Origin: Chitinophagales bacterium
Lineage (GTDB): Bacteria; Bacteroidota; Bacteroidia; Chitinophagales; Saprospiraceae
Length of the DNA: 64,000 nt
NCBI GenBank assembly: GCA_013298955.1
Contig: JAAFJT010000001.1
Coordinates: 62,001 to 126,000, forward strand
Reading direction: 5' to 3'
The position numbers were made by a program, and so were the translations under genes. A model generated the notes under the pieces. It searched no databases and was not told the origin of the DNA. It saw nothing but the letters and a program-made list of their open reading frames with translations. Positions within the stretch are counted from its first letter, which is position 1; every line of letters begins with the position of its first letter. Below are positions 1 to 64,000 of the stretch, one piece after another.

Positions 1-453
1 GAAACGGAAAAAATCTGCCATTTCTGCTACGGCATCAATTTCTGCTTGATAAACCGTTTTGGATTGGCACAACATCGTTGCGGCATTCATCCGCGCCCGA
101 AACGGACCACATAACAAATCCGCCGCTTTCAAAAAAATAGCGGCTCGCTCCTGCCAAGGCATTTTTTCCCATTCGACTTTGGCTTTCAATGCCGCATCAA
201 TCGCATTTTGGACATGGATGGCACCGCCGCGATGAAAATAACCCAATGTGTGACTCAATTCATGTGGTGGATGAATGGCTACTTTTTCATCCGTAGTCAC
301 TTTTTTGCCGCCGATGTGCATCGGAATTTCTATAACTTGTGCTTTACAAGTTTTCAAAGCCGCTTTCAAGGCAATTTTTTCAGGGCTATCAGGGCGATAA
401 CTTAGAATAGGTTCATTGACCGCTTTCGGAACGCGATAAAAGGCGTTAGACAT
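1..453 (-). CDS. pruA: L-glutamate gamma-semialdehyde (1-pyrroline-5-carboxylate) dehydrogenase, N-terminal part, truncated by window edge
   Basis: Reverse-complement reading from ATG at 453: MSNAFYRVPKAVNEPILSYRPDSPEKIALKAALKTCKAQVIEIPMHIGGKKVTTDEKVAIHPPHELSHTLGYFHRGGAIHVQNAIDAALKAKVEWEKMPWQERAAIFLKAADLL; typical P5C dehydrogenase N-terminus; open at the left edge. Confidence 0.85.
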   Translation of the reverse strand, partial: MSNAFYRVPKAVNEPILSYRPDSPEKIALKAALKTCKAQVIEIPMHIGGKKVTTDEKVAIHPPHELSHTLGYFHRGGAIHVQNAIDAALKAKVEWEKMPWQERAAIFLKAADLLCGPFRARMNAATMLCQSKTVYQAEIDAVAEMADFFRF

Positions 454-505
454 AATTTTGATTTTTTTTGGTTGGCAATTTAAAGGACGCAAAAGTAGGC
501 AATTG

Positions 506-898
506 CTAATGATAATTTGCAAAGACCTCCCAAAAAATCGCTTCTATGTTTGCAGCATCGGTTTCGTCGCAATCGCCATAAATGCTCACGCGCCGCGATA
601 AACCACTGATATTTTCATCTTCTTCCTCGAAACGAAACGAAAAATCGTTGCCTAATTCATCTTTTAAGCCCATCACTTCATAAATATCATGAGAAACTTT
701 GCCGTCTTCAAACGATTCCGATTCGTATCCGCCCAAAAGTTGCATGACAATGTGCATGTCCGCCTCTGCACCAAAATAATGGTTATGAAGCTCCGAATCA
801 AACCGATAGGATTCCAAAATAGGCATTTGGCAATATTCCTGCACCGTTTCGCGGAGTGCTTGGATGATATTGAGCTGATGTTGAGTGGGTTCTAACAT
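506..898 (-). CDS. hypothetical acidic protein, 130 aa
   Basis: Intact ORF MLEPTQHQLNIIQALRETVQEYC...; no family recognised. Confidence 0.6.
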   Translation of the reverse strand: MLEPTQHQLNIIQALRETVQEYCQMPILESYRFDSELHNHYFGAEADMHIVMQLLGGYESESFEDGKVSHDIYEVMGLKDELGNDFSFRFEEEDENISGLSRRVSIYGDCDETDAANIEAIFWEVFANYH

Positions 899-949
899 AG
901 ATTTTGATTTTAAAATTTAGCTTTGGGAACAAAAAAAAGATTCATTTGT

Positions 950-979
950 TTGGTGATGAGGGCAAATATCTTATTTTTG
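950..979 (+). promoter_or_regulatory. Bacteroidota-type promoter (TTG-N19-TATTTTTG) for the PP2C gene
   Basis: TTG at 950-952, 19 nt spacer, TATTTTTG at 972-979; matches TTG/TAnnTTTG consensus. Confidence 0.55.
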
Positions 980-991
980 CGCATGCTTAAA

Positions 992-1744
992 ATGAAAATA
1001 CATACGTTGCTCCAAATTGGTGAACACCACACTAATCATTGTGAGGATTCCCTCGTTTCGGAGCAAATTGGCTCGCATCAATGGCTTTGCGCCGTCATGG
1101 ATGGTTGCACGATGGGCATTGATAGCCACCTCATTTCGACTTTGATGGGAAAAGTGTTGCGCAAAATTGCCAAAAATGCCTATTTCAGAGAATTTATGAC
1201 TAAGAAGCAAGTGTCCAATCCCATTTTATTGAAAGCAGTTTGCCAGCAATTGTTTTTAGATTTAAATGATATTAAAAATCAAGTGCAATTAGAGCGCGAC
1301 GAAACGCTCGCAACCTTGATTTTGATGATTTTGGATACGCAAAAATGGGAGGCAAGTGTCATCACTGTTGGAGATGGAGTCATCGTTTGCAATGCACAAG
1401 TCATTGAATATCAACAAGATAACAAACCTGATTATTTAGGTTATCATTTAACTAAAAATTTTGAAACTTGGTTTGCCCATCATACCCAATTCAATCATTT
1501 TCAGGCGATAAAGGATATTAGTATGGCAACCGATGGCATTTTGACATTCAGTCGTTTTGACAATCGCGTTACGATTGTCGAAAAAGATGCAATTGCGCAC
1601 TTATTGATTGATAATCAATGGATTGAAAACGATAAAATGCTTCATCTGAAAATGTTGAAGATGCAAGATGAATGGGGATTGAAACCAACCGATGATTTAG
1701 GCATCATTAGAGTTGTTCAAGGAGCGCACCTAAATAATATATGA
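992..1744 (+). CDS. PP2C-family serine/threonine phosphatase-like protein
   Basis: MKIHTLLQIGEHHTNHCEDSLVSEQIGSHQWLCAVMDGCTMGIDSH...SVITVGDGVIVCN...MATDGILTF: PP2C DG-motif pattern. The ORF track starts at 923; the promoter position favours 983 or 992. Confidence 0.75.
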   Translation: MKIHTLLQIGEHHTNHCEDSLVSEQIGSHQWLCAVMDGCTMGIDSHLISTLMGKVLRKIAKNAYFREFMTKKQVSNPILLKAVCQQLFLDLNDIKNQVQLERDETLATLILMILDTQKWEASVITVGDGVIVCNAQVIEYQQDNKPDYLGYHLTKNFETWFAHHTQFNHFQAIKDISMATDGILTFSRFDNRVTIVEKDAIAHLLIDNQWIENDKMLHLKMLKMQDEWGLKPTDDLGIIRVVQGAHLNNI

Positions 1745-1863
1745 AGAACGTCAATATAGTACTTTTTCGATGTCAGGACGGTCATTACAAAAAAAAAGAA
1801 GCATTTATTCGATTTTTGCAAAAAAAACCAATAAATGCTTCCTTTTTCTGGATTTACCCCCTT

Positions 1864-4758
1864 TTATTTATTCAATATTTGGTCAAAATTCAACGCAACA
1901 TAATACACACCCCCAATTTGTGCTAAACCATATCCTTGCGAATAGTATTTGTTCATCAAATTGCTCGCACCAAATTTAACAATCGTGCGATATGCGGGAA
2001 TTTTGTACGAAACAGCCACATCAACCGTATTCCAAGAAGGCAACAATATATCGCCTTGTGTATTCCCTTGTTCAATCCAAGTTTTATCCGTCCAGCGATA
2101 CGCTAACGAGAAACCAAGTAATTTAGTCACTTTCGGATTGCTCAACGTAATATTATATCGATTTTCTGGCGAAATAAAGAAGTTTCTTTGGACACGAGAT
2201 ACTTCCAAATTACTCATTTTGCGCTTTACAATATCCACTCCGAAAGCATCTTTCAAGGTATTGCCTGCGGCATCTTTCAACGTAATCGTACCAATTTGAT
2301 TGGCATAATTCACACCCAAATTGTAACCACCGCCTAAAACGGCTTCTACACCAACTCCAAAACCATTGACATAAATTTCATTGAAATTATTAAAATTGAC
2401 TTGGTACGTCACATAATTGGCAGCATTTTTAAAACCAATTAAAGGCGAACCTGCTGTTTTCAATTGTTGATAATTTTGTGTAGCGATGAAATCGTTGTAT
2501 TTACTTTGGTAATAAAACGCATCTACGTATAAAAATTTGCCAATCGTCCCTTTATAACCTAACTCCCAAGTTTGAATTTTTTCCGTCTTGAAATTTTCAG
2601 GTGCAGGTACATATTTCACTAATAAAGATTCATCATTCGTCGCAGATGCTGCAAATGCGGCAACAGAGGTTTGTGTGTAAGCAGGATTATTGTACAAATT
2701 CGCAGCTTCTACTGCTGATTGCGAGCCACCCACTTCTCCAATTTTACCATCCGCTAACAATTGATTTGGACTTGGATTCCGAAACGCAGATTGCAAAGAA
2801 GCACGAATATTATGCTCATACACAGTCAAAACGCCTGAGATACGCGGGGTGAAACCACCTTTGAAATATTGATTTTTGTCATATCGAATCGCCGCAGTGG
2901 GTTTAAGAGAGATATTTTCATTAAAAGTCAATGTGTAAGTTCCCTGCAAATACAAGCCGTATTCCGCAATAGTGAACTCCTCTCCCGTCCGCGTTACAGG
3001 GAAAATCGTGCCTTTGGTCAACATGGAATAATTTCTAAAACTCGCGCCTGTCACCAAATCAAGCTCTTTTGGAACGATTTTTTTAAAATTATACATCCCT
3101 TCCACATGACGCATTGAAGAATTATCTAATAACCGAACGCCTTTGTAACGGGTACTTTTTCCAGTTGGACCATTGATGAAATCCGTATTCAACGTCGAAG
3201 TCAATTCCGTCCACAAACTATTGAACCCTGCTGAACCGGGGGCTAAACGGGTATTATCCGCCGCCGCCCGCGCTGTGGCAATATTCGGACTCGTATTATA
3301 CGCCGTAGAAAACGCAGATGACCAATTTCCCATCGCATTCGGAGCCGCCAAAGTCGAACCAGCAGAATCTAACATGATTTTTGCCAACGCACCCATCGAA
3401 AAACCTTCTGCTTGCTGCGTTGTTTGGTAAGCGCGAATGAAAAATTCGTCACCACGCAACTCTGCTTTGATTTGATTGCGGAGATAATCAGGGTAATATT
3501 CGCGGAAACCTGCCGTCCGAGCAAAATTACCATTCCCGAAATACCAGCCCACACTTGCTTCTAAATTTTGATTAATCTTGTAATGCAAAGCTGCATTCGC
3601 CCGATAACTGAAAATTTTACCCTTATCACCCGTCAAATCATACTCTTTGTAGCCAGAACGCGTCACGCGTTTGCCCGCAAGTGCTGTCACAGGATGTGTT
3701 GCTGGATAATCGAATAAGCCACCATTCGAGACATCATCTCCATAGATATTCACCCCATCATATTCAAAATTATTATCTTTGTCATTGTTCGGTGTGTAAC
3801 CTAATGAAACCGTTTTCGCGGTATTATCAACTACGAAAAAATTTCTACGATTTCGCGTCATACGGTCATTATAATCGTCTGCAATGAAATCCGTACCATT
3901 AATCGCTTGTAAATTGACTTTAAAGGCGAGATTTTCACTCAAATGAGTGGCATAACGCACCGCAACATCCGTATAAGGTTGTGCTTTGATATCGGTTTTG
4001 CCAACATTATTGACCCCAACTTTGACTTGCGCACTCAACCCTTGATAATCAAAAGGCGATTTGGTACGCGTCAACATCAACCCTTGCAAAGCATCTGGTC
4101 CATACAACGCAGAAGCCGCACCCGGCAACAACTCAATGTTGTCAATATCCAAATCAGAAACGCCCGCCACAGAGCCAAAACCAAAACCAAGTCCCGGAGA
4201 ACGGTTATCCATTCCATCCGTCAATTGAACGAAACGATTGTTGTTGTTCGCACCAAAACCGCGCATGTTTACCGACCGAAACGTTAAACTTTGGGATAAT
4301 AAGTCAACCCCTTTCAAACCTTGCAACGTCGTGTACGTGTCAAAGGCACCAAGTTGTTGAAGTTGTTTTCCAAAAATTTTCTCAATCGTTACAGGAGTGC
4401 GCACCAATTTTTCTTCAATACGATTACCCGTAACAGAGGCTTCCGACATTAAAGTTACGCCTTCTTTTAGGGTAATGTTATGAGGACCTGCATCTTTAAG
4501 GTTCAGCTCAATGCTCTGATAACCAACACTACTGATTTTCAAGATAACAGGGAGGCTTGTCACTTTGAGTGAAAATTTGCCTTCACCATCAGTAATTGTG
4601 CCTGCAATCGTCCCTTTGATGATAATCGTAGTTCCCGGTATCGGCTCCTTGTTGAGTTCGTCAGTGACCGTTCCCGTAAGAGTCGTTTGGGCAAAAGTAG
4701 TTGTCGCCATGCTCAACAAAAGCAGGAGTAAGGCGAAACGGTGGTTTAGTTTCATCAT
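1864..4758 (-). CDS. TonB-dependent receptor with N-terminal carboxypeptidase-regulatory-like domain
   Basis: Signal peptide MMKLNHRFALLLLLLSMATTTFA, then TTLTGTVTDELNKEPIPGTTIIIKGT..., plug (VNMRGFGANNNNRFVQLTDGMDN) and beta-barrel; start adjusted from 4926 to the signal peptide Met. Confidence 0.9.
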   Translation of the reverse strand: MMKLNHRFALLLLLLSMATTTFAQTTLTGTVTDELNKEPIPGTTIIIKGTIAGTITDGEGKFSLKVTSLPVILKISSVGYQSIELNLKDAGPHNITLKEGVTLMSEASVTGNRIEEKLVRTPVTIEKIFGKQLQQLGAFDTYTTLQGLKGVDLLSQSLTFRSVNMRGFGANNNNRFVQLTDGMDNRSPGLGFGFGSVAGVSDLDIDNIELLPGAASALYGPDALQGLMLTRTKSPFDYQGLSAQVKVGVNNVGKTDIKAQPYTDVAVRYATHLSENLAFKVNLQAINGTDFIADDYNDRMTRNRRNFFVVDNTAKTVSLGYTPNNDKDNNFEYDGVNIYGDDVSNGGLFDYPATHPVTALAGKRVTRSGYKEYDLTGDKGKIFSYRANAALHYKINQNLEASVGWYFGNGNFARTAGFREYYPDYLRNQIKAELRGDEFFIRAYQTTQQAEGFSMGALAKIMLDSAGSTLAAPNAMGNWSSAFSTAYNTSPNIATARAAADNTRLAPGSAGFNSLWTELTSTLNTDFINGPTGKSTRYKGVRLLDNSSMRHVEGMYNFKKIVPKELDLVTGASFRNYSMLTKGTIFPVTRTGEEFTIAEYGLYLQGTYTLTFNENISLKPTAAIRYDKNQYFKGGFTPRISGVLTVYEHNIRASLQSAFRNPSPNQLLADGKIGEVGGSQSAVEAANLYNNPAYTQTSVAAFAASATNDESLLVKYVPAPENFKTEKIQTWELGYKGTIGKFLYVDAFYYQSKYNDFIATQNYQQLKTAGSPLIGFKNAANYVTYQVNFNNFNEIYVNGFGVGVEAVLGGGYNLGVNYANQIGTITLKDAAGNTLKDAFGVDIVKRKMSNLEVSRVQRNFFISPENRYNITLSNPKVTKLLGFSLAYRWTDKTWIEQGNTQGDILLPSWNTVDVAVSYKIPAYRTIVKFGASNLMNKYYSQGYGLAQIGGVYYVALNFDQILNK

Positions 4759-4956
4759 ACAAATTTGGTTTAGATTTAATATAAATTTAAATAAACAATA
4801 TTTTAGCCAAGTTTTGCTATTTTTTCTTTTGGAATCCAAAAATTTCTGTGCTTTAAAAGAAACAGTATCGGTATCCCAAGCATCAAAGGTTGATAAAAGA
4901 ACAGAAATAGCCAAATATTTTAACAAATTTATTTTTTAATTATTTAAAAAAATCAT

Positions 4957-5037
4957 ATGACACCCATTATAAACCAACATTTAGCTCAAGACCCACGATT
5001 AGCGGCAATTTTGCCTACTTTGACCTTACTGATATGA
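4957..5037 (+). pseudogene. 26-codon fragment, possible N-terminal remnant of a DNA-3-methyladenine glycosylase-like gene
   Basis: MTPIINQHLAQDPRLAAILPTLTLLI*; N-terminal 'HLxxDxxLAxxI' look only. Confidence 0.25.
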
Positions 5038-5072
5038 GGGACTTACGTAAAGTCCCCTTTACGTAAGTCCCT
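5037..5072. terminator. hairpin terminator downstream of rny
   Basis: AGGGACTTACGTAAA-gtcccc-TTTACGTAAGTCCCT, 15-bp perfect arms. Confidence 0.7.
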
Positions 5073-5078
5073 ATGCAA

Positions 5079-6791
5079 CTATCTTGCGAAAGAAACCGCC
5101 CGTTTTTCACGAATCACGGTTACTTTTATCTGTCCCGGATACTGCATGACTTCCTGTATTTTTTGAGAAATCATAAACGACAAATCATCGGCATATTGGT
5201 CTGAAACCTTTTCCGATTCCACAATTACGCGCAATTCGCGTCCTGCTTGCATCGCATAGGCTTTTTGAACGCCCTCATGTGAAAGTGCCAATTCTTCCAA
5301 TTCGCCAATTCGTTTCAAATAACTTTCCAAAATCTCGCGTCTTGCACCCGGACGTGCGCCTGAAATCGCATCGCAAGCCTGTACAATCGGCGAAATGATA
5401 TTCGACATTTCAATTTCATCATGATGCGCACCCACTGCATTGATAATGACAGCATGTTCATTGTGTTTTTCACACAATTTCATCCCCAAAATCGCATGCG
5501 ACAATTCAGATTCTTCCTCTGCAACCTTACCAATATCGTGCAAAAGTCCCGCCCGTTTCGCCATTTTGATTTGTTTCGGGTTGAAACCGAGTTCCGCAGC
5601 CATCAATGCACATAAATTTGCCGTCTCAATCGAGTGTTTCAACAAATTTTGTCCATAAGAAGACCGATACCGCATCCGTCCAACCATCCGCACCAACGCC
5701 GCATCCAACCCATGAATATCCAAATCAATGACCGTCCGTTCTCCAATTTCAACAATTTGTTCTTCCAATTGTTTCCGCGTTTTAGCCACCACTTCTTCAA
5801 TCCGCGCAGGGTGAATCCGCCCATCAGCAACCAATTTTTTAAGTGCCAACCGCGCAATTTCTCGCCGAATTGGGTCAAAAGACGAAATGACAATCGCTTC
5901 AGGCGTATCATCCACCACGATTTCCGCGCCAGTTGCCGCTTCCAACGCCCGAATATTCCGCCCTTCTCGACCAATGATTTGCCCTTTCATATCATCCGAA
6001 TCCAGATTAAACACTGAAACCGTATTTTCAATCGCAAACTCCGCGCTCATCCGTTGAATCGCTTGGATTACAATCTTTTTCGCCTCTTTACTCGCACTCA
6101 AATTGGCTTGTTCGATGGTATTTTTCATAATCACCATCGCTTCATTTTCTGCTTTTCCGCGCACCGCTTCCAACAATTGTTCTTTGGCAGCCAACTCAGA
6201 AAGGTTTGCAATGCGTTCTAATTCTTTGATTCTCAACTCATTAGCCGATTCCAATTCATCTTTTTTCTTCGCAATAATCTTCAATTGAAGCGTCAAATTT
6301 TCCCGAATCGATTCCAATTCTTTATCTTTCGACTCCGTTTCTTTTTGCAACTTCTTCACTTCTTCCACTTGTCCTTGAAAATCTTTAAACCGTTGTTTCA
6401 AATCATTTTCGCGGTTGACAATAACAATTTCGCGGTCTTTCATGCCCAAAATATGCAATGTTTTTTCACCCTCGAACTCATTTTTCAAGTTAGCAAATTT
6501 CTCTTTTGCCTCTTGAATCTTCCGTTGTTTGATAGACTCATTCTTATTCTCAGAACGTTCAACGATTTTTTCGGCTTTACTTTCCGCATCCTCCACAATC
6601 CGTTTCGCATCATCCGTCATGCGTTTTGCAGTTGCTTTGGCTTCCGTCACCGCCGCATCCGCCTGTCGGCTTGATTCATCTATAATATCTTGGTTCGCCT
6701 TAGCCATATAACGTTTGATACCGTTATGCCCTGCCAATCCACCGAGTAAAAAACCCAACAATGCCAATACAACTATCAGAGTAGTACTCAT
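5079..6791 (-). CDS. rny: ribonuclease Y
   Basis: N-terminal TM and coiled coil, KH domain ([38 protein letters not shown]), HD domain (LLHDIGK); 570 aa. Confidence 0.97.
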
Positions 6792-6844
6792 TTGTAACTA
6801 ATTCGGTCATTTAAGATTAAAAAAAATGTTTTATATAGCAAAAT

Positions 6845-6968
6845 GTTTTGAAAGGAAAGCTGCCAACCGTTGCGAATCCAACCTCTGATTTTACAAAATA
6901 TTGCGAACCATCCTATTTCTTACCAACGGACTAAACCCAGAAAAAACACTCTAAGAAGCGACATGCCC
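6845..6968 (-). ncRNA. candidate structured RNA (6S-like) in the zapA-rny gap
   Basis: ~180 nt gap between zapA and rny. On the minus strand, TGAAAGG pairs with CCTTTCA as a closing stem and CCGTTG with CAACGG as an inner stem, with a large bubble. The zapA-ssrS neighbourhood is known in Gammaproteobacteria. Confidence 0.4.
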
Positions 6969-6971
6969 CTT

Positions 6972-7286
6972 TCATTTTTCTAATAATTTCGTCAAAAACA
7001 AATCAATGCGGTCGATTCTATCCGCTATTTTCGATTCAACAGAATTGGTTTTCAAACGATGTACTTCCACCGCATACGTCAACAATGCCATTGCCAAACA
7101 ATCATATTTATCGCGCCGCACATACATTAGTTGAAATTTTTGAACTAACTCATTGATTTCCAATACCGTTTCTCGAATGGCATCTTCCTCCTCTATTTTG
7201 ATTTTAAGGGGAAAAACGCGCCCTGCCACAGTCACATTGATACTTCGCATCTCGCTGTGCATCCCGTTTTGCATCTCGTTTTGCAT
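6972..7286 (-). CDS. zapA: cell division protein ZapA
   Basis: INVTVAGRVFPLKIKIEEEDAIRETVLEINELVQKFQ...YDCLAMALLTYAVEVHRL: ZapA family pattern. Confidence 0.88.
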   Translation of the reverse strand: MQNEMQNGMHSEMRSINVTVAGRVFPLKIKIEEEDAIRETVLEINELVQKFQLMYVRRDKYDCLAMALLTYAVEVHRLKTNSVESKIADRIDRIDLFLTKLLEK

Positions 7287-7310
7287 ATCGTGTGATGATT
7301 CTGAATTTGT

Positions 7311-7598
7311 CTAATCCAACTTTAAAAATTTTTCGAGCCCTTCTGTTTTATCCATTTCCTCGGGCAGGTGGAAGCCATTGATGACAAAATCCACTGCCGA
7401 AATACTACTGCCGCGCCCCCTTGCAATCCCTTGGTGTCTGCCTTTCGGTTTGGGAACTTCCCTATTTTTTTCTTCCAATTGCCCACGTAACTGGCGATTG
7501 ATTTCTTTCAAATCCGAGTTTTCGCGCTCCAATTCCGACAATCGTTGCGCCAACAATCGAATTTTTTGCTCTATACTTTGGAGTTGCTCGGAAACCAT
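7311..7598 (-). CDS. short coiled-coil protein next to ZapA (ZapB-like)
   Basis: MVSEQLQSIEQKIRLLAQRLSELERENSDLKEINRQLRGQLEEKN heptad pattern. Confidence 0.7.
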   Translation of the reverse strand: MVSEQLQSIEQKIRLLAQRLSELERENSDLKEINRQLRGQLEEKNREVPKPKGRHQGIARGRGSSISAVDFVINGFHLPEEMDKTEGLEKFLKLD

Positions 7599-7629
7599 TA
7601 GATTCTTTTTTGATTATACCCGTAATGTA

Positions 7630-7773
7630 AATTGGAACGCGGATGACACCGATAGGGCGAATTTTCGCGGATTTTAATTTGAACAATATTTAATATTGTT
7701 TTTTAATTAAAAACGGATTTTAAATTTATTTAAATCAAAAATTCGCCCAATCCGTGTCATCCGCGTTCCAATT
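7630..7773. repeat. intergenic inverted repeat, 'GGAACGCGGATGAC' family, locus A
   Basis: AATTGGAACGCGGATGACACCGATAGGGCGAATTTT (7630-7665) vs reverse complement of 7738-7773 AATTGGAACGCGGATGACACGGATTGGGCGAATTTT. Confidence 0.95.
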
Positions 7774-7788
7774 CGTATCACCTTTAAT

Positions 7789-10233
7789 TTATTTTCTAAC
7801 GACTGCTCCTAATTGCGTTTCATATTGCCGCATCAAATTGGACATCATCTGTTCGATTTCTTTCTCTTGTAACGTTTTCTCTTTGTCTTCAAATATAAAA
7901 CTAACAGCATACGATTTCTTTCCCGCACCCAATTTAACAACGTCTTCAAACACATCAAACAAATTAATTTCTTTCATCGTTTGTTTGCATGTTTTTCGGG
8001 CAATTTGAGCCATGTCCGCAAAACGAACCGATTCATCCACCACTAATGCTAAATCGCGGCGCACCACAGGATATTTCGATGGTTCCTCAAATTTAATTTT
8101 AGTGTTTTTAATCGCTTTAAGCACCGTATCCCATTTAAAATCAGCAAAATACACCTCTTGTTTTACATCAAATAATCGTTTGCAGTTGAAAGGCACTTTT
8201 CCAAACTCTACCAACACGGCTTCTCCGCGATGATATTTCAACCCAAATGCCCATTGTTTGCCTTGTAAAGCGGTCTCTTGATAACCGCCGATGCCCAAAG
8301 AACCTAAAATTTGTTGGACAATTGCTTTTAAATTAAAAAAATCAGTTTTAAGATTGGTTTTGTCTAACCAATTTTCTGGGCGTTGTTGACCTGTTAACGT
8401 TAAACTGAGGTGGGCTGTTTCAATTTGCCCGCCGCCTGTTTTTTGTCGATAGGTTTTGCCAAATTCAAATAATCGTACATCCGTTTGTTGCCGATTTTGG
8501 TTATGCGTCACCGTTTCCAATGCTGAAAATAACATCGTCGGGCGCATTATATCTAAATCCACATTGCCTGTATTGTTGATAAAAACCAATTCTGTTTGGT
8601 TTAATAAAGTATTATCCGCATAATATTTGGATTTAGACAAGGATAACGCCATCATTTCATTAAAACCTTGTGCCGCTAACGCATCCGCAACGCGTTGTTG
8701 CACCCGATACGGGTCTGGATTTTCGGTTGCCGCAGGAGTCATTTTCATACCCGCAGGTATTGGCACATGATTGAAACCATAAACGCGTAAAATCTCCTCT
8801 ATCACATCCGCTTCTCGCAAAACATCCGCTTTATTGGTCGGAACGCTGACTAAATAACTGTCCTCATTTTCCTCTAAAAGATTCATTTCCAAGGATTTAA
8901 ATATTTTCTTTAAATCTTTTTTATGAATTTTTAAACCAATTAAACTTTCTATTTTGTCAAAATGAACCCTAATTTGTTGAGGCGCAATCGGTGTCGGATA
9001 AATATCGACGATTTCGGACGCAATCACCCCGCCCGCTAATTCGGTTATCAATAAAGCGGCGCGTTTCAACGCAAAAACAGTGATATTCGGGTCACTTCCT
9101 TTTTCATATATTTTTTTAGCATCGGTGTGCAAACCCAATCGCGTGCCTGTGCGCCGCAACATTTTGGGGTGAAAATGCGCCGATTCTAAAAAAATGTTTT
9201 TAGTTTCAGCCTTCACGCCCGATTTGCTGCCGCCAAATACGCCCGCAATACACATTCCATTGCTTTCGCCGTCGCAAATCATCAAGTCTTCATTCGTTAA
9301 TTTGCGGTCAAGACCATCCAATGTTTGGAAAACACTGCCTTCAGGCAAGGTTTTGACCACAATTGAACGCCCTTTGATAGCTTCCAAATCAAATGCATGC
9401 AACGGTTGACCCAATTCGTGCAAGACAAAATTGGTCGCATCCACAATATTATTGATGCTGCGCACGCCGATTTTAGTTAAAAATTGTTTCAACCAATCAG
9501 GCGATTCGCCCACCGTCACGCCCGCAATACTCACGCCTGAATAACGCGGACAACCTGCGGCATGTTCCACCCGAACAGGCAACGTAAGTGATTGATTATC
9601 AACCTTAAACGCAGCAACATCGGGTAATTTAACGCCTTTTTTATACTGATGATGCACTGCCAATCGCGCCGCCAAATCTTTCGCAACGCCCAAATGACAG
9701 GTCGCATCCGAGCGATTCGGAGTTAAACCAATTTCAAAAACCGTATCTTGGTCGATTTTAAACACTTCAATCGCAGGTTTTCCAATCGGCGTATGTTCGT
9801 CTAAAACGATAATGCCGTTGTGATCCGTGCCAATGCCAAGCTCATCCTCCGCGCAAATCATCCCTTCTGAAACGTGACCGCGAATTTTACCACTTTTTAT
9901 TTTGACCGTATCGCCATTGGAGAAATAAAGTGTTGTGCCAATCGTTGCGACAGCTACTTTTTGTCCTGCACGAACATTCGGCGCACCGCACACGATTTGC
10001 AATACTTTCGATGCACCAATATCCACTTTGGTCAACGATAATTTATCCGCATCCGGATGTTTGGCACATTCCACCACTTTGCCAACCACAACGCCTTGCA
10101 AATTCCCTTTGATACCGCCGACGGTTTCGACCCCTTCCACTTCCAAGCCCAAATCGGTTAAAAGTTCAGCAATGGTTTCTGGGGACTCGTCAATATCGAT
10201 ATACGATTTTAACTGATTATAAGAAATTTTCAT
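7789..10233 (-). CDS. pheT: phenylalanine--tRNA ligase subunit beta
   Basis: MKISYNQLKSYIDIDESPETIAELLTDLGLEVEGVE..., tRNA-binding domain, B3/B4 and FDX-ACB C-terminus; 814 aa. Confidence 0.97.
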   Translation of the reverse strand: MKISYNQLKSYIDIDESPETIAELLTDLGLEVEGVETVGGIKGNLQGVVVGKVVECAKHPDADKLSLTKVDIGASKVLQIVCGAPNVRAGQKVAVATIGTTLYFSNGDTVKIKSGKIRGHVSEGMICAEDELGIGTDHNGIIVLDEHTPIGKPAIEVFKIDQDTVFEIGLTPNRSDATCHLGVAKDLAARLAVHHQYKKGVKLPDVAAFKVDNQSLTLPVRVEHAAGCPRYSGVSIAGVTVGESPDWLKQFLTKIGVRSINNIVDATNFVLHELGQPLHAFDLEAIKGRSIVVKTLPEGSVFQTLDGLDRKLTNEDLMICDGESNGMCIAGVFGGSKSGVKAETKNIFLESAHFHPKMLRRTGTRLGLHTDAKKIYEKGSDPNITVFALKRAALLITELAGGVIASEIVDIYPTPIAPQQIRVHFDKIESLIGLKIHKKDLKKIFKSLEMNLLEENEDSYLVSVPTNKADVLREADVIEEILRVYGFNHVPIPAGMKMTPAATENPDPYRVQQRVADALAAQGFNEMMALSLSKSKYYADNTLLNQTELVFINNTGNVDLDIMRPTMLFSALETVTHNQNRQQTDVRLFEFGKTYRQKTGGGQIETAHLSLTLTGQQRPENWLDKTNLKTDFFNLKAIVQQILGSLGIGGYQETALQGKQWAFGLKYHRGEAVLVEFGKVPFNCKRLFDVKQEVYFADFKWDTVLKAIKNTKIKFEEPSKYPVVRRDLALVVDESVRFADMAQIARKTCKQTMKEINLFDVFEDVVKLGAGKKSYAVSFIFEDKEKTLQEKEIEQMMSNLMRQYETQLGAVVRK

Positions 10234-10322
10234 AATTTTAAAATGAGCAAAATGCCTTCAAAGCGCAAATATAGCGTTTAACCACAAAATCGGCACTTTT
10301 TTTTTGAAAATTTGAAATTCAA

Positions 10323-10829
10323 TCAAATTTTTGCAAAAAAAGTCATTGGAACTTCGGTTTCAAAAGTCTTGGGTGGACTATCTCGAAGCGTTAATATCAG
10401 GCGAATCGTGAATTTACCCGTCATCAAGTAGGGTTTTACATCCACATTATTGGGGATTAAATCCAATTTTTCGCCTGTATTGAATGGAATTTGGTCTCGA
10501 AAAAAAATAATTTGTTCACTCAAAGTGGCGGTTGAAATACGCACTTCCACTTTTTCAAGGAATCCATAATTGGCTGCTACGAATAAACCGCGAATCGTCA
10601 TGTTTTTGGGTTCGATAGCCGTAATTTGAGTTGCTGTTACATTATTTGCCTTGAAAAGCACCGCCGTATCGGTGGCAATATCTTTAAATTCAAAATTATG
10701 CAACGCAAACGGATTTAAGCCAATCGGCAAATCAAGCGTGCGTCGATAAGGCATGTCAAAACCGGGTACCGATTTGCTACACGCACCGAAAAGACAGCAA
10801 ACCCAAAACAACAAGAAGCTATTTCTCAT
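10323..10829 (-). CDS. hypothetical lipoprotein
   Basis: MRNSFLLFWVCCLFGACSKSVPGF: lipobox LFGAC; start moved to the lipoprotein signal. Confidence 0.65.
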   Translation of the reverse strand: MRNSFLLFWVCCLFGACSKSVPGFDMPYRRTLDLPIGLNPFALHNFEFKDIATDTAVLFKANNVTATQITAIEPKNMTIRGLFVAANYGFLEKVEVRISTATLSEQIIFFRDQIPFNTGEKLDLIPNNVDVKPYLMTGKFTIRLILTLRDSPPKTFETEVPMTFFAKI

Positions 10830-11016
10830 AAATATGATTTTTTTTAGAATCAGGAATGAAGGAAGGCTTATCATTTGCACACAAAGAAGCGCAAACGATA
10901 AGCCTTGACGGATAAAGTTCGTAAGATAATGGCTACATAAACGTTTAATGTTGGAATTTCGATTTGAATTTGATTTTTCTTTGCTAACACGACCTTTTCC
11001 AAATCGTCGTTTGTGT

Positions 11017-11307
11017 TTAATGCGGCGCAGTGCGAATTTTATCCTTTATGGATTGAATCAGCGCGGTAGAGGCTTTGCGCCTGTGAACGCCATTGCGAAT
11101 TAAGCTCCTAAAAGATTCTTCTTGCTTTAATGCTGTTTGAAGCGCGGGATTCTGCTGCGCCTCCTGTAAAAAAAGAGATGCATCCTCTTTCGAGAGGGCG
11201 CGGTCGAGAAACATACTGGCGCGACTTTCAGGACTTTTCGCCGTATCGCTCCCTGCTGCTATGAAAGGCACAGGTTGTTGTTTTGAATCTCTCATTGGAA
11301 TAAACAA
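11017..11307 (-). CDS. putative anti-sigma factor-like small protein lacking zinc ligands
   Basis: LDRALSKEDASLFLQEAQQNPALQTALKQEESFRSLIRNGVHRRKASTALIQSIKDKIR: layout of small anti-sigma proteins but no Cys; next to an ECF sigma gene. Confidence 0.5.
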   Translation of the reverse strand: MFIPMRDSKQQPVPFIAAGSDTAKSPESRASMFLDRALSKEDASLFLQEAQQNPALQTALKQEESFRSLIRNGVHRRKASTALIQSIKDKIRTAPH

Positions 11308-11407
11308 TTTTGTACTTTTTCGTTTGTAAAGCTATTTTTTAAAACAAAAAAGTGAGTTAATGATGGATTGAATATTAGAAAATCAGGCTTTTGATATAAG
11401 ATTCAGG

Positions 11408-11494
11408 GTTTGAATTAGGATTTTTAGGATGGAGTGGATTTTTTAAGATTTTAGCCTAAAAAATCCACTCCATCCTAAAAATCCTAATTCAAAC
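11408..11494. repeat. intergenic inverted repeat, 'GTTTGAATTAGGAT' family
   Basis: GTTTGAATTAGGATTTTTAGGATGGAGTGGATTTTTTA (11408-11445) and its perfect 38-nt reverse complement at 11457-11494; 11-nt loop. Confidence 0.97.
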
Positions 11495-11501
11495 GTCCCG
11501 A

Positions 11502-12149
11502 TTATTGCGCCCGTTTATCTTCATAACCGAACGATTCTGCATATGCTTTTAATTTTTCCTTCATCAAGTTGCGCGCTCGGAATAATCTTGAACGCACCGT
11601 CCCAATCGGAATATCTAAAATTTTAGCAATTTCTTCATATGTGAAATCTTCTACATCTGCTAATAAGATAACGGTGCGAAACTCTTCCGCCAAATCATCT
11701 AATGCCCTTGTCACCTCATCGCCAAGCGAATTAGCAAACAACTCCGTGTTCAAATCGTTGTGACTTGTCAGGGGAAAGGCATCTGCGGGACTATCCGCTT
11801 CTAAAATACGAACCAATCTTGTTTTCATATCAACAAGGCTCGTTGACGGCGAAGCGTCTTCATCGTCCTGTGATTCTATGATTTCGTCATAATTGACCGT
11901 ACTCGGTTGCTTGACGCGGCGGCGGTAATCATTGATGAAACCATTCTTCAATATCTTAAACAGCCAAGCCTTCGCATTAGTTCCCGTTTCATATCTTTCT
12001 ATCGACCGATATGCTTTCAATAAGGTATCTTGCACCAAATCTTCTGCATCTGTTTCGTCGTAAGTCAAGTGATAGGCAAACGTTTTTAACGCGTCCGCAA
12101 ATGGCATCAGTTCTTTTTCAAAAACGACATCCCAATTCTTTTTTTTCAT
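11502..12149 (-). CDS. ECF-type RNA polymerase sigma factor
   Basis: Sigma70 r2 (DAEDLVQDTLLKAYRSIERYETGTNAKAWLFKILKNGFINDYRRR) and r4 (EEIAKILDIPIGTVRSRLFRARNLMKEKL). Confidence 0.93.
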   Translation of the reverse strand: MKKKNWDVVFEKELMPFADALKTFAYHLTYDETDAEDLVQDTLLKAYRSIERYETGTNAKAWLFKILKNGFINDYRRRVKQPSTVNYDEIIESQDDEDASPSTSLVDMKTRLVRILEADSPADAFPLTSHNDLNTELFANSLGDEVTRALDDLAEEFRTVILLADVEDFTYEEIAKILDIPIGTVRSRLFRARNLMKEKLKAYAESFGYEDKRAQ

Positions 12150-12429
12150 TCAAACAATGATTCAGATAGCGGCAATGATTTATGACAGCTTACAAAGGTA
12201 GCAATATTTATTGCATATATCCCCCAAAAAAATGAACTTTTTTTAAGTTAAAAGATTTGTAAACGCCTTTTGGGTAAAAAGGTGTCCAATTGCCATGATT
12301 TTATTGGTGTAATTATTTTGTTTGTATTCTAAAATGTTGATTTTGGTTGAAATTTTCTTTTCAAGCTACTTCCATTTGGACGTTTTTTTATTCAAAAGTA
12401 ATGATTTTATAGTCATGCGATAATTTAAA

Positions 12430-12492
12430 ATACCATTAGAACACCGATGACGCAGATACAGTGGATTTGCGTCATCGGTGTTCTAATGGTAT
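12430..12492. repeat. intergenic inverted repeat, 'GGAACGCGGATGAC' family, locus B
   Basis: ATACCATTAGAACACCGATGACGCA (12430-12454) with perfect reverse complement at 12468-12492. Confidence 0.96.
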
Positions 12493-12556
12493 CCCAAAAC
12501 CACTTAGTACAAAGTACATACAAATTTTATTAAAAACACATTGCGAAAGTGGCTCT

Positions 12557-13012
12557 TTAAACCGTCAATAGTTTTTTCACGGCGGCAGAAATCACAGCCC
12601 CTTCTGCTTTTCCAGCCAATTTTTTATTCGCCGCGCCGATGACTTTGCCCATATCTTTTGGAGAAGTCGCCCCGACTTCTGCAATTAAATCTTTCAAAAA
12701 GGCTTCCAACTCATTGGCAGACAATGCTTTAGGCAAATAATGTTCCAAAACCGCAATTTCTGCTTTTTCAATAATTGCCAAATCAGCGCGATTTTGCTTT
12801 TCATAAATGCCCAGACTATCTTTTCGTTTTTTGACCATTTTCTGCACCATCCCGATAGCTTTATCCTCCGTCAATTCCGTACCACGTGTTTTTTCATCGG
12901 TGTTGTACAACAAAATTTCGGCTTTAATGGCGCGAACCGTGCGAAGAGCCACTTCATTTTTGGCTTTCATCGCCTCTTTCAAGTCATGATTGATTTTTTC
13001 TGGAAAAGTCAT
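12557..13012 (-). CDS. GatB/YqeY domain-containing protein
   Basis: INHDLKEAMKAKNEVALRTVRAIKAEILLYNTDEK...LTEDKAIGMVQKMVKKRKDSLGIYEKQNRADLAIIEKAEIAVLEHYLPK...GATSPKDMGKVIGAANKKLAGKAEGAVIS. Confidence 0.93.
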   Translation of the reverse strand: MTFPEKINHDLKEAMKAKNEVALRTVRAIKAEILLYNTDEKTRGTELTEDKAIGMVQKMVKKRKDSLGIYEKQNRADLAIIEKAEIAVLEHYLPKALSANELEAFLKDLIAEVGATSPKDMGKVIGAANKKLAGKAEGAVISAAVKKLLTV

Positions 13013-13014
13013 GA

Positions 13015-13360
13015 TTACAATAATTTTAAAAATTGAACATATAAATCGTAATTTTCAGTATCGAAACACACAAAAATTACCTTTTCAAACGCATCAGGAT
13101 ATTGGTCTGACAGGGCTTTAACAGTCGTTATCGCCGTTTTTGCCGCCAAATCTTTCGGAAAATGATAGACTCCAGTACTAATATTTGGAAAAGCCACTGT
13201 TTTTAACCCATTTTCGACACAAAGTTCCAAACTGCTCCTATAACAATCCGCAAGCAAATTTAGTTCCCGTTCTGCCCGATTGCCCCATTTCAGATGAGAC
13301 CGACTGTGTGAATCACTTTTTGAGCAGGCAATCGCCCTGCGGTTGTGATGACCGAATGCC
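13015..13360 (-). pseudogene. decayed macro-domain (ADP-ribose binding/deacetylase) gene
   Basis: GNCKTGHSVITTAGRLPAQKVIHTVG[L]I then TGA where W is expected, a 1-nt frameshift (NG[G]NRAERE), then LADCYRSSLELCVENGLKTVAFPNISTGVYHFPKDLAAKTAITTV; N-terminal half absent. Confidence 0.8.
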
Positions 13361-13660
13361 CCGTTTTACAATTACCTTGTAAAATGCTTATTTTTTCAAT
13401 TATTTTTTGAAATTTGTATTCCAATTCCAATCTGAAAACTAAAACGCCACTTATTATAATTTTGTTTTTCAATTTAAACGCAGATAGGGCGACCTTTTTC
13501 AAAAAAATGAGTTCATTGGCATTTATTTTAATATTTAAATAATAAATATGTATTTTGTGTTGCATATTTTAGGTTCAAAATCCCTATTTTTACGTTGCTA
13601 AAAAATGGACTTTGAATGAAAGCCCTACCATTTATAACGTATTTTAAATATTTTAAATAT

Positions 13661-13835
13661 TAATTAATCCAAGTTGCGCGGTAATGCCGCCTACGGCGGC
13701 AAAAAGTTTTTTTAAGGGCGTGTGTGTTTTGTTTTTAAAATTTTGCGAAGTAAAATTTTAAAAACAAAACACACACGCCCTTATCTCCCTCTTTTTGGGC
13801 GGCGAAGCCGCCTACCGCGCAACTTAGGTTAATTA
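13661..13835. repeat. four-way-junction palindromic repeat element, copy A
   Basis: Outer stem AAGTTGCGCGGTA/TACCGCGCAACTT; side hairpins GCCGCC-TAC-GGCGGC and GGCGGC-GAA-GCCGCC; central 31-bp perfect hairpin at 13714-13782; ~97% identical to 32452-32606. Confidence 0.95.
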
Positions 13836-13860
13836 AGTAACTCATCATCAAGCGCAATTC

Positions 13861-15807
13861 ATGAAACGAATTTATACGCATGCTTTGATTTTTTTTGTAC
13901 TGGCTTTTGCTTACACCAAAGGCAGTATTTTGTCTGTTTTTATGTATTACATTCCGCTTTTTGCTCAACTCATGATAGTCGGATGTTTTCTTGTATTTTT
14001 GCTTTTTTTGGCTTGGCTGAAACGGAACGAAGCCGAGACTTCCAAGCAGATTGTGTGGAATACGGTCTTGAAAACATCGGTTTTGGGTAGTCTTTTTGGT
14101 TATATTTTACAATTAATCAATATTGCGGTTTACTTGAAAATACGAGCAATTCCGATAGATATTGGCTTATTTGAAGATGAATTTTATCGGTCTGTTGTTT
14201 TTATTTTTCCTTGTTTAGGGATTGCGGAAGGGTTGCATCCTTTCCTAAAAAATTCGCTTTCTAAGCAATTGGCATTGACGGCTTTGGTGATTGGGCTGTG
14301 CGGATTTCAAATTAAGGGTTTATTGTCTGTCGAAAACCCGAAAACATACCCATCTGTGTCCAAAACCTCCAAAGACAAACCGAATGTGATTCTCATTTTA
14401 GCGGATGATTTAGGCACAGGCGATGTGCTTTTCAATGAAAAAAAGCAATATAGCACACCTCATATTGATAAATTGGCTGCGGAAGGGATTCATTTTAAAA
14501 ATGCGTTTTGTTCTGCGCCGATTTGTTCGCCTTCGAGAGTTGGTTTATTGACGGGCGAATACCAACAACGGTATGGTTTTGAACATTTGACCGATTGTTT
14601 TTCGACGCACCCGTATGCCCGAAAAGCGGATTTTGCCAAATATGGTCATCAATTTGGGAGCGATAACGCCTATTGGTGGGATTTAGAAATGAATAAACGC
14701 GGCATTGACCCGCAAACGACTACTTTGGCAGAGTTTTTAAAAGAAGATGGTTACGCGACCGCCATTATTGGGAAATGGCATCTTGGACTTTTGCCCCGTT
14801 TTCAGCCTTCCAATCATGGTTTTGATTCCTTTTTGGGTACGTATAGTGCGGGCATGTTTTATTTGTCGCCCAAAGACCAGCGCATTACCGAATATTTCCA
14901 TACCGATAATTTCTTTGAAAAATTGGAACACCAACTCATGGTGTATAAACTTTTTGAAAATGGAAAACCCTTAAAATTAGAACAAGAAACCTATACAACC
15001 GATTTATTTACCCAAAAAGGGCTTGATTTTATTGAAAAAAACAAGGACAATCGCTTTTTTTTATACTTGCCGTTCAATGCGGTACATGGTCCGTTCCAAG
15101 CACCCAAAGCGATTTATGACACTTTAACGAATATTAAAAAGCATGAAGACCGTGTGTATGCTGCCATGGTGATTTCTTTGGATGCATCGGTTGGACGCAT
15201 TCGGAAAAAATTAGAAGCGTTGCATTTAGATGAGAATACGATTATCGTTTTTGCCAGCGATAATGGTGCGCCGCTTTATTTTCCAGCAGGTAGCAATATG
15301 CCGTTATGCGGTGGCAAAATGAGTGGTTTTGAAGGCGGATTGCGGGTTCCCTTTGTTTTTCATTGGAAAAATCACCTTCCACCAAGCGTTTATGCTGCGC
15401 AAGTGAGTTTGATGGATGTTTTCAAAACCGTTGCCGCAGCTATTGGTCGAACCGTACCCGAAAATGTAGCGCAAGATGGCGTTAATTTATTGCCTTTTGT
15501 TGCGTCAAACGATACGCTACAAGTGCCTCATAAAGCCTTATTTTGGCGGGTTGGTTATGTGAAAATGGTTCGAAAAGGCGATTGGAAATTGCACCTCAAC
15601 GAAAAAGAAGGGCTTACTTTTTTGCATAACCTCAAAGAAGACCCCTTAGAAACTCGAAATTTGGCAACTCAGCAACCCGAAAAAGCAGCTGAATTGAAAA
15701 GCGAGTTGGCAAATTGGGAAAAAGATTTGAAAAATCCTCATTGGCTACCAAGTTTAGACGCTAAAATTGAAGACGGCAAAGGAGCGCGGTTTTATTTTCC
15801 TTGGTAA
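13861..15807 (+). CDS. membrane-anchored arylsulfatase-family protein
   Basis: N-terminal TM segments then PNVILILADDLGTGD...CSAPICSPSRVGLLTGEYQQRYG (CxPxR sulfatase motif)...IIGKWHLG. Confidence 0.93.
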   Translation: MKRIYTHALIFFVLAFAYTKGSILSVFMYYIPLFAQLMIVGCFLVFLLFLAWLKRNEAETSKQIVWNTVLKTSVLGSLFGYILQLINIAVYLKIRAIPIDIGLFEDEFYRSVVFIFPCLGIAEGLHPFLKNSLSKQLALTALVIGLCGFQIKGLLSVENPKTYPSVSKTSKDKPNVILILADDLGTGDVLFNEKKQYSTPHIDKLAAEGIHFKNAFCSAPICSPSRVGLLTGEYQQRYGFEHLTDCFSTHPYARKADFAKYGHQFGSDNAYWWDLEMNKRGIDPQTTTLAEFLKEDGYATAIIGKWHLGLLPRFQPSNHGFDSFLGTYSAGMFYLSPKDQRITEYFHTDNFFEKLEHQLMVYKLFENGKPLKLEQETYTTDLFTQKGLDFIEKNKDNRFFLYLPFNAVHGPFQAPKAIYDTLTNIKKHEDRVYAAMVISLDASVGRIRKKLEALHLDENTIIVFASDNGAPLYFPAGSNMPLCGGKMSGFEGGLRVPFVFHWKNHLPPSVYAAQVSLMDVFKTVAAAIGRTVPENVAQDGVNLLPFVASNDTLQVPHKALFWRVGYVKMVRKGDWKLHLNEKEGLTFLHNLKEDPLETRNLATQQPEKAAELKSELANWEKDLKNPHWLPSLDAKIEDGKGARFYFPW

Positions 15808-15814
15808 GGTGATT

Positions 15815-15859
15815 GTGGAAAAAAGTGCGTACCGTTGTAAGCTGTCGCACTTTTTCCAC
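15815..15859. terminator. hairpin terminator after sulfatase gene
   Basis: GTGGAAAAAAGTGCG...CGCACTTTTTCCAC. Confidence 0.7.
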
Positions 15860-15987
15860 CAATCTATTTTCAATTGAAAACGCATTTTGCATCCAAAATG
15901 CGAACCGTTGCAACTGTCCGCACTTTTTTTCCACCCGAATCCGATGCAAAATATAAAAACTTAATTCGGCACTTTTAAAGTTTTTCT

Positions 15988-17103
15988 CTAAACAATTTCA
16001 TCTAAACTATTGGTCATTTTCCGAATGATTTTAAATTCATTAAAAAATGCTCGTCCGACGACGCGCAACACCGTATAAACGGGGATTGCCAAAATCATCC
16101 CGCCAATACTGCCCACTTTCGCGCCCGCGAGTGTCACCAAAAAAATTTCTAAGGGATGTGCCAAAACGCGATTGGAAAAAATGACGGGTTGGATAATCCA
16201 ATCATTGATGAATTGCATGATGGCAAACGTTATTCCCACTTTTAGTAACAATGGAACGGTCTGCGTATAAAAATCCAACTCTAAATTGGATGAAATGGTG
16301 ATGAAAATCGCAAAAATGCTCCCCAAAATAGGACCCAAATAAGGCACAATATTAATCAATGCCGCAAAAATGGCTATTAATAACGCATTTTTGACCCCCA
16401 AAACCAGAAAAATAGTGGTTAAAAAAAAGATTACAAAGATCATTTGTAACAATAAACCACTAAAATAACGCGATAATAGCGTCGTCGTATCGCTCACCGC
16501 TTCCCGCGCATTGTCTTCATATTCTTTGGGTGCGAATCCTGACACAATTTCAGTAAACATTTTATTCTCTTTTAAAAAGAAAAACGAAATAAATAATACT
16601 GAAATCGAGCCAACTACCAAATTTCCGGCGGCAGCAATGATTGCCCGAAACACATCGGTAATCCGCGCAGGTTCGATATATTTGGAGGCAGCGCGCATCG
16701 CCTCATCCGAAATCGTCATGCCTTGATGCACGAGTCCGAATTGCCGTCCCCAAACAGTAAGTTGTTTCAAGGGTTCATCCAGTGCGAGCATGATGTTTTC
16801 GACTTTGATTTGCGCCAAATTATTGGCTTGTTGCACCACTAATGGTACAAAGGCGGCTATCAACCCGCTTAATACCAATATCAAGGTGGCTAAGGTGAGA
16901 ATAGCACATAAAGAATTATTGGCTCTAATATGTAATTTTTTGATTTTTAAATACTTCTGAAAAAATTTCATAATCGGCTGTCCCAATAACGAGACCACCC
17001 AAGCGATTAAAACGTAGGAAACAATGGTGCGGAAATACCATAAAATGGCGATAGCTATCACGGAAGTGATGCCGAATGCCCAATATCGACCTTGCATATT
17101 CAT
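15988..17103 (-). CDS. AI-2E family transporter / permease
   Basis: Multi-TM, 371 aa; FFFLKENKMFTEIVSGFAP...YFSGLLLQMIFVIFFLTTIFLVLGVKNALLIAIFAALINIVPYLGPILGS...GKVG-type C-terminus. Confidence 0.92.
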   Translation of the reverse strand: MNMQGRYWAFGITSVIAIAILWYFRTIVSYVLIAWVVSLLGQPIMKFFQKYLKIKKLHIRANNSLCAILTLATLILVLSGLIAAFVPLVVQQANNLAQIKVENIMLALDEPLKQLTVWGRQFGLVHQGMTISDEAMRAASKYIEPARITDVFRAIIAAAGNLVVGSISVLFISFFFLKENKMFTEIVSGFAPKEYEDNAREAVSDTTTLLSRYFSGLLLQMIFVIFFLTTIFLVLGVKNALLIAIFAALINIVPYLGPILGSIFAIFITISSNLELDFYTQTVPLLLKVGITFAIMQFINDWIIQPVIFSNRVLAHPLEIFLVTLAGAKVGSIGGMILAIPVYTVLRVVGRAFFNEFKIIRKMTNSLDEIV

Positions 17104-17152
17104 AAAAAAAGATTAAATTTTCGTCCTAATTTAGCTTTTTAAAACTTAGATT

Positions 17153-17220
17153 CTTGGGATTTATTGGATTCTTTGATTTTTTTTAGCAAAAAAAAATTCA
17201 AAGAATCCAATAAATTCAAG
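17153..17220. repeat. intergenic inverted repeat, 'GATTTATTGGATTCTTTG' family
   Basis: CTTGGGATTTATTGGATTCTTTGATTTTTTTT vs AAAAAAAATTCAAAGAATCCAATAAATTCAAG. Confidence 0.93.
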
Positions 17221-17352
17221 TTCTTTTTTATAACTTTTTTTTATTATAAAAAAATAAAGTTATAAAAAGAGGTGTGATAGCGGGCGGATTCAGGGAGTGT
17301 AAATCTTGGAAACCACAATTTTAGAACAAATTATTTTAAATAACAATCTATT

Positions 17353-18183
17353 TTAATTTAAACAATCCACAAAATCCGAGAAAATCCACAAAGGATTGGG
17401 CATTTTCAAAGTCCTAACGCGCAAAAATTGTCCTTCGGTGCCTTCTTTTGCCCATTTCATGACTTGCCCTTTTTCATGCAAATACACCAATGTATCGCCT
17501 GCACGAACTTCAAATTCGGATTCCGCGCCCTTGTCAAAACTCGGACTCTGCCGCAAAATCACGATTTTGCGTTCATTTTTAATTTTCAAAGCGGCTACTT
17601 CGACGGAACGTTCTACTTTGACTTCGGCTTCACCCATTTGTTTGACGAGTGGCGGCGTAACGGAGATTTGTTTAACCTTCGGTTCAGGCGAACATTTTGC
17701 TTGGAAAACTTCGGTGGTAAACAAACTTTCCTCATTCGGTTCTAAGTTTCGAGTGACCCAAAAATCTTTGGTAACGGTTTGATTATCCATTTCGACCGTA
17801 AATTTGGCTTTGAAAACCCCTTTTTGCGCACTCGTGTTCTGAATCCGTGCCAATACGAGGAACGAAACGTCCCGGTGTAAGCCGCATTCAAGGTTGCGCG
17901 CCAACTTTTGAAGGTCATTTTGCGCGGGTGCTTGCACCACAGGTTGCTCCACAATCTTGCAGGTCAATGGCACTTCGACCATCGTTTTTTCCATTTTAGT
18001 ATCCATCACCGTCAAGGCAATCTTCGGGCATGCTGAAAAATCCAATTTGGAAGTTGATTTGCAACTTTTTGTACCAAGTATGTAGATAAGCAGTGCGACA
18101 AGCAATGCAACGGCGGCGTAAATCGCGTATTTTTTGTACGGAGTCATATCGTTTAGTTTTTTTAAGAGAACAAAGTTAGTCAA
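17353..18183 (-). CDS. hypothetical membrane-anchored protein
   Basis: Single TM near N-terminus (YAIYAAVALLVALLIYILG) and a soluble domain; no family recognised. The 5' start may be the internal MTPYKKYA. Confidence 0.6.
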   Translation of the reverse strand: MTNFVLLKKLNDMTPYKKYAIYAAVALLVALLIYILGTKSCKSTSKLDFSACPKIALTVMDTKMEKTMVEVPLTCKIVEQPVVQAPAQNDLQKLARNLECGLHRDVSFLVLARIQNTSAQKGVFKAKFTVEMDNQTVTKDFWVTRNLEPNEESLFTTEVFQAKCSPEPKVKQISVTPPLVKQMGEAEVKVERSVEVAALKIKNERKIVILRQSPSFDKGAESEFEVRAGDTLVYLHEKGQVMKWAKEGTEGQFLRVRTLKMPNPLWIFSDFVDCLN

Positions 18184-18216
18184 AACTAAAAAATTACCTA
18201 CTTTTGCGGTTTAGAA

Positions 18217-18942
18217 ATGCTCAAAATGGAAAAAAAATTATCTATTGTGATTCCTGCTTACAATGAAGCGCGGACGATTCACCTCATTTTAGACAAAGTT
18301 CAGTCGGTAGCACTTATCGGCGGCATCACCAAAGAAGTCATTTTGGTCAATGATTGCTCTACGGACGACACCGAATCAGCGATTTTAAAATATATGGCGG
18401 CAAATCCGACCCTCAATATTCAATATCGCAAACATGCCGTCAACAAGGGCAAAGGCGCGGCATTGCACACGGGCATTCGGGAAGCGACAGGCGAATGGGT
18501 CATTATTCAAGATGCAGATTTGGAATACGACCCTGTGGAATACAACATTTTGTTGAAACCGATTTTAGATGGTTTTGCAGATGTAGTGTATGGTTCTCGC
18601 TTTATTGGCGGGAATCCGCATCGGATTTTATTCTTTTGGCATTCGATAGGCAATCGTTGGTTGACGAGTATGAGTAATATGTGTAGTAACCTCAATCTAA
18701 CAGATATGGAAACATGTTATAAATTATTTAATCGTAAAATGATTCAATCCATTGAATTAAAAGAAAATCGATTTGGCTTCGAGCCTGAAGTGACGGCTAA
18801 AATAGCACGGATTCCGAATATTCGGATTTATGAAGTCGGGATTTCTTATTATGGGCGTTCTTATGAGGAAGGAAAAAAAATTGGTTGGAAAGATGGGTTT
18901 AGAGCTATCTATTGTATTTTAAAATACAATTTGTTTGTTTGA
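18217..18942 (+). CDS. glycosyltransferase family 2 (dolichol-phosphate mannosyltransferase-like)
   Basis: KKLSIVIPAYNEARTIHLILDKV...EVILVNDCSTDDTES...GKGAALHTGIREATGEWVIIQDADLEYDP. Confidence 0.93.
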   Translation: MLKMEKKLSIVIPAYNEARTIHLILDKVQSVALIGGITKEVILVNDCSTDDTESAILKYMAANPTLNIQYRKHAVNKGKGAALHTGIREATGEWVIIQDADLEYDPVEYNILLKPILDGFADVVYGSRFIGGNPHRILFFWHSIGNRWLTSMSNMCSNLNLTDMETCYKLFNRKMIQSIELKENRFGFEPEVTAKIARIPNIRIYEVGISYYGRSYEEGKKIGWKDGFRAIYCILKYNLFV

Positions 18943-19010
18943 AGCATTCAAAAAACGTGCGGCAAGTGACCACTTGCCGCACGTTTTTTGAATACTTCAA
19001 ACAAACAAAT
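18929..19010. terminator. bidirectional palindrome overlapping both convergent stop codons
   Basis: 40-nt arms with one mismatch; ATTTGTTTGTTTGAAG[C/T]ATTCAAAAAACGTGCGGCAAGTG; both genes end ...LFV* inside the arms. Confidence 0.9.
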
Positions 19011-20610
19011 CTTCAAATGTTTTTTCAAAACTATTTGGATTCGCCTCCTCCATATAAATTTTCCATTGACTTGGAATCGTTTTTTCGTTTAATAAAACAC
19101 CTTGTTTCATATAGGGAAATAATTCATCATATCGCATCACGCGCTGCATCGAAATCCGCCGATTAATCATCGAACGGCGAATTTGTTCGGGGCGTTCCAA
19201 GCCTGCTGCACCCAATAATTCCACAAAACCATGCACTGTGGATTGTTGAAAACGGGCAACTCGTACTTTTTTATCGGAAACGACCAAACCTGCCACCAAT
19301 TCAGGGTCTTGCGTCGCAACGCCTGTCGGACACGTATTGCGATTGCACTCCAAAGCCTGTATGCAGCCCAAAGCCAACATCATCGCGCGCGCCGTGTAAC
19401 ACGCATCCGCGCCCAAAGCCCGCGCCCGAAACATATCAAAACTACTAATAATCTTTCCTGCGGTAAATAGCTTGACATGTTGCCGCAAATCAAAGCCTGT
19501 CAACGCATCATGTGCAAACGCTAAGGCTTCTCGAAAAGGCATGCCCACATGGTCTGAAAACTCTAAAGGTGCAGCACCTGTTCCGCCTTCTCCACCGTCA
19601 ATTGTGATAAAATCTGGATATATTTGGGTCAAAATCATCGCTTTACAAATCGCTAAAAATTCGCTTTTGTGTCCAATACAAATTTTAAAACCCACTGGTT
19701 TGCCGCCACTCAAAGTGCGCAGCTTCCCCAGAAATTGACATAATTCGACAGGCGTTTTGAAAGCAGTGTGATACGGCGGTGATAAAACATCCGTTCCGGG
19801 TTTGACTTTTCGGATAGCAGCGATTTCGGGCGTATTTTTTTTGGCAGGCAGGATACCGCCATGTCCCGGTTTCGCACCTTGCGAAAGTTTCAATTCAATC
19901 ATTTTAATGGCATCATGCGCCACTGTTTCTGAAAAGGCTTCATTTGAAAACGCCCCGTCCACTGTTCTGCAACCAAAATAACCCGTTCCAAATTGAAAAA
20001 TAATATCGCCGCCTTCTTGCAAATGGTGCGCGCTCAAACCGCCTTCGCCTGTATTGTGTGCAAATTTGCCGATTTTTGCACCACCATTCAATGCCAACAC
20101 CGCATTCGTACTCAATGAGCCAAAGCTCATCGCCGATACATTGTACAAACTCGCCGAATAAGGTTTGGCACAAGCCGCATTTCCCACTATAATTCTTGGG
20201 TCGGCGACTAAATCTTTGATGCCTTTGGCAGCTACCGAGTGATTCATCCATTCGTAACCGACTTCATACACATTGAGTTGTGTCCCGAATGGAGTTGTAT
20301 CAACATCTTTTTTGGCGCGCTGATAAGCAATACTGCGTTCATTGCGGTTGAATGGTCTGCCATCAATGTCGCTTTCCACGAAATATTGATAGATTTTGGG
20401 GCGTAACCACTCCATCACATACCGCAATCGCCCTAAAATAGGAAAATTTCGGACAATCGCATGTGTTTTTTGCGTCATATCATAGATGCCCCAAGCAATC
20501 AAAGGCAGCAAAAAGGCAAAAGCCCACCAAATCGGCGGATACCAAAAATAACCAATAGTGGTAGTTAAAACAATGGAAATCAATGTAAAATAAATAAAAT
20601 CATTTCTCAT
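18997..20610 (-). CDS. FMN-binding glutamate synthase family protein
   Basis: VSAMSFGSLSTNAVLALNGGAKIGKFAHNTGEGGLSAHHLQEGGDIIFQFGTGYFGCRT...ITIDGGEGGTGAAPLEFSDHVG...NTCPTGVATQDP. Confidence 0.95.
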   Translation of the reverse strand: MRNDFIYFTLISIVLTTTIGYFWYPPIWWAFAFLLPLIAWGIYDMTQKTHAIVRNFPILGRLRYVMEWLRPKIYQYFVESDIDGRPFNRNERSIAYQRAKKDVDTTPFGTQLNVYEVGYEWMNHSVAAKGIKDLVADPRIIVGNAACAKPYSASLYNVSAMSFGSLSTNAVLALNGGAKIGKFAHNTGEGGLSAHHLQEGGDIIFQFGTGYFGCRTVDGAFSNEAFSETVAHDAIKMIELKLSQGAKPGHGGILPAKKNTPEIAAIRKVKPGTDVLSPPYHTAFKTPVELCQFLGKLRTLSGGKPVGFKICIGHKSEFLAICKAMILTQIYPDFITIDGGEGGTGAAPLEFSDHVGMPFREALAFAHDALTGFDLRQHVKLFTAGKIISSFDMFRARALGADACYTARAMMLALGCIQALECNRNTCPTGVATQDPELVAGLVVSDKKVRVARFQQSTVHGFVELLGAAGLERPEQIRRSMINRRISMQRVMRYDELFPYMKQGVLLNEKTIPSQWKIYMEEANPNSFEKTFEDLFV

Positions 20611-20668
20611 ATGATTATTTTTTGAGTTGTGATATAGATACTTTTGTCTAAACTTGAATTTTTTTAGA

Positions 20669-20734
20669 CAAAAGTACTAAAAGTTGCAAAGAAACAAAAT
20701 TGCTTTTTTGTGTTTACAACTTTTAGTACTTTTG
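20669..20734. promoter_or_regulatory. symmetric divergent promoter palindrome
   Basis: CAAAAGTACTAAAAGTTG (20669-20686) and CAACTTTTAGTACTTTTG (20717-20734): 18-bp perfect arms, each carrying a TACTTTTG -7-like box pointing outwards. Confidence 0.6.
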
Positions 20735-20756
20735 CCCATCTAAAAAAAAATAAAAT

Positions 20757-21479
20757 ATGACAGATTTAGCTTGGTTGGGTCGGACGACCCTCTTGATAGG
20801 CGCGGAAAACGTTCAAAAATTGCAAAACGCACATGTTTTAGTGGTTGGCTTGGGTGGTGTCGGCTCGTTTGCAGCAGAATTTATTGCACGGGCGGGCGTA
20901 GGATGCATGACGATTGTGGATGGCGATGTCGTTGACCCGTCGAATCGAAATCGACAATTGCCCGCTTTGGCAACCACTCATGGCTTGTCCAAAGCCGATT
21001 TGATGGCAGAACGCTTGACGGCGATTAATCCAGCAATACAATTAATTGTGTTAAAAACGTTTTTATCGCCTGATGAGGCTGAAAAATTGTGTGAAAACCA
21101 TTACGATTATGTCGTAGATGCGATTGATAGCCTTTCGCCCAAATTGTATTTGATTGCGGCAGCGTATAAACGCGGATTAAATATCGTCAGTTCAATGGGC
21201 GCGGGTGGGAAATTAGACCCGACGCGCATCAAAGTTGCCGATTTGAGCGAGACGCGGATTTGTAAATTCGCCCTTCAAGTTCGAAAAAGATTAAAAAAAC
21301 ACGATATACGTAAAGGATTGAAAACCGTGTTTTCCGATGAACCTGCTATCAAAGAATCGTTGATGATGACCGATGGTTCCAATTTTAAAAAATCGGCTTA
21401 TGGGACGATATCGTATTTGCCCGCAACGTTTGGCAGCGTTTGCGCCTCTGTCGTTTTGCGCGATTTGATAACGATGTGA
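20757..21479 (+). CDS. tcdA: tRNA threonylcarbamoyladenosine dehydratase (TcdA/CsdL family)
   Basis: LGRTTLLIGAENVQKLQNAHVLVVGLGGVGSFAAEFIARAGVGCMTIVDGDVVDPSNRNRQLPAL...DYVVDAIDSLSPKLYLI. Confidence 0.93.
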   Translation: MTDLAWLGRTTLLIGAENVQKLQNAHVLVVGLGGVGSFAAEFIARAGVGCMTIVDGDVVDPSNRNRQLPALATTHGLSKADLMAERLTAINPAIQLIVLKTFLSPDEAEKLCENHYDYVVDAIDSLSPKLYLIAAAYKRGLNIVSSMGAGGKLDPTRIKVADLSETRICKFALQVRKRLKKHDIRKGLKTVFSDEPAIKESLMMTDGSNFKKSAYGTISYLPATFGSVCASVVLRDLITM

Positions 21480-21618
21480 ATCAGGAACAAAGGGATTTTA
21501 GGCATGAAGGAAACATCTGTATGCTGAATGCTTTGTATAAAAACATTCGTTTGGCGAAATCACTCTCAAATCGCGCTTGCACTTCAACATGAATCAGCAC
21601 CCATTGCACATAATGAAA

Positions 21619-21647
21619 TGTGCGTCAAGTTTGAAACTTGACGCACA
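21619..21647. terminator. palindromic hairpin between tcdA and the anti-sigma gene
   Basis: TGTGCGTCAAGTTT-g-AAACTTGACGCACA. Confidence 0.75.
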
Positions 21648-21687
21648 TTATGCTTGAATGGATTTACAAATTTTTTAAAAAGGTCTA

Positions 21688-22470
21688 TTATAACGTATTT
21701 GCTAAAAGATACATTTCTGTCAACGTCGGCGCAATACTGCCGCCACTTGGTTCGAGCGTTACCGCAAATGCCTCTGCTTTTTCAAATGGCTTCATGGTTT
21801 GACAATCCGTTTTATCGGCTTGTAACAAACCTGCGTCTATCGGTTTTTTATCCACAATCGCCCAAAGTTGATATTGTTTGCCTGCGGGTGGCGGCGGCAA
21901 TTGCTCCACTACGAATAAAGTCCCTTTTTGAAGGGGATTCCAAAAAATCGTAGCTTGTGCATTGGGCGCGATTTTCAAGCCTTTTAATTGAATTTTCTTC
22001 GTCTCTCGATGCCGCATTAAATGAATTTGATTTTCTAATTGATTGATAATCAATTGTTTTTGAGCGATTATGCTTTGTTGTCCTTTATTGCAATTTGCTA
22101 ATTCCTGTTTGGCATCCCTCCATTTCAAACCCAAAAAAACACTACTCGCCAATGCCGTCACCGCTAAAATCCACCCCAAAGATGGATTCAAAAAGTTCGT
22201 TTTAGGAAACGCTTTGGGTATTTCGGCGGTGGGTTGCGCCTGATTTAAAGCGTTATTTAAAATAATTTGTTTTAACTCAGGGCGCGGCGTAACCGCGTGC
22301 GCCTGTGCATATCGTAGTAAAGCCGACTCAATCGCATCCATTTCCATGCGAATTTCGGGATGTAGCTGCGCCATTTTTTCCAATTGCGCGGCTTCATCTG
22401 GCGGCAGACCATTCATTACATACAATTCGATGATGCCCGATTCGATGATTTCCCGAAGATTCATATCCAA
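21688..22470 (-). CDS. RskA-type anti-sigma factor
   Basis: N-term EIIESGIIELYVMNGLPPDEAAQLEKMAQLHPEIRMEMDAIE; single TM; C-term KGTLFVVEQLPPPPAGKQYQLWAIVDKKPIDAGLL. Confidence 0.9.
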   Translation of the reverse strand: MDMNLREIIESGIIELYVMNGLPPDEAAQLEKMAQLHPEIRMEMDAIESALLRYAQAHAVTPRPELKQIILNNALNQAQPTAEIPKAFPKTNFLNPSLGWILAVTALASSVFLGLKWRDAKQELANCNKGQQSIIAQKQLIINQLENQIHLMRHRETKKIQLKGLKIAPNAQATIFWNPLQKGTLFVVEQLPPPPAGKQYQLWAIVDKKPIDAGLLQADKTDCQTMKPFEKAEAFAVTLEPSGGSIAPTLTEMYLLANTL

Positions 22471-23021
22471 GTTGAAATTAATATTAACGTTAAAAATAAT
22501 TCTTTTAATTTCGTGATTGCACTGCGCACTCGCGTTTTGACGGTTCCAAGTGGGAGGTTTAAATATTCAGCCGTCTCGGTATGTGTATAACCTTGAAAAT
22601 AAATGAGTTCTATTAATTCTTGATGTTCGGGTGCAAGGCGTTTGGTCAACCGTTTTAAATCCAAACCGTCCAATTGCATAGAAGTATGTTGTTGTAAATC
22701 AATGTTGTGGACATTATCCTCGAGATTTTGGTGGTGTTGTCCGAAACTTTTTTTACGGGTCGCATCAATCGCCGTATTTCGGGCAATATTGATGAGCCAT
22801 GTAAATAATCTGCCTTTCGACGCATCATATTGTTCAAAACTGCGCCATGCTTTTGAAAAAGTGTCTTGTAACACCTCTTCCGCTATCTCTTGTGCCTGCG
22901 TGATGCGGATGATCGCACCCAAAAGCGCATCTGCATATTTGTCATATAGCAACGATAGCCCATTTGTATTCTGGTCTCGAATTAATGCAATAATCGCATC
23001 ATCATCCCCTGCTTGTGACAT
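22461..23021 (-). CDS. ECF-type RNA polymerase sigma factor (SigK/RpoE-like)
   Basis: LSLLYDKYADALLGAIIRITQAQEIAEEVLQDTFSKAWRSFEQYDASKGRLFTWLINIARNTAIDATR...YLNLPLGTVKTRVRSAITKLKEL; overlaps the anti-sigma start by 10 nt. Confidence 0.95.
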   Translation of the reverse strand: MSQAGDDDAIIALIRDQNTNGLSLLYDKYADALLGAIIRITQAQEIAEEVLQDTFSKAWRSFEQYDASKGRLFTWLINIARNTAIDATRKKSFGQHHQNLEDNVHNIDLQQHTSMQLDGLDLKRLTKRLAPEHQELIELIYFQGYTHTETAEYLNLPLGTVKTRVRSAITKLKELFLTLILISTWI

Positions 23022-23153
23022 CGTAAGATTTTAATTTTATTTTTAAAAAATTTGATGCCGCAAAGATACCTTTTTTATCAAAAAAAAGTCTTGCAAAGTT
23101 GTTTCTTACTTTACAAGACAAGCTATGGTAATAAACGCTAAAAAACAGCCATC

Positions 23154-23298
23154 AATTTCCGCTTTGGAAATTTTTGAAATAGGATGCTGATGATTGGAAG
23201 GATAAAAAGGATCTTTTGAGTTCAAATTTGCGCTCTTCATCCTTAAAATCCTTGAAATCATCAGCATCCTATTTCAAGAATTTCCCAAAGCGGAAATT
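23154..23298. repeat. long imperfect intergenic inverted repeat
   Basis: AATTTCCGCTTTGG(G)AAATT(C/T)TTGAAATAGGATGCTGATGATT... in both arms, ~60 nt each. Confidence 0.9.
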
Positions 23299-23310
23299 GC
23301 TGCATATAGC

Positions 23311-26300
23311 CTATTCTTTTACAATCTTTTGTATAACAATCAGTTCCACATTATTTTTTATTTGAATAAAATAAATACCTGTTGTAAGATTTCCCGTCGG
23401 CAATTCCAAACGATTCTCTCCTACATTCACCGTATGCAAGGTTGTTAAAACATTTCTGCCTGTCACGTCTAAAACGGAAACGGTTGCTTCAAACGCTTTT
23501 GGGCTTTCAATGCCTACCGTTACATCGTTGAAAGTCGGGTTTGGAAACGTTTTGACGTTGAAAATAGCTCCGTTGACGTTCACAACACTCGTTCCGATAT
23601 TACAAACCGTTGCAATTTTGCCCAATTGACCGCGTACTTCGCCGCCAGGATTCATCGCCGTATGCACATTGAAATACGTGCCGCCCGTCACAATCGTATT
23701 TACATCCGCCATCATCAAATTGTTAATGTACCCAAAAAACGCATTGCTAACCATGGTCAACGGATACAAAACACCGCCTGCAACGCCTGTTGCTCCTTTA
23801 TGTACGTGTGCAGAACTCGCATTGCCCGTCAATTTGTCCACCACGAACATCGCATGAGCATTATCTTTATTGCGATTAATGGACATCATCCCCAATCCGT
23901 AACTCGGCGCAACCACCGCAGGAGCTTCTTGCGCTCCACACATGGACGTAATCAAACCTTCGCGCACCGTCGGATAAATTTGACCCCGAATTTCACCATT
24001 TGGATTCGCCGCCGTGTGGATGTTGAAATACCAACCACTTTTCAACGCCGTGTTAATATCCGCAACGGTGAAACCCGTAGCCGTACCTGTGTAGTAATTT
24101 TGAATCGTCGGAGAAGTCGCCAAAGTGGTCACGACTCCGCCTGCCATACCGCGTGTACCTGTGTGAATGTGGGCTGCTGTCGGAGTTAATCCCGTGTATA
24201 AAACGTTGTAACTCAATGTATCCAAAGTAGAATTGATGCTGACCAATCCTAAACCTTTTGCATTTGTCGTCACAAAAGGTGTTCCTTGCGCACCTTCTAA
24301 AAACGCATCGTGTTGAATCCCACGTTGTGGCATCAATTGCGCCCGAATTTCACCATTTGGATTTGCTGCCGTATGCACATTCACATAAACTTTGCCACTT
24401 GTCAAACTATCAAGAAACATTTGATTCACATCCAATGAACCCATTAAAACATTTCCATTCGCCGTCAACGTGTAGGCAACACCGCCCGCAACGCCCGCAC
24501 CGCCAAAATGTAGATGCGCCGATGCAATATCGCCACTTAAACCATTTACCACGATTTTGTAATCCAATTTCGCCTGACTGTACGAAAGTGTAAACGCGCC
24601 CAAACCTGCTGCCGTCGTACTGACCGCAGGCACTTGATTTGCACCCGACAACAATGCCATATAATTATTGTCTTTTTCCAACCGCAATTGAGCGCGAATT
24701 TCGCCATTTGGGTTAGCGGCAGTATGCACGTTCAAATACAAACCGTTGTCAATCGCTGCGGCTAATTGCGCTTTGGTGAAGGTCAAGGTCGTTTGAATCC
24801 GATTGCCGCGCACAAAACTCGACAAATCTATCAAAACACCCCCTGTTTGACCCGCCGCGCCGCTATGAATGTGGCAACCCGTGACCGCACCACTCAAACT
24901 GTCAAAAACCGCATTGACATTGACCGTCATATAATCTTCTTGTACCATGAAGGTTGCCAAACCTTTTGCAGGAGTCATCACCATCGGTACTTGATTCATG
25001 CCATTCAAACGACTCGCAAATAATAATTTCGCATCCGAATTCGGCATTTCAGTCGTTTCGCTACATTGATTTGCGGATTTTCCGAGTTGACCGCGTACTT
25101 CGCCGTTTGCATTCGCTGCCGTGTGTACATTATAATAGGTGTTGCCCATCATAATTGTCATCGCATTCGCGGGAGTCATTCCCGTGTATCCGAAAAACGC
25201 ATTGCCTGTCATCGCCGACAAATCGTATAAAACGCCGCCTGTCGCACCCGCCGCACCTGTATGTAAATGCGCTGAACTCGCATTGCCCGACAAACCGTTG
25301 TTGACAAACATGATATGAGCATTATCTTGCATGCGATTGATGGACATCATGCCCAAACCAATGGCACGACTATTCAAACTTGGGACTTGTTGAGAACCGC
25401 AAAGCGATGTAACAAAAGATTCTCGTACCGTAGAAAGCACTTGACCGCGAATTTCACCATTTGGATTCGCCGTAGAATGGATATTGAAATAAAAACCATC
25501 TTGTAAAGCGGCTTTCACCATGATAGCCGTCACGCCAGGCGCGAGTCCTGTGTAAAGATTCGTAACCGAAGGAGAAGGCGTTAAGGCAAAGACAACTCCG
25601 CCATTCATGCCCATCACGCCTTGATGCAAATGCGCACTTGTCGGCGTAACGCCCGTGTACAAAACCGCATAACTCATCGTGTCCAACGTCGAATAAATAC
25701 TGGCAATTGCTAAACCTATTGCATTCGTCGAAACGGCAGGTACTTCTTGCGCGCCTTCCAAAAACGCATTGTGTTGAATGCCTTGTTGAACGGATAATTG
25801 ACCGCGAATTTCACCGTTAGGATTGGCAGCCGTATGAATATTGACATAAATTGCGCCGATTTTCAAACTGTCCAAAAACGCGGAATTGACTGATAATGAA
25901 CCACTTAACACATTACCCGATGCCGTCAAAGCGTAAGCAACGCCACCTGCAACGCCCGCCGCGCCAAAATGCAAATGTGCCGAAGCGATTGCACCACTTA
26001 ACCCGTTGACGACGATTTTATAATCTAATTTGGTTTGGTCGTAAGACAATGTAAACGCGCCCAAACCTGCTGCTGTCGTATTGACCGCAGGCACTTGATT
26101 CGCGCCAGAAAGCATTGCCATATAATTATTGTCTTTTTCCAACCGCAATTGAGCGCGAATTTCACCATTTGGGTTGGCAGCAGTATGGACGTTCAAGTAT
26201 AAACCGCCGTCAATTGCCATTGCTAATTGCGCTTTGGTGAACGTAATTTGGGTTTGAAGGCGATTGCCCACCACATTTGAACTCAAATTAATCGCAACAC

Positions 26301-26559
26301 CACCATTTTGACCCGCCGCACCCGTGTGAATGTGGCAACCCGTGACCGCGCCACTCAAACTGTCAAAAACGGCATTGACTTGAACCGTCATGTAATCTTC
26401 CTGCACCAAAAAAGTGGCTAAACCTTTTGCCGTCGTGCTGACCGCAGGCACTTCATTGCTGCCGTACATTCGAGCGCAGAATAATAATTTGCCATCGGTG
26501 TTAAATCCAAAACTTTGGATGGATAATAAGCAACATAGGAGTAAATAATAATTCTTCAT
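23311..26559 (-). CDS. secreted protein with eight CHRD domains and a T9SS type A C-terminal sorting domain
   Basis: Repeated 'GANQVPAVSTTAAGLGAF...SAHLHFGAAGVAGGV...VNVHTAANPNGEIRGQL'; C-term TFPNPTFNDVTVGIES...GIYFIQIKNNVELIVIQKIVKE; start moved to signal peptide MKNYYLLLCCLLS. Confidence 0.93.
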   Translation of the reverse strand: MKNYYLLLCCLLSIQSFGFNTDGKLLFCARMYGSNEVPAVSTTAKGLATFLVQEDYMTVQVNAVFDSLSGAVTGCHIHTGAAGQNGGVAINLSSNVVGNRLQTQITFTKAQLAMAIDGGLYLNVHTAANPNGEIRAQLRLEKDNNYMAMLSGANQVPAVNTTAAGLGAFTLSYDQTKLDYKIVVNGLSGAIASAHLHFGAAGVAGGVAYALTASGNVLSGSLSVNSAFLDSLKIGAIYVNIHTAANPNGEIRGQLSVQQGIQHNAFLEGAQEVPAVSTNAIGLAIASIYSTLDTMSYAVLYTGVTPTSAHLHQGVMGMNGGVVFALTPSPSVTNLYTGLAPGVTAIMVKAALQDGFYFNIHSTANPNGEIRGQVLSTVRESFVTSLCGSQQVPSLNSRAIGLGMMSINRMQDNAHIMFVNNGLSGNASSAHLHTGAAGATGGVLYDLSAMTGNAFFGYTGMTPANAMTIMMGNTYYNVHTAANANGEVRGQLGKSANQCSETTEMPNSDAKLLFASRLNGMNQVPMVMTPAKGLATFMVQEDYMTVNVNAVFDSLSGAVTGCHIHSGAAGQTGGVLIDLSSFVRGNRIQTTLTFTKAQLAAAIDNGLYLNVHTAANPNGEIRAQLRLEKDNNYMALLSGANQVPAVSTTAAGLGAFTLSYSQAKLDYKIVVNGLSGDIASAHLHFGGAGVAGGVAYTLTANGNVLMGSLDVNQMFLDSLTSGKVYVNVHTAANPNGEIRAQLMPQRGIQHDAFLEGAQGTPFVTTNAKGLGLVSINSTLDTLSYNVLYTGLTPTAAHIHTGTRGMAGGVVTTLATSPTIQNYYTGTATGFTVADINTALKSGWYFNIHTAANPNGEIRGQIYPTVREGLITSMCGAQEAPAVVAPSYGLGMMSINRNKDNAHAMFVVDKLTGNASSAHVHKGATGVAGGVLYPLTMVSNAFFGYINNLMMADVNTIVTGGTYFNVHTAMNPGGEVRGQLGKIATVCNIGTSVVNVNGAIFNVKTFPNPTFNDVTVGIESPKAFEATVSVLDVTGRNVLTTLHTVNVGENRLELPTGNLTTGIYFIQIKNNVELIVIQKIVKE

Positions 26560-26885
26560 TCTTGCTTGTTTAATAAAAGGATTAAAAAAGAGGTTTAAAA
26601 AAGCCTTGTAAATCAACATACGTTTAAAATTTGCAAAGTGGATTTCAGTAATTGATTTTTTTTTGAAATTATAATTTCCACTTATTTTTGTAAGTATTTT
26701 TAAAAATGAACGTTGCTAATAAGCAACTCACGAGTAAATTCAAATGGATCATGCTTTATCTTTTAAAAATTATAAAAGGAGGTTTAAAAAGTCTTGTATT
26801 TGGACATACGTGGAGGATCGGGAAAGTGGATTTATTAAAATGTTTTTTTTGATATAAATAATCTCAGTACATGACAAAAAAAAAT

Positions 26886-26990
26886 GGTAATATTTTTCCC
26901 GCAGATTTCGCAGATTTTTCCGCAGATTTGCGCGGATTTTTAAAAATAAAATTTGGAAAACCTGCGTAAATCTGCGAGAAAAATATTACC
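26886..26990. repeat. intergenic inverted repeat (CGCAGATTT words)
   Basis: GGTAATATTTTTCCCGCAGATTTCGCAG... and CTGCGTAAATCTGCGAGAAAAATATTACC. Confidence 0.85.
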
Positions 26991-27021
26991 TACTTTTAAC
27001 CTTAAATGAAACATCGTTTTT

Positions 27022-27053
27022 TTGGGGAAATTTCATTTTTAAAATTACCTTTG
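27022..27053 (+). promoter_or_regulatory. promoter TTG-N21-TACCTTTG immediately before the ATG at 27058
   Basis: TTG 27022-27024, TACCTTTG 27046-27053; predicted start of transcription falls at or near the ATG. Confidence 0.45.
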
Positions 27054-27057
27054 CGCC

Positions 27058-27462
27058 ATGAATTACTTGAAAAATATATTAATGACCCTTTTGATTGCAG
27101 CCGTCTTGATACAGACCTTTGCAACAGTGGGCGTTATTATCCGATTTCAAGCAAATCAAGATTATTACGAACAAGTGTTATGCGTTAATAAAAATCGTCC
27201 TGAATTGGCTTGTCATGGCAAATGTTTTTTGATGCAACAGTTAAAATACGAATTTGAACAAGAACAATCGGCTGAAAGACAGCATCTTCAAAAATTGCTT
27301 GACCGAGATATAGTGCTTTTTTGCAATACGTTTGTGCCATTGAATTTAAAAACTCCTTTTTTTAATAGATTTCAAAACACGATAAATCACTTATTTTTAA
27401 AACAATTGCATACACAACTGCTTTCTGCCCGTATTTTTCACCCACCTGTCGCGCTCGCGTAA
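27058..27462 (+). CDS. small Cys-containing membrane/periplasmic protein of putative metal locus
   Basis: N-terminal TM then CVNKNRPELACHGKCFLMQQLKYEFEQEQ; C-x(8-9)-CHGxC pattern. Confidence 0.7.
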   Translation: MNYLKNILMTLLIAAVLIQTFATVGVIIRFQANQDYYEQVLCVNKNRPELACHGKCFLMQQLKYEFEQEQSAERQHLQKLLDRDIVLFCNTFVPLNLKTPFFNRFQNTINHLFLKQLHTQLLSARIFHPPVALA

Positions 27463-27571
27463 GGTTTGATAGCCTATATTCCATCTATTTTTTTGTTTTA
27501 AAAGGTCCAAAATAGCCTCTTGAAAGGTGCTGTTTTAGGATGATTTCGTTACCTAATTCATTGATTTTCAA

Positions 27572-28648
27572 TTGAAAAGAATACTTAATTTAGTAATTCT
27601 TGCAACGCTGTTTCTGTTAACACCGCTTTGCGACCTTTGTGCGCAATTGCCCAAGGTTGTTTGTACAGAATTGAGTTGTTGCAACGGCGGACATGACCCC
27701 ACACCTGCGGCAGTTATGATTAGCCACACGCATTCTAAAAACGAATGGATGTTTTCTTACAAGTATATGCGGATGCAAATGAATGATTTGCTTTCGGAAA
27801 CACAAACGATTTCCAAAAATGATGTATTTGTAAATTATCTCATGTCTCCCGACAAAATGTTTATGGATATGCACATGATTATGGGCATGTACGGTTTGAA
27901 CAATCGCTTGACTTTGATGGCAATGTTCAATTATAATAAGACAATAATGAATATGTCCATGTTTACGGCGGCACATCATCATGCGGGTAGCGACACGACT
28001 ATGGCAATGACGCACTCCATGCAAACGAATGGTTTAAGCGATTTCAAATGCAGTATGCTTTATCGTTTGATGGATTTGCCCAATTATCAACTGCTTTTCA
28101 GTGCGGGAGTGAGTTTTCCTTTGGGCAGTATCGCGGTGAAAGGAGCCAGTAAGGATGCAATGTATCCGAATCGCCCCTATCCATATTCGATGCAATTGGG
28201 TTCTGGCACGTTTGATTTGCTGCCTTGCGTCAATTATTTGTATCAAAAATCAAAATTTACAAGTAGTATTCAAATCTCAGGCATTGTCAGAACGCATTAT
28301 AATTCAATGAATTATAAATTAGGAAATGAATTAACGCTTCATACTTGGTTGTCCTATCAATGGCTTTCCTTTTTGAGCCATTCGGTTCGCTTAGAAGGCA
28401 ATTTCGCAGATAAGATAAGTGGTTATGATTCAACGCTTTACGCCTATAATGAACCTGCTGCAAATACAGCGAATTATGGTGGCAAAAGATTGAATCTTGC
28501 ATTTGGCACCGTCGCACAATTTAAAAAAGGTTTTATGAAACAAAATAGATTCGCATTTGAATATGTTATGCCGATTTATCAGCATTTGAATGGCATACAA
28601 ATGAAATTTAATAATACGTTGTCTGCATCTTGGTCTATTGGTTTTTAA
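27572..28648 (+). CDS. Met/His-rich outer-membrane transporter-like protein (putative copper-associated)
   Basis: Signal peptide, SCCNGGHDP, then MQMNDLL...KMFMDMHMIMGMYGLNNRLTLMAMFNYNKTIMNMSMFTAAHHHAGSD, C-terminal beta-strand pattern; TTG start. Confidence 0.65.
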   Translation: MKRILNLVILATLFLLTPLCDLCAQLPKVVCTELSCCNGGHDPTPAAVMISHTHSKNEWMFSYKYMRMQMNDLLSETQTISKNDVFVNYLMSPDKMFMDMHMIMGMYGLNNRLTLMAMFNYNKTIMNMSMFTAAHHHAGSDTTMAMTHSMQTNGLSDFKCSMLYRLMDLPNYQLLFSAGVSFPLGSIAVKGASKDAMYPNRPYPYSMQLGSGTFDLLPCVNYLYQKSKFTSSIQISGIVRTHYNSMNYKLGNELTLHTWLSYQWLSFLSHSVRLEGNFADKISGYDSTLYAYNEPAANTANYGGKRLNLAFGTVAQFKKGFMKQNRFAFEYVMPIYQHLNGIQMKFNNTLSASWSIGF

Positions 28649-28674
28649 ATATTTTGAATCAAAATTTTATATTA

Positions 28675-29415
28675 ATGTTTTTGGGTTTATTGCTGACGGC
28701 TTGCACGCCTAAACAAACGGTTTTGCCCGAACCAATCGTTCCAAAAGGCACTTTTATGCTTCATTTGCACACTTATTTGGATAACAATGAAGTGGATTTG
28801 TATAACATTGATTACACGTTGCTCGATGGGCGCAAAATATCGTTGAGTATGGCTCAATTGTATCTTTCTGACATCCAATTAGTGAAATTGGACGGTTCGA
28901 CGCTCCCTTTTGCGGGTAAAAAAATTTTTAAAGTTTTAGAAACAGATACGTATTTAGTGGGTGATGTGGCTGTTGGCAATTATAAATCCATTCGGTTCAA
29001 AGTAGGGCTTGACCCAACCACGAATCTTTTGAATCCAATGATGCCATCCGATTCCGCCCTCCTTAATAAATCCGAAATGTGGTTCAATAATACGGCGCAA
29101 CCAGATGGTTATATTTTTATGAATGTGCAAGGTAAAATAGATACTTCTGCCAATCGGAATAAGCCACTGGTGCCTTTCAGTTATAAAATTGGAACCAATG
29201 CGCATTCCGTGCAAGTCAATATGGGGGATAAAAATTTTACGGTGGAAGAAGGCAAAAGTATTTTTGGGCATCTTTGGATTGATTATTCTAAACTTTTTAA
29301 TGGTATTCCATTGAATCTTGCGCCTAATTTGTCGGTGAAAACAGTTCAAGATAATAGTTCAGCACTTGCGGCGAAGATTGCCAATAACATTCCATCTATG
29401 TTTATTTATGAATAA
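28675..29415 (+). CDS. MbnP-like lipoprotein
   Basis: Lipobox LLTAC; LHTYLDNNEVDLYNIDYTLLDGRKISLSMAQLYLSDIQLVKLDGS...VGNYKSIRFKVGLDP...WFNNTAQPDGYIFMNVQGKID, the MbnP-like pattern. Start could also be 28630. Confidence 0.8.
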   Translation: MFLGLLLTACTPKQTVLPEPIVPKGTFMLHLHTYLDNNEVDLYNIDYTLLDGRKISLSMAQLYLSDIQLVKLDGSTLPFAGKKIFKVLETDTYLVGDVAVGNYKSIRFKVGLDPTTNLLNPMMPSDSALLNKSEMWFNNTAQPDGYIFMNVQGKIDTSANRNKPLVPFSYKIGTNAHSVQVNMGDKNFTVEEGKSIFGHLWIDYSKLFNGIPLNLAPNLSVKTVQDNSSALAAKIANNIPSMFIYE

Positions 29416-29794
29416 AATATTGAAAATCAGTTTTATACATATCTATTTAATTTTTAATTTTTCATGCAAACATGAAAAAATAGTACTCATTGATGCGCCG
29501 TCAATCGTGTCATTCAGCCGAGAGATCCAACCGATTTTTAATCAACATTGTAATACGGTTGGTTGTCATTTTGGTACGCAGGCGGCAGGCAGGTTGAATC
29601 TGGAATCATCCGTTGCGTATGCGCAATTGATGAAAAGTGGGAAAGGTTATATTGATACGTTGATGCCGACGCAAAGCGTGCTTTATTCGGCGATGAATTC
29701 GACCTCCAATCCCATGCCGCCCAAAGGGAAATTAGAAGACGCGACGCTCGCATTGATTTTGAAATGGATAGCGCAAAAAGCGAGTAACAATTAA
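29408..29794 (+). CDS. cytochrome c-like lipoprotein (CxxxxCH haem-binding type)
   Basis: FSREIQPIFNQHCNTVGCHFGTQAAGRLNLESSVAYAQLM...NPMPPKGKLEDATLALILKWI; ATG overlaps the MbnP stop. Confidence 0.8.
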   Translation: MNKILKISFIHIYLIFNFSCKHEKIVLIDAPSIVSFSREIQPIFNQHCNTVGCHFGTQAAGRLNLESSVAYAQLMKSGKGYIDTLMPTQSVLYSAMNSTSNPMPPKGKLEDATLALILKWIAQKASNN

Positions 29795-29797
29795 TAT

Positions 29798-29836
29798 AAC
29801 ACCGTTTGGAAGGTTTCAAACCTTCCAAACGGTGTT
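29798..29836. terminator. palindromic hairpin
   Basis: AACACCGTTTGGAAGGTTT-c-AAACCTTCCAAACGGTGTT, 19-bp perfect. Confidence 0.8.
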
Positions 29837-29881
29837 GTATCGAATTAAATATTATTTTTTAACGAATCAAAAAAAATTAAA

Positions 29882-32026
29882 ATGAATAAGATTCAACATT
29901 TTTGTACTCTTTTGCTGATAGTGACAGCATTTTTGACATTGACAAGCAACCCTATTTTTGCGCATTTTGGTTCAAAAGGACCGTTTGGCGGGTCTGTCAA
30001 TTGCGCAACTGTTTATGATTCAACGGTTTACATCGGCACGACGAATGGCGGTGTGTATCGAAGCAGCAATTCCAATTTAACGGGTTGGTCAGCGATGCCT
30101 GTCGGCTTGAAAAGTGGTAAAATCACTGCTTTGGCACATTCGGGCAGTTATTTGGTGGCGGGAACGCTGGATAGTGGCGTTTACATTTACAGTGGTTCCG
30201 TCGGCACAGACAGACATTGGGTGAAAATCAATAATGGATTGACTAATTTAAAAATTTTATCATTAGTCGCGTTAGATTCCATCACTTTTCTGGCAGGAAC
30301 GGACGGCGGCGGACTTTTCAAAACCACTAATAAAGGCGCAACTTGGGCAGATATTGCATGGAGTCATCATTCGATTACGGCGTTGGTCAAAATTGGGAAT
30401 CGCATTTTGGGGACGAGATTGGTCGGCGGCGTGTACGTTTCGACTGATAACGGTGATACTTGGAGTAGTTTTAATGATGTCAATACGGTCAACATTAGTG
30501 GCACTATCTCCTTGATACACAACGCTTTAACAGATGAATTATCGGTTATTAATGCGAATGGTATTTTTATTTTGTCTAATGCGAGTACGACCACGACCCC
30601 TGTGTACAGGGCTGCACAAACAGGTTTGACAGCAGGGACGGTTTTGCGCAAGATTGCCACAAATGGTACCAATTGGTATTTGGCAACCGATAAAGGCGTT
30701 TTCACGACGGCAACAAATATGATCAATTGGACTAATGCGAATACGGGTTTACAAACGCAAGATGTAACGATTGTCATGCCATTCCGAACGAATTTAATTG
30801 TCGGCACGAACAAAGGCGGGATGTATAAATCGCCTTCCAATGCCATCGCGTGGACGGCGCATAACTCAGGTTACAACAATCTTGAAACGTATGCGATGGA
30901 AACAAGTGGTATTGCGGTGGTGGTTGCGGCGACCGAAAAAGGTGTTTTTGTCAGCACCGATTTGGCAGCGACTTATGTGCGAGCGAATAACGGTTTGACC
31001 GATAGTTTAAACGTAACGTATTTAAAATTTTTAGGAAGTGTTTTATACGCGGGGACTAAAAATGGAGGGATTTTCACGAGTGCCGACACGGGTAAGACAT
31101 GGTCATCCATCAATGCAGGTTTAACCAATCTTCATATTAACAAAATATTTGTATATACATCGAATGTATATATTTTAGACGCGAACCATCAACTTTTTCA
31201 ATACAATGGTTTCAATTGGGTTTCCATACAAACGGGTTTACCTGCGAATGCAATACCGACTTCGATGACTTTTTACAATTCAAAAATGCTACTTGGGACT
31301 TTTGGACAAGGTATTTTTACGAAATCGGTTTCAAATGGCGTTTGGGTTGCTGAAAATACAGGTTTGACGAATCAGAAAGTGACTGCTGTTGCCACAAATG
31401 GCACTAAAATTTTTGCAGGAACAGACGGTTCGGGTGTATTTGTTTCAGAAATGGGCGCGGTCAATTGGCGGCAAACCAATCTGACAACCATCTCTCATAC
31501 GGTTTTAATGGGTTTGGACGGAACAAAAATTCAAGAAATGGGCTTTTACAATGGTTATCTATTTGCGAGTTACAAAGGTGGTTTATTAGTGACTTCCGAT
31601 AATGGCACGACTTGGATTGCGGGTGGTAATCAATTTAACTTGCCAAGTTATTCTAATATCAGTACGGTTACTTTTGTCACGACGCGGGTTTTTGTTACAA
31701 CGGAAAACAATGGTTTGTACTCGAATGCTTTATCGGAATTGCCTGCGATTGTTTCAAAAAGCGATGATATTAATATTAATTTGAATGAATCGGTGAGCAT
31801 TAGCCCGAATCCCAATCAAGGTCAGTTTAAACTTCATTTTAAAAATACTTTATTAGACGTGAAATCGGTTGTGATTTACGACCATACTGGAAGACAAATG
31901 CAAATTATTTACGATGTGAAAGGTTTAGAAACGCTTGATTTATCTGTAAATTATCCTGCGGGCATTTACTTTGTGCGGGTGAATGCGGAAAATGGCAGTG
32001 CGGTTAAAAAAATCGTAATTCAATAG
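29882..32026 (+). CDS. BNR/sortilin-like beta-propeller protein with T9SS type A sorting domain
   Basis: Repeated 'FAGTDGSGVFVSxxxGxxW' blades; C-term SISPNPNQGQFKLHFKNTLLDVKSVVIYDHTGRQ...GIYFVRVNAENGSAVKKIVIQ. Confidence 0.9.
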   Translation: MNKIQHFCTLLLIVTAFLTLTSNPIFAHFGSKGPFGGSVNCATVYDSTVYIGTTNGGVYRSSNSNLTGWSAMPVGLKSGKITALAHSGSYLVAGTLDSGVYIYSGSVGTDRHWVKINNGLTNLKILSLVALDSITFLAGTDGGGLFKTTNKGATWADIAWSHHSITALVKIGNRILGTRLVGGVYVSTDNGDTWSSFNDVNTVNISGTISLIHNALTDELSVINANGIFILSNASTTTTPVYRAAQTGLTAGTVLRKIATNGTNWYLATDKGVFTTATNMINWTNANTGLQTQDVTIVMPFRTNLIVGTNKGGMYKSPSNAIAWTAHNSGYNNLETYAMETSGIAVVVAATEKGVFVSTDLAATYVRANNGLTDSLNVTYLKFLGSVLYAGTKNGGIFTSADTGKTWSSINAGLTNLHINKIFVYTSNVYILDANHQLFQYNGFNWVSIQTGLPANAIPTSMTFYNSKMLLGTFGQGIFTKSVSNGVWVAENTGLTNQKVTAVATNGTKIFAGTDGSGVFVSEMGAVNWRQTNLTTISHTVLMGLDGTKIQEMGFYNGYLFASYKGGLLVTSDNGTTWIAGGNQFNLPSYSNISTVTFVTTRVFVTTENNGLYSNALSELPAIVSKSDDININLNESVSISPNPNQGQFKLHFKNTLLDVKSVVIYDHTGRQMQIIYDVKGLETLDLSVNYPAGIYFVRVNAENGSAVKKIVIQ

Positions 32027-32031
32027 GCATT

Positions 32032-32063
32032 AAGTTTCGGAAACCTTGAAGGTTTCCGAAACT
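32032..32063. terminator. hairpin, 'GTTTCGGAAACCTT' family
   Basis: AAGTTTCGGAACCTT-g-AAGGTTTCCGAAACTT. Confidence 0.75.
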
Positions 32064-32076
32064 TGCGCTTTTTACA

Positions 32077-32363
32077 GAAGGTCGGCGAGGTTGCAACCCT
32101 ATTCATTGCCCACAGAATGATTATTGGTATTCAAATAATTCTACAAAATAAAAAGGTGCGTAGCACCGCAACATTTGTAGAAAAACAATGGATAAACCGT
32201 TTCGGAGGTGCGTAGCACCGTAACATTTGTAAAAATGGTGCGATTGTTACGGTGCGACGCACCTCCAACGCGGGTTCCAATTCCATTTTTCTACAAATGT
32301 TGCGGTGCTACGCACCTTTTTTGATTCTGTGGGTAATGGATAGGGTTGCAACCTCGCCGACCT
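32077..32363. repeat. three-level nested inverted repeat
   Basis: Outer AAGGTCGGCGAGGTTGCAACCCTAT[T/C]CATT[G/A]CCCACAGAAT 41 nt; middle AAAAAGGTGCGTAGCACCGCAACATTTGTAGAAAAA; inner GGAGGTGCGTAGCACCGTAACA/TGTTACGGTGCGACGCACCTCC. Confidence 0.95.
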
Positions 32364-32451
32364 TGATTCGATGCGAATGAACTGATTATCAATTATTTGC
32401 GTTTTAATCGTTTATTTCAAATCAACTACTTAGGTTGAGTATATTTAACCC

Positions 32452-32606
32452 AAGTAGCGCGGTAATGCCGCCTACGGCGGCAAAAAGTTTTTTTAAGGGC
32501 GTGTGTGTTTTGTTTTTAAGATTTTGCGAAGCAAAATTTTAAAAACAAAACACACACGCCCTTATCTCCTTCTTTTTGGGCGGCGAAGCCGCCTACCGCG
32601 CACTTA
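32452..32606. repeat. four-way-junction palindromic repeat element, copy B
   Basis: Same architecture as 13661-13835; central hairpin 32495-32563. Confidence 0.95.
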
Positions 32607-32712
32607 TTTTAAAAATCCTTTTTGCAACCACAATGCCTAATTCAAATAAAGTTATGCAAAAAAAATAGACACCTTTTCCTACCTTTGCGCTTCAAAAAAA
32701 ATCATCCACATT

Positions 32713-33639
32713 GTGAAAAACGGTATAAAAGTTTTTGCTCCTGCTTCCATTGGCAATATTGGAGTTGGGTTTGACATATTGGGTTGCGCACTTGACAAGC
32801 CGGGCGATGAAATCGTTGTGGCATTGACCGATGCGCATGAAGGGTTGCGCATCACGCGCATCACGGGCGGCAAATTGCCGATGGAACCCGAAAAAAATAC
32901 AGCAGGGTTTGCTGCTTTGAAACTTTTAGAACATCTCGGCGAATCCAAACGCGGGATTGATATGGAGATTCATAAAAAAATGCCGTTTGGCAGTGGACTC
33001 GGTTCTTCGGCGGCGAGTGCGGCGGGTGCTGTATTGGTAATCAATGAGTTATTAAAAAATCCGTTGTCGAAACGGTCGTTATTGCCGTTTGCGGTGTTAG
33101 GCGAAAGCATTGCGAGTGGCGCGATGCACGCCGATAATGTTGCGCCGTCGTTATTGGGCGGGATTATTTTGGCGCGAAATTCGAGTGATGTCCACCGCCT
33201 TCACACGCCGAAAGGTTTATATGCGACCGTGATTTATCCGAAAATTAACATTTTGACCAAAGATGCTCGAAATCTTTTATCGCCGACGGTCGGTTTGAAG
33301 CAAATGGTGCAACAAACCTCGAATTTGGCAGGTTTTATAGTGGGTTTGTACAACAGTGATTTTGATTTGATACGGCGGTCGTTGCAAGATGTGGTGATTG
33401 AGCCGCAACGGGCGCAATTGATTCCGCATTTTTACGCGGTGCAGGAAGCCGTTTTGAAAGTGAATGGCGTTTTGGGATGCAGTATTTCGGGTTCGGGTCC
33501 GTCTATCTTTGCATTGAGTCAGAATACGCTGGCGGCAGCAGAAGCAGGAATCGTTATGCAGCAAATTTTTAATACGCATAAAATTGAAAATCAATTGTTT
33601 ATCTCCCCTATCAATCAAGAAGGAGCGATATTATTGTAA
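32713..33639 (+). CDS. thrB: homoserine kinase
   Basis: GHMP kinase: VFAPASIGNIGVGFDILGCALDKPGDEI...KKMPFGSGLGSSAASAAGAVLVINELL...GCSISGSGPSIFAL. Confidence 0.95.
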   Translation: MKNGIKVFAPASIGNIGVGFDILGCALDKPGDEIVVALTDAHEGLRITRITGGKLPMEPEKNTAGFAALKLLEHLGESKRGIDMEIHKKMPFGSGLGSSAASAAGAVLVINELLKNPLSKRSLLPFAVLGESIASGAMHADNVAPSLLGGIILARNSSDVHRLHTPKGLYATVIYPKINILTKDARNLLSPTVGLKQMVQQTSNLAGFIVGLYNSDFDLIRRSLQDVVIEPQRAQLIPHFYAVQEAVLKVNGVLGCSISGSGPSIFALSQNTLAAAEAGIVMQQIFNTHKIENQLFISPINQEGAILL

Positions 33640-33664
33640 AAGGAATTGAAACCAATCATTTATT

Positions 33665-34135
33665 ATGAAGTTGATATCAGAAAATAGTATTGAAGCAGTG
33701 GCTGAGAAGTTGGACGAAGGTTCAGACGCAGCTTACGAAAAAGCCGTTGAAGACTTTTCCAAACAGCAACCTGCGGTATTTAGCTATCTTTTTTCGGAAG
33801 ACATTGCCTTGTTGACGGAGGATGAACGCGAATATTTGCTTTATTTGGCATTAGTTATTTGGAAATCGGTGCTAAAAACCGCTAAAAAATTGGCTCCCGT
33901 TTCGACATCGCGTTTGGACGCTGCCGAAGAAGACAATTGGGCAATGTTGGAGCCTGTGAAAAGCAAGCCTTTTCAGCACAAAGCGGATGTCTTTTTCAAA
34001 GATTATCCACAAGAAGACTTGTTGGCATTCGTGGAAGACGCATTGGCGGACGATGAAGATTCCGAAGTGACCAAAGAAGGACGCGAACCGATGTTTGTAG
34101 CGTTGAAAACGATTATTGACGTTTTTTGCGTGTAA
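33665..34135 (+). CDS. hypothetical acidic protein, 156 aa
   Basis: Intact ORF MKLISENSIEAVAEKLDEGSDAAYEKAVEDFSKQQPAVFSYLF... Confidence 0.65.
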   Translation: MKLISENSIEAVAEKLDEGSDAAYEKAVEDFSKQQPAVFSYLFSEDIALLTEDEREYLLYLALVIWKSVLKTAKKLAPVSTSRLDAAEEDNWAMLEPVKSKPFQHKADVFFKDYPQEDLLAFVEDALADDEDSEVTKEGREPMFVALKTIIDVFCV

Positions 34136-34205
34136 CCTAAGTCAATTCATATGAAAAATTTTCAACAAGTTTTGGGGAATTTACCATTTCTGAAAATAAT
34201 TCATA

Positions 34206-34267
34206 TGAAGTTTTTTGAACAAGTTTCGGATAATTTTCAATTTTCCGAAACTTATTCAAAAAACTCA
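34206..34267. repeat. intergenic inverted repeat
   Basis: GAAGTTTTTTGAACAAGTTTCGGA ... TCCGAAACTTATTCAAAAAACTC. Confidence 0.8.
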
Positions 34268-34368
34268 TGGATGACAGGGCAAAAACCATTAAATTCGTAA
34301 ATCATATTTTTTTTCATTTGTAAACGTTTACAAATATACGCTTTTCCATTTAAGAATGAAGTAAAAAT

Positions 34369-36207
34369 ATGGATTTAAATTCCTTTTTTCAAGGTAGGAT
34401 ACTCCCCAATCGATTGTTTATCACTATTTTGATGATATGTTTTTTTTTGAAATCCTTTTTGAACGCTCAACAATCGTTAAGCATCTCTTTTACGAATACA
34501 GATGATTCTATAACGTTTGATAAAAATTTTAAAAAACAATTTGTATCAATAGGCGATTCTCTTTTTTGGATGGATAAACTCATTAATTGGGTTCAAAAAC
34601 AGTATGATGATGGTTTTTTAGAGGCGGCTTTGGATACGTTTTTTCGCCAAAATACAACGACTTGGAAAGCCCACTTGCATCTCGGCAAACCTTACCTTTG
34701 GGCGCATTTGCAACGCGGCAATGTGCCAATCCCTTTTCTAAATGCGATTGGTTTTAATGAAAAATTTTTCAATCGTAAAACATTTAATTTCAATGAAATA
34801 CGCCGTATTCAAGAAGCCTTATTGACGCAAGCAGAAAATCAAGGTTATCCTTTTGCACAAATTCGATTGGATTCCATCTTATTGCAAGAGGGGCGTGTGA
34901 GTGCGCAATTGCGATTGGATTTAGGTGCGTTGATGACGATTTCTAATTTGGAAACGGAAGGTACAGCGCGTTTATCCATGCAATACTTGGAAAATTATTT
35001 GGATATTCATCCCAATATGATTTTCAATAAATCAAAAATAATCGCTCTATCTAAGTTATTGAATAGCTTGCCATTCGTGGTCGAAAAAGCGAAACCACTC
35101 ATCACCTTTCGAGGCACGGAAGCCAAGATTCGCCTCTTTTTGGATAATAAACCTGCTAATCATTTTGACGGTATTTTGGGGATTCAGCCCCAAACCAATC
35201 AAGCAACAGGCGGACAAAAATTTGTCATCACTGCCACAGGACAAGCAGCGTTGCAGAATAGTTTTAATAATGGAGAACAATTATCCATTTTGATGGAACA
35301 ATTGACTCCACAAAGTCCGAAATGGGTGTTAAATGCCAATTTTCCTTATTTGTTCAACTTGCCTTTTGGGGCAGAAGGTGCTTTTTCAGTGTTGAAACAA
35401 GATAGCATTTGGTTAGATGTACGCGGCAATTTGGGGGTACAATATCGGTTGGCAGGCGAAGATTATTGGAAAGGTTTTTGGGAGGTTACGACTCTTTCTA
35501 ACTTGACTATCAATGAAAAACAAATTATAGAAAGTCGTCAATTGCCAGATAGATTGGATGTTCAAACCAATGCTTTTGGGTTGGAATATCGGCAACAACG
35601 ATTGGATTATCGGTTGAATCCGCGCAACGGTTGGGGACTTTTTTTGCGGGCAAGTGCAGGTTTACGGCAGGTGCGCTCGAATACGGCGATTGTCAGTTTG
35701 AAAGACCCAAAAATGCCTGATTTTGACTTTACGCGCTTGTATGATACCATAAATCGGCAATCTTATCAATATAAAATCAATACGAATTTTGAATATTATA
35801 TACCTTTTTTACAACGAAGTGTTTTAAAAATAGGCTTCCAAACGGGTTTGATTTTCACCTCCGCCCCCATTGCAAGCAATGAACAATATCGAATTGGTGG
35901 AGCCAAATTGTTAAGAGGTTTTGATGAATTGAGTATTTTCGCAACACGATATTTGGTTTCAACCTTAGAATATAGATTATTATTGGGGAAAAATAATTAT
36001 ATGTATCTTTTCACTGATATAAGTGCGCTCGAAAATCGAACTAAAAATACGCAAAAAAAGGATATTCCGATAGGTTTGGGGGGCGGTTTGACGTTTGAAA
36101 CGCCTGTTGGGTTGTTCGGATTTGGACTGGGAGTAGGGCGCGAACAAGGTAATAGCATTGATTTTCGGAATATCAAAACCCATTTTGGATACGTTCGCTT
36201 ATTTTAA
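34369..36207 (+). CDS. BamA/TamA-type outer membrane protein
   Basis: POTRA-like N-terminus; C-terminal barrel GGAKLLRGFDELSIFATRYLVSTLEYRLLLGKNNYMYLFTDIS...GLGGGLTFETPVGLFGFGLGVGRE. Confidence 0.88.
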   Translation: MDLNSFFQGRILPNRLFITILMICFFLKSFLNAQQSLSISFTNTDDSITFDKNFKKQFVSIGDSLFWMDKLINWVQKQYDDGFLEAALDTFFRQNTTTWKAHLHLGKPYLWAHLQRGNVPIPFLNAIGFNEKFFNRKTFNFNEIRRIQEALLTQAENQGYPFAQIRLDSILLQEGRVSAQLRLDLGALMTISNLETEGTARLSMQYLENYLDIHPNMIFNKSKIIALSKLLNSLPFVVEKAKPLITFRGTEAKIRLFLDNKPANHFDGILGIQPQTNQATGGQKFVITATGQAALQNSFNNGEQLSILMEQLTPQSPKWVLNANFPYLFNLPFGAEGAFSVLKQDSIWLDVRGNLGVQYRLAGEDYWKGFWEVTTLSNLTINEKQIIESRQLPDRLDVQTNAFGLEYRQQRLDYRLNPRNGWGLFLRASAGLRQVRSNTAIVSLKDPKMPDFDFTRLYDTINRQSYQYKINTNFEYYIPFLQRSVLKIGFQTGLIFTSAPIASNEQYRIGGAKLLRGFDELSIFATRYLVSTLEYRLLLGKNNYMYLFTDISALENRTKNTQKKDIPIGLGGGLTFETPVGLFGFGLGVGREQGNSIDFRNIKTHFGYVRLF

Positions 36208-36697
36208 CACCTCGTGTTACAAACCATCCAAGTCACTATTTTATAGTTTACTTAACAGCATTTTAACTAAACTATAACTAAATCAAATACTTATATATTT
36301 TATTTTTGTGCAACTATTGGTTTGATGTAGTTTTTACGGCTTTTCTTTCAAAACACGATACCTTACGTCGTAAGCATTTCAGGATGCTTGCGGCGTTTGT
36401 AATGAGGATTTTAACTAATTTTATAATTGTTGGGCGCAACATTTTTGCAAAGTCAATGTGAATTACCTGTGGCAAATGCACTTCTTCAAACGACGACAAA
36501 CAAATTTAAAATAAAAGTAACTACTTAGCTGAATGAGGAATAAGGGAATTTAAATAGCGCATAGCCCAATAGTTACAATTATTTTAAATCATAGAAAGCC
36601 TATGTTACATGTCAACGGAAGAAAATCGTTGCAGGAATTTTTTTTTTTAAATATTCCCGAAAAAGCACTAAATTTGCACAACGGTTAACCATTTGTT

Positions 36698-37552
36698 ATG
36701 AATCTCATTCAAAAAATAGTTGGATTTTTCAATCCGCCCAAAAAAATCAACGTTGTAAAGTGTATCACGGAACAATGGACGATTCCTTCTCGGTTTTTAG
36801 ACCGCTTGGTGCAAGTGCGCGTGTGGATGCCACCGCGTTATGCGAAAGACAAAGACAGTCGGTATCCCGTTATTTTTTTCAATGATGGACAAGATATGGC
36901 TGCGGTCGGCGTACCCGAAGTATTGGAAAACGGGTTTGCGGATAAATCCATTACGCCCTTTATTCTAATCGCCGTTTCTGCCTCTGACAACCGCATCCGC
37001 GAATACGGTACGGCATGTCAACCCGATTATAAAGGTAGAGGCGATTTGGCAAAAGATTATAACTCATTCGTTATCAGAGAATTAGTGCCTTTGGTACGGA
37101 ATCGGTATCGGTGTAAAGTCGAAACGTCGGCAACGATTTTTGCAGGATTTTCGTTGGGCGGTTTGTCTGCGTTTGATTTGGTTTGGGGCAATCCAAAGAT
37201 TTTTGGGAAAGTGGGCGTGTTTTCGGGTTCTTTTTGGTGGCGTTCGGAGGAAGCAACCGATGACAATCCTGATAAACACCGCATCACGCACGCCTTAGTG
37301 CAGGCGAGTCCGCCGCGCCCAAATATGAAATTTTGGTTGCAAACAGGCACAAATGACGAAACAGAAGACCGAAATAACAATGGAATTATTGACGCAATTG
37401 ATGACACCTTAGATTTAATCAATATATTATCGGCAAAAGGATATAAACCGCATGAGGATATTCGCTATACGGAAGTCGAAGGCGGCGAACACAATCCGCA
37501 AACGTGGAAAAAAGTATTGCCTGCTTTTTTAAAATGGGCAGTGAATCCATAA
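36698..37552 (+). CDS. putative esterase, alpha/beta hydrolase (enterochelin esterase-like)
   Basis: YPVIFFNDGQDM...LVPLVRNRYRCKVETSATIFAGFSLGGLSAFDLVWGNPKIFGKVGVFSGSFWW. Confidence 0.88.
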   Translation: MNLIQKIVGFFNPPKKINVVKCITEQWTIPSRFLDRLVQVRVWMPPRYAKDKDSRYPVIFFNDGQDMAAVGVPEVLENGFADKSITPFILIAVSASDNRIREYGTACQPDYKGRGDLAKDYNSFVIRELVPLVRNRYRCKVETSATIFAGFSLGGLSAFDLVWGNPKIFGKVGVFSGSFWWRSEEATDDNPDKHRITHALVQASPPRPNMKFWLQTGTNDETEDRNNNGIIDAIDDTLDLINILSAKGYKPHEDIRYTEVEGGEHNPQTWKKVLPAFLKWAVNP

Positions 37553-37578
37553 GCTATACTTCACATACGATAGTTTTT

Positions 37579-37690
37579 CGATACAATTGGAACACGGATG
37601 ACGCAGATTGGGCGGATTTTCGCGAATTTTTTATTAAAAAAATCCGCGAAAATCCGCCCAATCTGCGTCATCCGCGTTCCAATTGTATCG
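37579..37690. repeat. intergenic inverted repeat, 'GGAACGCGGATGAC' family, locus C
   Basis: CGATACAATTGGAACACGGATGACGCAGATTGGGCGGATTTTCGCGAATTTTTT (37579-37632) vs near-perfect reverse complement at 37636-37690. Confidence 0.97.
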
Positions 37691-37736
37691 CAATTCATCG
37701 TATATTTGCCCTCTTTTCACCAAAAATTGAATAAAA

Positions 37737-39902
37737 ATGAAATCACCTAAACGATATTTAGTTACTTCTGCCTTGCCTTATGCGAATGGTCCCCTGCATA
37801 TTGGGCATTTAGCGGGCGCGTATTTGTCGGCGGATGTGTATGTGCGTTACCTCCGTTTGATGGGCAAAGAAGTGGTCTGGGTTTGTGGTTCGGACGAACA
37901 TGGTGCGGCGATTACCTTGCGTGCTGCCAAAGAAAATAGCACGCCGCAAGCGATTATTGACAAATATGACCAACTGTTTCGCCAAACGTTTACAGGGATG
38001 GGCGTTGATTTTGACATTTTTCACCGCACGTCTTCGCCTTTGCACCATGAGACGACTCAAGAATTTTTCAGAACTTTATTCCGAAAAGGTGAGTTTGTAG
38101 AGCAGGAATCCGAACAATATTTTGATGAAGAGGCAAATAAATTTTTAGCAGACCGTTATATCGTTGGCACTTGTCCAAAATGCGCCAATCCAGATGCGTA
38201 TGGAGACCAATGTGAAAAGTGTGGTTCGACCCTCAGTCCGACGGAATTATTGCCGCCTTTGCGTTCCGCGTACAGCAAAACAACGCCTGTGATGAAAAAA
38301 ACAACGCATTGGTATTTGCCTTTAAACAAATATGAGGCTTGGCTGAAAACGTGGATTGAGACAGGCACTTTGGACGGTAAAAAATTGCATGACCCGACTG
38401 AATGGAAAGCGCATGTGCTTGGGCAATGCAAATCTTGGCTTGAAGGCGGTTTGCACCCAAGAGCGATGACGCGCGACTTGGATTGGGGGATTGATGTCCC
38501 TTCTGAAATTCCACATTCATCAGGAAAAAAAATATACGTATGGATGGATGCGCCAATTGGTTACGTTTCCGCAACCAAACAATGGGCAATTGACCACAAC
38601 CAAGATTGGAAAAAATATTGGCAGGATAAGGATACCGCCTTGATTCATTTTATTGGAAAAGATAATATTGTTTTTCATTGTTTAATTTTTCCCGCAATTT
38701 TGGCGGCACATGGCGATTTTATTTTGCCCAGAAATGTGCCTGCGAATCAATTTTTGAATTTGGAAGGACGTAAAATCTCTACTTCTAAAAATTGGGCGGT
38801 TTGGGTACACGAGTATTTGGAAGATTTTCCAGATAAACAGGATGTGTTGCGGTACAATATGATTAAAAATATGCCCGAAAATCAAGATGCCGAATTTACA
38901 TGGAAGCGTTTCCAAGAAAGTAATAATAATGAATTGGTCAACAATTTGGCAAATTTTGTGAATCGAGTGACGGTTTTGACCAACAAATATTTTGAAGGTA
39001 AAGTGCCAGAGGCAAATAAAATAGCGGCAATGGTCTCTGGACGCGGCGGACAAGAAGCAACCACTTTGGAAGCCGAATTGAAAACCATTCACACGTATAT
39101 GACGGCGATTGGGGAGAAAGTGATGCAATATGATTTCAGAGGTGGTTTGCAAATGATGATGGAATTTTCAACTTATGGCAATCAATTTTTGCAATTCAAT
39201 GAGCCTTGGCGCAAAATTAAAACGGATGTTGTCGGTACGGCGGCGGTTTTGAATGTAGGTTTGCAAATTGTGGCAGCTTTAAATTTGGCAGTCCGTCCTT
39301 TTTTGCCATTCACATCGGATGCTATGCGTAAAATGTTGAAAATCAATCCAATCACACGCGGCGAAGGCGAATGGGCAACCCTTTTGAAAACGTTGTCGAA
39401 AGGCAAAGTCTTATTGGAAACGGGTCATATGATTGGTGAACCCGTGCATTTATTTTCGCGGATTCCAGATGAAGTGATTGCGGCACAAGTCCAAAAATTG
39501 GAGGATTCTCAACGAGAAACCCTTGCAACGCCTGCGCCTGAAATGCCGAAACCGATTGAATATAAGCCTTTGAATCAAACGATTACGTATGAAGATTTTG
39601 CAAAATTAGATATTCGCACAGGCACGATTTTGGAAGCGGAGCGCGTTCCCAAAACGGATAAATTATTGAAATTGACCATTGATTTAGGTTTTGAAAAACG
39701 CACCATTGTCTCGGGTATCGCGGAACATTTCGACCCTAAAAATTTGATTCAACAACGCGTGCTTGTCGTAGCGAATCTCGCGCCGCGCAAGATGAAAGGC
39801 ATTGAATCTCAAGGCATGATCTTGTCGGCAGAAAACGATTTGGGCAAATTAGGATTGGTTGGCACGACCGATATTTTTGGAAATGGATTTATTGTAAAAT
39901 AA
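37737..39902 (+). CDS. metG: methionine--tRNA ligase with C-terminal tRNA-binding domain
   Basis: YLVTSALPYANGPLHIGHLAGAYLSADVY...zinc site CPKCANPDAYGDQCEKCG...GRKISTSKNWAV...C-term FAKLDIRTGTILEAERVPKTDKLLKLTIDLG. Confidence 0.97.
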   Translation: MKSPKRYLVTSALPYANGPLHIGHLAGAYLSADVYVRYLRLMGKEVVWVCGSDEHGAAITLRAAKENSTPQAIIDKYDQLFRQTFTGMGVDFDIFHRTSSPLHHETTQEFFRTLFRKGEFVEQESEQYFDEEANKFLADRYIVGTCPKCANPDAYGDQCEKCGSTLSPTELLPPLRSAYSKTTPVMKKTTHWYLPLNKYEAWLKTWIETGTLDGKKLHDPTEWKAHVLGQCKSWLEGGLHPRAMTRDLDWGIDVPSEIPHSSGKKIYVWMDAPIGYVSATKQWAIDHNQDWKKYWQDKDTALIHFIGKDNIVFHCLIFPAILAAHGDFILPRNVPANQFLNLEGRKISTSKNWAVWVHEYLEDFPDKQDVLRYNMIKNMPENQDAEFTWKRFQESNNNELVNNLANFVNRVTVLTNKYFEGKVPEANKIAAMVSGRGGQEATTLEAELKTIHTYMTAIGEKVMQYDFRGGLQMMMEFSTYGNQFLQFNEPWRKIKTDVVGTAAVLNVGLQIVAALNLAVRPFLPFTSDAMRKMLKINPITRGEGEWATLLKTLSKGKVLLETGHMIGEPVHLFSRIPDEVIAAQVQKLEDSQRETLATPAPEMPKPIEYKPLNQTITYEDFAKLDIRTGTILEAERVPKTDKLLKLTIDLGFEKRTIVSGIAEHFDPKNLIQQRVLVVANLAPRKMKGIESQGMILSAENDLGKLGLVGTTDIFGNGFIVK

Positions 39903-39964
39903 TATTTGTGTGATACGAAGTAGTTGAAGTAAAAGAATTGACAAAAATGCTCTGTCCCTTACCC

Positions 39965-40073
39965 ACAAATAGATTTGCGCCACAAATTTCGTAAATTTTT
40001 CAAATTTACGAAATTTGTGGTGCAAATTTCGTAAATTTTTCAAATTTACGAAATTTTAGGTGCATATTTTGGG
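39965..40073. repeat. tandem hairpin repeat, 'ATTTCGTAAATTT' family, locus 1
   Basis: CACAAATAGATTTGCGCCACAAATTTCGTAAATTT-ttc-AAATTTACGAAATTTGTGG... twice. Confidence 0.93.
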
Positions 40074-40087
40074 TAATAACCATAAAT

Positions 40088-40885
40088 TTATTTAATAATA
40101 AATTTGTATATATCTTGTCCATCCAGAAACCGAAATTCTTGTCTAAAGTTGAATAAGTCTTTGTAGTCTAAGGTATGGGTTGCCACATCACATTCGTCCG
40201 CTTTACAATATAATACTGTGCCAGAATAATCAATCACCATCGTCTCACCCGAGTACTCAATCTGGTTGCCATCCACCCCGATTCGGTTCACAGCAACCAC
40301 ATAACATTGATTTTCAATAGCTCGCGCAATCAACAAAGACCGCCAAGCATGCATCCTGCTCTTGGGCCAATTGGCAACATATATCAAAACATCATAACTT
40401 GCTGCCATGCCCAAGTATTTAAAATTGCGACTCCAAACAGGAAAGCGCAAGTCGTAACAAATTTGAGGGCAAAAAAGCCAATTCCGCCAATGCGCATAAA
40501 GCAATCGCTTTCCGGGCGTATAAATGTAGGATTCGCCCGCATGCTCGAACAAATGCCGCTTGTCATATTGACTGGATTTGCCGTCTGGCTCAACCCACAC
40601 GAATCGGTTAAAATCCTCCTTTTGCTCCCGACAAATATAGCTCCCTGCAATAACAGCATTAAGCCGTTCTGCCTGTTGACGCATCCATTGATACGTTACG
40701 TCTTTGGGTTTTTCTTTCATCGATTTGGGTTCCATCGTGAACCCAGTGGTAAACATTTCAGGAAAAATGACCAAATCTGTCGAATTGGGTTCGATATTTT
40801 CCAAAAGTTTTGTGTATGTTTTAAGATTTTCGGCTTTTTTATGCCAAACGATATCCGTTTGAACTGTCGTGATTCTGATTTGCAT
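40088..40885 (-). CDS. nitrilase/omega-amidase-like carbon-nitrogen hydrolase
   Basis: RITTVQTDIVWHKKAENL...LVIFPEMFTTGFTM...FCPQICYDLRFPVWSRN...YVANWPKSRMHAWRSLLIARAIENQCYVVAVNRIG: E-K-C layout. Confidence 0.93.
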   Translation of the reverse strand: MQIRITTVQTDIVWHKKAENLKTYTKLLENIEPNSTDLVIFPEMFTTGFTMEPKSMKEKPKDVTYQWMRQQAERLNAVIAGSYICREQKEDFNRFVWVEPDGKSSQYDKRHLFEHAGESYIYTPGKRLLYAHWRNWLFCPQICYDLRFPVWSRNFKYLGMAASYDVLIYVANWPKSRMHAWRSLLIARAIENQCYVVAVNRIGVDGNQIEYSGETMVIDYSGTVLYCKADECDVATHTLDYKDLFNFRQEFRFLDGQDIYKFIIK

Positions 40886-41069
40886 TACAGTATTGTGAAA
40901 TTGGATATTTAGAATATCTTTTTGTGATTTTAAATAACAACTTGCAAATATATAGTATTATGCTGATATATGAAAGAATAATTTACAAAAAGTGACTTTT
41001 TTAGGCTTTTATTGAAAAAATTTCTTAGTTTTGCCTTGAAAATGAGTTAAAACTAAATCTTCAAAAAAA

Positions 41070-41546
41070 TTGGAAAAACGTAAAAAAGAATTATCAGCAG
41101 CCGTCTTATTGCAAAAATTGCAATCTTATTGTGCGTACCAAGAGCGTTGTTTGCAGGAAGTAAACACTAAATTTTTTGATTTGGGAATCAATGACCCCGA
41201 TTTACAAGACCAAATCATCGAATCACTCGTTGAAAATAATTTCTTGAATGAGGAACGATTTGCTATCGCCTTTGCAGGGGGCAAGTTTCGCGTCAAACAG
41301 TGGGGCAAGATACGTATTTTTCAGGAATTAAAGAGCAAACATATCAGCGAAAAAAATATAAATCTTGCGTTAAAAGAAATTGATGCCACTGCGTATCAAG
41401 CAACCTTCAACCGTTTATTTGAACAAAAGCAGCAGGATTATGAGGATACGAGGCAAGGAAAGGCTCAGTTTGCCAATTTTCTTTTACGAAAAGGCTTTGA
41501 GCCAACTTTAATTTGGAATAAAATTCGTTTGGACGAAGATTCATAA
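41070..41546 (+). CDS. recX: regulatory protein RecX
   Basis: LQSYCAYQERCLQEVNTKFFDLGI...IIESLVENNFLNEERFAIAFAGGKFRVKQWGKIRIFQELKSKHISEKNINLAL; TTG start. Confidence 0.9.
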   Translation: MEKRKKELSAAVLLQKLQSYCAYQERCLQEVNTKFFDLGINDPDLQDQIIESLVENNFLNEERFAIAFAGGKFRVKQWGKIRIFQELKSKHISEKNINLALKEIDATAYQATFNRLFEQKQQDYEDTRQGKAQFANFLLRKGFEPTLIWNKIRLDEDS

Positions 41547-41567
41547 TATATAAATTCATTTTGCAAC

Positions 41568-41978
41568 ATGAGCAATTCCGATTTAGAAGCGATTATTTTA
41601 TTTGACGGGGTGTGCAATTTATGCGACACGTTTGTACAGTTTATTTTAAAAAAAGATAAAAAAGCACATTTCCGATTTGCCGCCTTGCAATCAGAAGCTG
41701 GTGCGTTGATATTAAAACAATTTGGATTATCTTCGACAGAATATAATTCAGTGATTTTGGTAGAGTCGGGTAAGGTTTATCAAAAATCGGCGGCAGCTTT
41801 GCGCATTTTGAAAGGGCTTGGAGGCGTGTGGGCGTTGTTTTATGCGTTTATCGGAGTGCCGAGACCGATTCGAGACGCTATATACGACTGGGTCGCTCGA
41901 AATCGATACCGATTTTTTGGTAAAAAAGCGGAATGTATGCTGCCAACCCCAGAAATTCGCGCTCGGTTTCTAAAATAG
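41568..41978 (+). CDS. thiol-disulfide oxidoreductase DCC-family protein (DUF393)
   Basis: AIILFDGVCNLCDTFVQFILKKDKKAHFRFAALQSEAGALIL...YDWVARNRYRFFGKKAECMLP. Confidence 0.93.
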   Translation: MSNSDLEAIILFDGVCNLCDTFVQFILKKDKKAHFRFAALQSEAGALILKQFGLSSTEYNSVILVESGKVYQKSAAALRILKGLGGVWALFYAFIGVPRPIRDAIYDWVARNRYRFFGKKAECMLPTPEIRARFLK

Positions 41979-42016
41979 TCTTTAATTTGCATTTGGTAAT
42001 CAATAATTTAAATTAA

Positions 42017-42107
42017 GGTTTGAATTAGGATTTTTGGGATTTTTAAGATTCAATTAGGATTTATCCTAATTGAATCTTAAAAAATCCCAAAAATCCTAAT
42101 TCAGACC
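42017..42107. repeat. intergenic inverted repeat, 'GTTTGAATTAGGAT' family
   Basis: GGTTTGAATTAGGATTTTTGGGATTTTTAAGATTCAATTAGGAT-tt-reverse complement with 1 mismatch and 1 indel. Confidence 0.96.
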
Positions 42108-42127
42108 ATAGGTCGTCATTTATAAAA

Positions 42128-42562
42128 ATGAAAGTTAAAATCATCAATCGCTCCGCCTACGCGCTGCCGCGTTATCAGACAGAGGGTGCTGCGGGCATGG
42201 ATTTACGCGCAGTGTTGGCAGAGCCAATACAACTCCTTCCTTTACAACGTTTTATGATTCCAACAGGGATTTTTATGGAGTTGCCAATTGGGTATGAAGC
42301 GCAGGTACGCCCGCGCAGTGGGCTTGCTGCCAAAAAAGGATTGACCTGTTTAAACACTCCCGGCACGATTGATTCCGATTATCGGGGCGAAATCCATGTC
42401 ATTTTGGTCAATGTCTCCTCCGAACCACAAACAATTGAACCGGGAGAACGGGTTGCCCAAATCGTAATTGCCCGTTATGAACGCATTACTTGGCTGGAAA
42501 CCAATGAGTTATCTACAACCGATAGAGGCGCGGGTGGTTTTGGCAGTACTGGTTTACAGTAG
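42128..42562 (+). CDS. dut: dUTP diphosphatase
   Basis: [18 protein letters not shown]...[51 protein letters not shown]...[10 protein letters not shown]. Confidence 0.97.
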
Positions 42563-42591
42563 GATATTTTTTTAAACAAAACAGCTCTTTT

Positions 42592-43596
42592 ATGAAAATC
42601 ATTATTCCCATGGCGGGCAAAGGTTCCCGATTGCGCCCGCATACCTTGACTGTACCGAAACCTTTAATATGTGTAGCAGGGAAACCGATTGTGCAACGCT
42701 TGGTGGAAGATTTGGCAGGCGCGTATCAAGGAAAAATTGAAGAAGTTGCCTTCATTACAGGTGAATTTGGGGCAACCGTTGAAAACAATTTGATTCAAAT
42801 TGCGGCTTCCATTGGGGCAAAAGGCGTGATTTACAAACAAGATGTGCCGCTTGGCATTGCGCACGCGATTGGCTGTGCTGCGCCAAGTCTTACTGGAAAT
42901 TGTATTATAGCTTTTGCTGATACGTTATTTCAAGCGAATTTCCGTTTCAATGCTAATGAAGATGGCATTATTTGGACGCAGCGCGTAGAAGACCCTTCTG
43001 CATTTGGCGTTGTTAAAATTGATATGCGAAATATTATTACAGATTTTGTCGAAAAACCAAAATATTTTGTCAGTAATTTAGCGATTGTTGGCATTTATTA
43101 TTTTAAAAGCGGCGAATACTTGCAACAACAAATTGATTATTTGATTCAAAACGACATCAAATTACGAGGTGAATATCAGTTGACAAGCGTGTTGGAAAAC
43201 ATGAAAAATGCAGGTACGAAATTCCGAACCGCTATCATCGAAGAATGGATTGATTGTGGCAATAAAGAAGCAGTGGTGCATGCCAATCAACGAATGTTAG
43301 ACATTAAAAACCATGAAAAATTGGTCATGCCTTCTGCTAAAATAAAACATTCTGTGGTAATTCCACCTTGTTTTATTGGGGAAAATGCGGTGATTGAAAA
43401 TTCGATTATTGGTCCCTATGTTTCGATTGGAAATAATACAACCGTAAAAAATAGTGTCGTGACGAATAGTGTGGTGGGCGAGGAAACCCTGATACAAGAT
43501 TCTAATTTGAGCAATAGTATGATTGGCAATTATGTTGAATATGTAGGGCGAAAATCGGAATTAAGTATTAGCGATTATTCTAAATTTAACTCTTAA
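42592..43596 (+). CDS. sugar-phosphate nucleotidyltransferase
   Basis: MKIIIPMAGKGSRLRPHTLTVPKPLICVAGKPIVQRLVEDL; C-terminal left-handed beta-helix hexapeptides. Confidence 0.92.
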   Translation: MKIIIPMAGKGSRLRPHTLTVPKPLICVAGKPIVQRLVEDLAGAYQGKIEEVAFITGEFGATVENNLIQIAASIGAKGVIYKQDVPLGIAHAIGCAAPSLTGNCIIAFADTLFQANFRFNANEDGIIWTQRVEDPSAFGVVKIDMRNIITDFVEKPKYFVSNLAIVGIYYFKSGEYLQQQIDYLIQNDIKLRGEYQLTSVLENMKNAGTKFRTAIIEEWIDCGNKEAVVHANQRMLDIKNHEKLVMPSAKIKHSVVIPPCFIGENAVIENSIIGPYVSIGNNTTVKNSVVTNSVVGEETLIQDSNLSNSMIGNYVEYVGRKSELSISDYSKFNS

Positions 43597-43608
43597 AATA
43601 AGAAAACT

Positions 43609-43640
43609 TCGTAGTCGGGAAATAAATTTCTCGACTACAA
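43609..43640. terminator. hairpin downstream of nucleotidyltransferase gene
   Basis: CGTAGTCGGGAAAT-aa-ATTTCTCGACTAC; half-copy follows at ~43654-43672. Confidence 0.65.
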
Positions 43641-43699
43641 AGCCATCAAATTTCGTAGTCGGGAAATTTATCAAGCAATTGCTATTATGCACCATTCCA

Positions 43700-44470
43700 A
43701 TGAAATTAAAAATTATCTCGTCTGCACTCTTGGCAGATTACAAAAAGCAAGCGCGCCCAGATGCCGAGCAAATTTTCCATCATTTAGTGGATAGCTCTTT
43801 ATCTGCGGATACATTTAGTTTTTACACCTCTGTATCTGCGGTTTTTTCTTCTAAAATCGAAGGTGAAAATATTGAATTAGATTCTTATATCAAGCATAAA
43901 AAATTGGGTATCAAATTTTTAGCAGATTATACCCGCAAAATTGATGACCTTTATGCAGCTTATGCTTTTGCCCAAAAATATCCTTTAAATCCAAAAAATC
44001 TTTCAAAAGCCCATCAATTTATCACCAAAAACATCCTTGTCGTTTCGCAACGTGGTAAAATACGAACGAGTAACATGTTTGTTATTACAGATGATGGACG
44101 GCTCGAATATGTTGCAGTGACACCCGAACAGGTTAAAATGGAATTAAAAAAATTACAGGATGATATTAAGCAGTTGATAATCAATGATTTAAGCTTTCAA
44201 GAAACGTGTTTTTTTGCCTCCATGATACACCTTGTTTTTTTGAAAATCCATCCTTTTGATGATGGAAATGGACGTACAGCCCGTTTATTAGAAAAATGGT
44301 TTTTGGCAGAAAAATTGGGTTCTCAGGCTTGGTTTGTGCAGTCCGAGAAATATTATTATCAGCAACATCGGACTTATTATAACCATATTAGGCGATTGGG
44401 TTTAGAATATGCAACCTTGGATTATGGGCAAGCGATGCCTTTTTTGCAACTGTTGCCGCAATCTTTTTAG
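43700..44470 (+). CDS. Fic family protein (class II, N-terminal inhibitory motif)
   Basis: HPFDDGNGRTAR Fic motif; SSKIEG matches the [ST]xxxE[GN] inhibitory motif. Confidence 0.93.
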   Translation: MKLKIISSALLADYKKQARPDAEQIFHHLVDSSLSADTFSFYTSVSAVFSSKIEGENIELDSYIKHKKLGIKFLADYTRKIDDLYAAYAFAQKYPLNPKNLSKAHQFITKNILVVSQRGKIRTSNMFVITDDGRLEYVAVTPEQVKMELKKLQDDIKQLIINDLSFQETCFFASMIHLVFLKIHPFDDGNGRTARLLEKWFLAEKLGSQAWFVQSEKYYYQQHRTYYNHIRRLGLEYATLDYGQAMPFLQLLPQSF

Positions 44471-44551
44471 CAAGATTACAGCAAGAAATAGTTGAGTTGA
44501 AATAAGCTATCAAAATGTAATTCATTGATAATCAATTTATTAATATCGAAT

Positions 44552-44585
44552 AAAGGTCGGCGAGGTTGCAACCTCGCCGACCTTT
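44552..44585. terminator. 34-nt perfect palindrome, 'GGTCGGCGAGGTTGCAACC' family
   Basis: AAAGGTCGGCGAGGTTGCAACCTCGCCGACCTTT, followed by a half-copy at 44597-44620. Confidence 0.9.
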
Positions 44586-44807
44586 TAGATAGAATCAAGG
44601 TTGCAACCTCGCCGACCTTTTGGATCGCTTCTTTCAATTGAACTGCTTATATACTTCGGGAGTTTCAAAACCTAAGCAAAATCAAAAAAAATCCGTGCAA
44701 ATCAGCCCAATCCGCGTCATCCGTGTTTCCATTGTATCCCAAAACCACCCGACGCAAAGTATAAATAGGTATATCTTAATTCCTAATTAAAACAAAATTT
44801 CAATATA

Positions 44808-45392
44808 TTATTTGGAATTACTCCATGACCAACCAAATTTTAATTTGGCTTCTACAAACGCACCCGAAAAATCGGTATCATTGAAATTGGCTAATTTACT
44901 GCCTGTCACAAACCGATACCCTCCATTCACAGACACATGACACCACCGCATCACATTCGCCTCCGCGCCAATCGTCGGTTCAATCGTGAAAACTTTGTCG
45001 GTAGAACCATCATTCAACTTCAAGGTAGCACGAGAAGCGACCAATGTTAAATTTGGATGGATGGCTTTCTCAGGATGGAGCGCGTAACTAACCAACAAAC
45101 CATTGGATTTTAAATTAAACCGATTCGTGGTATTATTTTTATTGTTTAAGCGTTCATCATTGATATTGTAATGATTACCGCCAATGAGCAAGGATTTTCC
45201 AAATTCAAATCCCCAAAAACCGCCTTGATACGTGCCGTATTGCTCTCCGAAATTCGAGCCGTAATAATTCGTACCTGCCCAGAAGCCACTCAAGCCGCCT
45301 GCATTTTTGAAAATAGTTTGTTCGCGTTGCGCAAACAAATGGTTGGTTAAAAAAAGCGCGACCATAGCGGTCAAAAGTCCAATTTTTTGCAT
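44808..45392 (-). CDS. hypothetical outer-membrane beta-barrel-like protein
   Basis: Signal peptide MQKIGLLTAMVALFLTNHLFA; alternating strand pattern. Confidence 0.65.
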   Translation of the reverse strand: MQKIGLLTAMVALFLTNHLFAQREQTIFKNAGGLSGFWAGTNYYGSNFGEQYGTYQGGFWGFEFGKSLLIGGNHYNINDERLNNKNNTTNRFNLKSNGLLVSYALHPEKAIHPNLTLVASRATLKLNDGSTDKVFTIEPTIGAEANVMRWCHVSVNGGYRFVTGSKLANFNDTDFSGAFVEAKLKFGWSWSNSK

Positions 45393-45533
45393 GGTTCAAA
45401 TCTTTTAAAGTTTAAAATGAAATTTCGTTATTGACTGAATGAGGATTCAAAGTTCAGCAAAAAGACGATTCTATGCTTGATTTGTTACGGATTTGCAGGT
45501 CAAAGCCTTCTTTTTTAACGTTTTTTAACCTTG

Positions 45534-46508
45534 TCAAACGGCTTTTAACGTTGATTTAATATGTTTTAAGATTTGGTTTGCATGAATCCGCGAATTTTCG
45601 ATAAACCATTTATGCGTATCCATGCCACCACACACTACGCCCGCCAAATAAATCCCTTTCATATTGCTTTCCTGCGTTTCAACATTGTAAGTGGGATGCA
45701 ATTTGGCATCTGCCGAAAGGTGAATGCCTATTTTTTTCAAAAATGAAAAATCGGGTTGATAACCTGTCAATGCCAATACATAATCATTTTCAATCGTTTG
45801 AATGCCATCTAAGGTGTTGATTGCCACCGTATTAGGCTGAATTGAATGAATGGTTGATTGATAAAAAACTTGAATACTTCTTTCTTGAATCCGATTTAAA
45901 ATATCAGGTCGAACCCAATATTTGACCCGATGACTGATTTCCGTACCGCGCACCACCATCGTTACATCGCCGCCTTTTCTGAAAATTTCTAACGCCGCAT
46001 CCGCCGCCGAATTGCTCGCGCCGACAACGACCACTTTTTGACCATAATAAAAATGCGGCTCTTTGTAATAATGATACACTTTTGGCAAATCTTCTCCTAC
46101 AACATTCATCAAAACAGGAATATCATAAAAACCAGTGGCAACAATGATTTTTTTCGCCGAATAAGTTGATTTAGCCGTTTTTACATGATACGCATTTTCA
46201 TCAATGATGGATTCTACTTGCTCTACCTTTTCAAAAAGACGGATATTCAACCCGCGAGATTGCGCCACACGGCGATAATATTCCATCGCTTCCGCCCGTG
46301 TCGGACGCGAATGATTGGAAACAAAGGGAATATCGCCGATTTCCAAACGCTCCGAAGTGGAAAAAAACGTCATATTAGACGGATATTGATAGAGCGAATG
46401 CACTAATGCACCTTTTTCCAAAATAAGATACGAAAATCCCGCCGCTTTCGCTTCAAGCCCGCAGGCTAACCCAATCGGGCCACCTCCTATGATAATAATA
46501 TCGTACAT
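45534..46508 (-). CDS. ypdA: YpdA-family bacillithiol disulfide reductase-like flavoprotein
   Basis: MYDIIIIGGGPIGLACGLEAKAAGFSYLILEKGALVHSLYQYPSNMTFFSTSERLEIGDIPF; start moved to the Rossmann N-terminus. Confidence 0.88.
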   Translation of the reverse strand: MYDIIIIGGGPIGLACGLEAKAAGFSYLILEKGALVHSLYQYPSNMTFFSTSERLEIGDIPFVSNHSRPTRAEAMEYYRRVAQSRGLNIRLFEKVEQVESIIDENAYHVKTAKSTYSAKKIIVATGFYDIPVLMNVVGEDLPKVYHYYKEPHFYYGQKVVVVGASNSAADAALEIFRKGGDVTMVVRGTEISHRVKYWVRPDILNRIQERSIQVFYQSTIHSIQPNTVAINTLDGIQTIENDYVLALTGYQPDFSFLKKIGIHLSADAKLHPTYNVETQESNMKGIYLAGVVCGGMDTHKWFIENSRIHANQILKHIKSTLKAV

Positions 46509-46731
46509 GATTTGCAAATTTGTTTTGTTCAAAAACGATGCAATATTGCAAAAAAAATGCAAATAAGGTTGATAAAAAAGAAAAACACACCTGATAGACC
46601 TCGTTTTTTATAAAAAAACACTCATATCCATAAAAAAAGGATTGTATTTAGCAAAAACATATTATCTTGCACTTGAAAAGCATGAGGAATTATTTTATTA
46701 TTCAACATCAACAAAATTGTTTTAAAAAATT

Positions 46732-48561
46732 ATGAATCCAACACGTTTGTTTGATTTCATCGACTATCAAAATGAAAAATACCCGCAGGAACGCTCGTTA
46801 ACCTATCGGGATAAAGGGCAGGAAAAGTCGTATAGTACTGCCGAAATCGCTCGCTTGGCGCAAGAAGTGGCTTGTGGTTTATGGCGTTTGGGCTTGCGTC
46901 CGGGCGATAAAATCGCTTCGGTCATTGTCAAAAATCGACCCGAGTGGATGGCTTTGGATTTGGGTATGATGCAAATTGGAGTGGCAAATGTGCCTGTCTA
47001 TCCCACCATTAGCCCGAAAGAATATGAGTATATTTTCAATGATGCGACCGTCAAATTGTGTTTTGTGGGCGATGATGACGCAGGAAGTGTTTTCAAAAAA
47101 GTGCAACAAGCACAACTTGCAGTGCCTTCATTGAAAACGATTTATACATTTGATAAAGTCAACTATGCCCAATCTTGGACGGATCTTTTGGGCAATACGA
47201 AAGATTTAGACGCGGTAAATCGCATCAAATCCAATGTGGATGCACAGGATTTGGCAACCATTATCTATACGTCTGGCACGACTGGCAACCCGAAAGGCGT
47301 GATGCTTTCCCATGATAACATCGTTTCCAATATTCAATCCGTACAACCGTTGATGCCGATTGGGGCGGGCGCGAAAGTGTTGAGTTTTTTGCCTTTGAAC
47401 CATATTTTTGAACGTGTTTGTGCTTACAATTATTTGTATATTGGCGCAAATGTCGTATTCACGGGCATTGACAATTTGGGCGGCGACACAGGTGATTTGA
47501 AATCTGTACAACCTCAATTTTTTACAACCGTTCCGCGTTTGTTGGAAAAAGTATATGAAAAATTGTATAATAAAGGATTGGAATTGACAGGCATCAAGAA
47601 AAAATTGTTTTTCTGGGCGTTGAAATTGACGAATGATTATGAATATGATAAAAAATATTCAGGTTTTCGCGGTTTGCAGCACAACTTAGCAGATAAATTG
47701 ATTTATTCCAAATGGCGGGAGGCTTTGGGCGGCAATATTGTTGGGATTTTGGTGGGCGCGTCTGCCTGTCCTGTCAAAATTGCGCGCACGTTTTCGGCGG
47801 CGGGCATTCCCGTTCGGGAAGGTTATGGTATGACGGAGACTTCGCCCGGTATTACGATTAGTGGTTATAAGCCGAATATGGCATTATTGGGTACGGTCGG
47901 TCCTGTTATTAATGGAGTGGAAGTGCGGATTGATGCGTCTGACGGCAATTATCGGGAAGGTGAAGGCGAAATTATCGCGTCAGGGCGCAATGTGATGTTG
48001 GGTTATTACAACAAACCTGTGCAAACGGCGGAAGTTATCAAGATGATGGACGGCAAACGCTGGATGTGTACGGGCGATGTGGGCAAATTCGTGGAAAAAG
48101 ATGGGAAGCCTTTTTTGAAAATTACAGACCGCAAAAAAGAATTGTTTAAAACATCTGGTGGTAAATATGTCGCGCCTGCACCGATTGAAAACAGTTTGAA
48201 AGAGCATTTTTTGATTGAACAAGTAATGGTTTTAGGCGAAAATCAGAAATTTGTGTCTGCGTTAATCGTTCCTGCGGTAGAAGCATTGCGCGATTGGTGT
48301 AAAAGTCATTCGGTGGAATGGAAAAATATGGCGGATGCCCTTAAAAATCCTGCGGTCATCGCCGCTTTCCAAAAAGCAGTGGATCAATACAATCCGAATT
48401 TCAGTAAAGTAGAACAAATCAAAAAATTTGTTTTAATTGCAGATAGTTGGGAACCTGTCAAAGCGGATGGTTCAGAGGCGGAATTGACTCCAACAATGAA
48501 ATTGAAACGGCGTGTGATTTTGGAAAAATATAAAAAAGCGATTCAAGAAATATACGTGTAA
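46732..48561 (+). CDS. AMP-dependent synthetase / long-chain acyl-CoA ligase
   Basis: DLATIIYTSGTTGNPKGVMLSHDNIVSNIQ...VREGYGMTETSPGITI...KITDRKKELFKTSGGKYVAPAPIEN. Confidence 0.95.
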   Translation: MNPTRLFDFIDYQNEKYPQERSLTYRDKGQEKSYSTAEIARLAQEVACGLWRLGLRPGDKIASVIVKNRPEWMALDLGMMQIGVANVPVYPTISPKEYEYIFNDATVKLCFVGDDDAGSVFKKVQQAQLAVPSLKTIYTFDKVNYAQSWTDLLGNTKDLDAVNRIKSNVDAQDLATIIYTSGTTGNPKGVMLSHDNIVSNIQSVQPLMPIGAGAKVLSFLPLNHIFERVCAYNYLYIGANVVFTGIDNLGGDTGDLKSVQPQFFTTVPRLLEKVYEKLYNKGLELTGIKKKLFFWALKLTNDYEYDKKYSGFRGLQHNLADKLIYSKWREALGGNIVGILVGASACPVKIARTFSAAGIPVREGYGMTETSPGITISGYKPNMALLGTVGPVINGVEVRIDASDGNYREGEGEIIASGRNVMLGYYNKPVQTAEVIKMMDGKRWMCTGDVGKFVEKDGKPFLKITDRKKELFKTSGGKYVAPAPIENSLKEHFLIEQVMVLGENQKFVSALIVPAVEALRDWCKSHSVEWKNMADALKNPAVIAAFQKAVDQYNPNFSKVEQIKKFVLIADSWEPVKADGSEAELTPTMKLKRRVILEKYKKAIQEIYV

Positions 48562-48567
48562 TGGAAG

Positions 48568-48746
48568 TTTTTGAATTAGGATTGATAGGAATCGGTTTCG
48601 GAAACCTTCAAGGTTTCCGAAACCGATTCTCTCTAAACCGAAATTATAGTTGCCTCCAAAAAAGGCTTGCGCAACATGAGTTATTAAGATGATTAGGATT
48701 TTAAATCCTAATCATCTTAATAATCCTATAAATCGTAATTCAAAAA
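48568..48746. repeat. nested inverted repeat: outer 'TTTTTGAATTAGGAT' arms enclosing two further palindromes
   Basis: Outer TTTTTGAATTAGGATTGATAGGA / TCCTATAAATCGTAATTCAAAAA; inner AATCGGTTTCGGAAACCTT-c-AAGGTTTCCGAAACCGATT (48590-48628) and TTATTAAGATGATTAGGATTT-t-AAATCCTAATCATCTTAATAA (48681-48723). Confidence 0.93.
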
Positions 48747-49745
48747 TCACACTTTTAAAATCAATTTTCCAGTCTTATCTCCTTGATACAGAATCAATAA
48801 CGATTCAGGAAATGTTTCAATACCTTCTACGATATGGAACGATTCTTTCAAGCGTCCTTCCTTCATCCAGCCACTCATTTCGGCAATGGCTTCGCCATAA
48901 CGCGCTGCATGGTCGAATACGACAAAACCTTCCATCCGTCCCCGCGCCGACAATAATGCCAAATAATTAGATGGTCCTTTGATGCGGTCTGTATTATTAT
49001 ATTGAGAAATCGCCCCGCAAATCACAATCCGTGCGTGCATCCGAATCATTGCTAAACAAATATCCAAGGTTTCGCCACCCACATTATCAAAATAAACATC
49101 AATGCCATCAGGACAGGCTTTGCGCAATTGTGCTTTCAAATCTCCATTTTTGTAATCTATAGCGGCATCAAAACCAAGATTTTGTACCAAATGAGCGCAT
49201 TTATCCGCACCACCTGCAATGCCCACTACGCGACAACCTTTGATTTTGGCAATCTGCCCAACAATGCTTCCGACCGCACCCGCCGCACCCGAAACCACCA
49301 CCGTTTCACCAGCTTTAGGTTGACCGACTTCTAAAAGGGCAAAATACGCTGTCATGCCCACCATGCCAAGCGTTCCTAAATACGTTGTCAATGGAGCTAA
49401 TTTGGTATTTACTTTGGTCAAACCTTTCCCGCCGACCGCGTGAAAATATTGTTGAACCCCAAAACCGCCCGTCACTTTATCGCCAATTTTATATTTATCG
49501 TTTTGAGAATCAACGACTTCGCCTACACCGCCTGCCCGCATCACTTCCCCAATATCCACAGGGCGAATATAAGATTTGCCCAGACTCATCCATCCGCGCA
49601 TCGCAGGGTCGAGTGAAATATATTCGATTTTAACCAACACATCTCCTGCGGCTAAGGGCGTAGTTTCGGGCGTAGCGATGTCCCAATCGCTGCGTTTCGG
49701 CATCCCTTGCGGGCGTGCTGCTAATTTGATTTGTAAATTTTTCAT
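48747..49745 (-). CDS. NADP-dependent medium-chain oxidoreductase (MDR / leukotriene B4 dehydrogenase-like)
   Basis: LVKIEYISLDPAMRGWMSLGKSYIRPVDIGEVMRAGGVGEVV...GETVVVSGAAGAVGSIVGQIAKIKGCRVVGIAGG. Confidence 0.94.
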   Translation of the reverse strand: MKNLQIKLAARPQGMPKRSDWDIATPETTPLAAGDVLVKIEYISLDPAMRGWMSLGKSYIRPVDIGEVMRAGGVGEVVDSQNDKYKIGDKVTGGFGVQQYFHAVGGKGLTKVNTKLAPLTTYLGTLGMVGMTAYFALLEVGQPKAGETVVVSGAAGAVGSIVGQIAKIKGCRVVGIAGGADKCAHLVQNLGFDAAIDYKNGDLKAQLRKACPDGIDVYFDNVGGETLDICLAMIRMHARIVICGAISQYNNTDRIKGPSNYLALLSARGRMEGFVVFDHAARYGEAIAEMSGWMKEGRLKESFHIVEGIETFPESLLILYQGDKTGKLILKV

Positions 49746-49933
49746 ACAATGATTGATTTTTAAAACAACAATAATGTCATTGAGATTTTAAATCTCGACG
49801 ACGTTACAAATTTATAACATTTTATTAGAAGTTTCACAACTTATGGATATAAATATAACTTGACTTTGTTAAGTTCTCAATCGTTTTAATATAAGAATTT
49901 GCGTCAACGCATGATGTATCCATATTGGTCATT

Positions 49934-50518
49934 TCAACCTTTTTGTAAAATCATAAATAATTCACTCCCTTGTCTTTTGAGACATGAATTTTCACAATTT
50001 TCAAGGGTTTTAATGTTGAAAAAAGGTTCAAAAAGAGGTACATATTCCTGTTTCGAGCCGCCAAAAGGTGGGTTTTTTTCAAAAAACACTTGAAACAAAA
50101 CACCTACTAATTTTCCATTGGCAACCAATAAGTGGTGCATTTTTTCAACATATGGAGGACGCAAAATAGGGTTTAAAGCACAAAAAAAGGTTTGTTCCAA
50201 AATCAAATCATACGCGCCTTGATGTTCAAAAAAGTCACCTAAGACGACTTTGATAGCCGGACGCGCTTTGAATTGTTCTTTTAAAGCATCCACCATCGTT
50301 GGCGCAATATCTATCAACGTGATATTCGTAAAACCCCTTTCGAGCAGATATGCCGCTTCATGTGCATTGCCACAACCGGGAATCAAAATACGTAAATCCT
50401 TGTTTTTCAATTGATTGATATAAAATTTCAAAGGGGGCGAGACTTGTTTTAAATCCCAAACCGTATCTTGTTGTTGATAACGATTTTCCCAATAGGCTTG
50501 GTCGAGGTTTGTATCCAT
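49934..50518 (-). CDS. SAM-dependent methyltransferase (TPMT-like)
   Basis: YWENRYQQQDTVWDLKQVSPPLKFYINQLKNKDLRILIPGCGNAHEAAYLLERGFTNITLIDIAP. Confidence 0.9.
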   Translation of the reverse strand: MDTNLDQAYWENRYQQQDTVWDLKQVSPPLKFYINQLKNKDLRILIPGCGNAHEAAYLLERGFTNITLIDIAPTMVDALKEQFKARPAIKVVLGDFFEHQGAYDLILEQTFFCALNPILRPPYVEKMHHLLVANGKLVGVLFQVFFEKNPPFGGSKQEYVPLFEPFFNIKTLENCENSCLKRQGSELFMILQKG

Positions 50519-50567
50519 ATATAAAACATATTCTTTTTTAAATTATTATTTAAAGAATCACCTAAAA

Positions 50568-50678
50568 TTTCGTAAATTTTTCAAATTTACGAAATTTGTG
50601 GCGCAAAATAGGATTTGCACCTAAAATTTCGTAAATTTGAAAAATTTACGAAATTTGTGGCGCAAATCTATTTGTGAG
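50568..50678. repeat. tandem hairpin repeat, 'ATTTCGTAAATTT' family, locus 2
   Basis: CACCTAAAATTTCGTAAATTT-ttc-AAATTTACGAAATTTGTGGCGCAAA, then GCACCTAAAATTTCGTAAATTT-gaa-AAATTTACGAAATTTGTGGCGCAAATCTATTTGTG. Confidence 0.93.
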
Positions 50679-50807
50679 CTGCTTATCTGTGCAAAAAAAC
50701 GCATAATTTCACAGACTACAAAACAAAGTACCGATATTTGAGTTTTTGAAGGAGCATTTGGGCAAATGTGTAGCAATCCTCTCCTAATTCGATTAAAAAT
50801 TCAATCT

Positions 50808-51809
50808 ATGAAAATACTGATTACAGGTGCGACAGGTTTTGTCGGTGGTCGTTTTTTGGAAGCATTTGGACAACAATATGGTGTTGGAAATGTAGTTGGC
50901 ACAGGTCGGAATCCTAAACAAATTCAATTTTGGCAATCCAAAGGGGTGCAAATTGAGCAAGGAGACCTTTCTAACAAATCTTTTACAGACACTTTGTTGC
51001 AAAAAGGGCAATTTGAAGCGGTGGTGCATGTCGCGGCGAAGAGTTCGCCTTGGGGCAGTTATGATTCTTTTTATCAATCGAATGTGGTTGCGACCCGTCA
51101 TCTTTTAGATGCGGCGGTGGCAACAAAGGTGAAACGATTTATTTTCATTTCCACGCCCAGTGTTTATTTCAATTTCAAACATCGCTTTAACGTGCGCGAA
51201 TCGGAACCCATTGATTATGAATTGGTTAATCATTACACCAAAACAAAATATGAATCCGAATGTTTGGTTCGGCGATACGCGCAAGAGAAAGGATTATTTG
51301 CCGTGATTTTTCGTCCGCGAGCAATTGTCGGGCGGGGCGATACGGTCATTGCGCCGCGTGTGTTAACGGCGTATCATCAAGGCAAGTTGAAAATCATTGG
51401 CGATGGCGCAAATAAGGCTGATTTTACGTCTATCGCAAATTTGGCACAAGCCGCTTTATTAGCGATGCGGGCGGATGAGCGTTGCAATGGACAAATTTTT
51501 AATATCACGGATGGCAATCCGCAACCGATTTGGACGGCAATTGATTTTATTTTGAAGACGATGAATCTTACAAAGCCTTTAAAATCAATCCCTTATCCGA
51601 TTGCATACAGTGCGGCATGGTTGAGTGAGCGCGTACATGAAACATGGATGCCCGATAAAGAACCTGCATTGACCTGTTACGGGATTGGGATTTTGCGATA
51701 CAGCTTGACGATGAATATTGATAAGGCAAAAACATTATTAGGCTATGAACCACAAATAGATACATATGATAGTTTACTTGAATTTGTAAATTGGTATTCA
51801 AACACATAG
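50808..51809 (+). CDS. NAD-dependent epimerase/dehydratase (3-beta-HSD-like SDR)
   Basis: MKILITGATGFVGGRFLEAF...VVHVAAKSSPWGSYDSFYQSNVVATRHLLDAA...YTKTKYESE. Confidence 0.94.
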   Translation: MKILITGATGFVGGRFLEAFGQQYGVGNVVGTGRNPKQIQFWQSKGVQIEQGDLSNKSFTDTLLQKGQFEAVVHVAAKSSPWGSYDSFYQSNVVATRHLLDAAVATKVKRFIFISTPSVYFNFKHRFNVRESEPIDYELVNHYTKTKYESECLVRRYAQEKGLFAVIFRPRAIVGRGDTVIAPRVLTAYHQGKLKIIGDGANKADFTSIANLAQAALLAMRADERCNGQIFNITDGNPQPIWTAIDFILKTMNLTKPLKSIPYPIAYSAAWLSERVHETWMPDKEPALTCYGIGILRYSLTMNIDKAKTLLGYEPQIDTYDSLLEFVNWYSNT

Positions 51810-51823
51810 TGCGCAAAGGGGGG

Positions 51824-51873
51824 GATTCAGCATCAGAAACCTTGAAGGGTTCTGATGCTGAATCACCCCCTTG
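51824..51873. terminator. palindromic hairpin downstream of epimerase
   Basis: CAAAGGGGGGGATTCAGCATCAGAAACCTT...AAGGGTTCTGATGCTGAATCACCCCCTTG. Confidence 0.8.
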
Positions 51874-52112
51874 ACTTCGTACGAAGATTTTTAGTATTTT
51901 CTAATTCAACGAATCCTATAAATCCCAAGAATCCAAGTCCCCAAAAGAATCCAAGCCGCATTTTGCAACTTTTCCTAAAAAAAATTGTAAAACTTTGCAA
52001 ATCCTCCTAAATAATCCAAAAAAAGATTATTTTTACGGCAGATTTTATAGTATAACAACCTTTTTTCATCTATCACACGAGTCACGCTGCTCCAAACGAA
52101 CAGCAGAAAACT

Positions 52113-52877
52113 ATGGGGACGATCATTTCATTGCTAAATCATAAAGGCGGAGTCGGTAAAACCACGAGTACCATTAATATTGGTGCAGGACTTGTCGAAT
52201 TGGGCAAAAAAGTATTGCTCATCGACCTCGACCCACAAGCAAATTTGACGCTATCGCTCGGCATTCCGCGTCAAAAAATTACGATTTATGAGGCATTGCG
52301 CGGCGAAGGCGAATTGCAACCGTACACCGCAAAGCCGAATATGGATGTCATCACGTCATCGCTCGACCTATCGGGCGCGGAAATGGAGCTGATTAATGAG
52401 GCAGGACGCGAGTATATTTTGCGCGAATTGTTTGATACCGTGATTGACCAGTACGACTACATCTTGTTAGATTGCCCACCGTCGCTTGGTTTGTTGACGT
52501 TAAACGCGTTGACAAGCAGTCGATACGTATTAATTCCGTTGCAAACGGAGTTTTTAGCCCTACAAGGATTGGCTAAAATAAAACAAGTGATTGATAAAGT
52601 TAAATTTAGATTAAACAAAAATTTGGATATTGGCGGCGTAATTGCAACGATGTACGATGCAAGGCGCGTTTTAAATCGCGATGTAGTGGAAACAATTCAC
52701 AAATATTTTGGTGAAAAAGTGTTTAAAACCTACATTCGGGATAACGTTGCGTTAGCAGAAGCACCTGCACAACGCAAAGATATTTTTGCCTATCAGCCCC
52801 GCAGTTCGGGCGCAGAAGATTATTTATCGTTGGCAAAAGAAGTTTTAATGCGGGTCGAAGGAGCCGTAATTGCTTAA
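52113..52877 (+). CDS. ParA-family ATPase
   Basis: IISLLNHKGGVGKTTSTINIGAGL deviant Walker A; VLLIDLDPQANLTLSLG; DYILLDCPPSLGLLTLNAL; no N-terminal HTH. Confidence 0.96.
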   Translation: MGTIISLLNHKGGVGKTTSTINIGAGLVELGKKVLLIDLDPQANLTLSLGIPRQKITIYEALRGEGELQPYTAKPNMDVITSSLDLSGAEMELINEAGREYILRELFDTVIDQYDYILLDCPPSLGLLTLNALTSSRYVLIPLQTEFLALQGLAKIKQVIDKVKFRLNKNLDIGGVIATMYDARRVLNRDVVETIHKYFGEKVFKTYIRDNVALAEAPAQRKDIFAYQPRSSGAEDYLSLAKEVLMRVEGAVIA

Positions 52878-52937
52878 AATATTGATTTTAAACAACTTAT
52901 AAAGTTGATTTAAAATTAATGCTTCATTCAAAATAAG

Positions 52938-53447
52938 GTGAGTAAAAAAAGATTTACAGGCGGTTTCGACAGTATTTTCGGCAGGGCGGAAGAAGAACCT
53001 GTCAAAATCATGTCTGACGACATCGCTCCCATAGCAGTAGAAGCCGCGCCGCTTGAACCTTCCGCATTCAACAAAAAAGCGACGACTAAAAACTTTACTT
53101 CGGATTTGGACGCGTTGTTCCGCGATGCAATGTCGGAAGCCGTCGAAGAACGAGTTACGAGAATCAAACGGTCTGTCGGCATTGAAGACGACCCGTTTGA
53201 GGAGAGTACGCGGCAATTTAAGAAACCGTTAAGCGGTTTGGACGCGTTGATTCGGCAAACAATGGAGACGAGTTTGGCGGGCATGGAACATGCTGCGGTC
53301 AAGCGGATTACCCTATTGTTTGAATCGGCTAAAATCGACAAGTTGAAAAATATTGCCAAGATGGAAAGAGCCTTTATGAAAGATTTAGTCCAAAGCGTAA
53401 TCAATGAGTTTATAACGGATTACGAAAAACGAAAAGGTGCTATATAA
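52938..53447 (+). CDS. small putative ParA partner, GTG start, 169 aa
   Basis: (M/V)SKKRFTGGFDSIFGRAEEE...FTSDLDALFRDAMSE...PLSGLDALIRQTMET...; directly downstream of parA. Confidence 0.75.
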   Translation: MSKKRFTGGFDSIFGRAEEEPVKIMSDDIAPIAVEAAPLEPSAFNKKATTKNFTSDLDALFRDAMSEAVEERVTRIKRSVGIEDDPFEESTRQFKKPLSGLDALIRQTMETSLAGMEHAAVKRITLLFESAKIDKLKNIAKMERAFMKDLVQSVINEFITDYEKRKGAI

Positions 53448-53449
53448 TT

Positions 53450-53532
53450 GGTTTTGAATGAGGATTTTGGGGATTTATTGGATTCATTTTATAAAATCAA
53501 TCCAATAAATCCCCAAAATCCTCATTCAAACC
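53450..53532. repeat. intergenic inverted repeat, 'GAATGAGGATTTTGGGGATTTATTGGATT' word
   Basis: GGTTTTGAATGAGGATTTTGGGGATTTATTGGATTCATTTTA immediately followed by its near-perfect reverse complement. Confidence 0.95.
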
Positions 53533-53591
53533 ACAAAAAATCCAGAAATGATTCAACCAAAACCAAACCATTTTTAATACACTAACATGCT

Positions 53592-54533
53592 ATGTCAGTA
53601 ATGCTCCCGTACCTGCCCGACGATTTGCGGCAGTATTATAATCATACAATTCACCCCGAATTGATGCGCATGGAGCGCAAACGGCATCAACTGTTGTTGT
53701 TACTTGCCGTCTCATTTTTGCTTATTTTAGGTATCATATTTTTACAACTTTATATTGGTATTTTTGTCATCACTTTAATATTGATGATACCTGTTGTGTT
53801 GTACATTACTTTTTTGTATTATGAATTGGAAAAATTCAAACATGTTTTCAAACCTAAAATTATTAATTTAGTGTTAGATTTCATAGATAATGATGTGAGT
53901 TACAGCACTTTGGAATATAAAGAAAATGCTTCGATTGCGCCCAAAGTTTTTTTTGAAAGCAAACTGTTTGCTGCACGCGGCGTTGATTATGTGGGTGAAG
54001 ATTATATCACAGGTAAAATCGGCGAATTAGAATTTGAGTTGAGCGAATTGATGGTCAAAAAAATGTCCCCTGTTTTGAATCGGTTGGACAATGTTTTTCG
54101 CGGCGTTTTCCTACATGCGAAATCGCCTATTTCGATTACGGGTCAAATGATTATTTTGCCACGCCATTTGAAGCAATATTATTTGGATGCCTTGAAAGAT
54201 TTTAACTTAAAATCCAATGCTCGACCGTATGAACTGATAAAAAATGTTCGTTTTCGAGAAAGTTTCATGGTGTACTGCACGCCTGACGCGAATGTAAAAC
54301 GATTTTTATCGGAAGATATGCAAAAATTATTGCTCAAATACCACGATACGACAGGAAAAGATATGCACGTTTCGTTCATTGATGCGAATATTTACATCGC
54401 CGTTGCGCAGCAAAAAGATATTTTAGAACCCGTTTTGTGGCAATCGAATGTGAGTTTTGATTTAATTCAAGAGTTTCACAGCGATTTGATTATGTTGATG
54501 AAGATTGTGCGCGATTTTGATGAATGCAATTGA
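53592..54533 (+). CDS. DUF3137-like membrane protein
   Basis: Two N-terminal TM segments (LLLLLAVSFLLILGIIFLQLYIGIFVITLILMIPVVLYITFLYYELEKFKHVFKPKII) then a soluble domain. Confidence 0.75.
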   Translation: MSVMLPYLPDDLRQYYNHTIHPELMRMERKRHQLLLLLAVSFLLILGIIFLQLYIGIFVITLILMIPVVLYITFLYYELEKFKHVFKPKIINLVLDFIDNDVSYSTLEYKENASIAPKVFFESKLFAARGVDYVGEDYITGKIGELEFELSELMVKKMSPVLNRLDNVFRGVFLHAKSPISITGQMIILPRHLKQYYLDALKDFNLKSNARPYELIKNVRFRESFMVYCTPDANVKRFLSEDMQKLLLKYHDTTGKDMHVSFIDANIYIAVAQQKDILEPVLWQSNVSFDLIQEFHSDLIMLMKIVRDFDECN

Positions 54534-54637
54534 TAGGCAGCTTCTATCCTTTTAGAATTGTTTTACAAATATCAAAAGAATCAAACTAATTATGTGATTC
54601 GCAACTTCTATAAAAATTACAATTAATTGATTATCAA

Positions 54638-54668
54638 ACCTTTGGAGGATTTGAAAACCTCCAAAGGT
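54638..54668. terminator. palindromic hairpin between convergent genes
   Basis: ACCTTTGGAGG...CCTCCAAAGGT. Confidence 0.7.
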
Positions 54669-54693
54669 CGTATTGTATGGTTATCTTGTATAG

Positions 54694-55587
54694 TCAGTTT
54701 ACTTGCAATATTTTTTTTAATAATCCATTCAAGACAGGCGAAATCAATTTATGAGTTGCGTCTAAAACATGTAATCGGGAAGCAGGCAGTTCAGATTCCA
54801 ACATTCGACCTGTAGCAATCGGTACAATTGGGTCTTTTTCACCGAAAAACAATTCAATTGGAATATTAATGCGTTGCAATTTATCCAAAACGCGCTGCAT
54901 CGGAATCACAAAATCATCCATCGAAAGCCAATATGAAAATAAACGCATCCGCCGTTCCACCCGTCCCAAATGTTTAAATGTAAAATCATATATAAATTCA
55001 TTAATCAACTTATATTTTCTGAAAAAAGTCAAAATGCGTAAAAACCAAAACGGTTTGTTTAAAATCCACCAGAGCGCGTACCGAATAGGGCGCGGAATCA
55101 TCGAAATTTCAAACATGCCTTTGGTGTTAAAACCGTCGGGCGCGAGTAAAAAAAGGCGGTCGAGGCGCGGTGCAAATTCCCAAACCATGCGTTGAAGGAT
55201 GCGCGCCCCAAAACTATAACCCATGAGCTCAAAACTATATTTATTTTCCATTTCCGCAATCGTCGAAATAATGCGTTTAATATCCCGTTTATTGAAAAAA
55301 GATTCGCGCCATTGTGTATGCCCGTGATGCGGCAAATCCACCGCATACACCGTGTAATGCGGTTCGAGCGACTCCTGTAAAGGCAAAAACAGGGTAGCGC
55401 GGTCGCCAAAACCATGAAAGGCTATCAATAACCGCTCTCCATGTCCAAATCGAAGGCAGCCAATACGAGAATTTTTGTAAGCAAAATAAATGCGTTCTGC
55501 ATTGCGCGAAGCCGATATTTTGGTTACAATTTCTTCTGCATTTTTGCAAATCGGATGTGCATTTTTTAAACGATATGATTCGGGCAT
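54694..55587 (-). CDS. alpha/beta hydrolase
   Basis: RLLIAFHGFGDRATLFLPLQESLEPHYTVYAVDLPHHGHTQW...FELMGYSFGARILQRMVWEFAPRLDRLFLLAPDGF...GEKDPIVPI. Confidence 0.92.
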   Translation of the reverse strand: MPESYRLKNAHPICKNAEEIVTKISASRNAERIYFAYKNSRIGCLRFGHGERLLIAFHGFGDRATLFLPLQESLEPHYTVYAVDLPHHGHTQWRESFFNKRDIKRIISTIAEMENKYSFELMGYSFGARILQRMVWEFAPRLDRLFLLAPDGFNTKGMFEISMIPRPIRYALWWILNKPFWFLRILTFFRKYKLINEFIYDFTFKHLGRVERRMRLFSYWLSMDDFVIPMQRVLDKLQRINIPIELFFGEKDPIVPIATGRMLESELPASRLHVLDATHKLISPVLNGLLKKILQVN

Positions 55588-55646
55588 AAATAATTATAGA
55601 TTATAACAAATTTACATTTAATTTAAATTTTTGTAAAAAAAACACC

Positions 55647-56417
55647 ATGAGATTTTCACAAAAGGTTTTTTTTTGGAGTTATATGATGCTCCTCATCACG
55701 AGTTGTAATGCCTGTTTTGCGGTCAAAACGCATCGTTCTGACTCGAAACCGATTCGCCACGACGTGTGGGAGGGTTTGTTAAAAAAACATGTTAGCGCGA
55801 CAGGTGTGGTCAATTACAAGGGGCTACTTGCCGATAGTTTGGCGTTTCAAGGGTATCTAAACCAACTTGCACAAGGCTACCCGAATGATAAAAATTGGAC
55901 AAAATCTGAACAAATGGCATATTGGATTAATACGTATAATGCTTACACTGTGCAACTTATTCTCAAAAATTATCCTGTGAAAAGTATTAAATCTATCAAA
56001 TCTGGGATTCCGTTTGTAAATGATGTATGGCAAATGGAACTGATTCCGATTGAAAATAAGTTATATCATCTTAATAATATTGAGCATGGCATTTTGCGCG
56101 CTCAATTTTCAGAGCCGCGTATTCATTTTGCGGTGAATTGTGCTTCTAAATCGTGTCCGAAATTGTTGAATGAGGCATACACGGCTGAAAAGTTGGAAAC
56201 ACAATTGACTCAACAAGCCCGAAGTTTCCTAAATGATGGTGTTCGCAATCAAATTTCAACACAAAAAGCAGCCTTATCTAAAATTTTTTCATGGTATCGG
56301 GGCGATTTCACCAAAAAACAACTGTTGTTTGAGTTTATAAATCAGTATTCGGATATCAAAATGTCGGAAAATACCAATATTAATTATCTGGATTATGATT
56401 GGAATCTCAATGAATAA
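55647..56417 (+). CDS. DUF547 domain-containing protein
   Basis: VWEGLLKKHVSATGVVNYKGLLAD...QMAYWINTYNAYTVQLILKNYPVKSIKSI...RIHFAVNCASKSCPKLLNEAYTAEKLETQL. Confidence 0.93.
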   Translation: MRFSQKVFFWSYMMLLITSCNACFAVKTHRSDSKPIRHDVWEGLLKKHVSATGVVNYKGLLADSLAFQGYLNQLAQGYPNDKNWTKSEQMAYWINTYNAYTVQLILKNYPVKSIKSIKSGIPFVNDVWQMELIPIENKLYHLNNIEHGILRAQFSEPRIHFAVNCASKSCPKLLNEAYTAEKLETQLTQQARSFLNDGVRNQISTQKAALSKIFSWYRGDFTKKQLLFEFINQYSDIKMSENTNINYLDYDWNLNE

Positions 56418-56418
56418 C

Positions 56419-56501
56419 GGTTTGAATTAGGATGTATTAGATTTTTCAAGATTCCTAAATCTTGAAAAATCCAATACATCCTAAAAATCCTAATTCAAAC
56501 C
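56419..56501. repeat. intergenic inverted repeat, 'GTTTGAATTAGGAT' family, left arm with 9-nt deletion
   Basis: GGTTTGAATTAGGA[-]TGTATTAGATTTTTCAAGATT vs reverse complement of right arm GGTTTGAATTAGGATTTTTAGGATGTATTGGATTTTTCAAGATT. Confidence 0.95.
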
Positions 56502-56502
56502 A

Positions 56503-57510
56503 TTATCGAATGCGTAAATACGCTTCTGCCAATGCTAATCCATTGATTTGAGCTTCTACATATTTGCATAAATCATCATAATCTCCTTGTGCATGTTTTA
56601 AAAACCCTGCTGCCTGTCCATAGACAGAGGGCATATTCAACTTTTTCATCAAGTAAAAACCATCCAAAAAATGACGAATCCCTCCTGATATAATGACTTG
56701 CTTACATCGCATTGCGTCACCCAATTCAAGTTGAATTTGATTCGTGAAACCAACCATTTCTTCCGCCGTATGTCCCAAATGGGCTAATTTTTCATATAAA
56801 TGTTGTTGCTCCGCATCACTTCTCAACAGCTCCACTTGTGCAAAATTCGTACCACCACTCGCCGCGAAATCAACTGCTGCCAAAGGCAATTGAAACAATC
56901 GCTTCAAACTATGATAACCAAAACCTTGCCCAACTTCTTTCACAATCACTTGACAATCAATCTTTTCTAAAATCGTTTCAATGGTTTCAATCGGCGATTT
57001 TTTAAACCTATCCCCTTCGGGTTGTAACCATTCTTGCATCGGATTGACGTGAATAATCAAACCATCAGCGCGCAACGTATCCATTAATTTTTGAATTTCA
57101 TGAATTTCATGATGCGCTATCATCCGTTCCAATTGCGCAATCCCAAGATTCGCAAACAACGGCAAATCATCGCCTATCAAATGCCGCACATCAAAATCAG
57201 ATAAATGTTCTTTATCATACAACAATTGCCGACACGAACCCAAACCCATCCCAAAACCAAAATCTCGTGCCGCCCTTGCTAAATTGCGATTAATCGTCCG
57301 CGCCTTCGCCGTGCCGCCCGTCATGCTGCTCACCCACATCGGAATTTTAAACGATTTGTTTAAAAAAACGAATGGTTTCAATGTATTGGCATCGGGATGC
57401 GCCGAAAAGAGTGGTTCGTAATAAAAACGCGGGTCTGTCGCACCGATTTGAGAGCGAAATGCCAAATCAATATGGTCTCGCTTGCGGCTGACGGCAGTTG
57501 AATCTTGCAT
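56503..57510 (-). CDS. fni: type 2 isopentenyl-diphosphate delta-isomerase
   Basis: SRKRDHIDLAFRSQIG...FKIPMWVSSMTGGTAKARTINRNLARAARDFGFGMGLGSCRQLL...VNPMQEWLQPEGDR...VIVKEVGQGFG...DFAASGGTNFAQVE. Confidence 0.96.
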   Translation of the reverse strand: MQDSTAVSRKRDHIDLAFRSQIGATDPRFYYEPLFSAHPDANTLKPFVFLNKSFKIPMWVSSMTGGTAKARTINRNLARAARDFGFGMGLGSCRQLLYDKEHLSDFDVRHLIGDDLPLFANLGIAQLERMIAHHEIHEIQKLMDTLRADGLIIHVNPMQEWLQPEGDRFKKSPIETIETILEKIDCQVIVKEVGQGFGYHSLKRLFQLPLAAVDFAASGGTNFAQVELLRSDAEQQHLYEKLAHLGHTAEEMVGFTNQIQLELGDAMRCKQVIISGGIRHFLDGFYLMKKLNMPSVYGQAAGFLKHAQGDYDDLCKYVEAQINGLALAEAYLRIR

Positions 57511-57623
57511 GATATTTGAATTTTTATAGATGTATATGGTTTGAACGAGTCTTTGTAATAAGAACTTTTTGAAAAATAAACAAATTTTATGCTCAAAAGT
57601 TGTGAAAGTACCTTCATTCGGAG

Positions 57624-57864
57624 GTGGATTTTATGGATTCTTTGGATTTTTATACTTTGCGTCGGGTGGTTTTGGATACGATTGGAACGCGGATGACGCG
57701 GATGGGGCGGATTCGCACGGATTTTTTTTGAAATTCAGTGCCAATTCAGGAAAAAATCCGTGAAAATTCGCCCCATCCGCGTTATCCGTGTTCCCATTGG
57801 ATCGCAAAAACACCCGACGCAAAGTATAAAAATCCAAAGAATCCAATAAATCCATAAAATCCAC
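57624..57864. repeat. 241-nt composite inverted repeat, 'GGAACGCGGATGAC' family, locus D
   Basis: GTGGATTTTATGGA[TTTATTGGA]TTCTTTGGATTTTTATACTTTGCGTCGGGTG... arms of ~105-115 nt; bracketed 9 nt missing from the left arm. Confidence 0.97.
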
Positions 57865-57967
57865 ATCTAAATATTTTTGTTTTGATTATATATAAACATT
57901 CCATGCTTTGTAGGCGTTTTCAATTAAAAAGCAATCTTTTTACTATCACCAACCTAATTTTTTTTGA

Positions 57968-58786
57968 ATGCAATTGACCACTGAATCCAATTCACATTAC
58001 GATAATTTAGAATCTAAAAACATTTCGCAGCTCCTGCATGCGATGAATCAAGAAGATTGCTCGGTGCCACAAGCGGTGCAAAAAGCATTGCCGCAAATAG
58101 AGGCTTTTCTTGCGGCTGCTATGGTGCGCATGCGCAACGGCGGTAAAATTTTTTACATAGGTGCAGGTACATCTGGGCGTTTGGGCGTGCTGGATGCCTC
58201 CGAAATTCCGCCGACTTTTGGCGCGCCGAAAGATTGGTTCATCGGTTTGATAGCGGGCGGAGACCATGCTTTACGCAATCCTGTCGAATTTGCCGAAGAT
58301 AATTTACAGCAAGCATGGAAAGATATGCAAGTGTATTCCATTGATAAACAAGATATTGTGGTCGGAATTGCGGCTTCTGGGACAACACCTTATGTGATGG
58401 GCGGGTTGAAATCGGCGCAGACAGCAGGCTGTTTGACAGGCTGCATTGTTTGCAATATAGGTTCGCCTGTGGCTGCTGCGGCGATGTTTCCAATGGAAAT
58501 CGTGGTCGGTCCCGAATTTGTTACGGGCAGTACCCGATTAAAATCAGGGACGGCAACCAAATTAGTTTTGAATATGATTTCGACGACTTTGATGATTCAA
58601 ATGGGGCGCGTCAAGGGCAATCGCATGGTCGATATGCAGTTGGCAAATCGAAAATTGGTTCAACGCGGGACGAAAATGGTTATGGAAGCCCTGCAATTGG
58701 ACGAAAAAACGGCGCATGAACTCTTGCAACAACAAGGGTCGGTTCGCAAAGCGATTGATTTTTTTAAAACAAAAAATAATATATAG
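57968..58786 (+). CDS. murQ: N-acetylmuramic acid 6-phosphate etherase
   Basis: LTTESNSHYDNLESKNISQLLHAMNQEDCSVPQAVQKALPQI...RNGGKIFYIGAGTSGRLGVLDASEIPPTFG...GIAASGTTPYVMGGL...STRLKSGTATKLVLNMISTT. Confidence 0.97.
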   Translation: MQLTTESNSHYDNLESKNISQLLHAMNQEDCSVPQAVQKALPQIEAFLAAAMVRMRNGGKIFYIGAGTSGRLGVLDASEIPPTFGAPKDWFIGLIAGGDHALRNPVEFAEDNLQQAWKDMQVYSIDKQDIVVGIAASGTTPYVMGGLKSAQTAGCLTGCIVCNIGSPVAAAAMFPMEIVVGPEFVTGSTRLKSGTATKLVLNMISTTLMIQMGRVKGNRMVDMQLANRKLVQRGTKMVMEALQLDEKTAHELLQQQGSVRKAIDFFKTKNNI

Positions 58787-58898
58787 CTTACTTAAAATAA
58801 TAGGTAACTTGGTTGTTGCCACATTCCAAAGAAAGGTTTATTTTTGGACAAGATTTGTAACTGAACCGTTTTTTACCTTGATTTAACTCAAATTTTGC

Positions 58899-59480
58899 TT
58901 GAAAATGACAAAAATGCCTCTTTTCGGATTGATTTTTTGGATGGGTAGCTGCCTTGAAAGCGCGGCGCAATCAGTCGATTCTTCCAAATCGTATTTCGCG
59001 CCCGCGCTTGACACTGCGACGATGCAGGTCACAGGTAGTGGTTACGCGTACTCGGTCAAAGAGCCGAAACGGTGGACAGGCGATAAAGAACGCGCCAAAG
59101 ACTTTTTTTCAAACATTGTGTTTTATGAAAATGAACAAGCATTGACGGCGGGTGGCGCGTTAATCCAAGTTTTGCTGTTCAAAAAACAGGATGAAAACAC
59201 CATAGATGATTTAAATCACGATGTGAACGGTTACAAACGCGAATTTCCGACCGCACAAGTGAAGGATGTTAAATATAAGCATAAAAATTATGCTTGTTTT
59301 GCGAAAGTGGTTTATTTGCAAAGCCGTTTTTATCAGTACATTTGCTACATCAATCCGGGCAAAAAGTTTCAAAATGGGTTTTCTGTGGCGATGAATGTCC
59401 AAAAACGGGCTCCTACCAAACAAGAATTAGTAGCATTTGAGTCCGTAATCCAATCTTTGAACGGCTTGACGGAAAATTAA
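58899..59480 (+). CDS. hypothetical secreted protein
   Basis: Signal-like N-term MTKMPLFGLIFWMGSCLESAAQS; no family recognised. Confidence 0.6.
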   Translation: MKMTKMPLFGLIFWMGSCLESAAQSVDSSKSYFAPALDTATMQVTGSGYAYSVKEPKRWTGDKERAKDFFSNIVFYENEQALTAGGALIQVLLFKKQDENTIDDLNHDVNGYKREFPTAQVKDVKYKHKNYACFAKVVYLQSRFYQYICYINPGKKFQNGFSVAMNVQKRAPTKQELVAFESVIQSLNGLTEN

Positions 59481-59504
59481 ATATGGACAAAAAATATTTT
59501 AACG

Positions 59505-60980
59505 ATGCTAAATTTTGTTTTTTTGAAAAAAAATGCCCTTCCATGTTTGGTTGGGCTGTTTGCTTTTGCCTATCTTTGTTGCAAGGCGGCAATCGTGCAG
59601 ATTACACATGATGAAGTTTATACCGTCATGCAACTCACGCCACAACCGATTTGGGATTTGATGGCGTATCAAAGTTCTTATACGAATAATCATATTTTAA
59701 ATACGTTATTGTGTAAATTATCTTGTAATCTATTTGGAATGAATACCTTATCAGGCAGATTACCTGTTTTAATTTCATTTATAGTTTATTTTTACTTTTG
59801 TTTTCGATTGGCTGAATCGGTATTTAAAACAGATGAAACGCGTTGGTATCAATGGGCAATGTTAAGTGTTTTGATATGCAATCCCTACTTATTAGATTTT
59901 TTTTCATTGGCTCGCGGGTATGGGATAGCGATTGCCTGCATGATGGGCGCAACCTATCATTCAACACAATATGTTTGTTTTAAAATTGAAAAATCATTAT
60001 CAATAGGATTGTTTTGGGCAAGTTTGGCGGTGTATGCCCAATTTGGATTATTACATTTTTGGTTAGCTTTTCAAGCTATCTTATTGGTTTACAATCTTTT
60101 AGGTGTTTCAACGAATGCTAAAAAAAGTTTTTTCATTCAAATTATAAGTGTCCTTTTAACAATTTTATTGATTTATAAACCCATTACGGCAATTTTGCGC
60201 GATAATCAAATTGCTTATTACGGGACGAAAGGTTTTTTGGAAGATACGATTCATTCTATTTTAAACAATTCTTTATTCAGCCAAGCCTATTTTGACTCGC
60301 GTACTTTTGATGTTTTTGCAGATTTATTAATCGTTTTGTTTGTTTTAATCTTGACAAACAATATTTTAAACATTAAAAATATAAAAATTCAAACAGTTGA
60401 AACGCCTGCATTTTGGCTTTTCGCGCTATTCAGTATGACGGCGATGAGCGTCATTTTACAATTTCACTTATTGGGCAATCAATACGTAATTGATAGAACC
60501 GCCTTGTTTTTCTATCCTTTATTGGCAATGAATTTCCCCTTTGCAGCCGTCATTTTATCAAAATTAAAACCCATTGCAGGGCGCAGTTTGTTGATTATAA
60601 TTACGATTTTCGCTATGTATCACACCTTGCGAAGCAGCCATTTACGCAGTTATCGAGAATGGTATTATGATAATCATACTTTTGAAGTGTTGGATTTCAT
60701 GGAAAAAGAACGTTCCAAACGGCTTTCACAAGGCGACACCAATCTAATTCGCTTAGATATGAGTTGGATTTTTCAACCGTCGATTGCTTTTTATTGGAAA
60801 ACGCGCCAATATGCATGGATTAATTCGCCACCTTTTCACATGAATATTGAATCAAATACCGATTGTGAATATTATTATGCGTCCGCAGATGATGTTCCGA
60901 AATTAGCTGAAAAATTTGAAATTGTTTTAAAATTTCCAGATAATGTGGGGCAATTGATGCGCCGAAAAAAAATGGAATGA
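59505..60980 (+). CDS. multi-TM glycosyltransferase (GT39/ArnT-like)
   Basis: AAIVQITHDEVYTVMQLTPQPIWDLMAYQSSYTNNHILNTLLCKLSCNLFGMNTLSGRLPVLIS; D-E near N-terminus, many TM segments. Confidence 0.75.
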   Translation: MLNFVFLKKNALPCLVGLFAFAYLCCKAAIVQITHDEVYTVMQLTPQPIWDLMAYQSSYTNNHILNTLLCKLSCNLFGMNTLSGRLPVLISFIVYFYFCFRLAESVFKTDETRWYQWAMLSVLICNPYLLDFFSLARGYGIAIACMMGATYHSTQYVCFKIEKSLSIGLFWASLAVYAQFGLLHFWLAFQAILLVYNLLGVSTNAKKSFFIQIISVLLTILLIYKPITAILRDNQIAYYGTKGFLEDTIHSILNNSLFSQAYFDSRTFDVFADLLIVLFVLILTNNILNIKNIKIQTVETPAFWLFALFSMTAMSVILQFHLLGNQYVIDRTALFFYPLLAMNFPFAAVILSKLKPIAGRSLLIIITIFAMYHTLRSSHLRSYREWYYDNHTFEVLDFMEKERSKRLSQGDTNLIRLDMSWIFQPSIAFYWKTRQYAWINSPPFHMNIESNTDCEYYYASADDVPKLAEKFEIVLKFPDNVGQLMRRKKME

Positions 60981-61006
60981 TGCGCTACCTTATAGCCATG
61001 ATGAAT

Positions 61007-61441
61007 TCAAAAAAAATCTAAAGGCAATCGATTTTTTTCGCTACCCAATTGCTTTTCAATGCTTTGCAAATCAATATTCAGTGCATTCACCGACAGGTGA
61101 ATCTCCCGTAAAGAAAGTGCAAGCGAAATCGATAACGACAAAACGCCCAATGAAAAAATATTTTTTGCCATTTCAATGCGGTGTTCAAACACGAAAAACA
61201 TGCTAATTACGCATAAAAAAAGTGAAAAAGCTCCAAACCATTGCATATTGCGAATGATATAAACCCGCCGCCGCAAATTGCGGATTTGCAAAAGCAAATT
61301 ATCTGCTGGATTTTCTAAAAACTTTTCTTTCAAACTGCGGATTAAATTGGCAATCGCCAAAAAACGATTCGTATAGGCTAAAAGCAATAGCGAAATCGCG
61401 GGAAATAAAACCGCAGGGGTCGCAATATTAAAATCATTCAT
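61007..61441 (-). CDS. DUF2721 domain-containing membrane protein
   Basis: TPAVLFPAISLLLLAYTNRFLAIANLIRSL...QIRNLRRRVYIIRNMQWFGAFSLFLCVISMFFVF...LSLREIHLSVNALNIDL. Confidence 0.85.
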   Translation of the reverse strand: MNDFNIATPAVLFPAISLLLLAYTNRFLAIANLIRSLKEKFLENPADNLLLQIRNLRRRVYIIRNMQWFGAFSLFLCVISMFFVFEHRIEMAKNIFSLGVLSLSISLALSLREIHLSVNALNIDLQSIEKQLGSEKNRLPLDFF

Positions 61442-61463
61442 GCTTTAATTTATTTATAACTTA

Positions 61464-62639
61464 TTATAAACCACGACGTTGTAATTCTTTTTGGATAAAA
61501 CGATATTCTCGACTCATATCGCCTGTAACGGCTGTATTTTCCTGCGCCCGCCGAATCAAATACGGCGTAACGTCTTGAACGCTGCCATAAACCACATATT
61601 TGGCAACATTGTAACCATTCGCAGCTAAATGAAATGTAATATTATCGCTCATCCCATACAGTTGCGCAAACCAATAATGGGGATGATTTTTCGGAATCTG
61701 ATGCGAATCCATCCAATCCGCTTGCAATAAATTACTGGCTACATTGTGGGACGCATTCATAATTGCCATTTTTTTACCTCGTTCAAGGCAAAAAAGGAGC
61801 GCGTCATCAAACATTTTATCGGTTGTTGCCTTATCAGGATTGATAGGGGAAGGATAATCCAACTCTTCGGCGCGATTCCGTTCTTTTTCCATGTACGCAC
61901 CGCGCACTAATTTCACACCAAGGATGTAATTTTGGGCTTGTGATAATTGAAACGCGGCTTGTAATTGTTTTAAACCATCGTTTCGATACATTTGTAAAGT
62001 ATTGAAAACCACTGCTTTGTCTTTATTATACCGCGCCATTAAGATATTCACCATTTTATCAATCGTCTCTTGAATCCACGATTCTTCGGCATCAATGAGT
62101 ATCATAATGCCTTTATCGCGTGCCGTGTGGCAAATCGCATCGGCTCTTTTGGACGCATTGAAATACTCTTTTTGCTCTGCTTCAGTCCACTCATTGCCCG
62201 ATTGCATTTTTTCCAAAAGTTCAAAACGCGCTAATCCCGATATTTTGATGACCACAAATGGGATTTTATGCCGCGCTGCAAAATCAATCGCCCGTAATGC
62301 CTCATTCATCGTCCAATTAAAATCCGTTTCCGAAGATTTGGCTTCCGCGCCATAATCCAAAATCGAATGAACTTGAAAATGACCTAAATGTTCAATATTG
62401 GGAAGGGAATCCAAAAGGGTAGTGCCTCCACAAAATTGTTTGAAAATCGTGTTTTTGACGACTTGGTGCGCAAATGGCAGATTCCATTCGACCGCTTTCA
62501 TCGCCAATTTGGAACCCCATTTGACTAAAAAGGGTTGATTCATCATTGAAAAAAGCCAAGCGGTCTCTTTCAATGCCTTGTCTGATTTGCCTGCGAAGGC
62601 AATTTGAGTATCTGAAAAATCGATTTGTTGTTTTTCCAT
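61464..62639 (-). CDS. proline dehydrogenase family protein
   Basis: VVIKISGLARFELLEKMQ...GIMILIDAEESWIQETIDKMVNILMARYNKDKAVVFNTLQMYRNDGLKQLQ...GVKLVRGAYMEKERNRAEELDYPSPI. Confidence 0.95.
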   Translation of the reverse strand: MEKQQIDFSDTQIAFAGKSDKALKETAWLFSMMNQPFLVKWGSKLAMKAVEWNLPFAHQVVKNTIFKQFCGGTTLLDSLPNIEHLGHFQVHSILDYGAEAKSSETDFNWTMNEALRAIDFAARHKIPFVVIKISGLARFELLEKMQSGNEWTEAEQKEYFNASKRADAICHTARDKGIMILIDAEESWIQETIDKMVNILMARYNKDKAVVFNTLQMYRNDGLKQLQAAFQLSQAQNYILGVKLVRGAYMEKERNRAEELDYPSPINPDKATTDKMFDDALLFCLERGKKMAIMNASHNVASNLLQADWMDSHQIPKNHPHYWFAQLYGMSDNITFHLAANGYNVAKYVVYGSVQDVTPYLIRRAQENTAVTGDMSREYRFIQKELQRRGL

Positions 62640-62876
62640 ATTTTTTGAATCCTAAGTCTTGCTTCTAAAAACTAACAAAAATGTAGGTATATTGTTCACA
62701 TCTACAAAAGTAGCCTTCTTTTTAAAGTAAAAATGATTTTTTAAACCCACAAGGAGTGATGCTTTGGCATGAATTATGCTTCATTTACGATAGAAATCTT
62801 AAATTTAAATCAATTCATACCGTAAAACAATCACATGAGCGTAAAAACGCATCTCTAAAATACCCTTTTCGGGGTA

Positions 62877-62908
62877 TTGAATATAATCAAAAAAAACGTA
62901 TAAATTTG
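62877..62908 (+). promoter_or_regulatory. candidate promoter TTG-N21-TAAATTTG for the WG-repeat gene
   Basis: TTG 62877-62879; TAAATTTG 62901-62908; implies ~290 nt 5' UTR. Confidence 0.4.
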
Positions 62909-63199
62909 TTGTAGATTTTAAACTAAACAATTCCGATTAAACGAATTTTTGCTAATAAAACCAATTCTGTGAACCGATATTTCCCCTCCGTTGGTGCGCA
63001 GCATTTCGCTGAAAAGTTACACATTCAATTTTTATAGCAACATTGTTGCAACACTGACCCCCTCAGTATCAAAGCAAATGGTATTATTGCGTCGCGTCGA
63101 AAAAACCGGTAAGGTGTTGCGCGGTGGTGCCTGCTTGATTTGTGCTGCAAACATCCCATACATTACTCAAATAATTCTTATCACCGGTTTAAAACAACT

Positions 63200-64000
63200 A
63201 TGATGAAAGTTCTGCACGCTACTTTGTCCGTACTGCTGACCGCTAACGCGCTTTATGCGCAAAGAGGCGATATAAGTTCGCCGATGGCATCTGCTGGACC
63301 TGCAAAAGAACGCAATAGTGTTCACCCGACTTCTAATTTCACGAATGAAACGCCTGAGCAGGCGCGCAGACAAGTCAAAATATCGCTGAATAACTATCGG
63401 GGTTCGAGTGTTACGGTCGATACATTGATTATGAGTTCGCGGAAATCCATGAATGACGAGGTGAGCGAAGAAGTTTCAAAAGCCAATTTTGCAGAGTATT
63501 TGGAAAAAATGGAGCGCGTCCTCAATGGCAAACTTTCCCTCGTGCAAGAAGCTAAAAACATTGAGCAAATGGAGGAACGCACTCGTTTGTATCGGGGTTT
63601 GATGATTGCTAAGAGTGCGCAATGTTTGGTCAATAAGACGGATGGGCAATTTGTGCGCATGAAGGATTTGGATGGGATTGACGTGATTTGTTATCCGATT
63701 GAGTCGCTCAAAAGCAACGCGCGCTATGGTTTGATAGAGCCGTATAAGGAAGGTTTTGCGCGAATTAAAAAAGACCAAGTGTTTGGTTTTTTGAATTATT
63801 GCGGCGATGAAGTCGTGCAAGCGCAATACGAAACGGCAGAACCGTTCAATAATGGTAAAGCCTTAGTGAAAAAAGTGGATTGGTTTTTTATAGATGCGGT
63901 TGGGAATGAATCGGCGGCATTAACAGGCGTTGCAGACGCGAAAGCAATGGCGCATGGGGTCAGTTTGGTTCGCTTCGCCAATGGAAAATCGGCATTTGTC
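63200..64000 (+). CDS. WG-repeat-containing secreted protein, truncated by window edge
   Basis: MMKVLHATLSVLLTANALYAQRGD... open to the right edge; WG-like units 'YGLIEPYKEGFARIKKDQVFGFLNYCGDEVVQAQYETAEPFNNGKALVKKVDWFFIDAVGNE'. Missing from the supplied ORF track because it has no stop in the window. Confidence 0.8.
   Translation, partial: MMKVLHATLSVLLTANALYAQRGDISSPMASAGPAKERNSVHPTSNFTNETPEQARRQVKISLNNYRGSSVTVDTLIMSSRKSMNDEVSEEVSKANFAEYLEKMERVLNGKLSLVQEAKNIEQMEERTRLYRGLMIAKSAQCLVNKTDGQFVRMKDLDGIDVICYPIESLKSNARYGLIEPYKEGFARIKKDQVFGFLNYCGDEVVQAQYETAEPFNNGKALVKKVDWFFIDAVGNESAALTGVADAKAMAHGVSLVRFANGKSAFV

Follow-up and report, generated by a model that had tools for sequence, protein, structure and literature searches.

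Long intergenic palindromes built on GGAT ladders in a Chitinophagales genome: probable families of MITE-like mobile elements

Introduction

Long palindromes are usually unstable. The closest described systems are the REP, REPIN and BIME elements associated with RAYT transposases, which resemble the repeats reported here in being short, extragenic and non-coding, in reaching hundreds of copies, and in occurring singly, in clusters and as inverted pairs (PMC3733652, PMC2817692, PMC3116915). Their stems measure 5-13 bp (PMC3733652).

We analysed a 64-kb stretch of a draft Chitinophagales genome (GCA_013298955.1, contig JAAFJT010000001.1, positions 62,001 to 126,000), hereafter the window. Its gene content is housekeeping in character and on mixed strands. 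A first-pass annotation had proposed that more than 20 of its gene gaps carry palindromes with a shared vocabulary, representing either a REP/BIME-like palindrome-propagating system or a distinctive terminator/insulator family.

Results

The window contains 29 long hairpins, against 0, 0 and 0 in three shuffles, and the word GGAACNCGGATGACNC has 636 matches genome-wide where its reversed control has 0. The proposed number of loci and the above-chance density and word sharing are therefore borne out. Genome-wide density was taken from a 1.24 Mb sample of the draft, which held 463 long hairpins (3.7 per 10 kb) compared with 1 in 400 kb of shuffled sequence. By extrapolation the genome would carry about 1,700, and its gene 3' ends are dominated by them: where the gap measures 40 nt or more, 51% of 3' ends have a hairpin, and only 8 of the 463 lie within ORFs. 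Density per kb was 3.2 in convergent gaps, 2.2 in tandem gaps and 1.1 in divergent gaps. Among 120 long-arm copies in tandem gaps, 90 were closer to the upstream stop codon (59 expected) and 52 lay no more than 15 nt from it (24 expected). The hairpin repeats thus combine high copy number with an extragenic location. Rfam gave 0 matches at gathering score in the window.

As shown in Table 1, the six groups of shared words that had been listed all occur where the first-pass annotation placed them, as judged by sequence reading and an inverted-repeat search, although the structure differed at some loci. For one word, 7630 and 37579 stand as described, 12430 is a diverged copy, 57660 belongs to a larger unit (57624-57858), of which it forms the inner portion, and 44690-44770 is a single arm with no palindrome. 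The word at 32077 is present but pairs with 32348-32363 and therefore forms the outermost layer of a nested palindrome of 300 nt; the RNA minimum free energy (MFE) of the region 32068-32372 is -197 kcal/mol. The copy at 48568 is likewise present but encloses a hairpin made of another of the six word groups.

Table 1. Palindromes and related repeat units in the window (window coordinates)
Position	Feature	Strand
7630..7773	Ladder family A palindrome, 36-nt arms, 72-nt loop	.
11407..11495	Ladder family Z palindrome, TTTGAATTAGGAT head, 38/38 complementary, directly 3' of sigma-factor stop codon	.
12430..12492	Family A palindrome, diverged	.
13671..13825	Family F unit (AAGTTGCGCGGTA...TACCGCGCAACTT); holds 32-nt-arm hairpin 13713-13783	.
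17153..17217	GGATT-ladder palindrome	.
23153..23299	Composite: family E ladder inside X ends (CAATTTCCGCTTTGGAAA)	.
32032..32064	Family I compact hairpin (GTTTCGGAAACC)	.
32079..32363	Nested palindrome: family G units (GGTGCGTAGCACCG...TTTGTAGAAA, GTAG-REP-like) in family D shell (GGTCGGCGAGGTTGCAACC)	.
32453..32606	Family F unit, second	.
37579..37690	Family A palindrome 5' of metG, 54-nt arms, RNA MFE -90 kcal/mol	.
39984..40056	Family L palindrome (ATTTCGTAAATTT)	.
42017..42107	Family Z palindrome	.
44552..44620	Family D hairpin pair	.
44692..44761	Lone YA arm, solo, decayed	-
48568..48747	Family Z arms around family I hairpin (48589-48629) and GGATT hairpin (48681-48723)	.
50565..50656	Family L palindrome, divergent gap	.
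53451..53532	Family Z palindrome, 39-nt arms, immediately 3' of stop codon	.
56419..56501	Family Z palindrome occupying whole gap between two convergent stop codons	.
57624..57858	GGAT-ladder palindrome with YA element at dyad centre	.
57653..57826	YA element TACTTTGCGTCGGG...CCCGACGCAAAGTA, TA both sides	.

The shared vocabulary belongs to several families rather than one, and the dominant families use a common ladder grammar that the first-pass annotation had missed. GGAT boxes recur along their arms at 9-9-10 nt intervals to form a ladder (ladder word GGAACNCGGATGAC); median arm length is 50 nt in family A, 34 nt in Z and 45 nt in E. The boxes are conserved, while the spacers differ among loci but are mirrored inside one copy. 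In arms outside family A, RGAT boxes were spaced exactly 9 nt apart 68 times versus 0.5 in shuffles, and lag-9 periodicity remained strong with family A left out (z = 10.6); within family A the spacing was 9 nt in 117 cases and 10 nt in 45. The two arms face each other with the T/A-rich end innermost, and box polarity in family A was +- 79 times and -+ 6 times.

Our preferred reading, to which we assign a probability of about 0.6, is that the shared vocabulary consists of debris and live copies of several palindromic, non-coding, MITE-like families of mobile elements. The arms would be paired at the DNA level, and the ladder, because its boxes are conserved and its spacers free, would probably be the recognition site of a mobilising or binding protein. 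Arrays bound by a DNA- or RNA-binding protein and maintained by selection, with a nucleoid, replication or regulatory role, would show conserved boxes, free spacers, near-helical spacing, fixed facing polarity and presence in many phyla. A housekeeping role should nevertheless be distributed more steadily than the ladders are, with 206 matches in this genome and about 15 in the next highest of 297 genomes of the phylum, and we consider such arrays quite improbable.

Mobility is clearest for YA, a discrete MITE-like element that looks like a small jumping element. It is 174 bp long with TA on each side, is present in about 60 copies, and, like a MITE, has terminal inverted repeats and well-defined ends common to its copies. 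Copies in unrelated gaps were 99.4% and 97.8% identical over 178 bp with sharp common ends; the window copy (57651-57828) is 99.4% identical to L242:8093-8270. The flanks of 25 distinct copies were TA/TA in 23 cases and direct CA/CA in one, and since TA is its own reverse complement, it is this CA/CA copy that points to a possible 2-bp target duplication. TA duplication is typical of IS630/Tc1-mariner types. Transposases of the IS630 and IS4/IS5 types were considered as movers and were not found in the draft, in which DDE_3 and DDE_Tnp_1 gave no match; short-read drafts can lose IS copies, and this result weakens the MITE assignment but does not overturn it. No longer copy with YA ends enclosing a gene was seen. 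Apparent target duplications for families A, Z, E and B proved to be self-complementary words, and none is definable for A or Z. YA ends number 122 in this genome and were found in none of 147 of the 149 other genomes of the family.

Four of the 25 YA copies sit exactly at the dyad centre of another palindrome, versus 0.1 expected (p = 3e-6). This placement explains the Russian-doll modules, and the combinations seen include Z>Y>A, Z>C, D>G and B>YA. The idea of a palindrome-propagating system is accordingly supported for at least one family, YA, given its near-identical copies, shared ends, TA flanks and nesting. YA copies disperse as whole units, as their near-identity and their exact common ends flanked by TA show, and copies of the other families would have done likewise. 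In the preferred reading, copies persist in gene 3' gaps and some insert at the dyad centre of resident palindromes to give concentric combinations. As a concrete and recent mobile unit, YA could serve in the search for the mobilising enzyme, and the nesting makes targeting of palindrome tips directly testable.

Alternatively, the palindromes might not be mobile at all, instead growing and being perfected in place by replication template switching while words spread by ordinary recombination. Template switching that homogenises the arms of inverted repeats has been published (PMC8604942, PMC7202029). In keeping with this, mismatches were strand-symmetric, rare variants were present in both arms 22 times versus 2.35 expected, and the interiors of family Z are locus-specific yet mirrored. 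Agreement at variable columns of family Z was 0.78 within a copy and 0.40 between copies, and simple copying of one element does not account for these interiors. However, growth in place does not account for YA, whose roughly 60 discrete copies occupy unrelated sites and have exact ends, TA flanks and arm differences that are inherited. We regard it as improbable as a whole. SbcCD loss was rejected as the cause of palindrome survival: SbcD is present, so the palindromes are not merely tolerated for want of SbcCD.

Under the mobile-element reading, arm complementarity would be maintained at the DNA level rather than through selection acting on an RNA hairpin. Pairing would be kept through inheritance of the whole palindrome together with arm-to-arm copying, template switching in quasipalindromes being a known process. 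On the transcribed strand we counted 125 G-U and 137 A-C mismatches. This comparison separates DNA-level from RNA-level palindromes and is usable on other intergenic repeats.

The same comparison bears on whether the hairpins are the organism's transcription terminators or 3'-end protectors, that is, symmetric post-stop structures serving convergent genes, diversified yet kept paired by RNA selection. They do lie after gene ends; the bias to convergent gaps, the closeness to upstream stops and the share of eligible gene ends occupied all fit, as does the lack of enrichment of canonical terminators over the scanned region (23 against 23.1 expected). In short hairpin families G-U exceeded A-C mismatches (28 vs 14), and real terminators may be among them. 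In contrast, long hairpins had no G-U excess (101 vs 123 A-C; 40 vs 63 in family A) and no T-run, with 2.58 T in the 8 nt downstream against a background of 2.70 and at least 6 T in only 2 of 86. The long hairpins are hence not ordinary terminators, and promoter avoidance also predicts 3' placement. The first-pass remark that U-tracts are few was right for the long hairpins, and its terminator/insulator family finds no support there; we regard the terminator explanation as unlikely. Integron attC sites were also considered and rejected: by reading, the core sites RYYYAAC ... GTTRRRY are not at the ends of A or Z, and the housekeeping, mixed-strand genes form no cassette array.

REP/BIME elements mobilised by a RAYT (Y1) transposase would account for high copy number, extragenic location and inverted pairs. 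Family G has the look of a GTAG REP, and similar repeats surround a Y1 gene in the same-genus genome; Y1 genes occur in 45 of 61 relatives. However, the draft itself gave 0 matches to PF01797 (Y1_Tnp), where control genomes gave matches, and without a Y1/RAYT transposase its repeats are not classical REPs. Of 28 Y1 loci examined in relatives, none is flanked by ladders and several have REP/TIR ends of their own; a single ladder was found at these loci, several hundred nt off and outside the TIR. The palindrome arms, at 28-66 nt, are much longer than REP stems, follow a 9-nt ladder and have no GTAG/CGTC tag, the tag word TTTGTAGAAA being confined to family G. The REP/BIME reading, including the RAYT carrier suggested at first pass, already fails for the ladder families and is highly improbable overall.

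Ladders were found in at least 9 bacterial phyla (at least 8 besides its own) and in one archaeal MAG. In other phyla the inverted partner lay on the inner side 44 times and on the outer side once; arm against arm, identity was 0.96 in the core and 0.60 in the spacer, and spacer identity between loci was 0.39. Copies of GGAAC numbered 0 in the same-genus genome. The nearest genome, whose MetG is only 65% identical, is too distant for comparison of orthologous gaps. One relative (L260) has a different periodic inverted repeat, with an 8-nt period, ahead of metG. Searches of plasmid and phage vectors for the repeats gave no match, and ten IMG/VR stretches held mostly single arms. Open-access full text contained no description of the repeats and the arm strings appeared in no paper; a single literature match to related strings turned out to be unrelated.

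Discussion

Tentatively, these observations might reflect one undescribed repeat class of facing 9-9-10 GGAT ladders, spread through at least 9 bacterial phyla and possibly archaea. The ladder would then be the recognition site of a structure-seeking mobilising enzyme that targets palindrome tips, producing nested shells and occupying about half of gene ends in some genomes. In this wider form the proposal is possible rather than likely. The ladder does provide a simple, testable signature of a phylum-crossing repeat class, one that neither Rfam nor the open-access papers searched contain.

Among other known systems, the TIRs of TIRYT/TIRtron elements are also long inverted repeats forming moderately abundant families (PMC3733652), but they flank a Y1 gene, unlike the ladders. 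DNA-uptake-sequence terminators (discussed in PMC2267715) likewise place recurrent short words in inverted pairs 3' of genes, although these are single short words rather than multi-box ladders. The intergenic heptamer repeats TAACTGA (PMC4679880) share short fixed-period words in gaps and a patchy distribution over phyla including Bacteroidetes and Cyanobacteria, but are direct repeats near start codons with a 7-nt period and almost no inverted pairing. Bacterial MITEs (RUP, NEMIS, Nezha and others named in PMC3733652) are like YA in their long terminal inverted repeats, exact ends, TA flanks and near-identical dispersed copies. YA differs in that the entire element is palindromic with ladder arms, its parent transposon was not found in the draft, its arms also occur solo, and it inserts at the dyads of other palindromes.

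Abundance and organization of the palindromes

The first-pass annotation had described a shared vocabulary of long intergenic palindromes, and sequence reading with an inverted-repeat search bore out the positions of all six groups of recurring arm words. The window spans positions 62001-126000 of contig 1, and a protein with a Por secretion tail marks the genome as Bacteroidota. A fixed hairpin finder detected 29 hairpins in the window and none in three shuffles. The same approach returned 463 hairpins in 1.24 Mb sampled from the genome (a 4.68 Mb draft in 204 contigs, 98% complete) versus 1 in 400 kb of shuffled sequence. GGAACNCGGATGACNC alone matched this genome 636 times and its reversed control 0 times, placing both palindrome density and word sharing above chance. 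Although words recur, they do not constitute one family. Clustering of arms yielded about a dozen: long families (A, Z, E, B, F, and L), compact families (C, D, I, J, and K), and the GTAG-REP-like family G.

Arms of the long families A, Z, and E are built alike, with a head (GGAAC or TTTGAAWTAGGAT) followed by a ladder of RGAT boxes. Spacing between boxes in family A was 9 nt (117 times) or 10 nt (45 times). All long arms outside family A contained 68 spacings of 9 nt versus 0.5 expected from shuffles, and lag-9 autocorrelation stayed significant without family A (z = 10.6) and at one arm per cluster (z = 4.2). Family B substitutes ACATAG boxes, 9-10 nt apart, for RGAT. Some family A units stand in head-to-tail tandem, reflecting either local amplification or an assembly break.

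Only 8 of the 463 hairpins were internal to ORFs. Density per kb was 3.2 in convergent, 2.2 in tandem, and 1.1 in divergent gaps, and long-arm copies in tandem gaps clustered near the upstream stop; genes were called as simple ATG open frames, making start-side distances approximate. This placement fits insertions tolerated away from promoters and equally a 3'-end role.

Coordinates of repeat units and other features
Feature	Location	Description
YA, window copy	57653-57826	57651-57828 aligns with L242:8093-8270
Nested palindrome	32079-32363	family D shell enclosing family G units
Family G	32150-32321	GGTGCGTAGCACCG...TTTGTAGAAA
Family F units	13671-13825; 32453-32606	also in L035, L041, L046, L248
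Family A tandems	L049 (G000:C12 end); L048:4019-4522	82- and 165-nt periods
Inverted arrays in relatives	L260:1406-1492; L261:1330-1493; L263	L263 downstream of AMP-binding gene
CHRD-domain protein	23311-26619	1102-aa protein, eight CHRD domain matches, Por secretion tail

Pairing at the DNA or RNA level

Selection on RNA stems should favor G·U mismatches. Scored in the direction of transcription of the upstream gene, stems contained 125 G·U and 137 A·C mismatches across all hairpins, and 101 and 123, respectively, for arms of at least 28 nt. Since long hairpins had no G·U excess and no T-run after them, we regard them as DNA-level objects, which counts against the proposed terminator family. 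Some compact palindromes may nonetheless be terminators, as short arms had 28 G·U versus 14 A·C mismatches (p = 0.04).

Copies of family Z conserve their boxes, while their spacers are locus-specific but mirrored (0.78 within a copy versus 0.40 between copies), which requires arm-to-arm copying. Template switching has been published as such a mechanism (PMC8604942, PMC7202029) and may perform this copying in Z palindromes.

Mobility and nesting of YA

YA, a 174 bp palindrome, is a discrete unit. The window copy shares 99.4% identity with that at L242:8093-8270 and 97.8% with that at L218, another locus, and identity among the three breaks off at common points. Copies end in TACTTTGCG...CGCAAAGTA, with TA outside both ends in 23 of 25 distinct copies; one has direct CA/CA and one is shifted. 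Arm differences are inherited by YA copies, implying that YA moved as a whole. We counted 122 YA ends in this genome, and 147 of 149 other family genomes had none.

Four of the 25 copies, including the window copy, occupy the dyad of another palindrome, versus 0.1 expected at random intergenic TA sites (p = 3e-6). Concentric combinations besides YA are common. The modular vocabulary would arise by repeated insertion into palindrome centers, as observed for YA and, we infer, in other families. Family F, with near-identical dispersed units of about 155 bp ending in AAGTTGCGCGGTA...TACCGCGCAACTT, is from its sequence a candidate second MITE-like family.

Searches of this repeat-rich 4.68 Mb draft gave no transposase of the Y1 (Y1_Tnp), DDE_3, or DDE_Tnp_1 type; such genes either do not exist in the genome or were left out during assembly. 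Multi-copy IS often drop out of short-read drafts, and therefore this absence is weak evidence.

Ladders in other genomes

In the species collection, ACGGATN3ACGGATN3ACGGAT occurred in at least 119 stretches, compared to about 7 matches expected by chance (our estimate). Coding repeats account for some, and 91 of the 144 matches listed fall outside long open frames. Among those 91, an inverted partner lay within 250 nt on the inner side in 44 cases and on the outer side in 1. By record title, with MAG labels that may be wrong, partner-bearing carriers among the matches listed included Bacteroidota, Acidobacteria, Desulfobacterales, Planctomycetota, Gemmatimonadetes, Cyanobacteria (Calothrix, Dulcicalothrix), Nitrospirae, Chloroflexi, a Lentisphaerae isolate, and one Methanosarcinales MAG whose paired ladder reads ATAGAACACAGATGACACGGATTAGACGGATTTTCACGGAT...GTTCTAT. 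Arms of such pairs were 96% identical in boxes and 60% in spacers, versus 39% spacer identity between loci.

A related pattern occurred in 52 of 297 genomes of the phylum, with 206 occurrences in this genome and at most about 15 elsewhere; its reversed control totaled 3 across the 297. The nearest genome had no GGAAC copies. Ladders in G019, a family member, are single-armed and non-palindromic, lying within a composite repeat (L065-L067) of CCTGCTGCGCAGG hairpin, ladder, and CAGCATGATGTTGACC; related composites occur in L142 and L206.

Inverted-pair ladders of the same style with CACGAAG, CACGGAG, CACGAAT, or CACAGAG boxes were seen in Planctomycetota, Acidobacteria, and other hosts (L192, L095, L107, L289). 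Gaps of relatives carry other short-period inverted arrays, with words of 8 nt (GTGTTGAT) or about 7 nt (GAGAGGG, GGTTGGT), which suggests that periodic palindromes, with words that differ from genome to genome, are a general feature of this group.

Comparison with known systems

The palindromes resemble REP/BIME, as first proposed, in being dispersed inverted pairs, but the defining features of REP/BIME fail here, and the draft yielded no Y1/RAYT carrier. Family G resembles GTAG-type REPs in a genome with no RAYT and, judging by sequence, looks like an orphan REP family. Rfam returned no matching family, and the palindrome strings were absent from the open-access papers searched. A minority reading is that the ladder class itself is new. 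Except for having no known transposase, YA fits a MITE.
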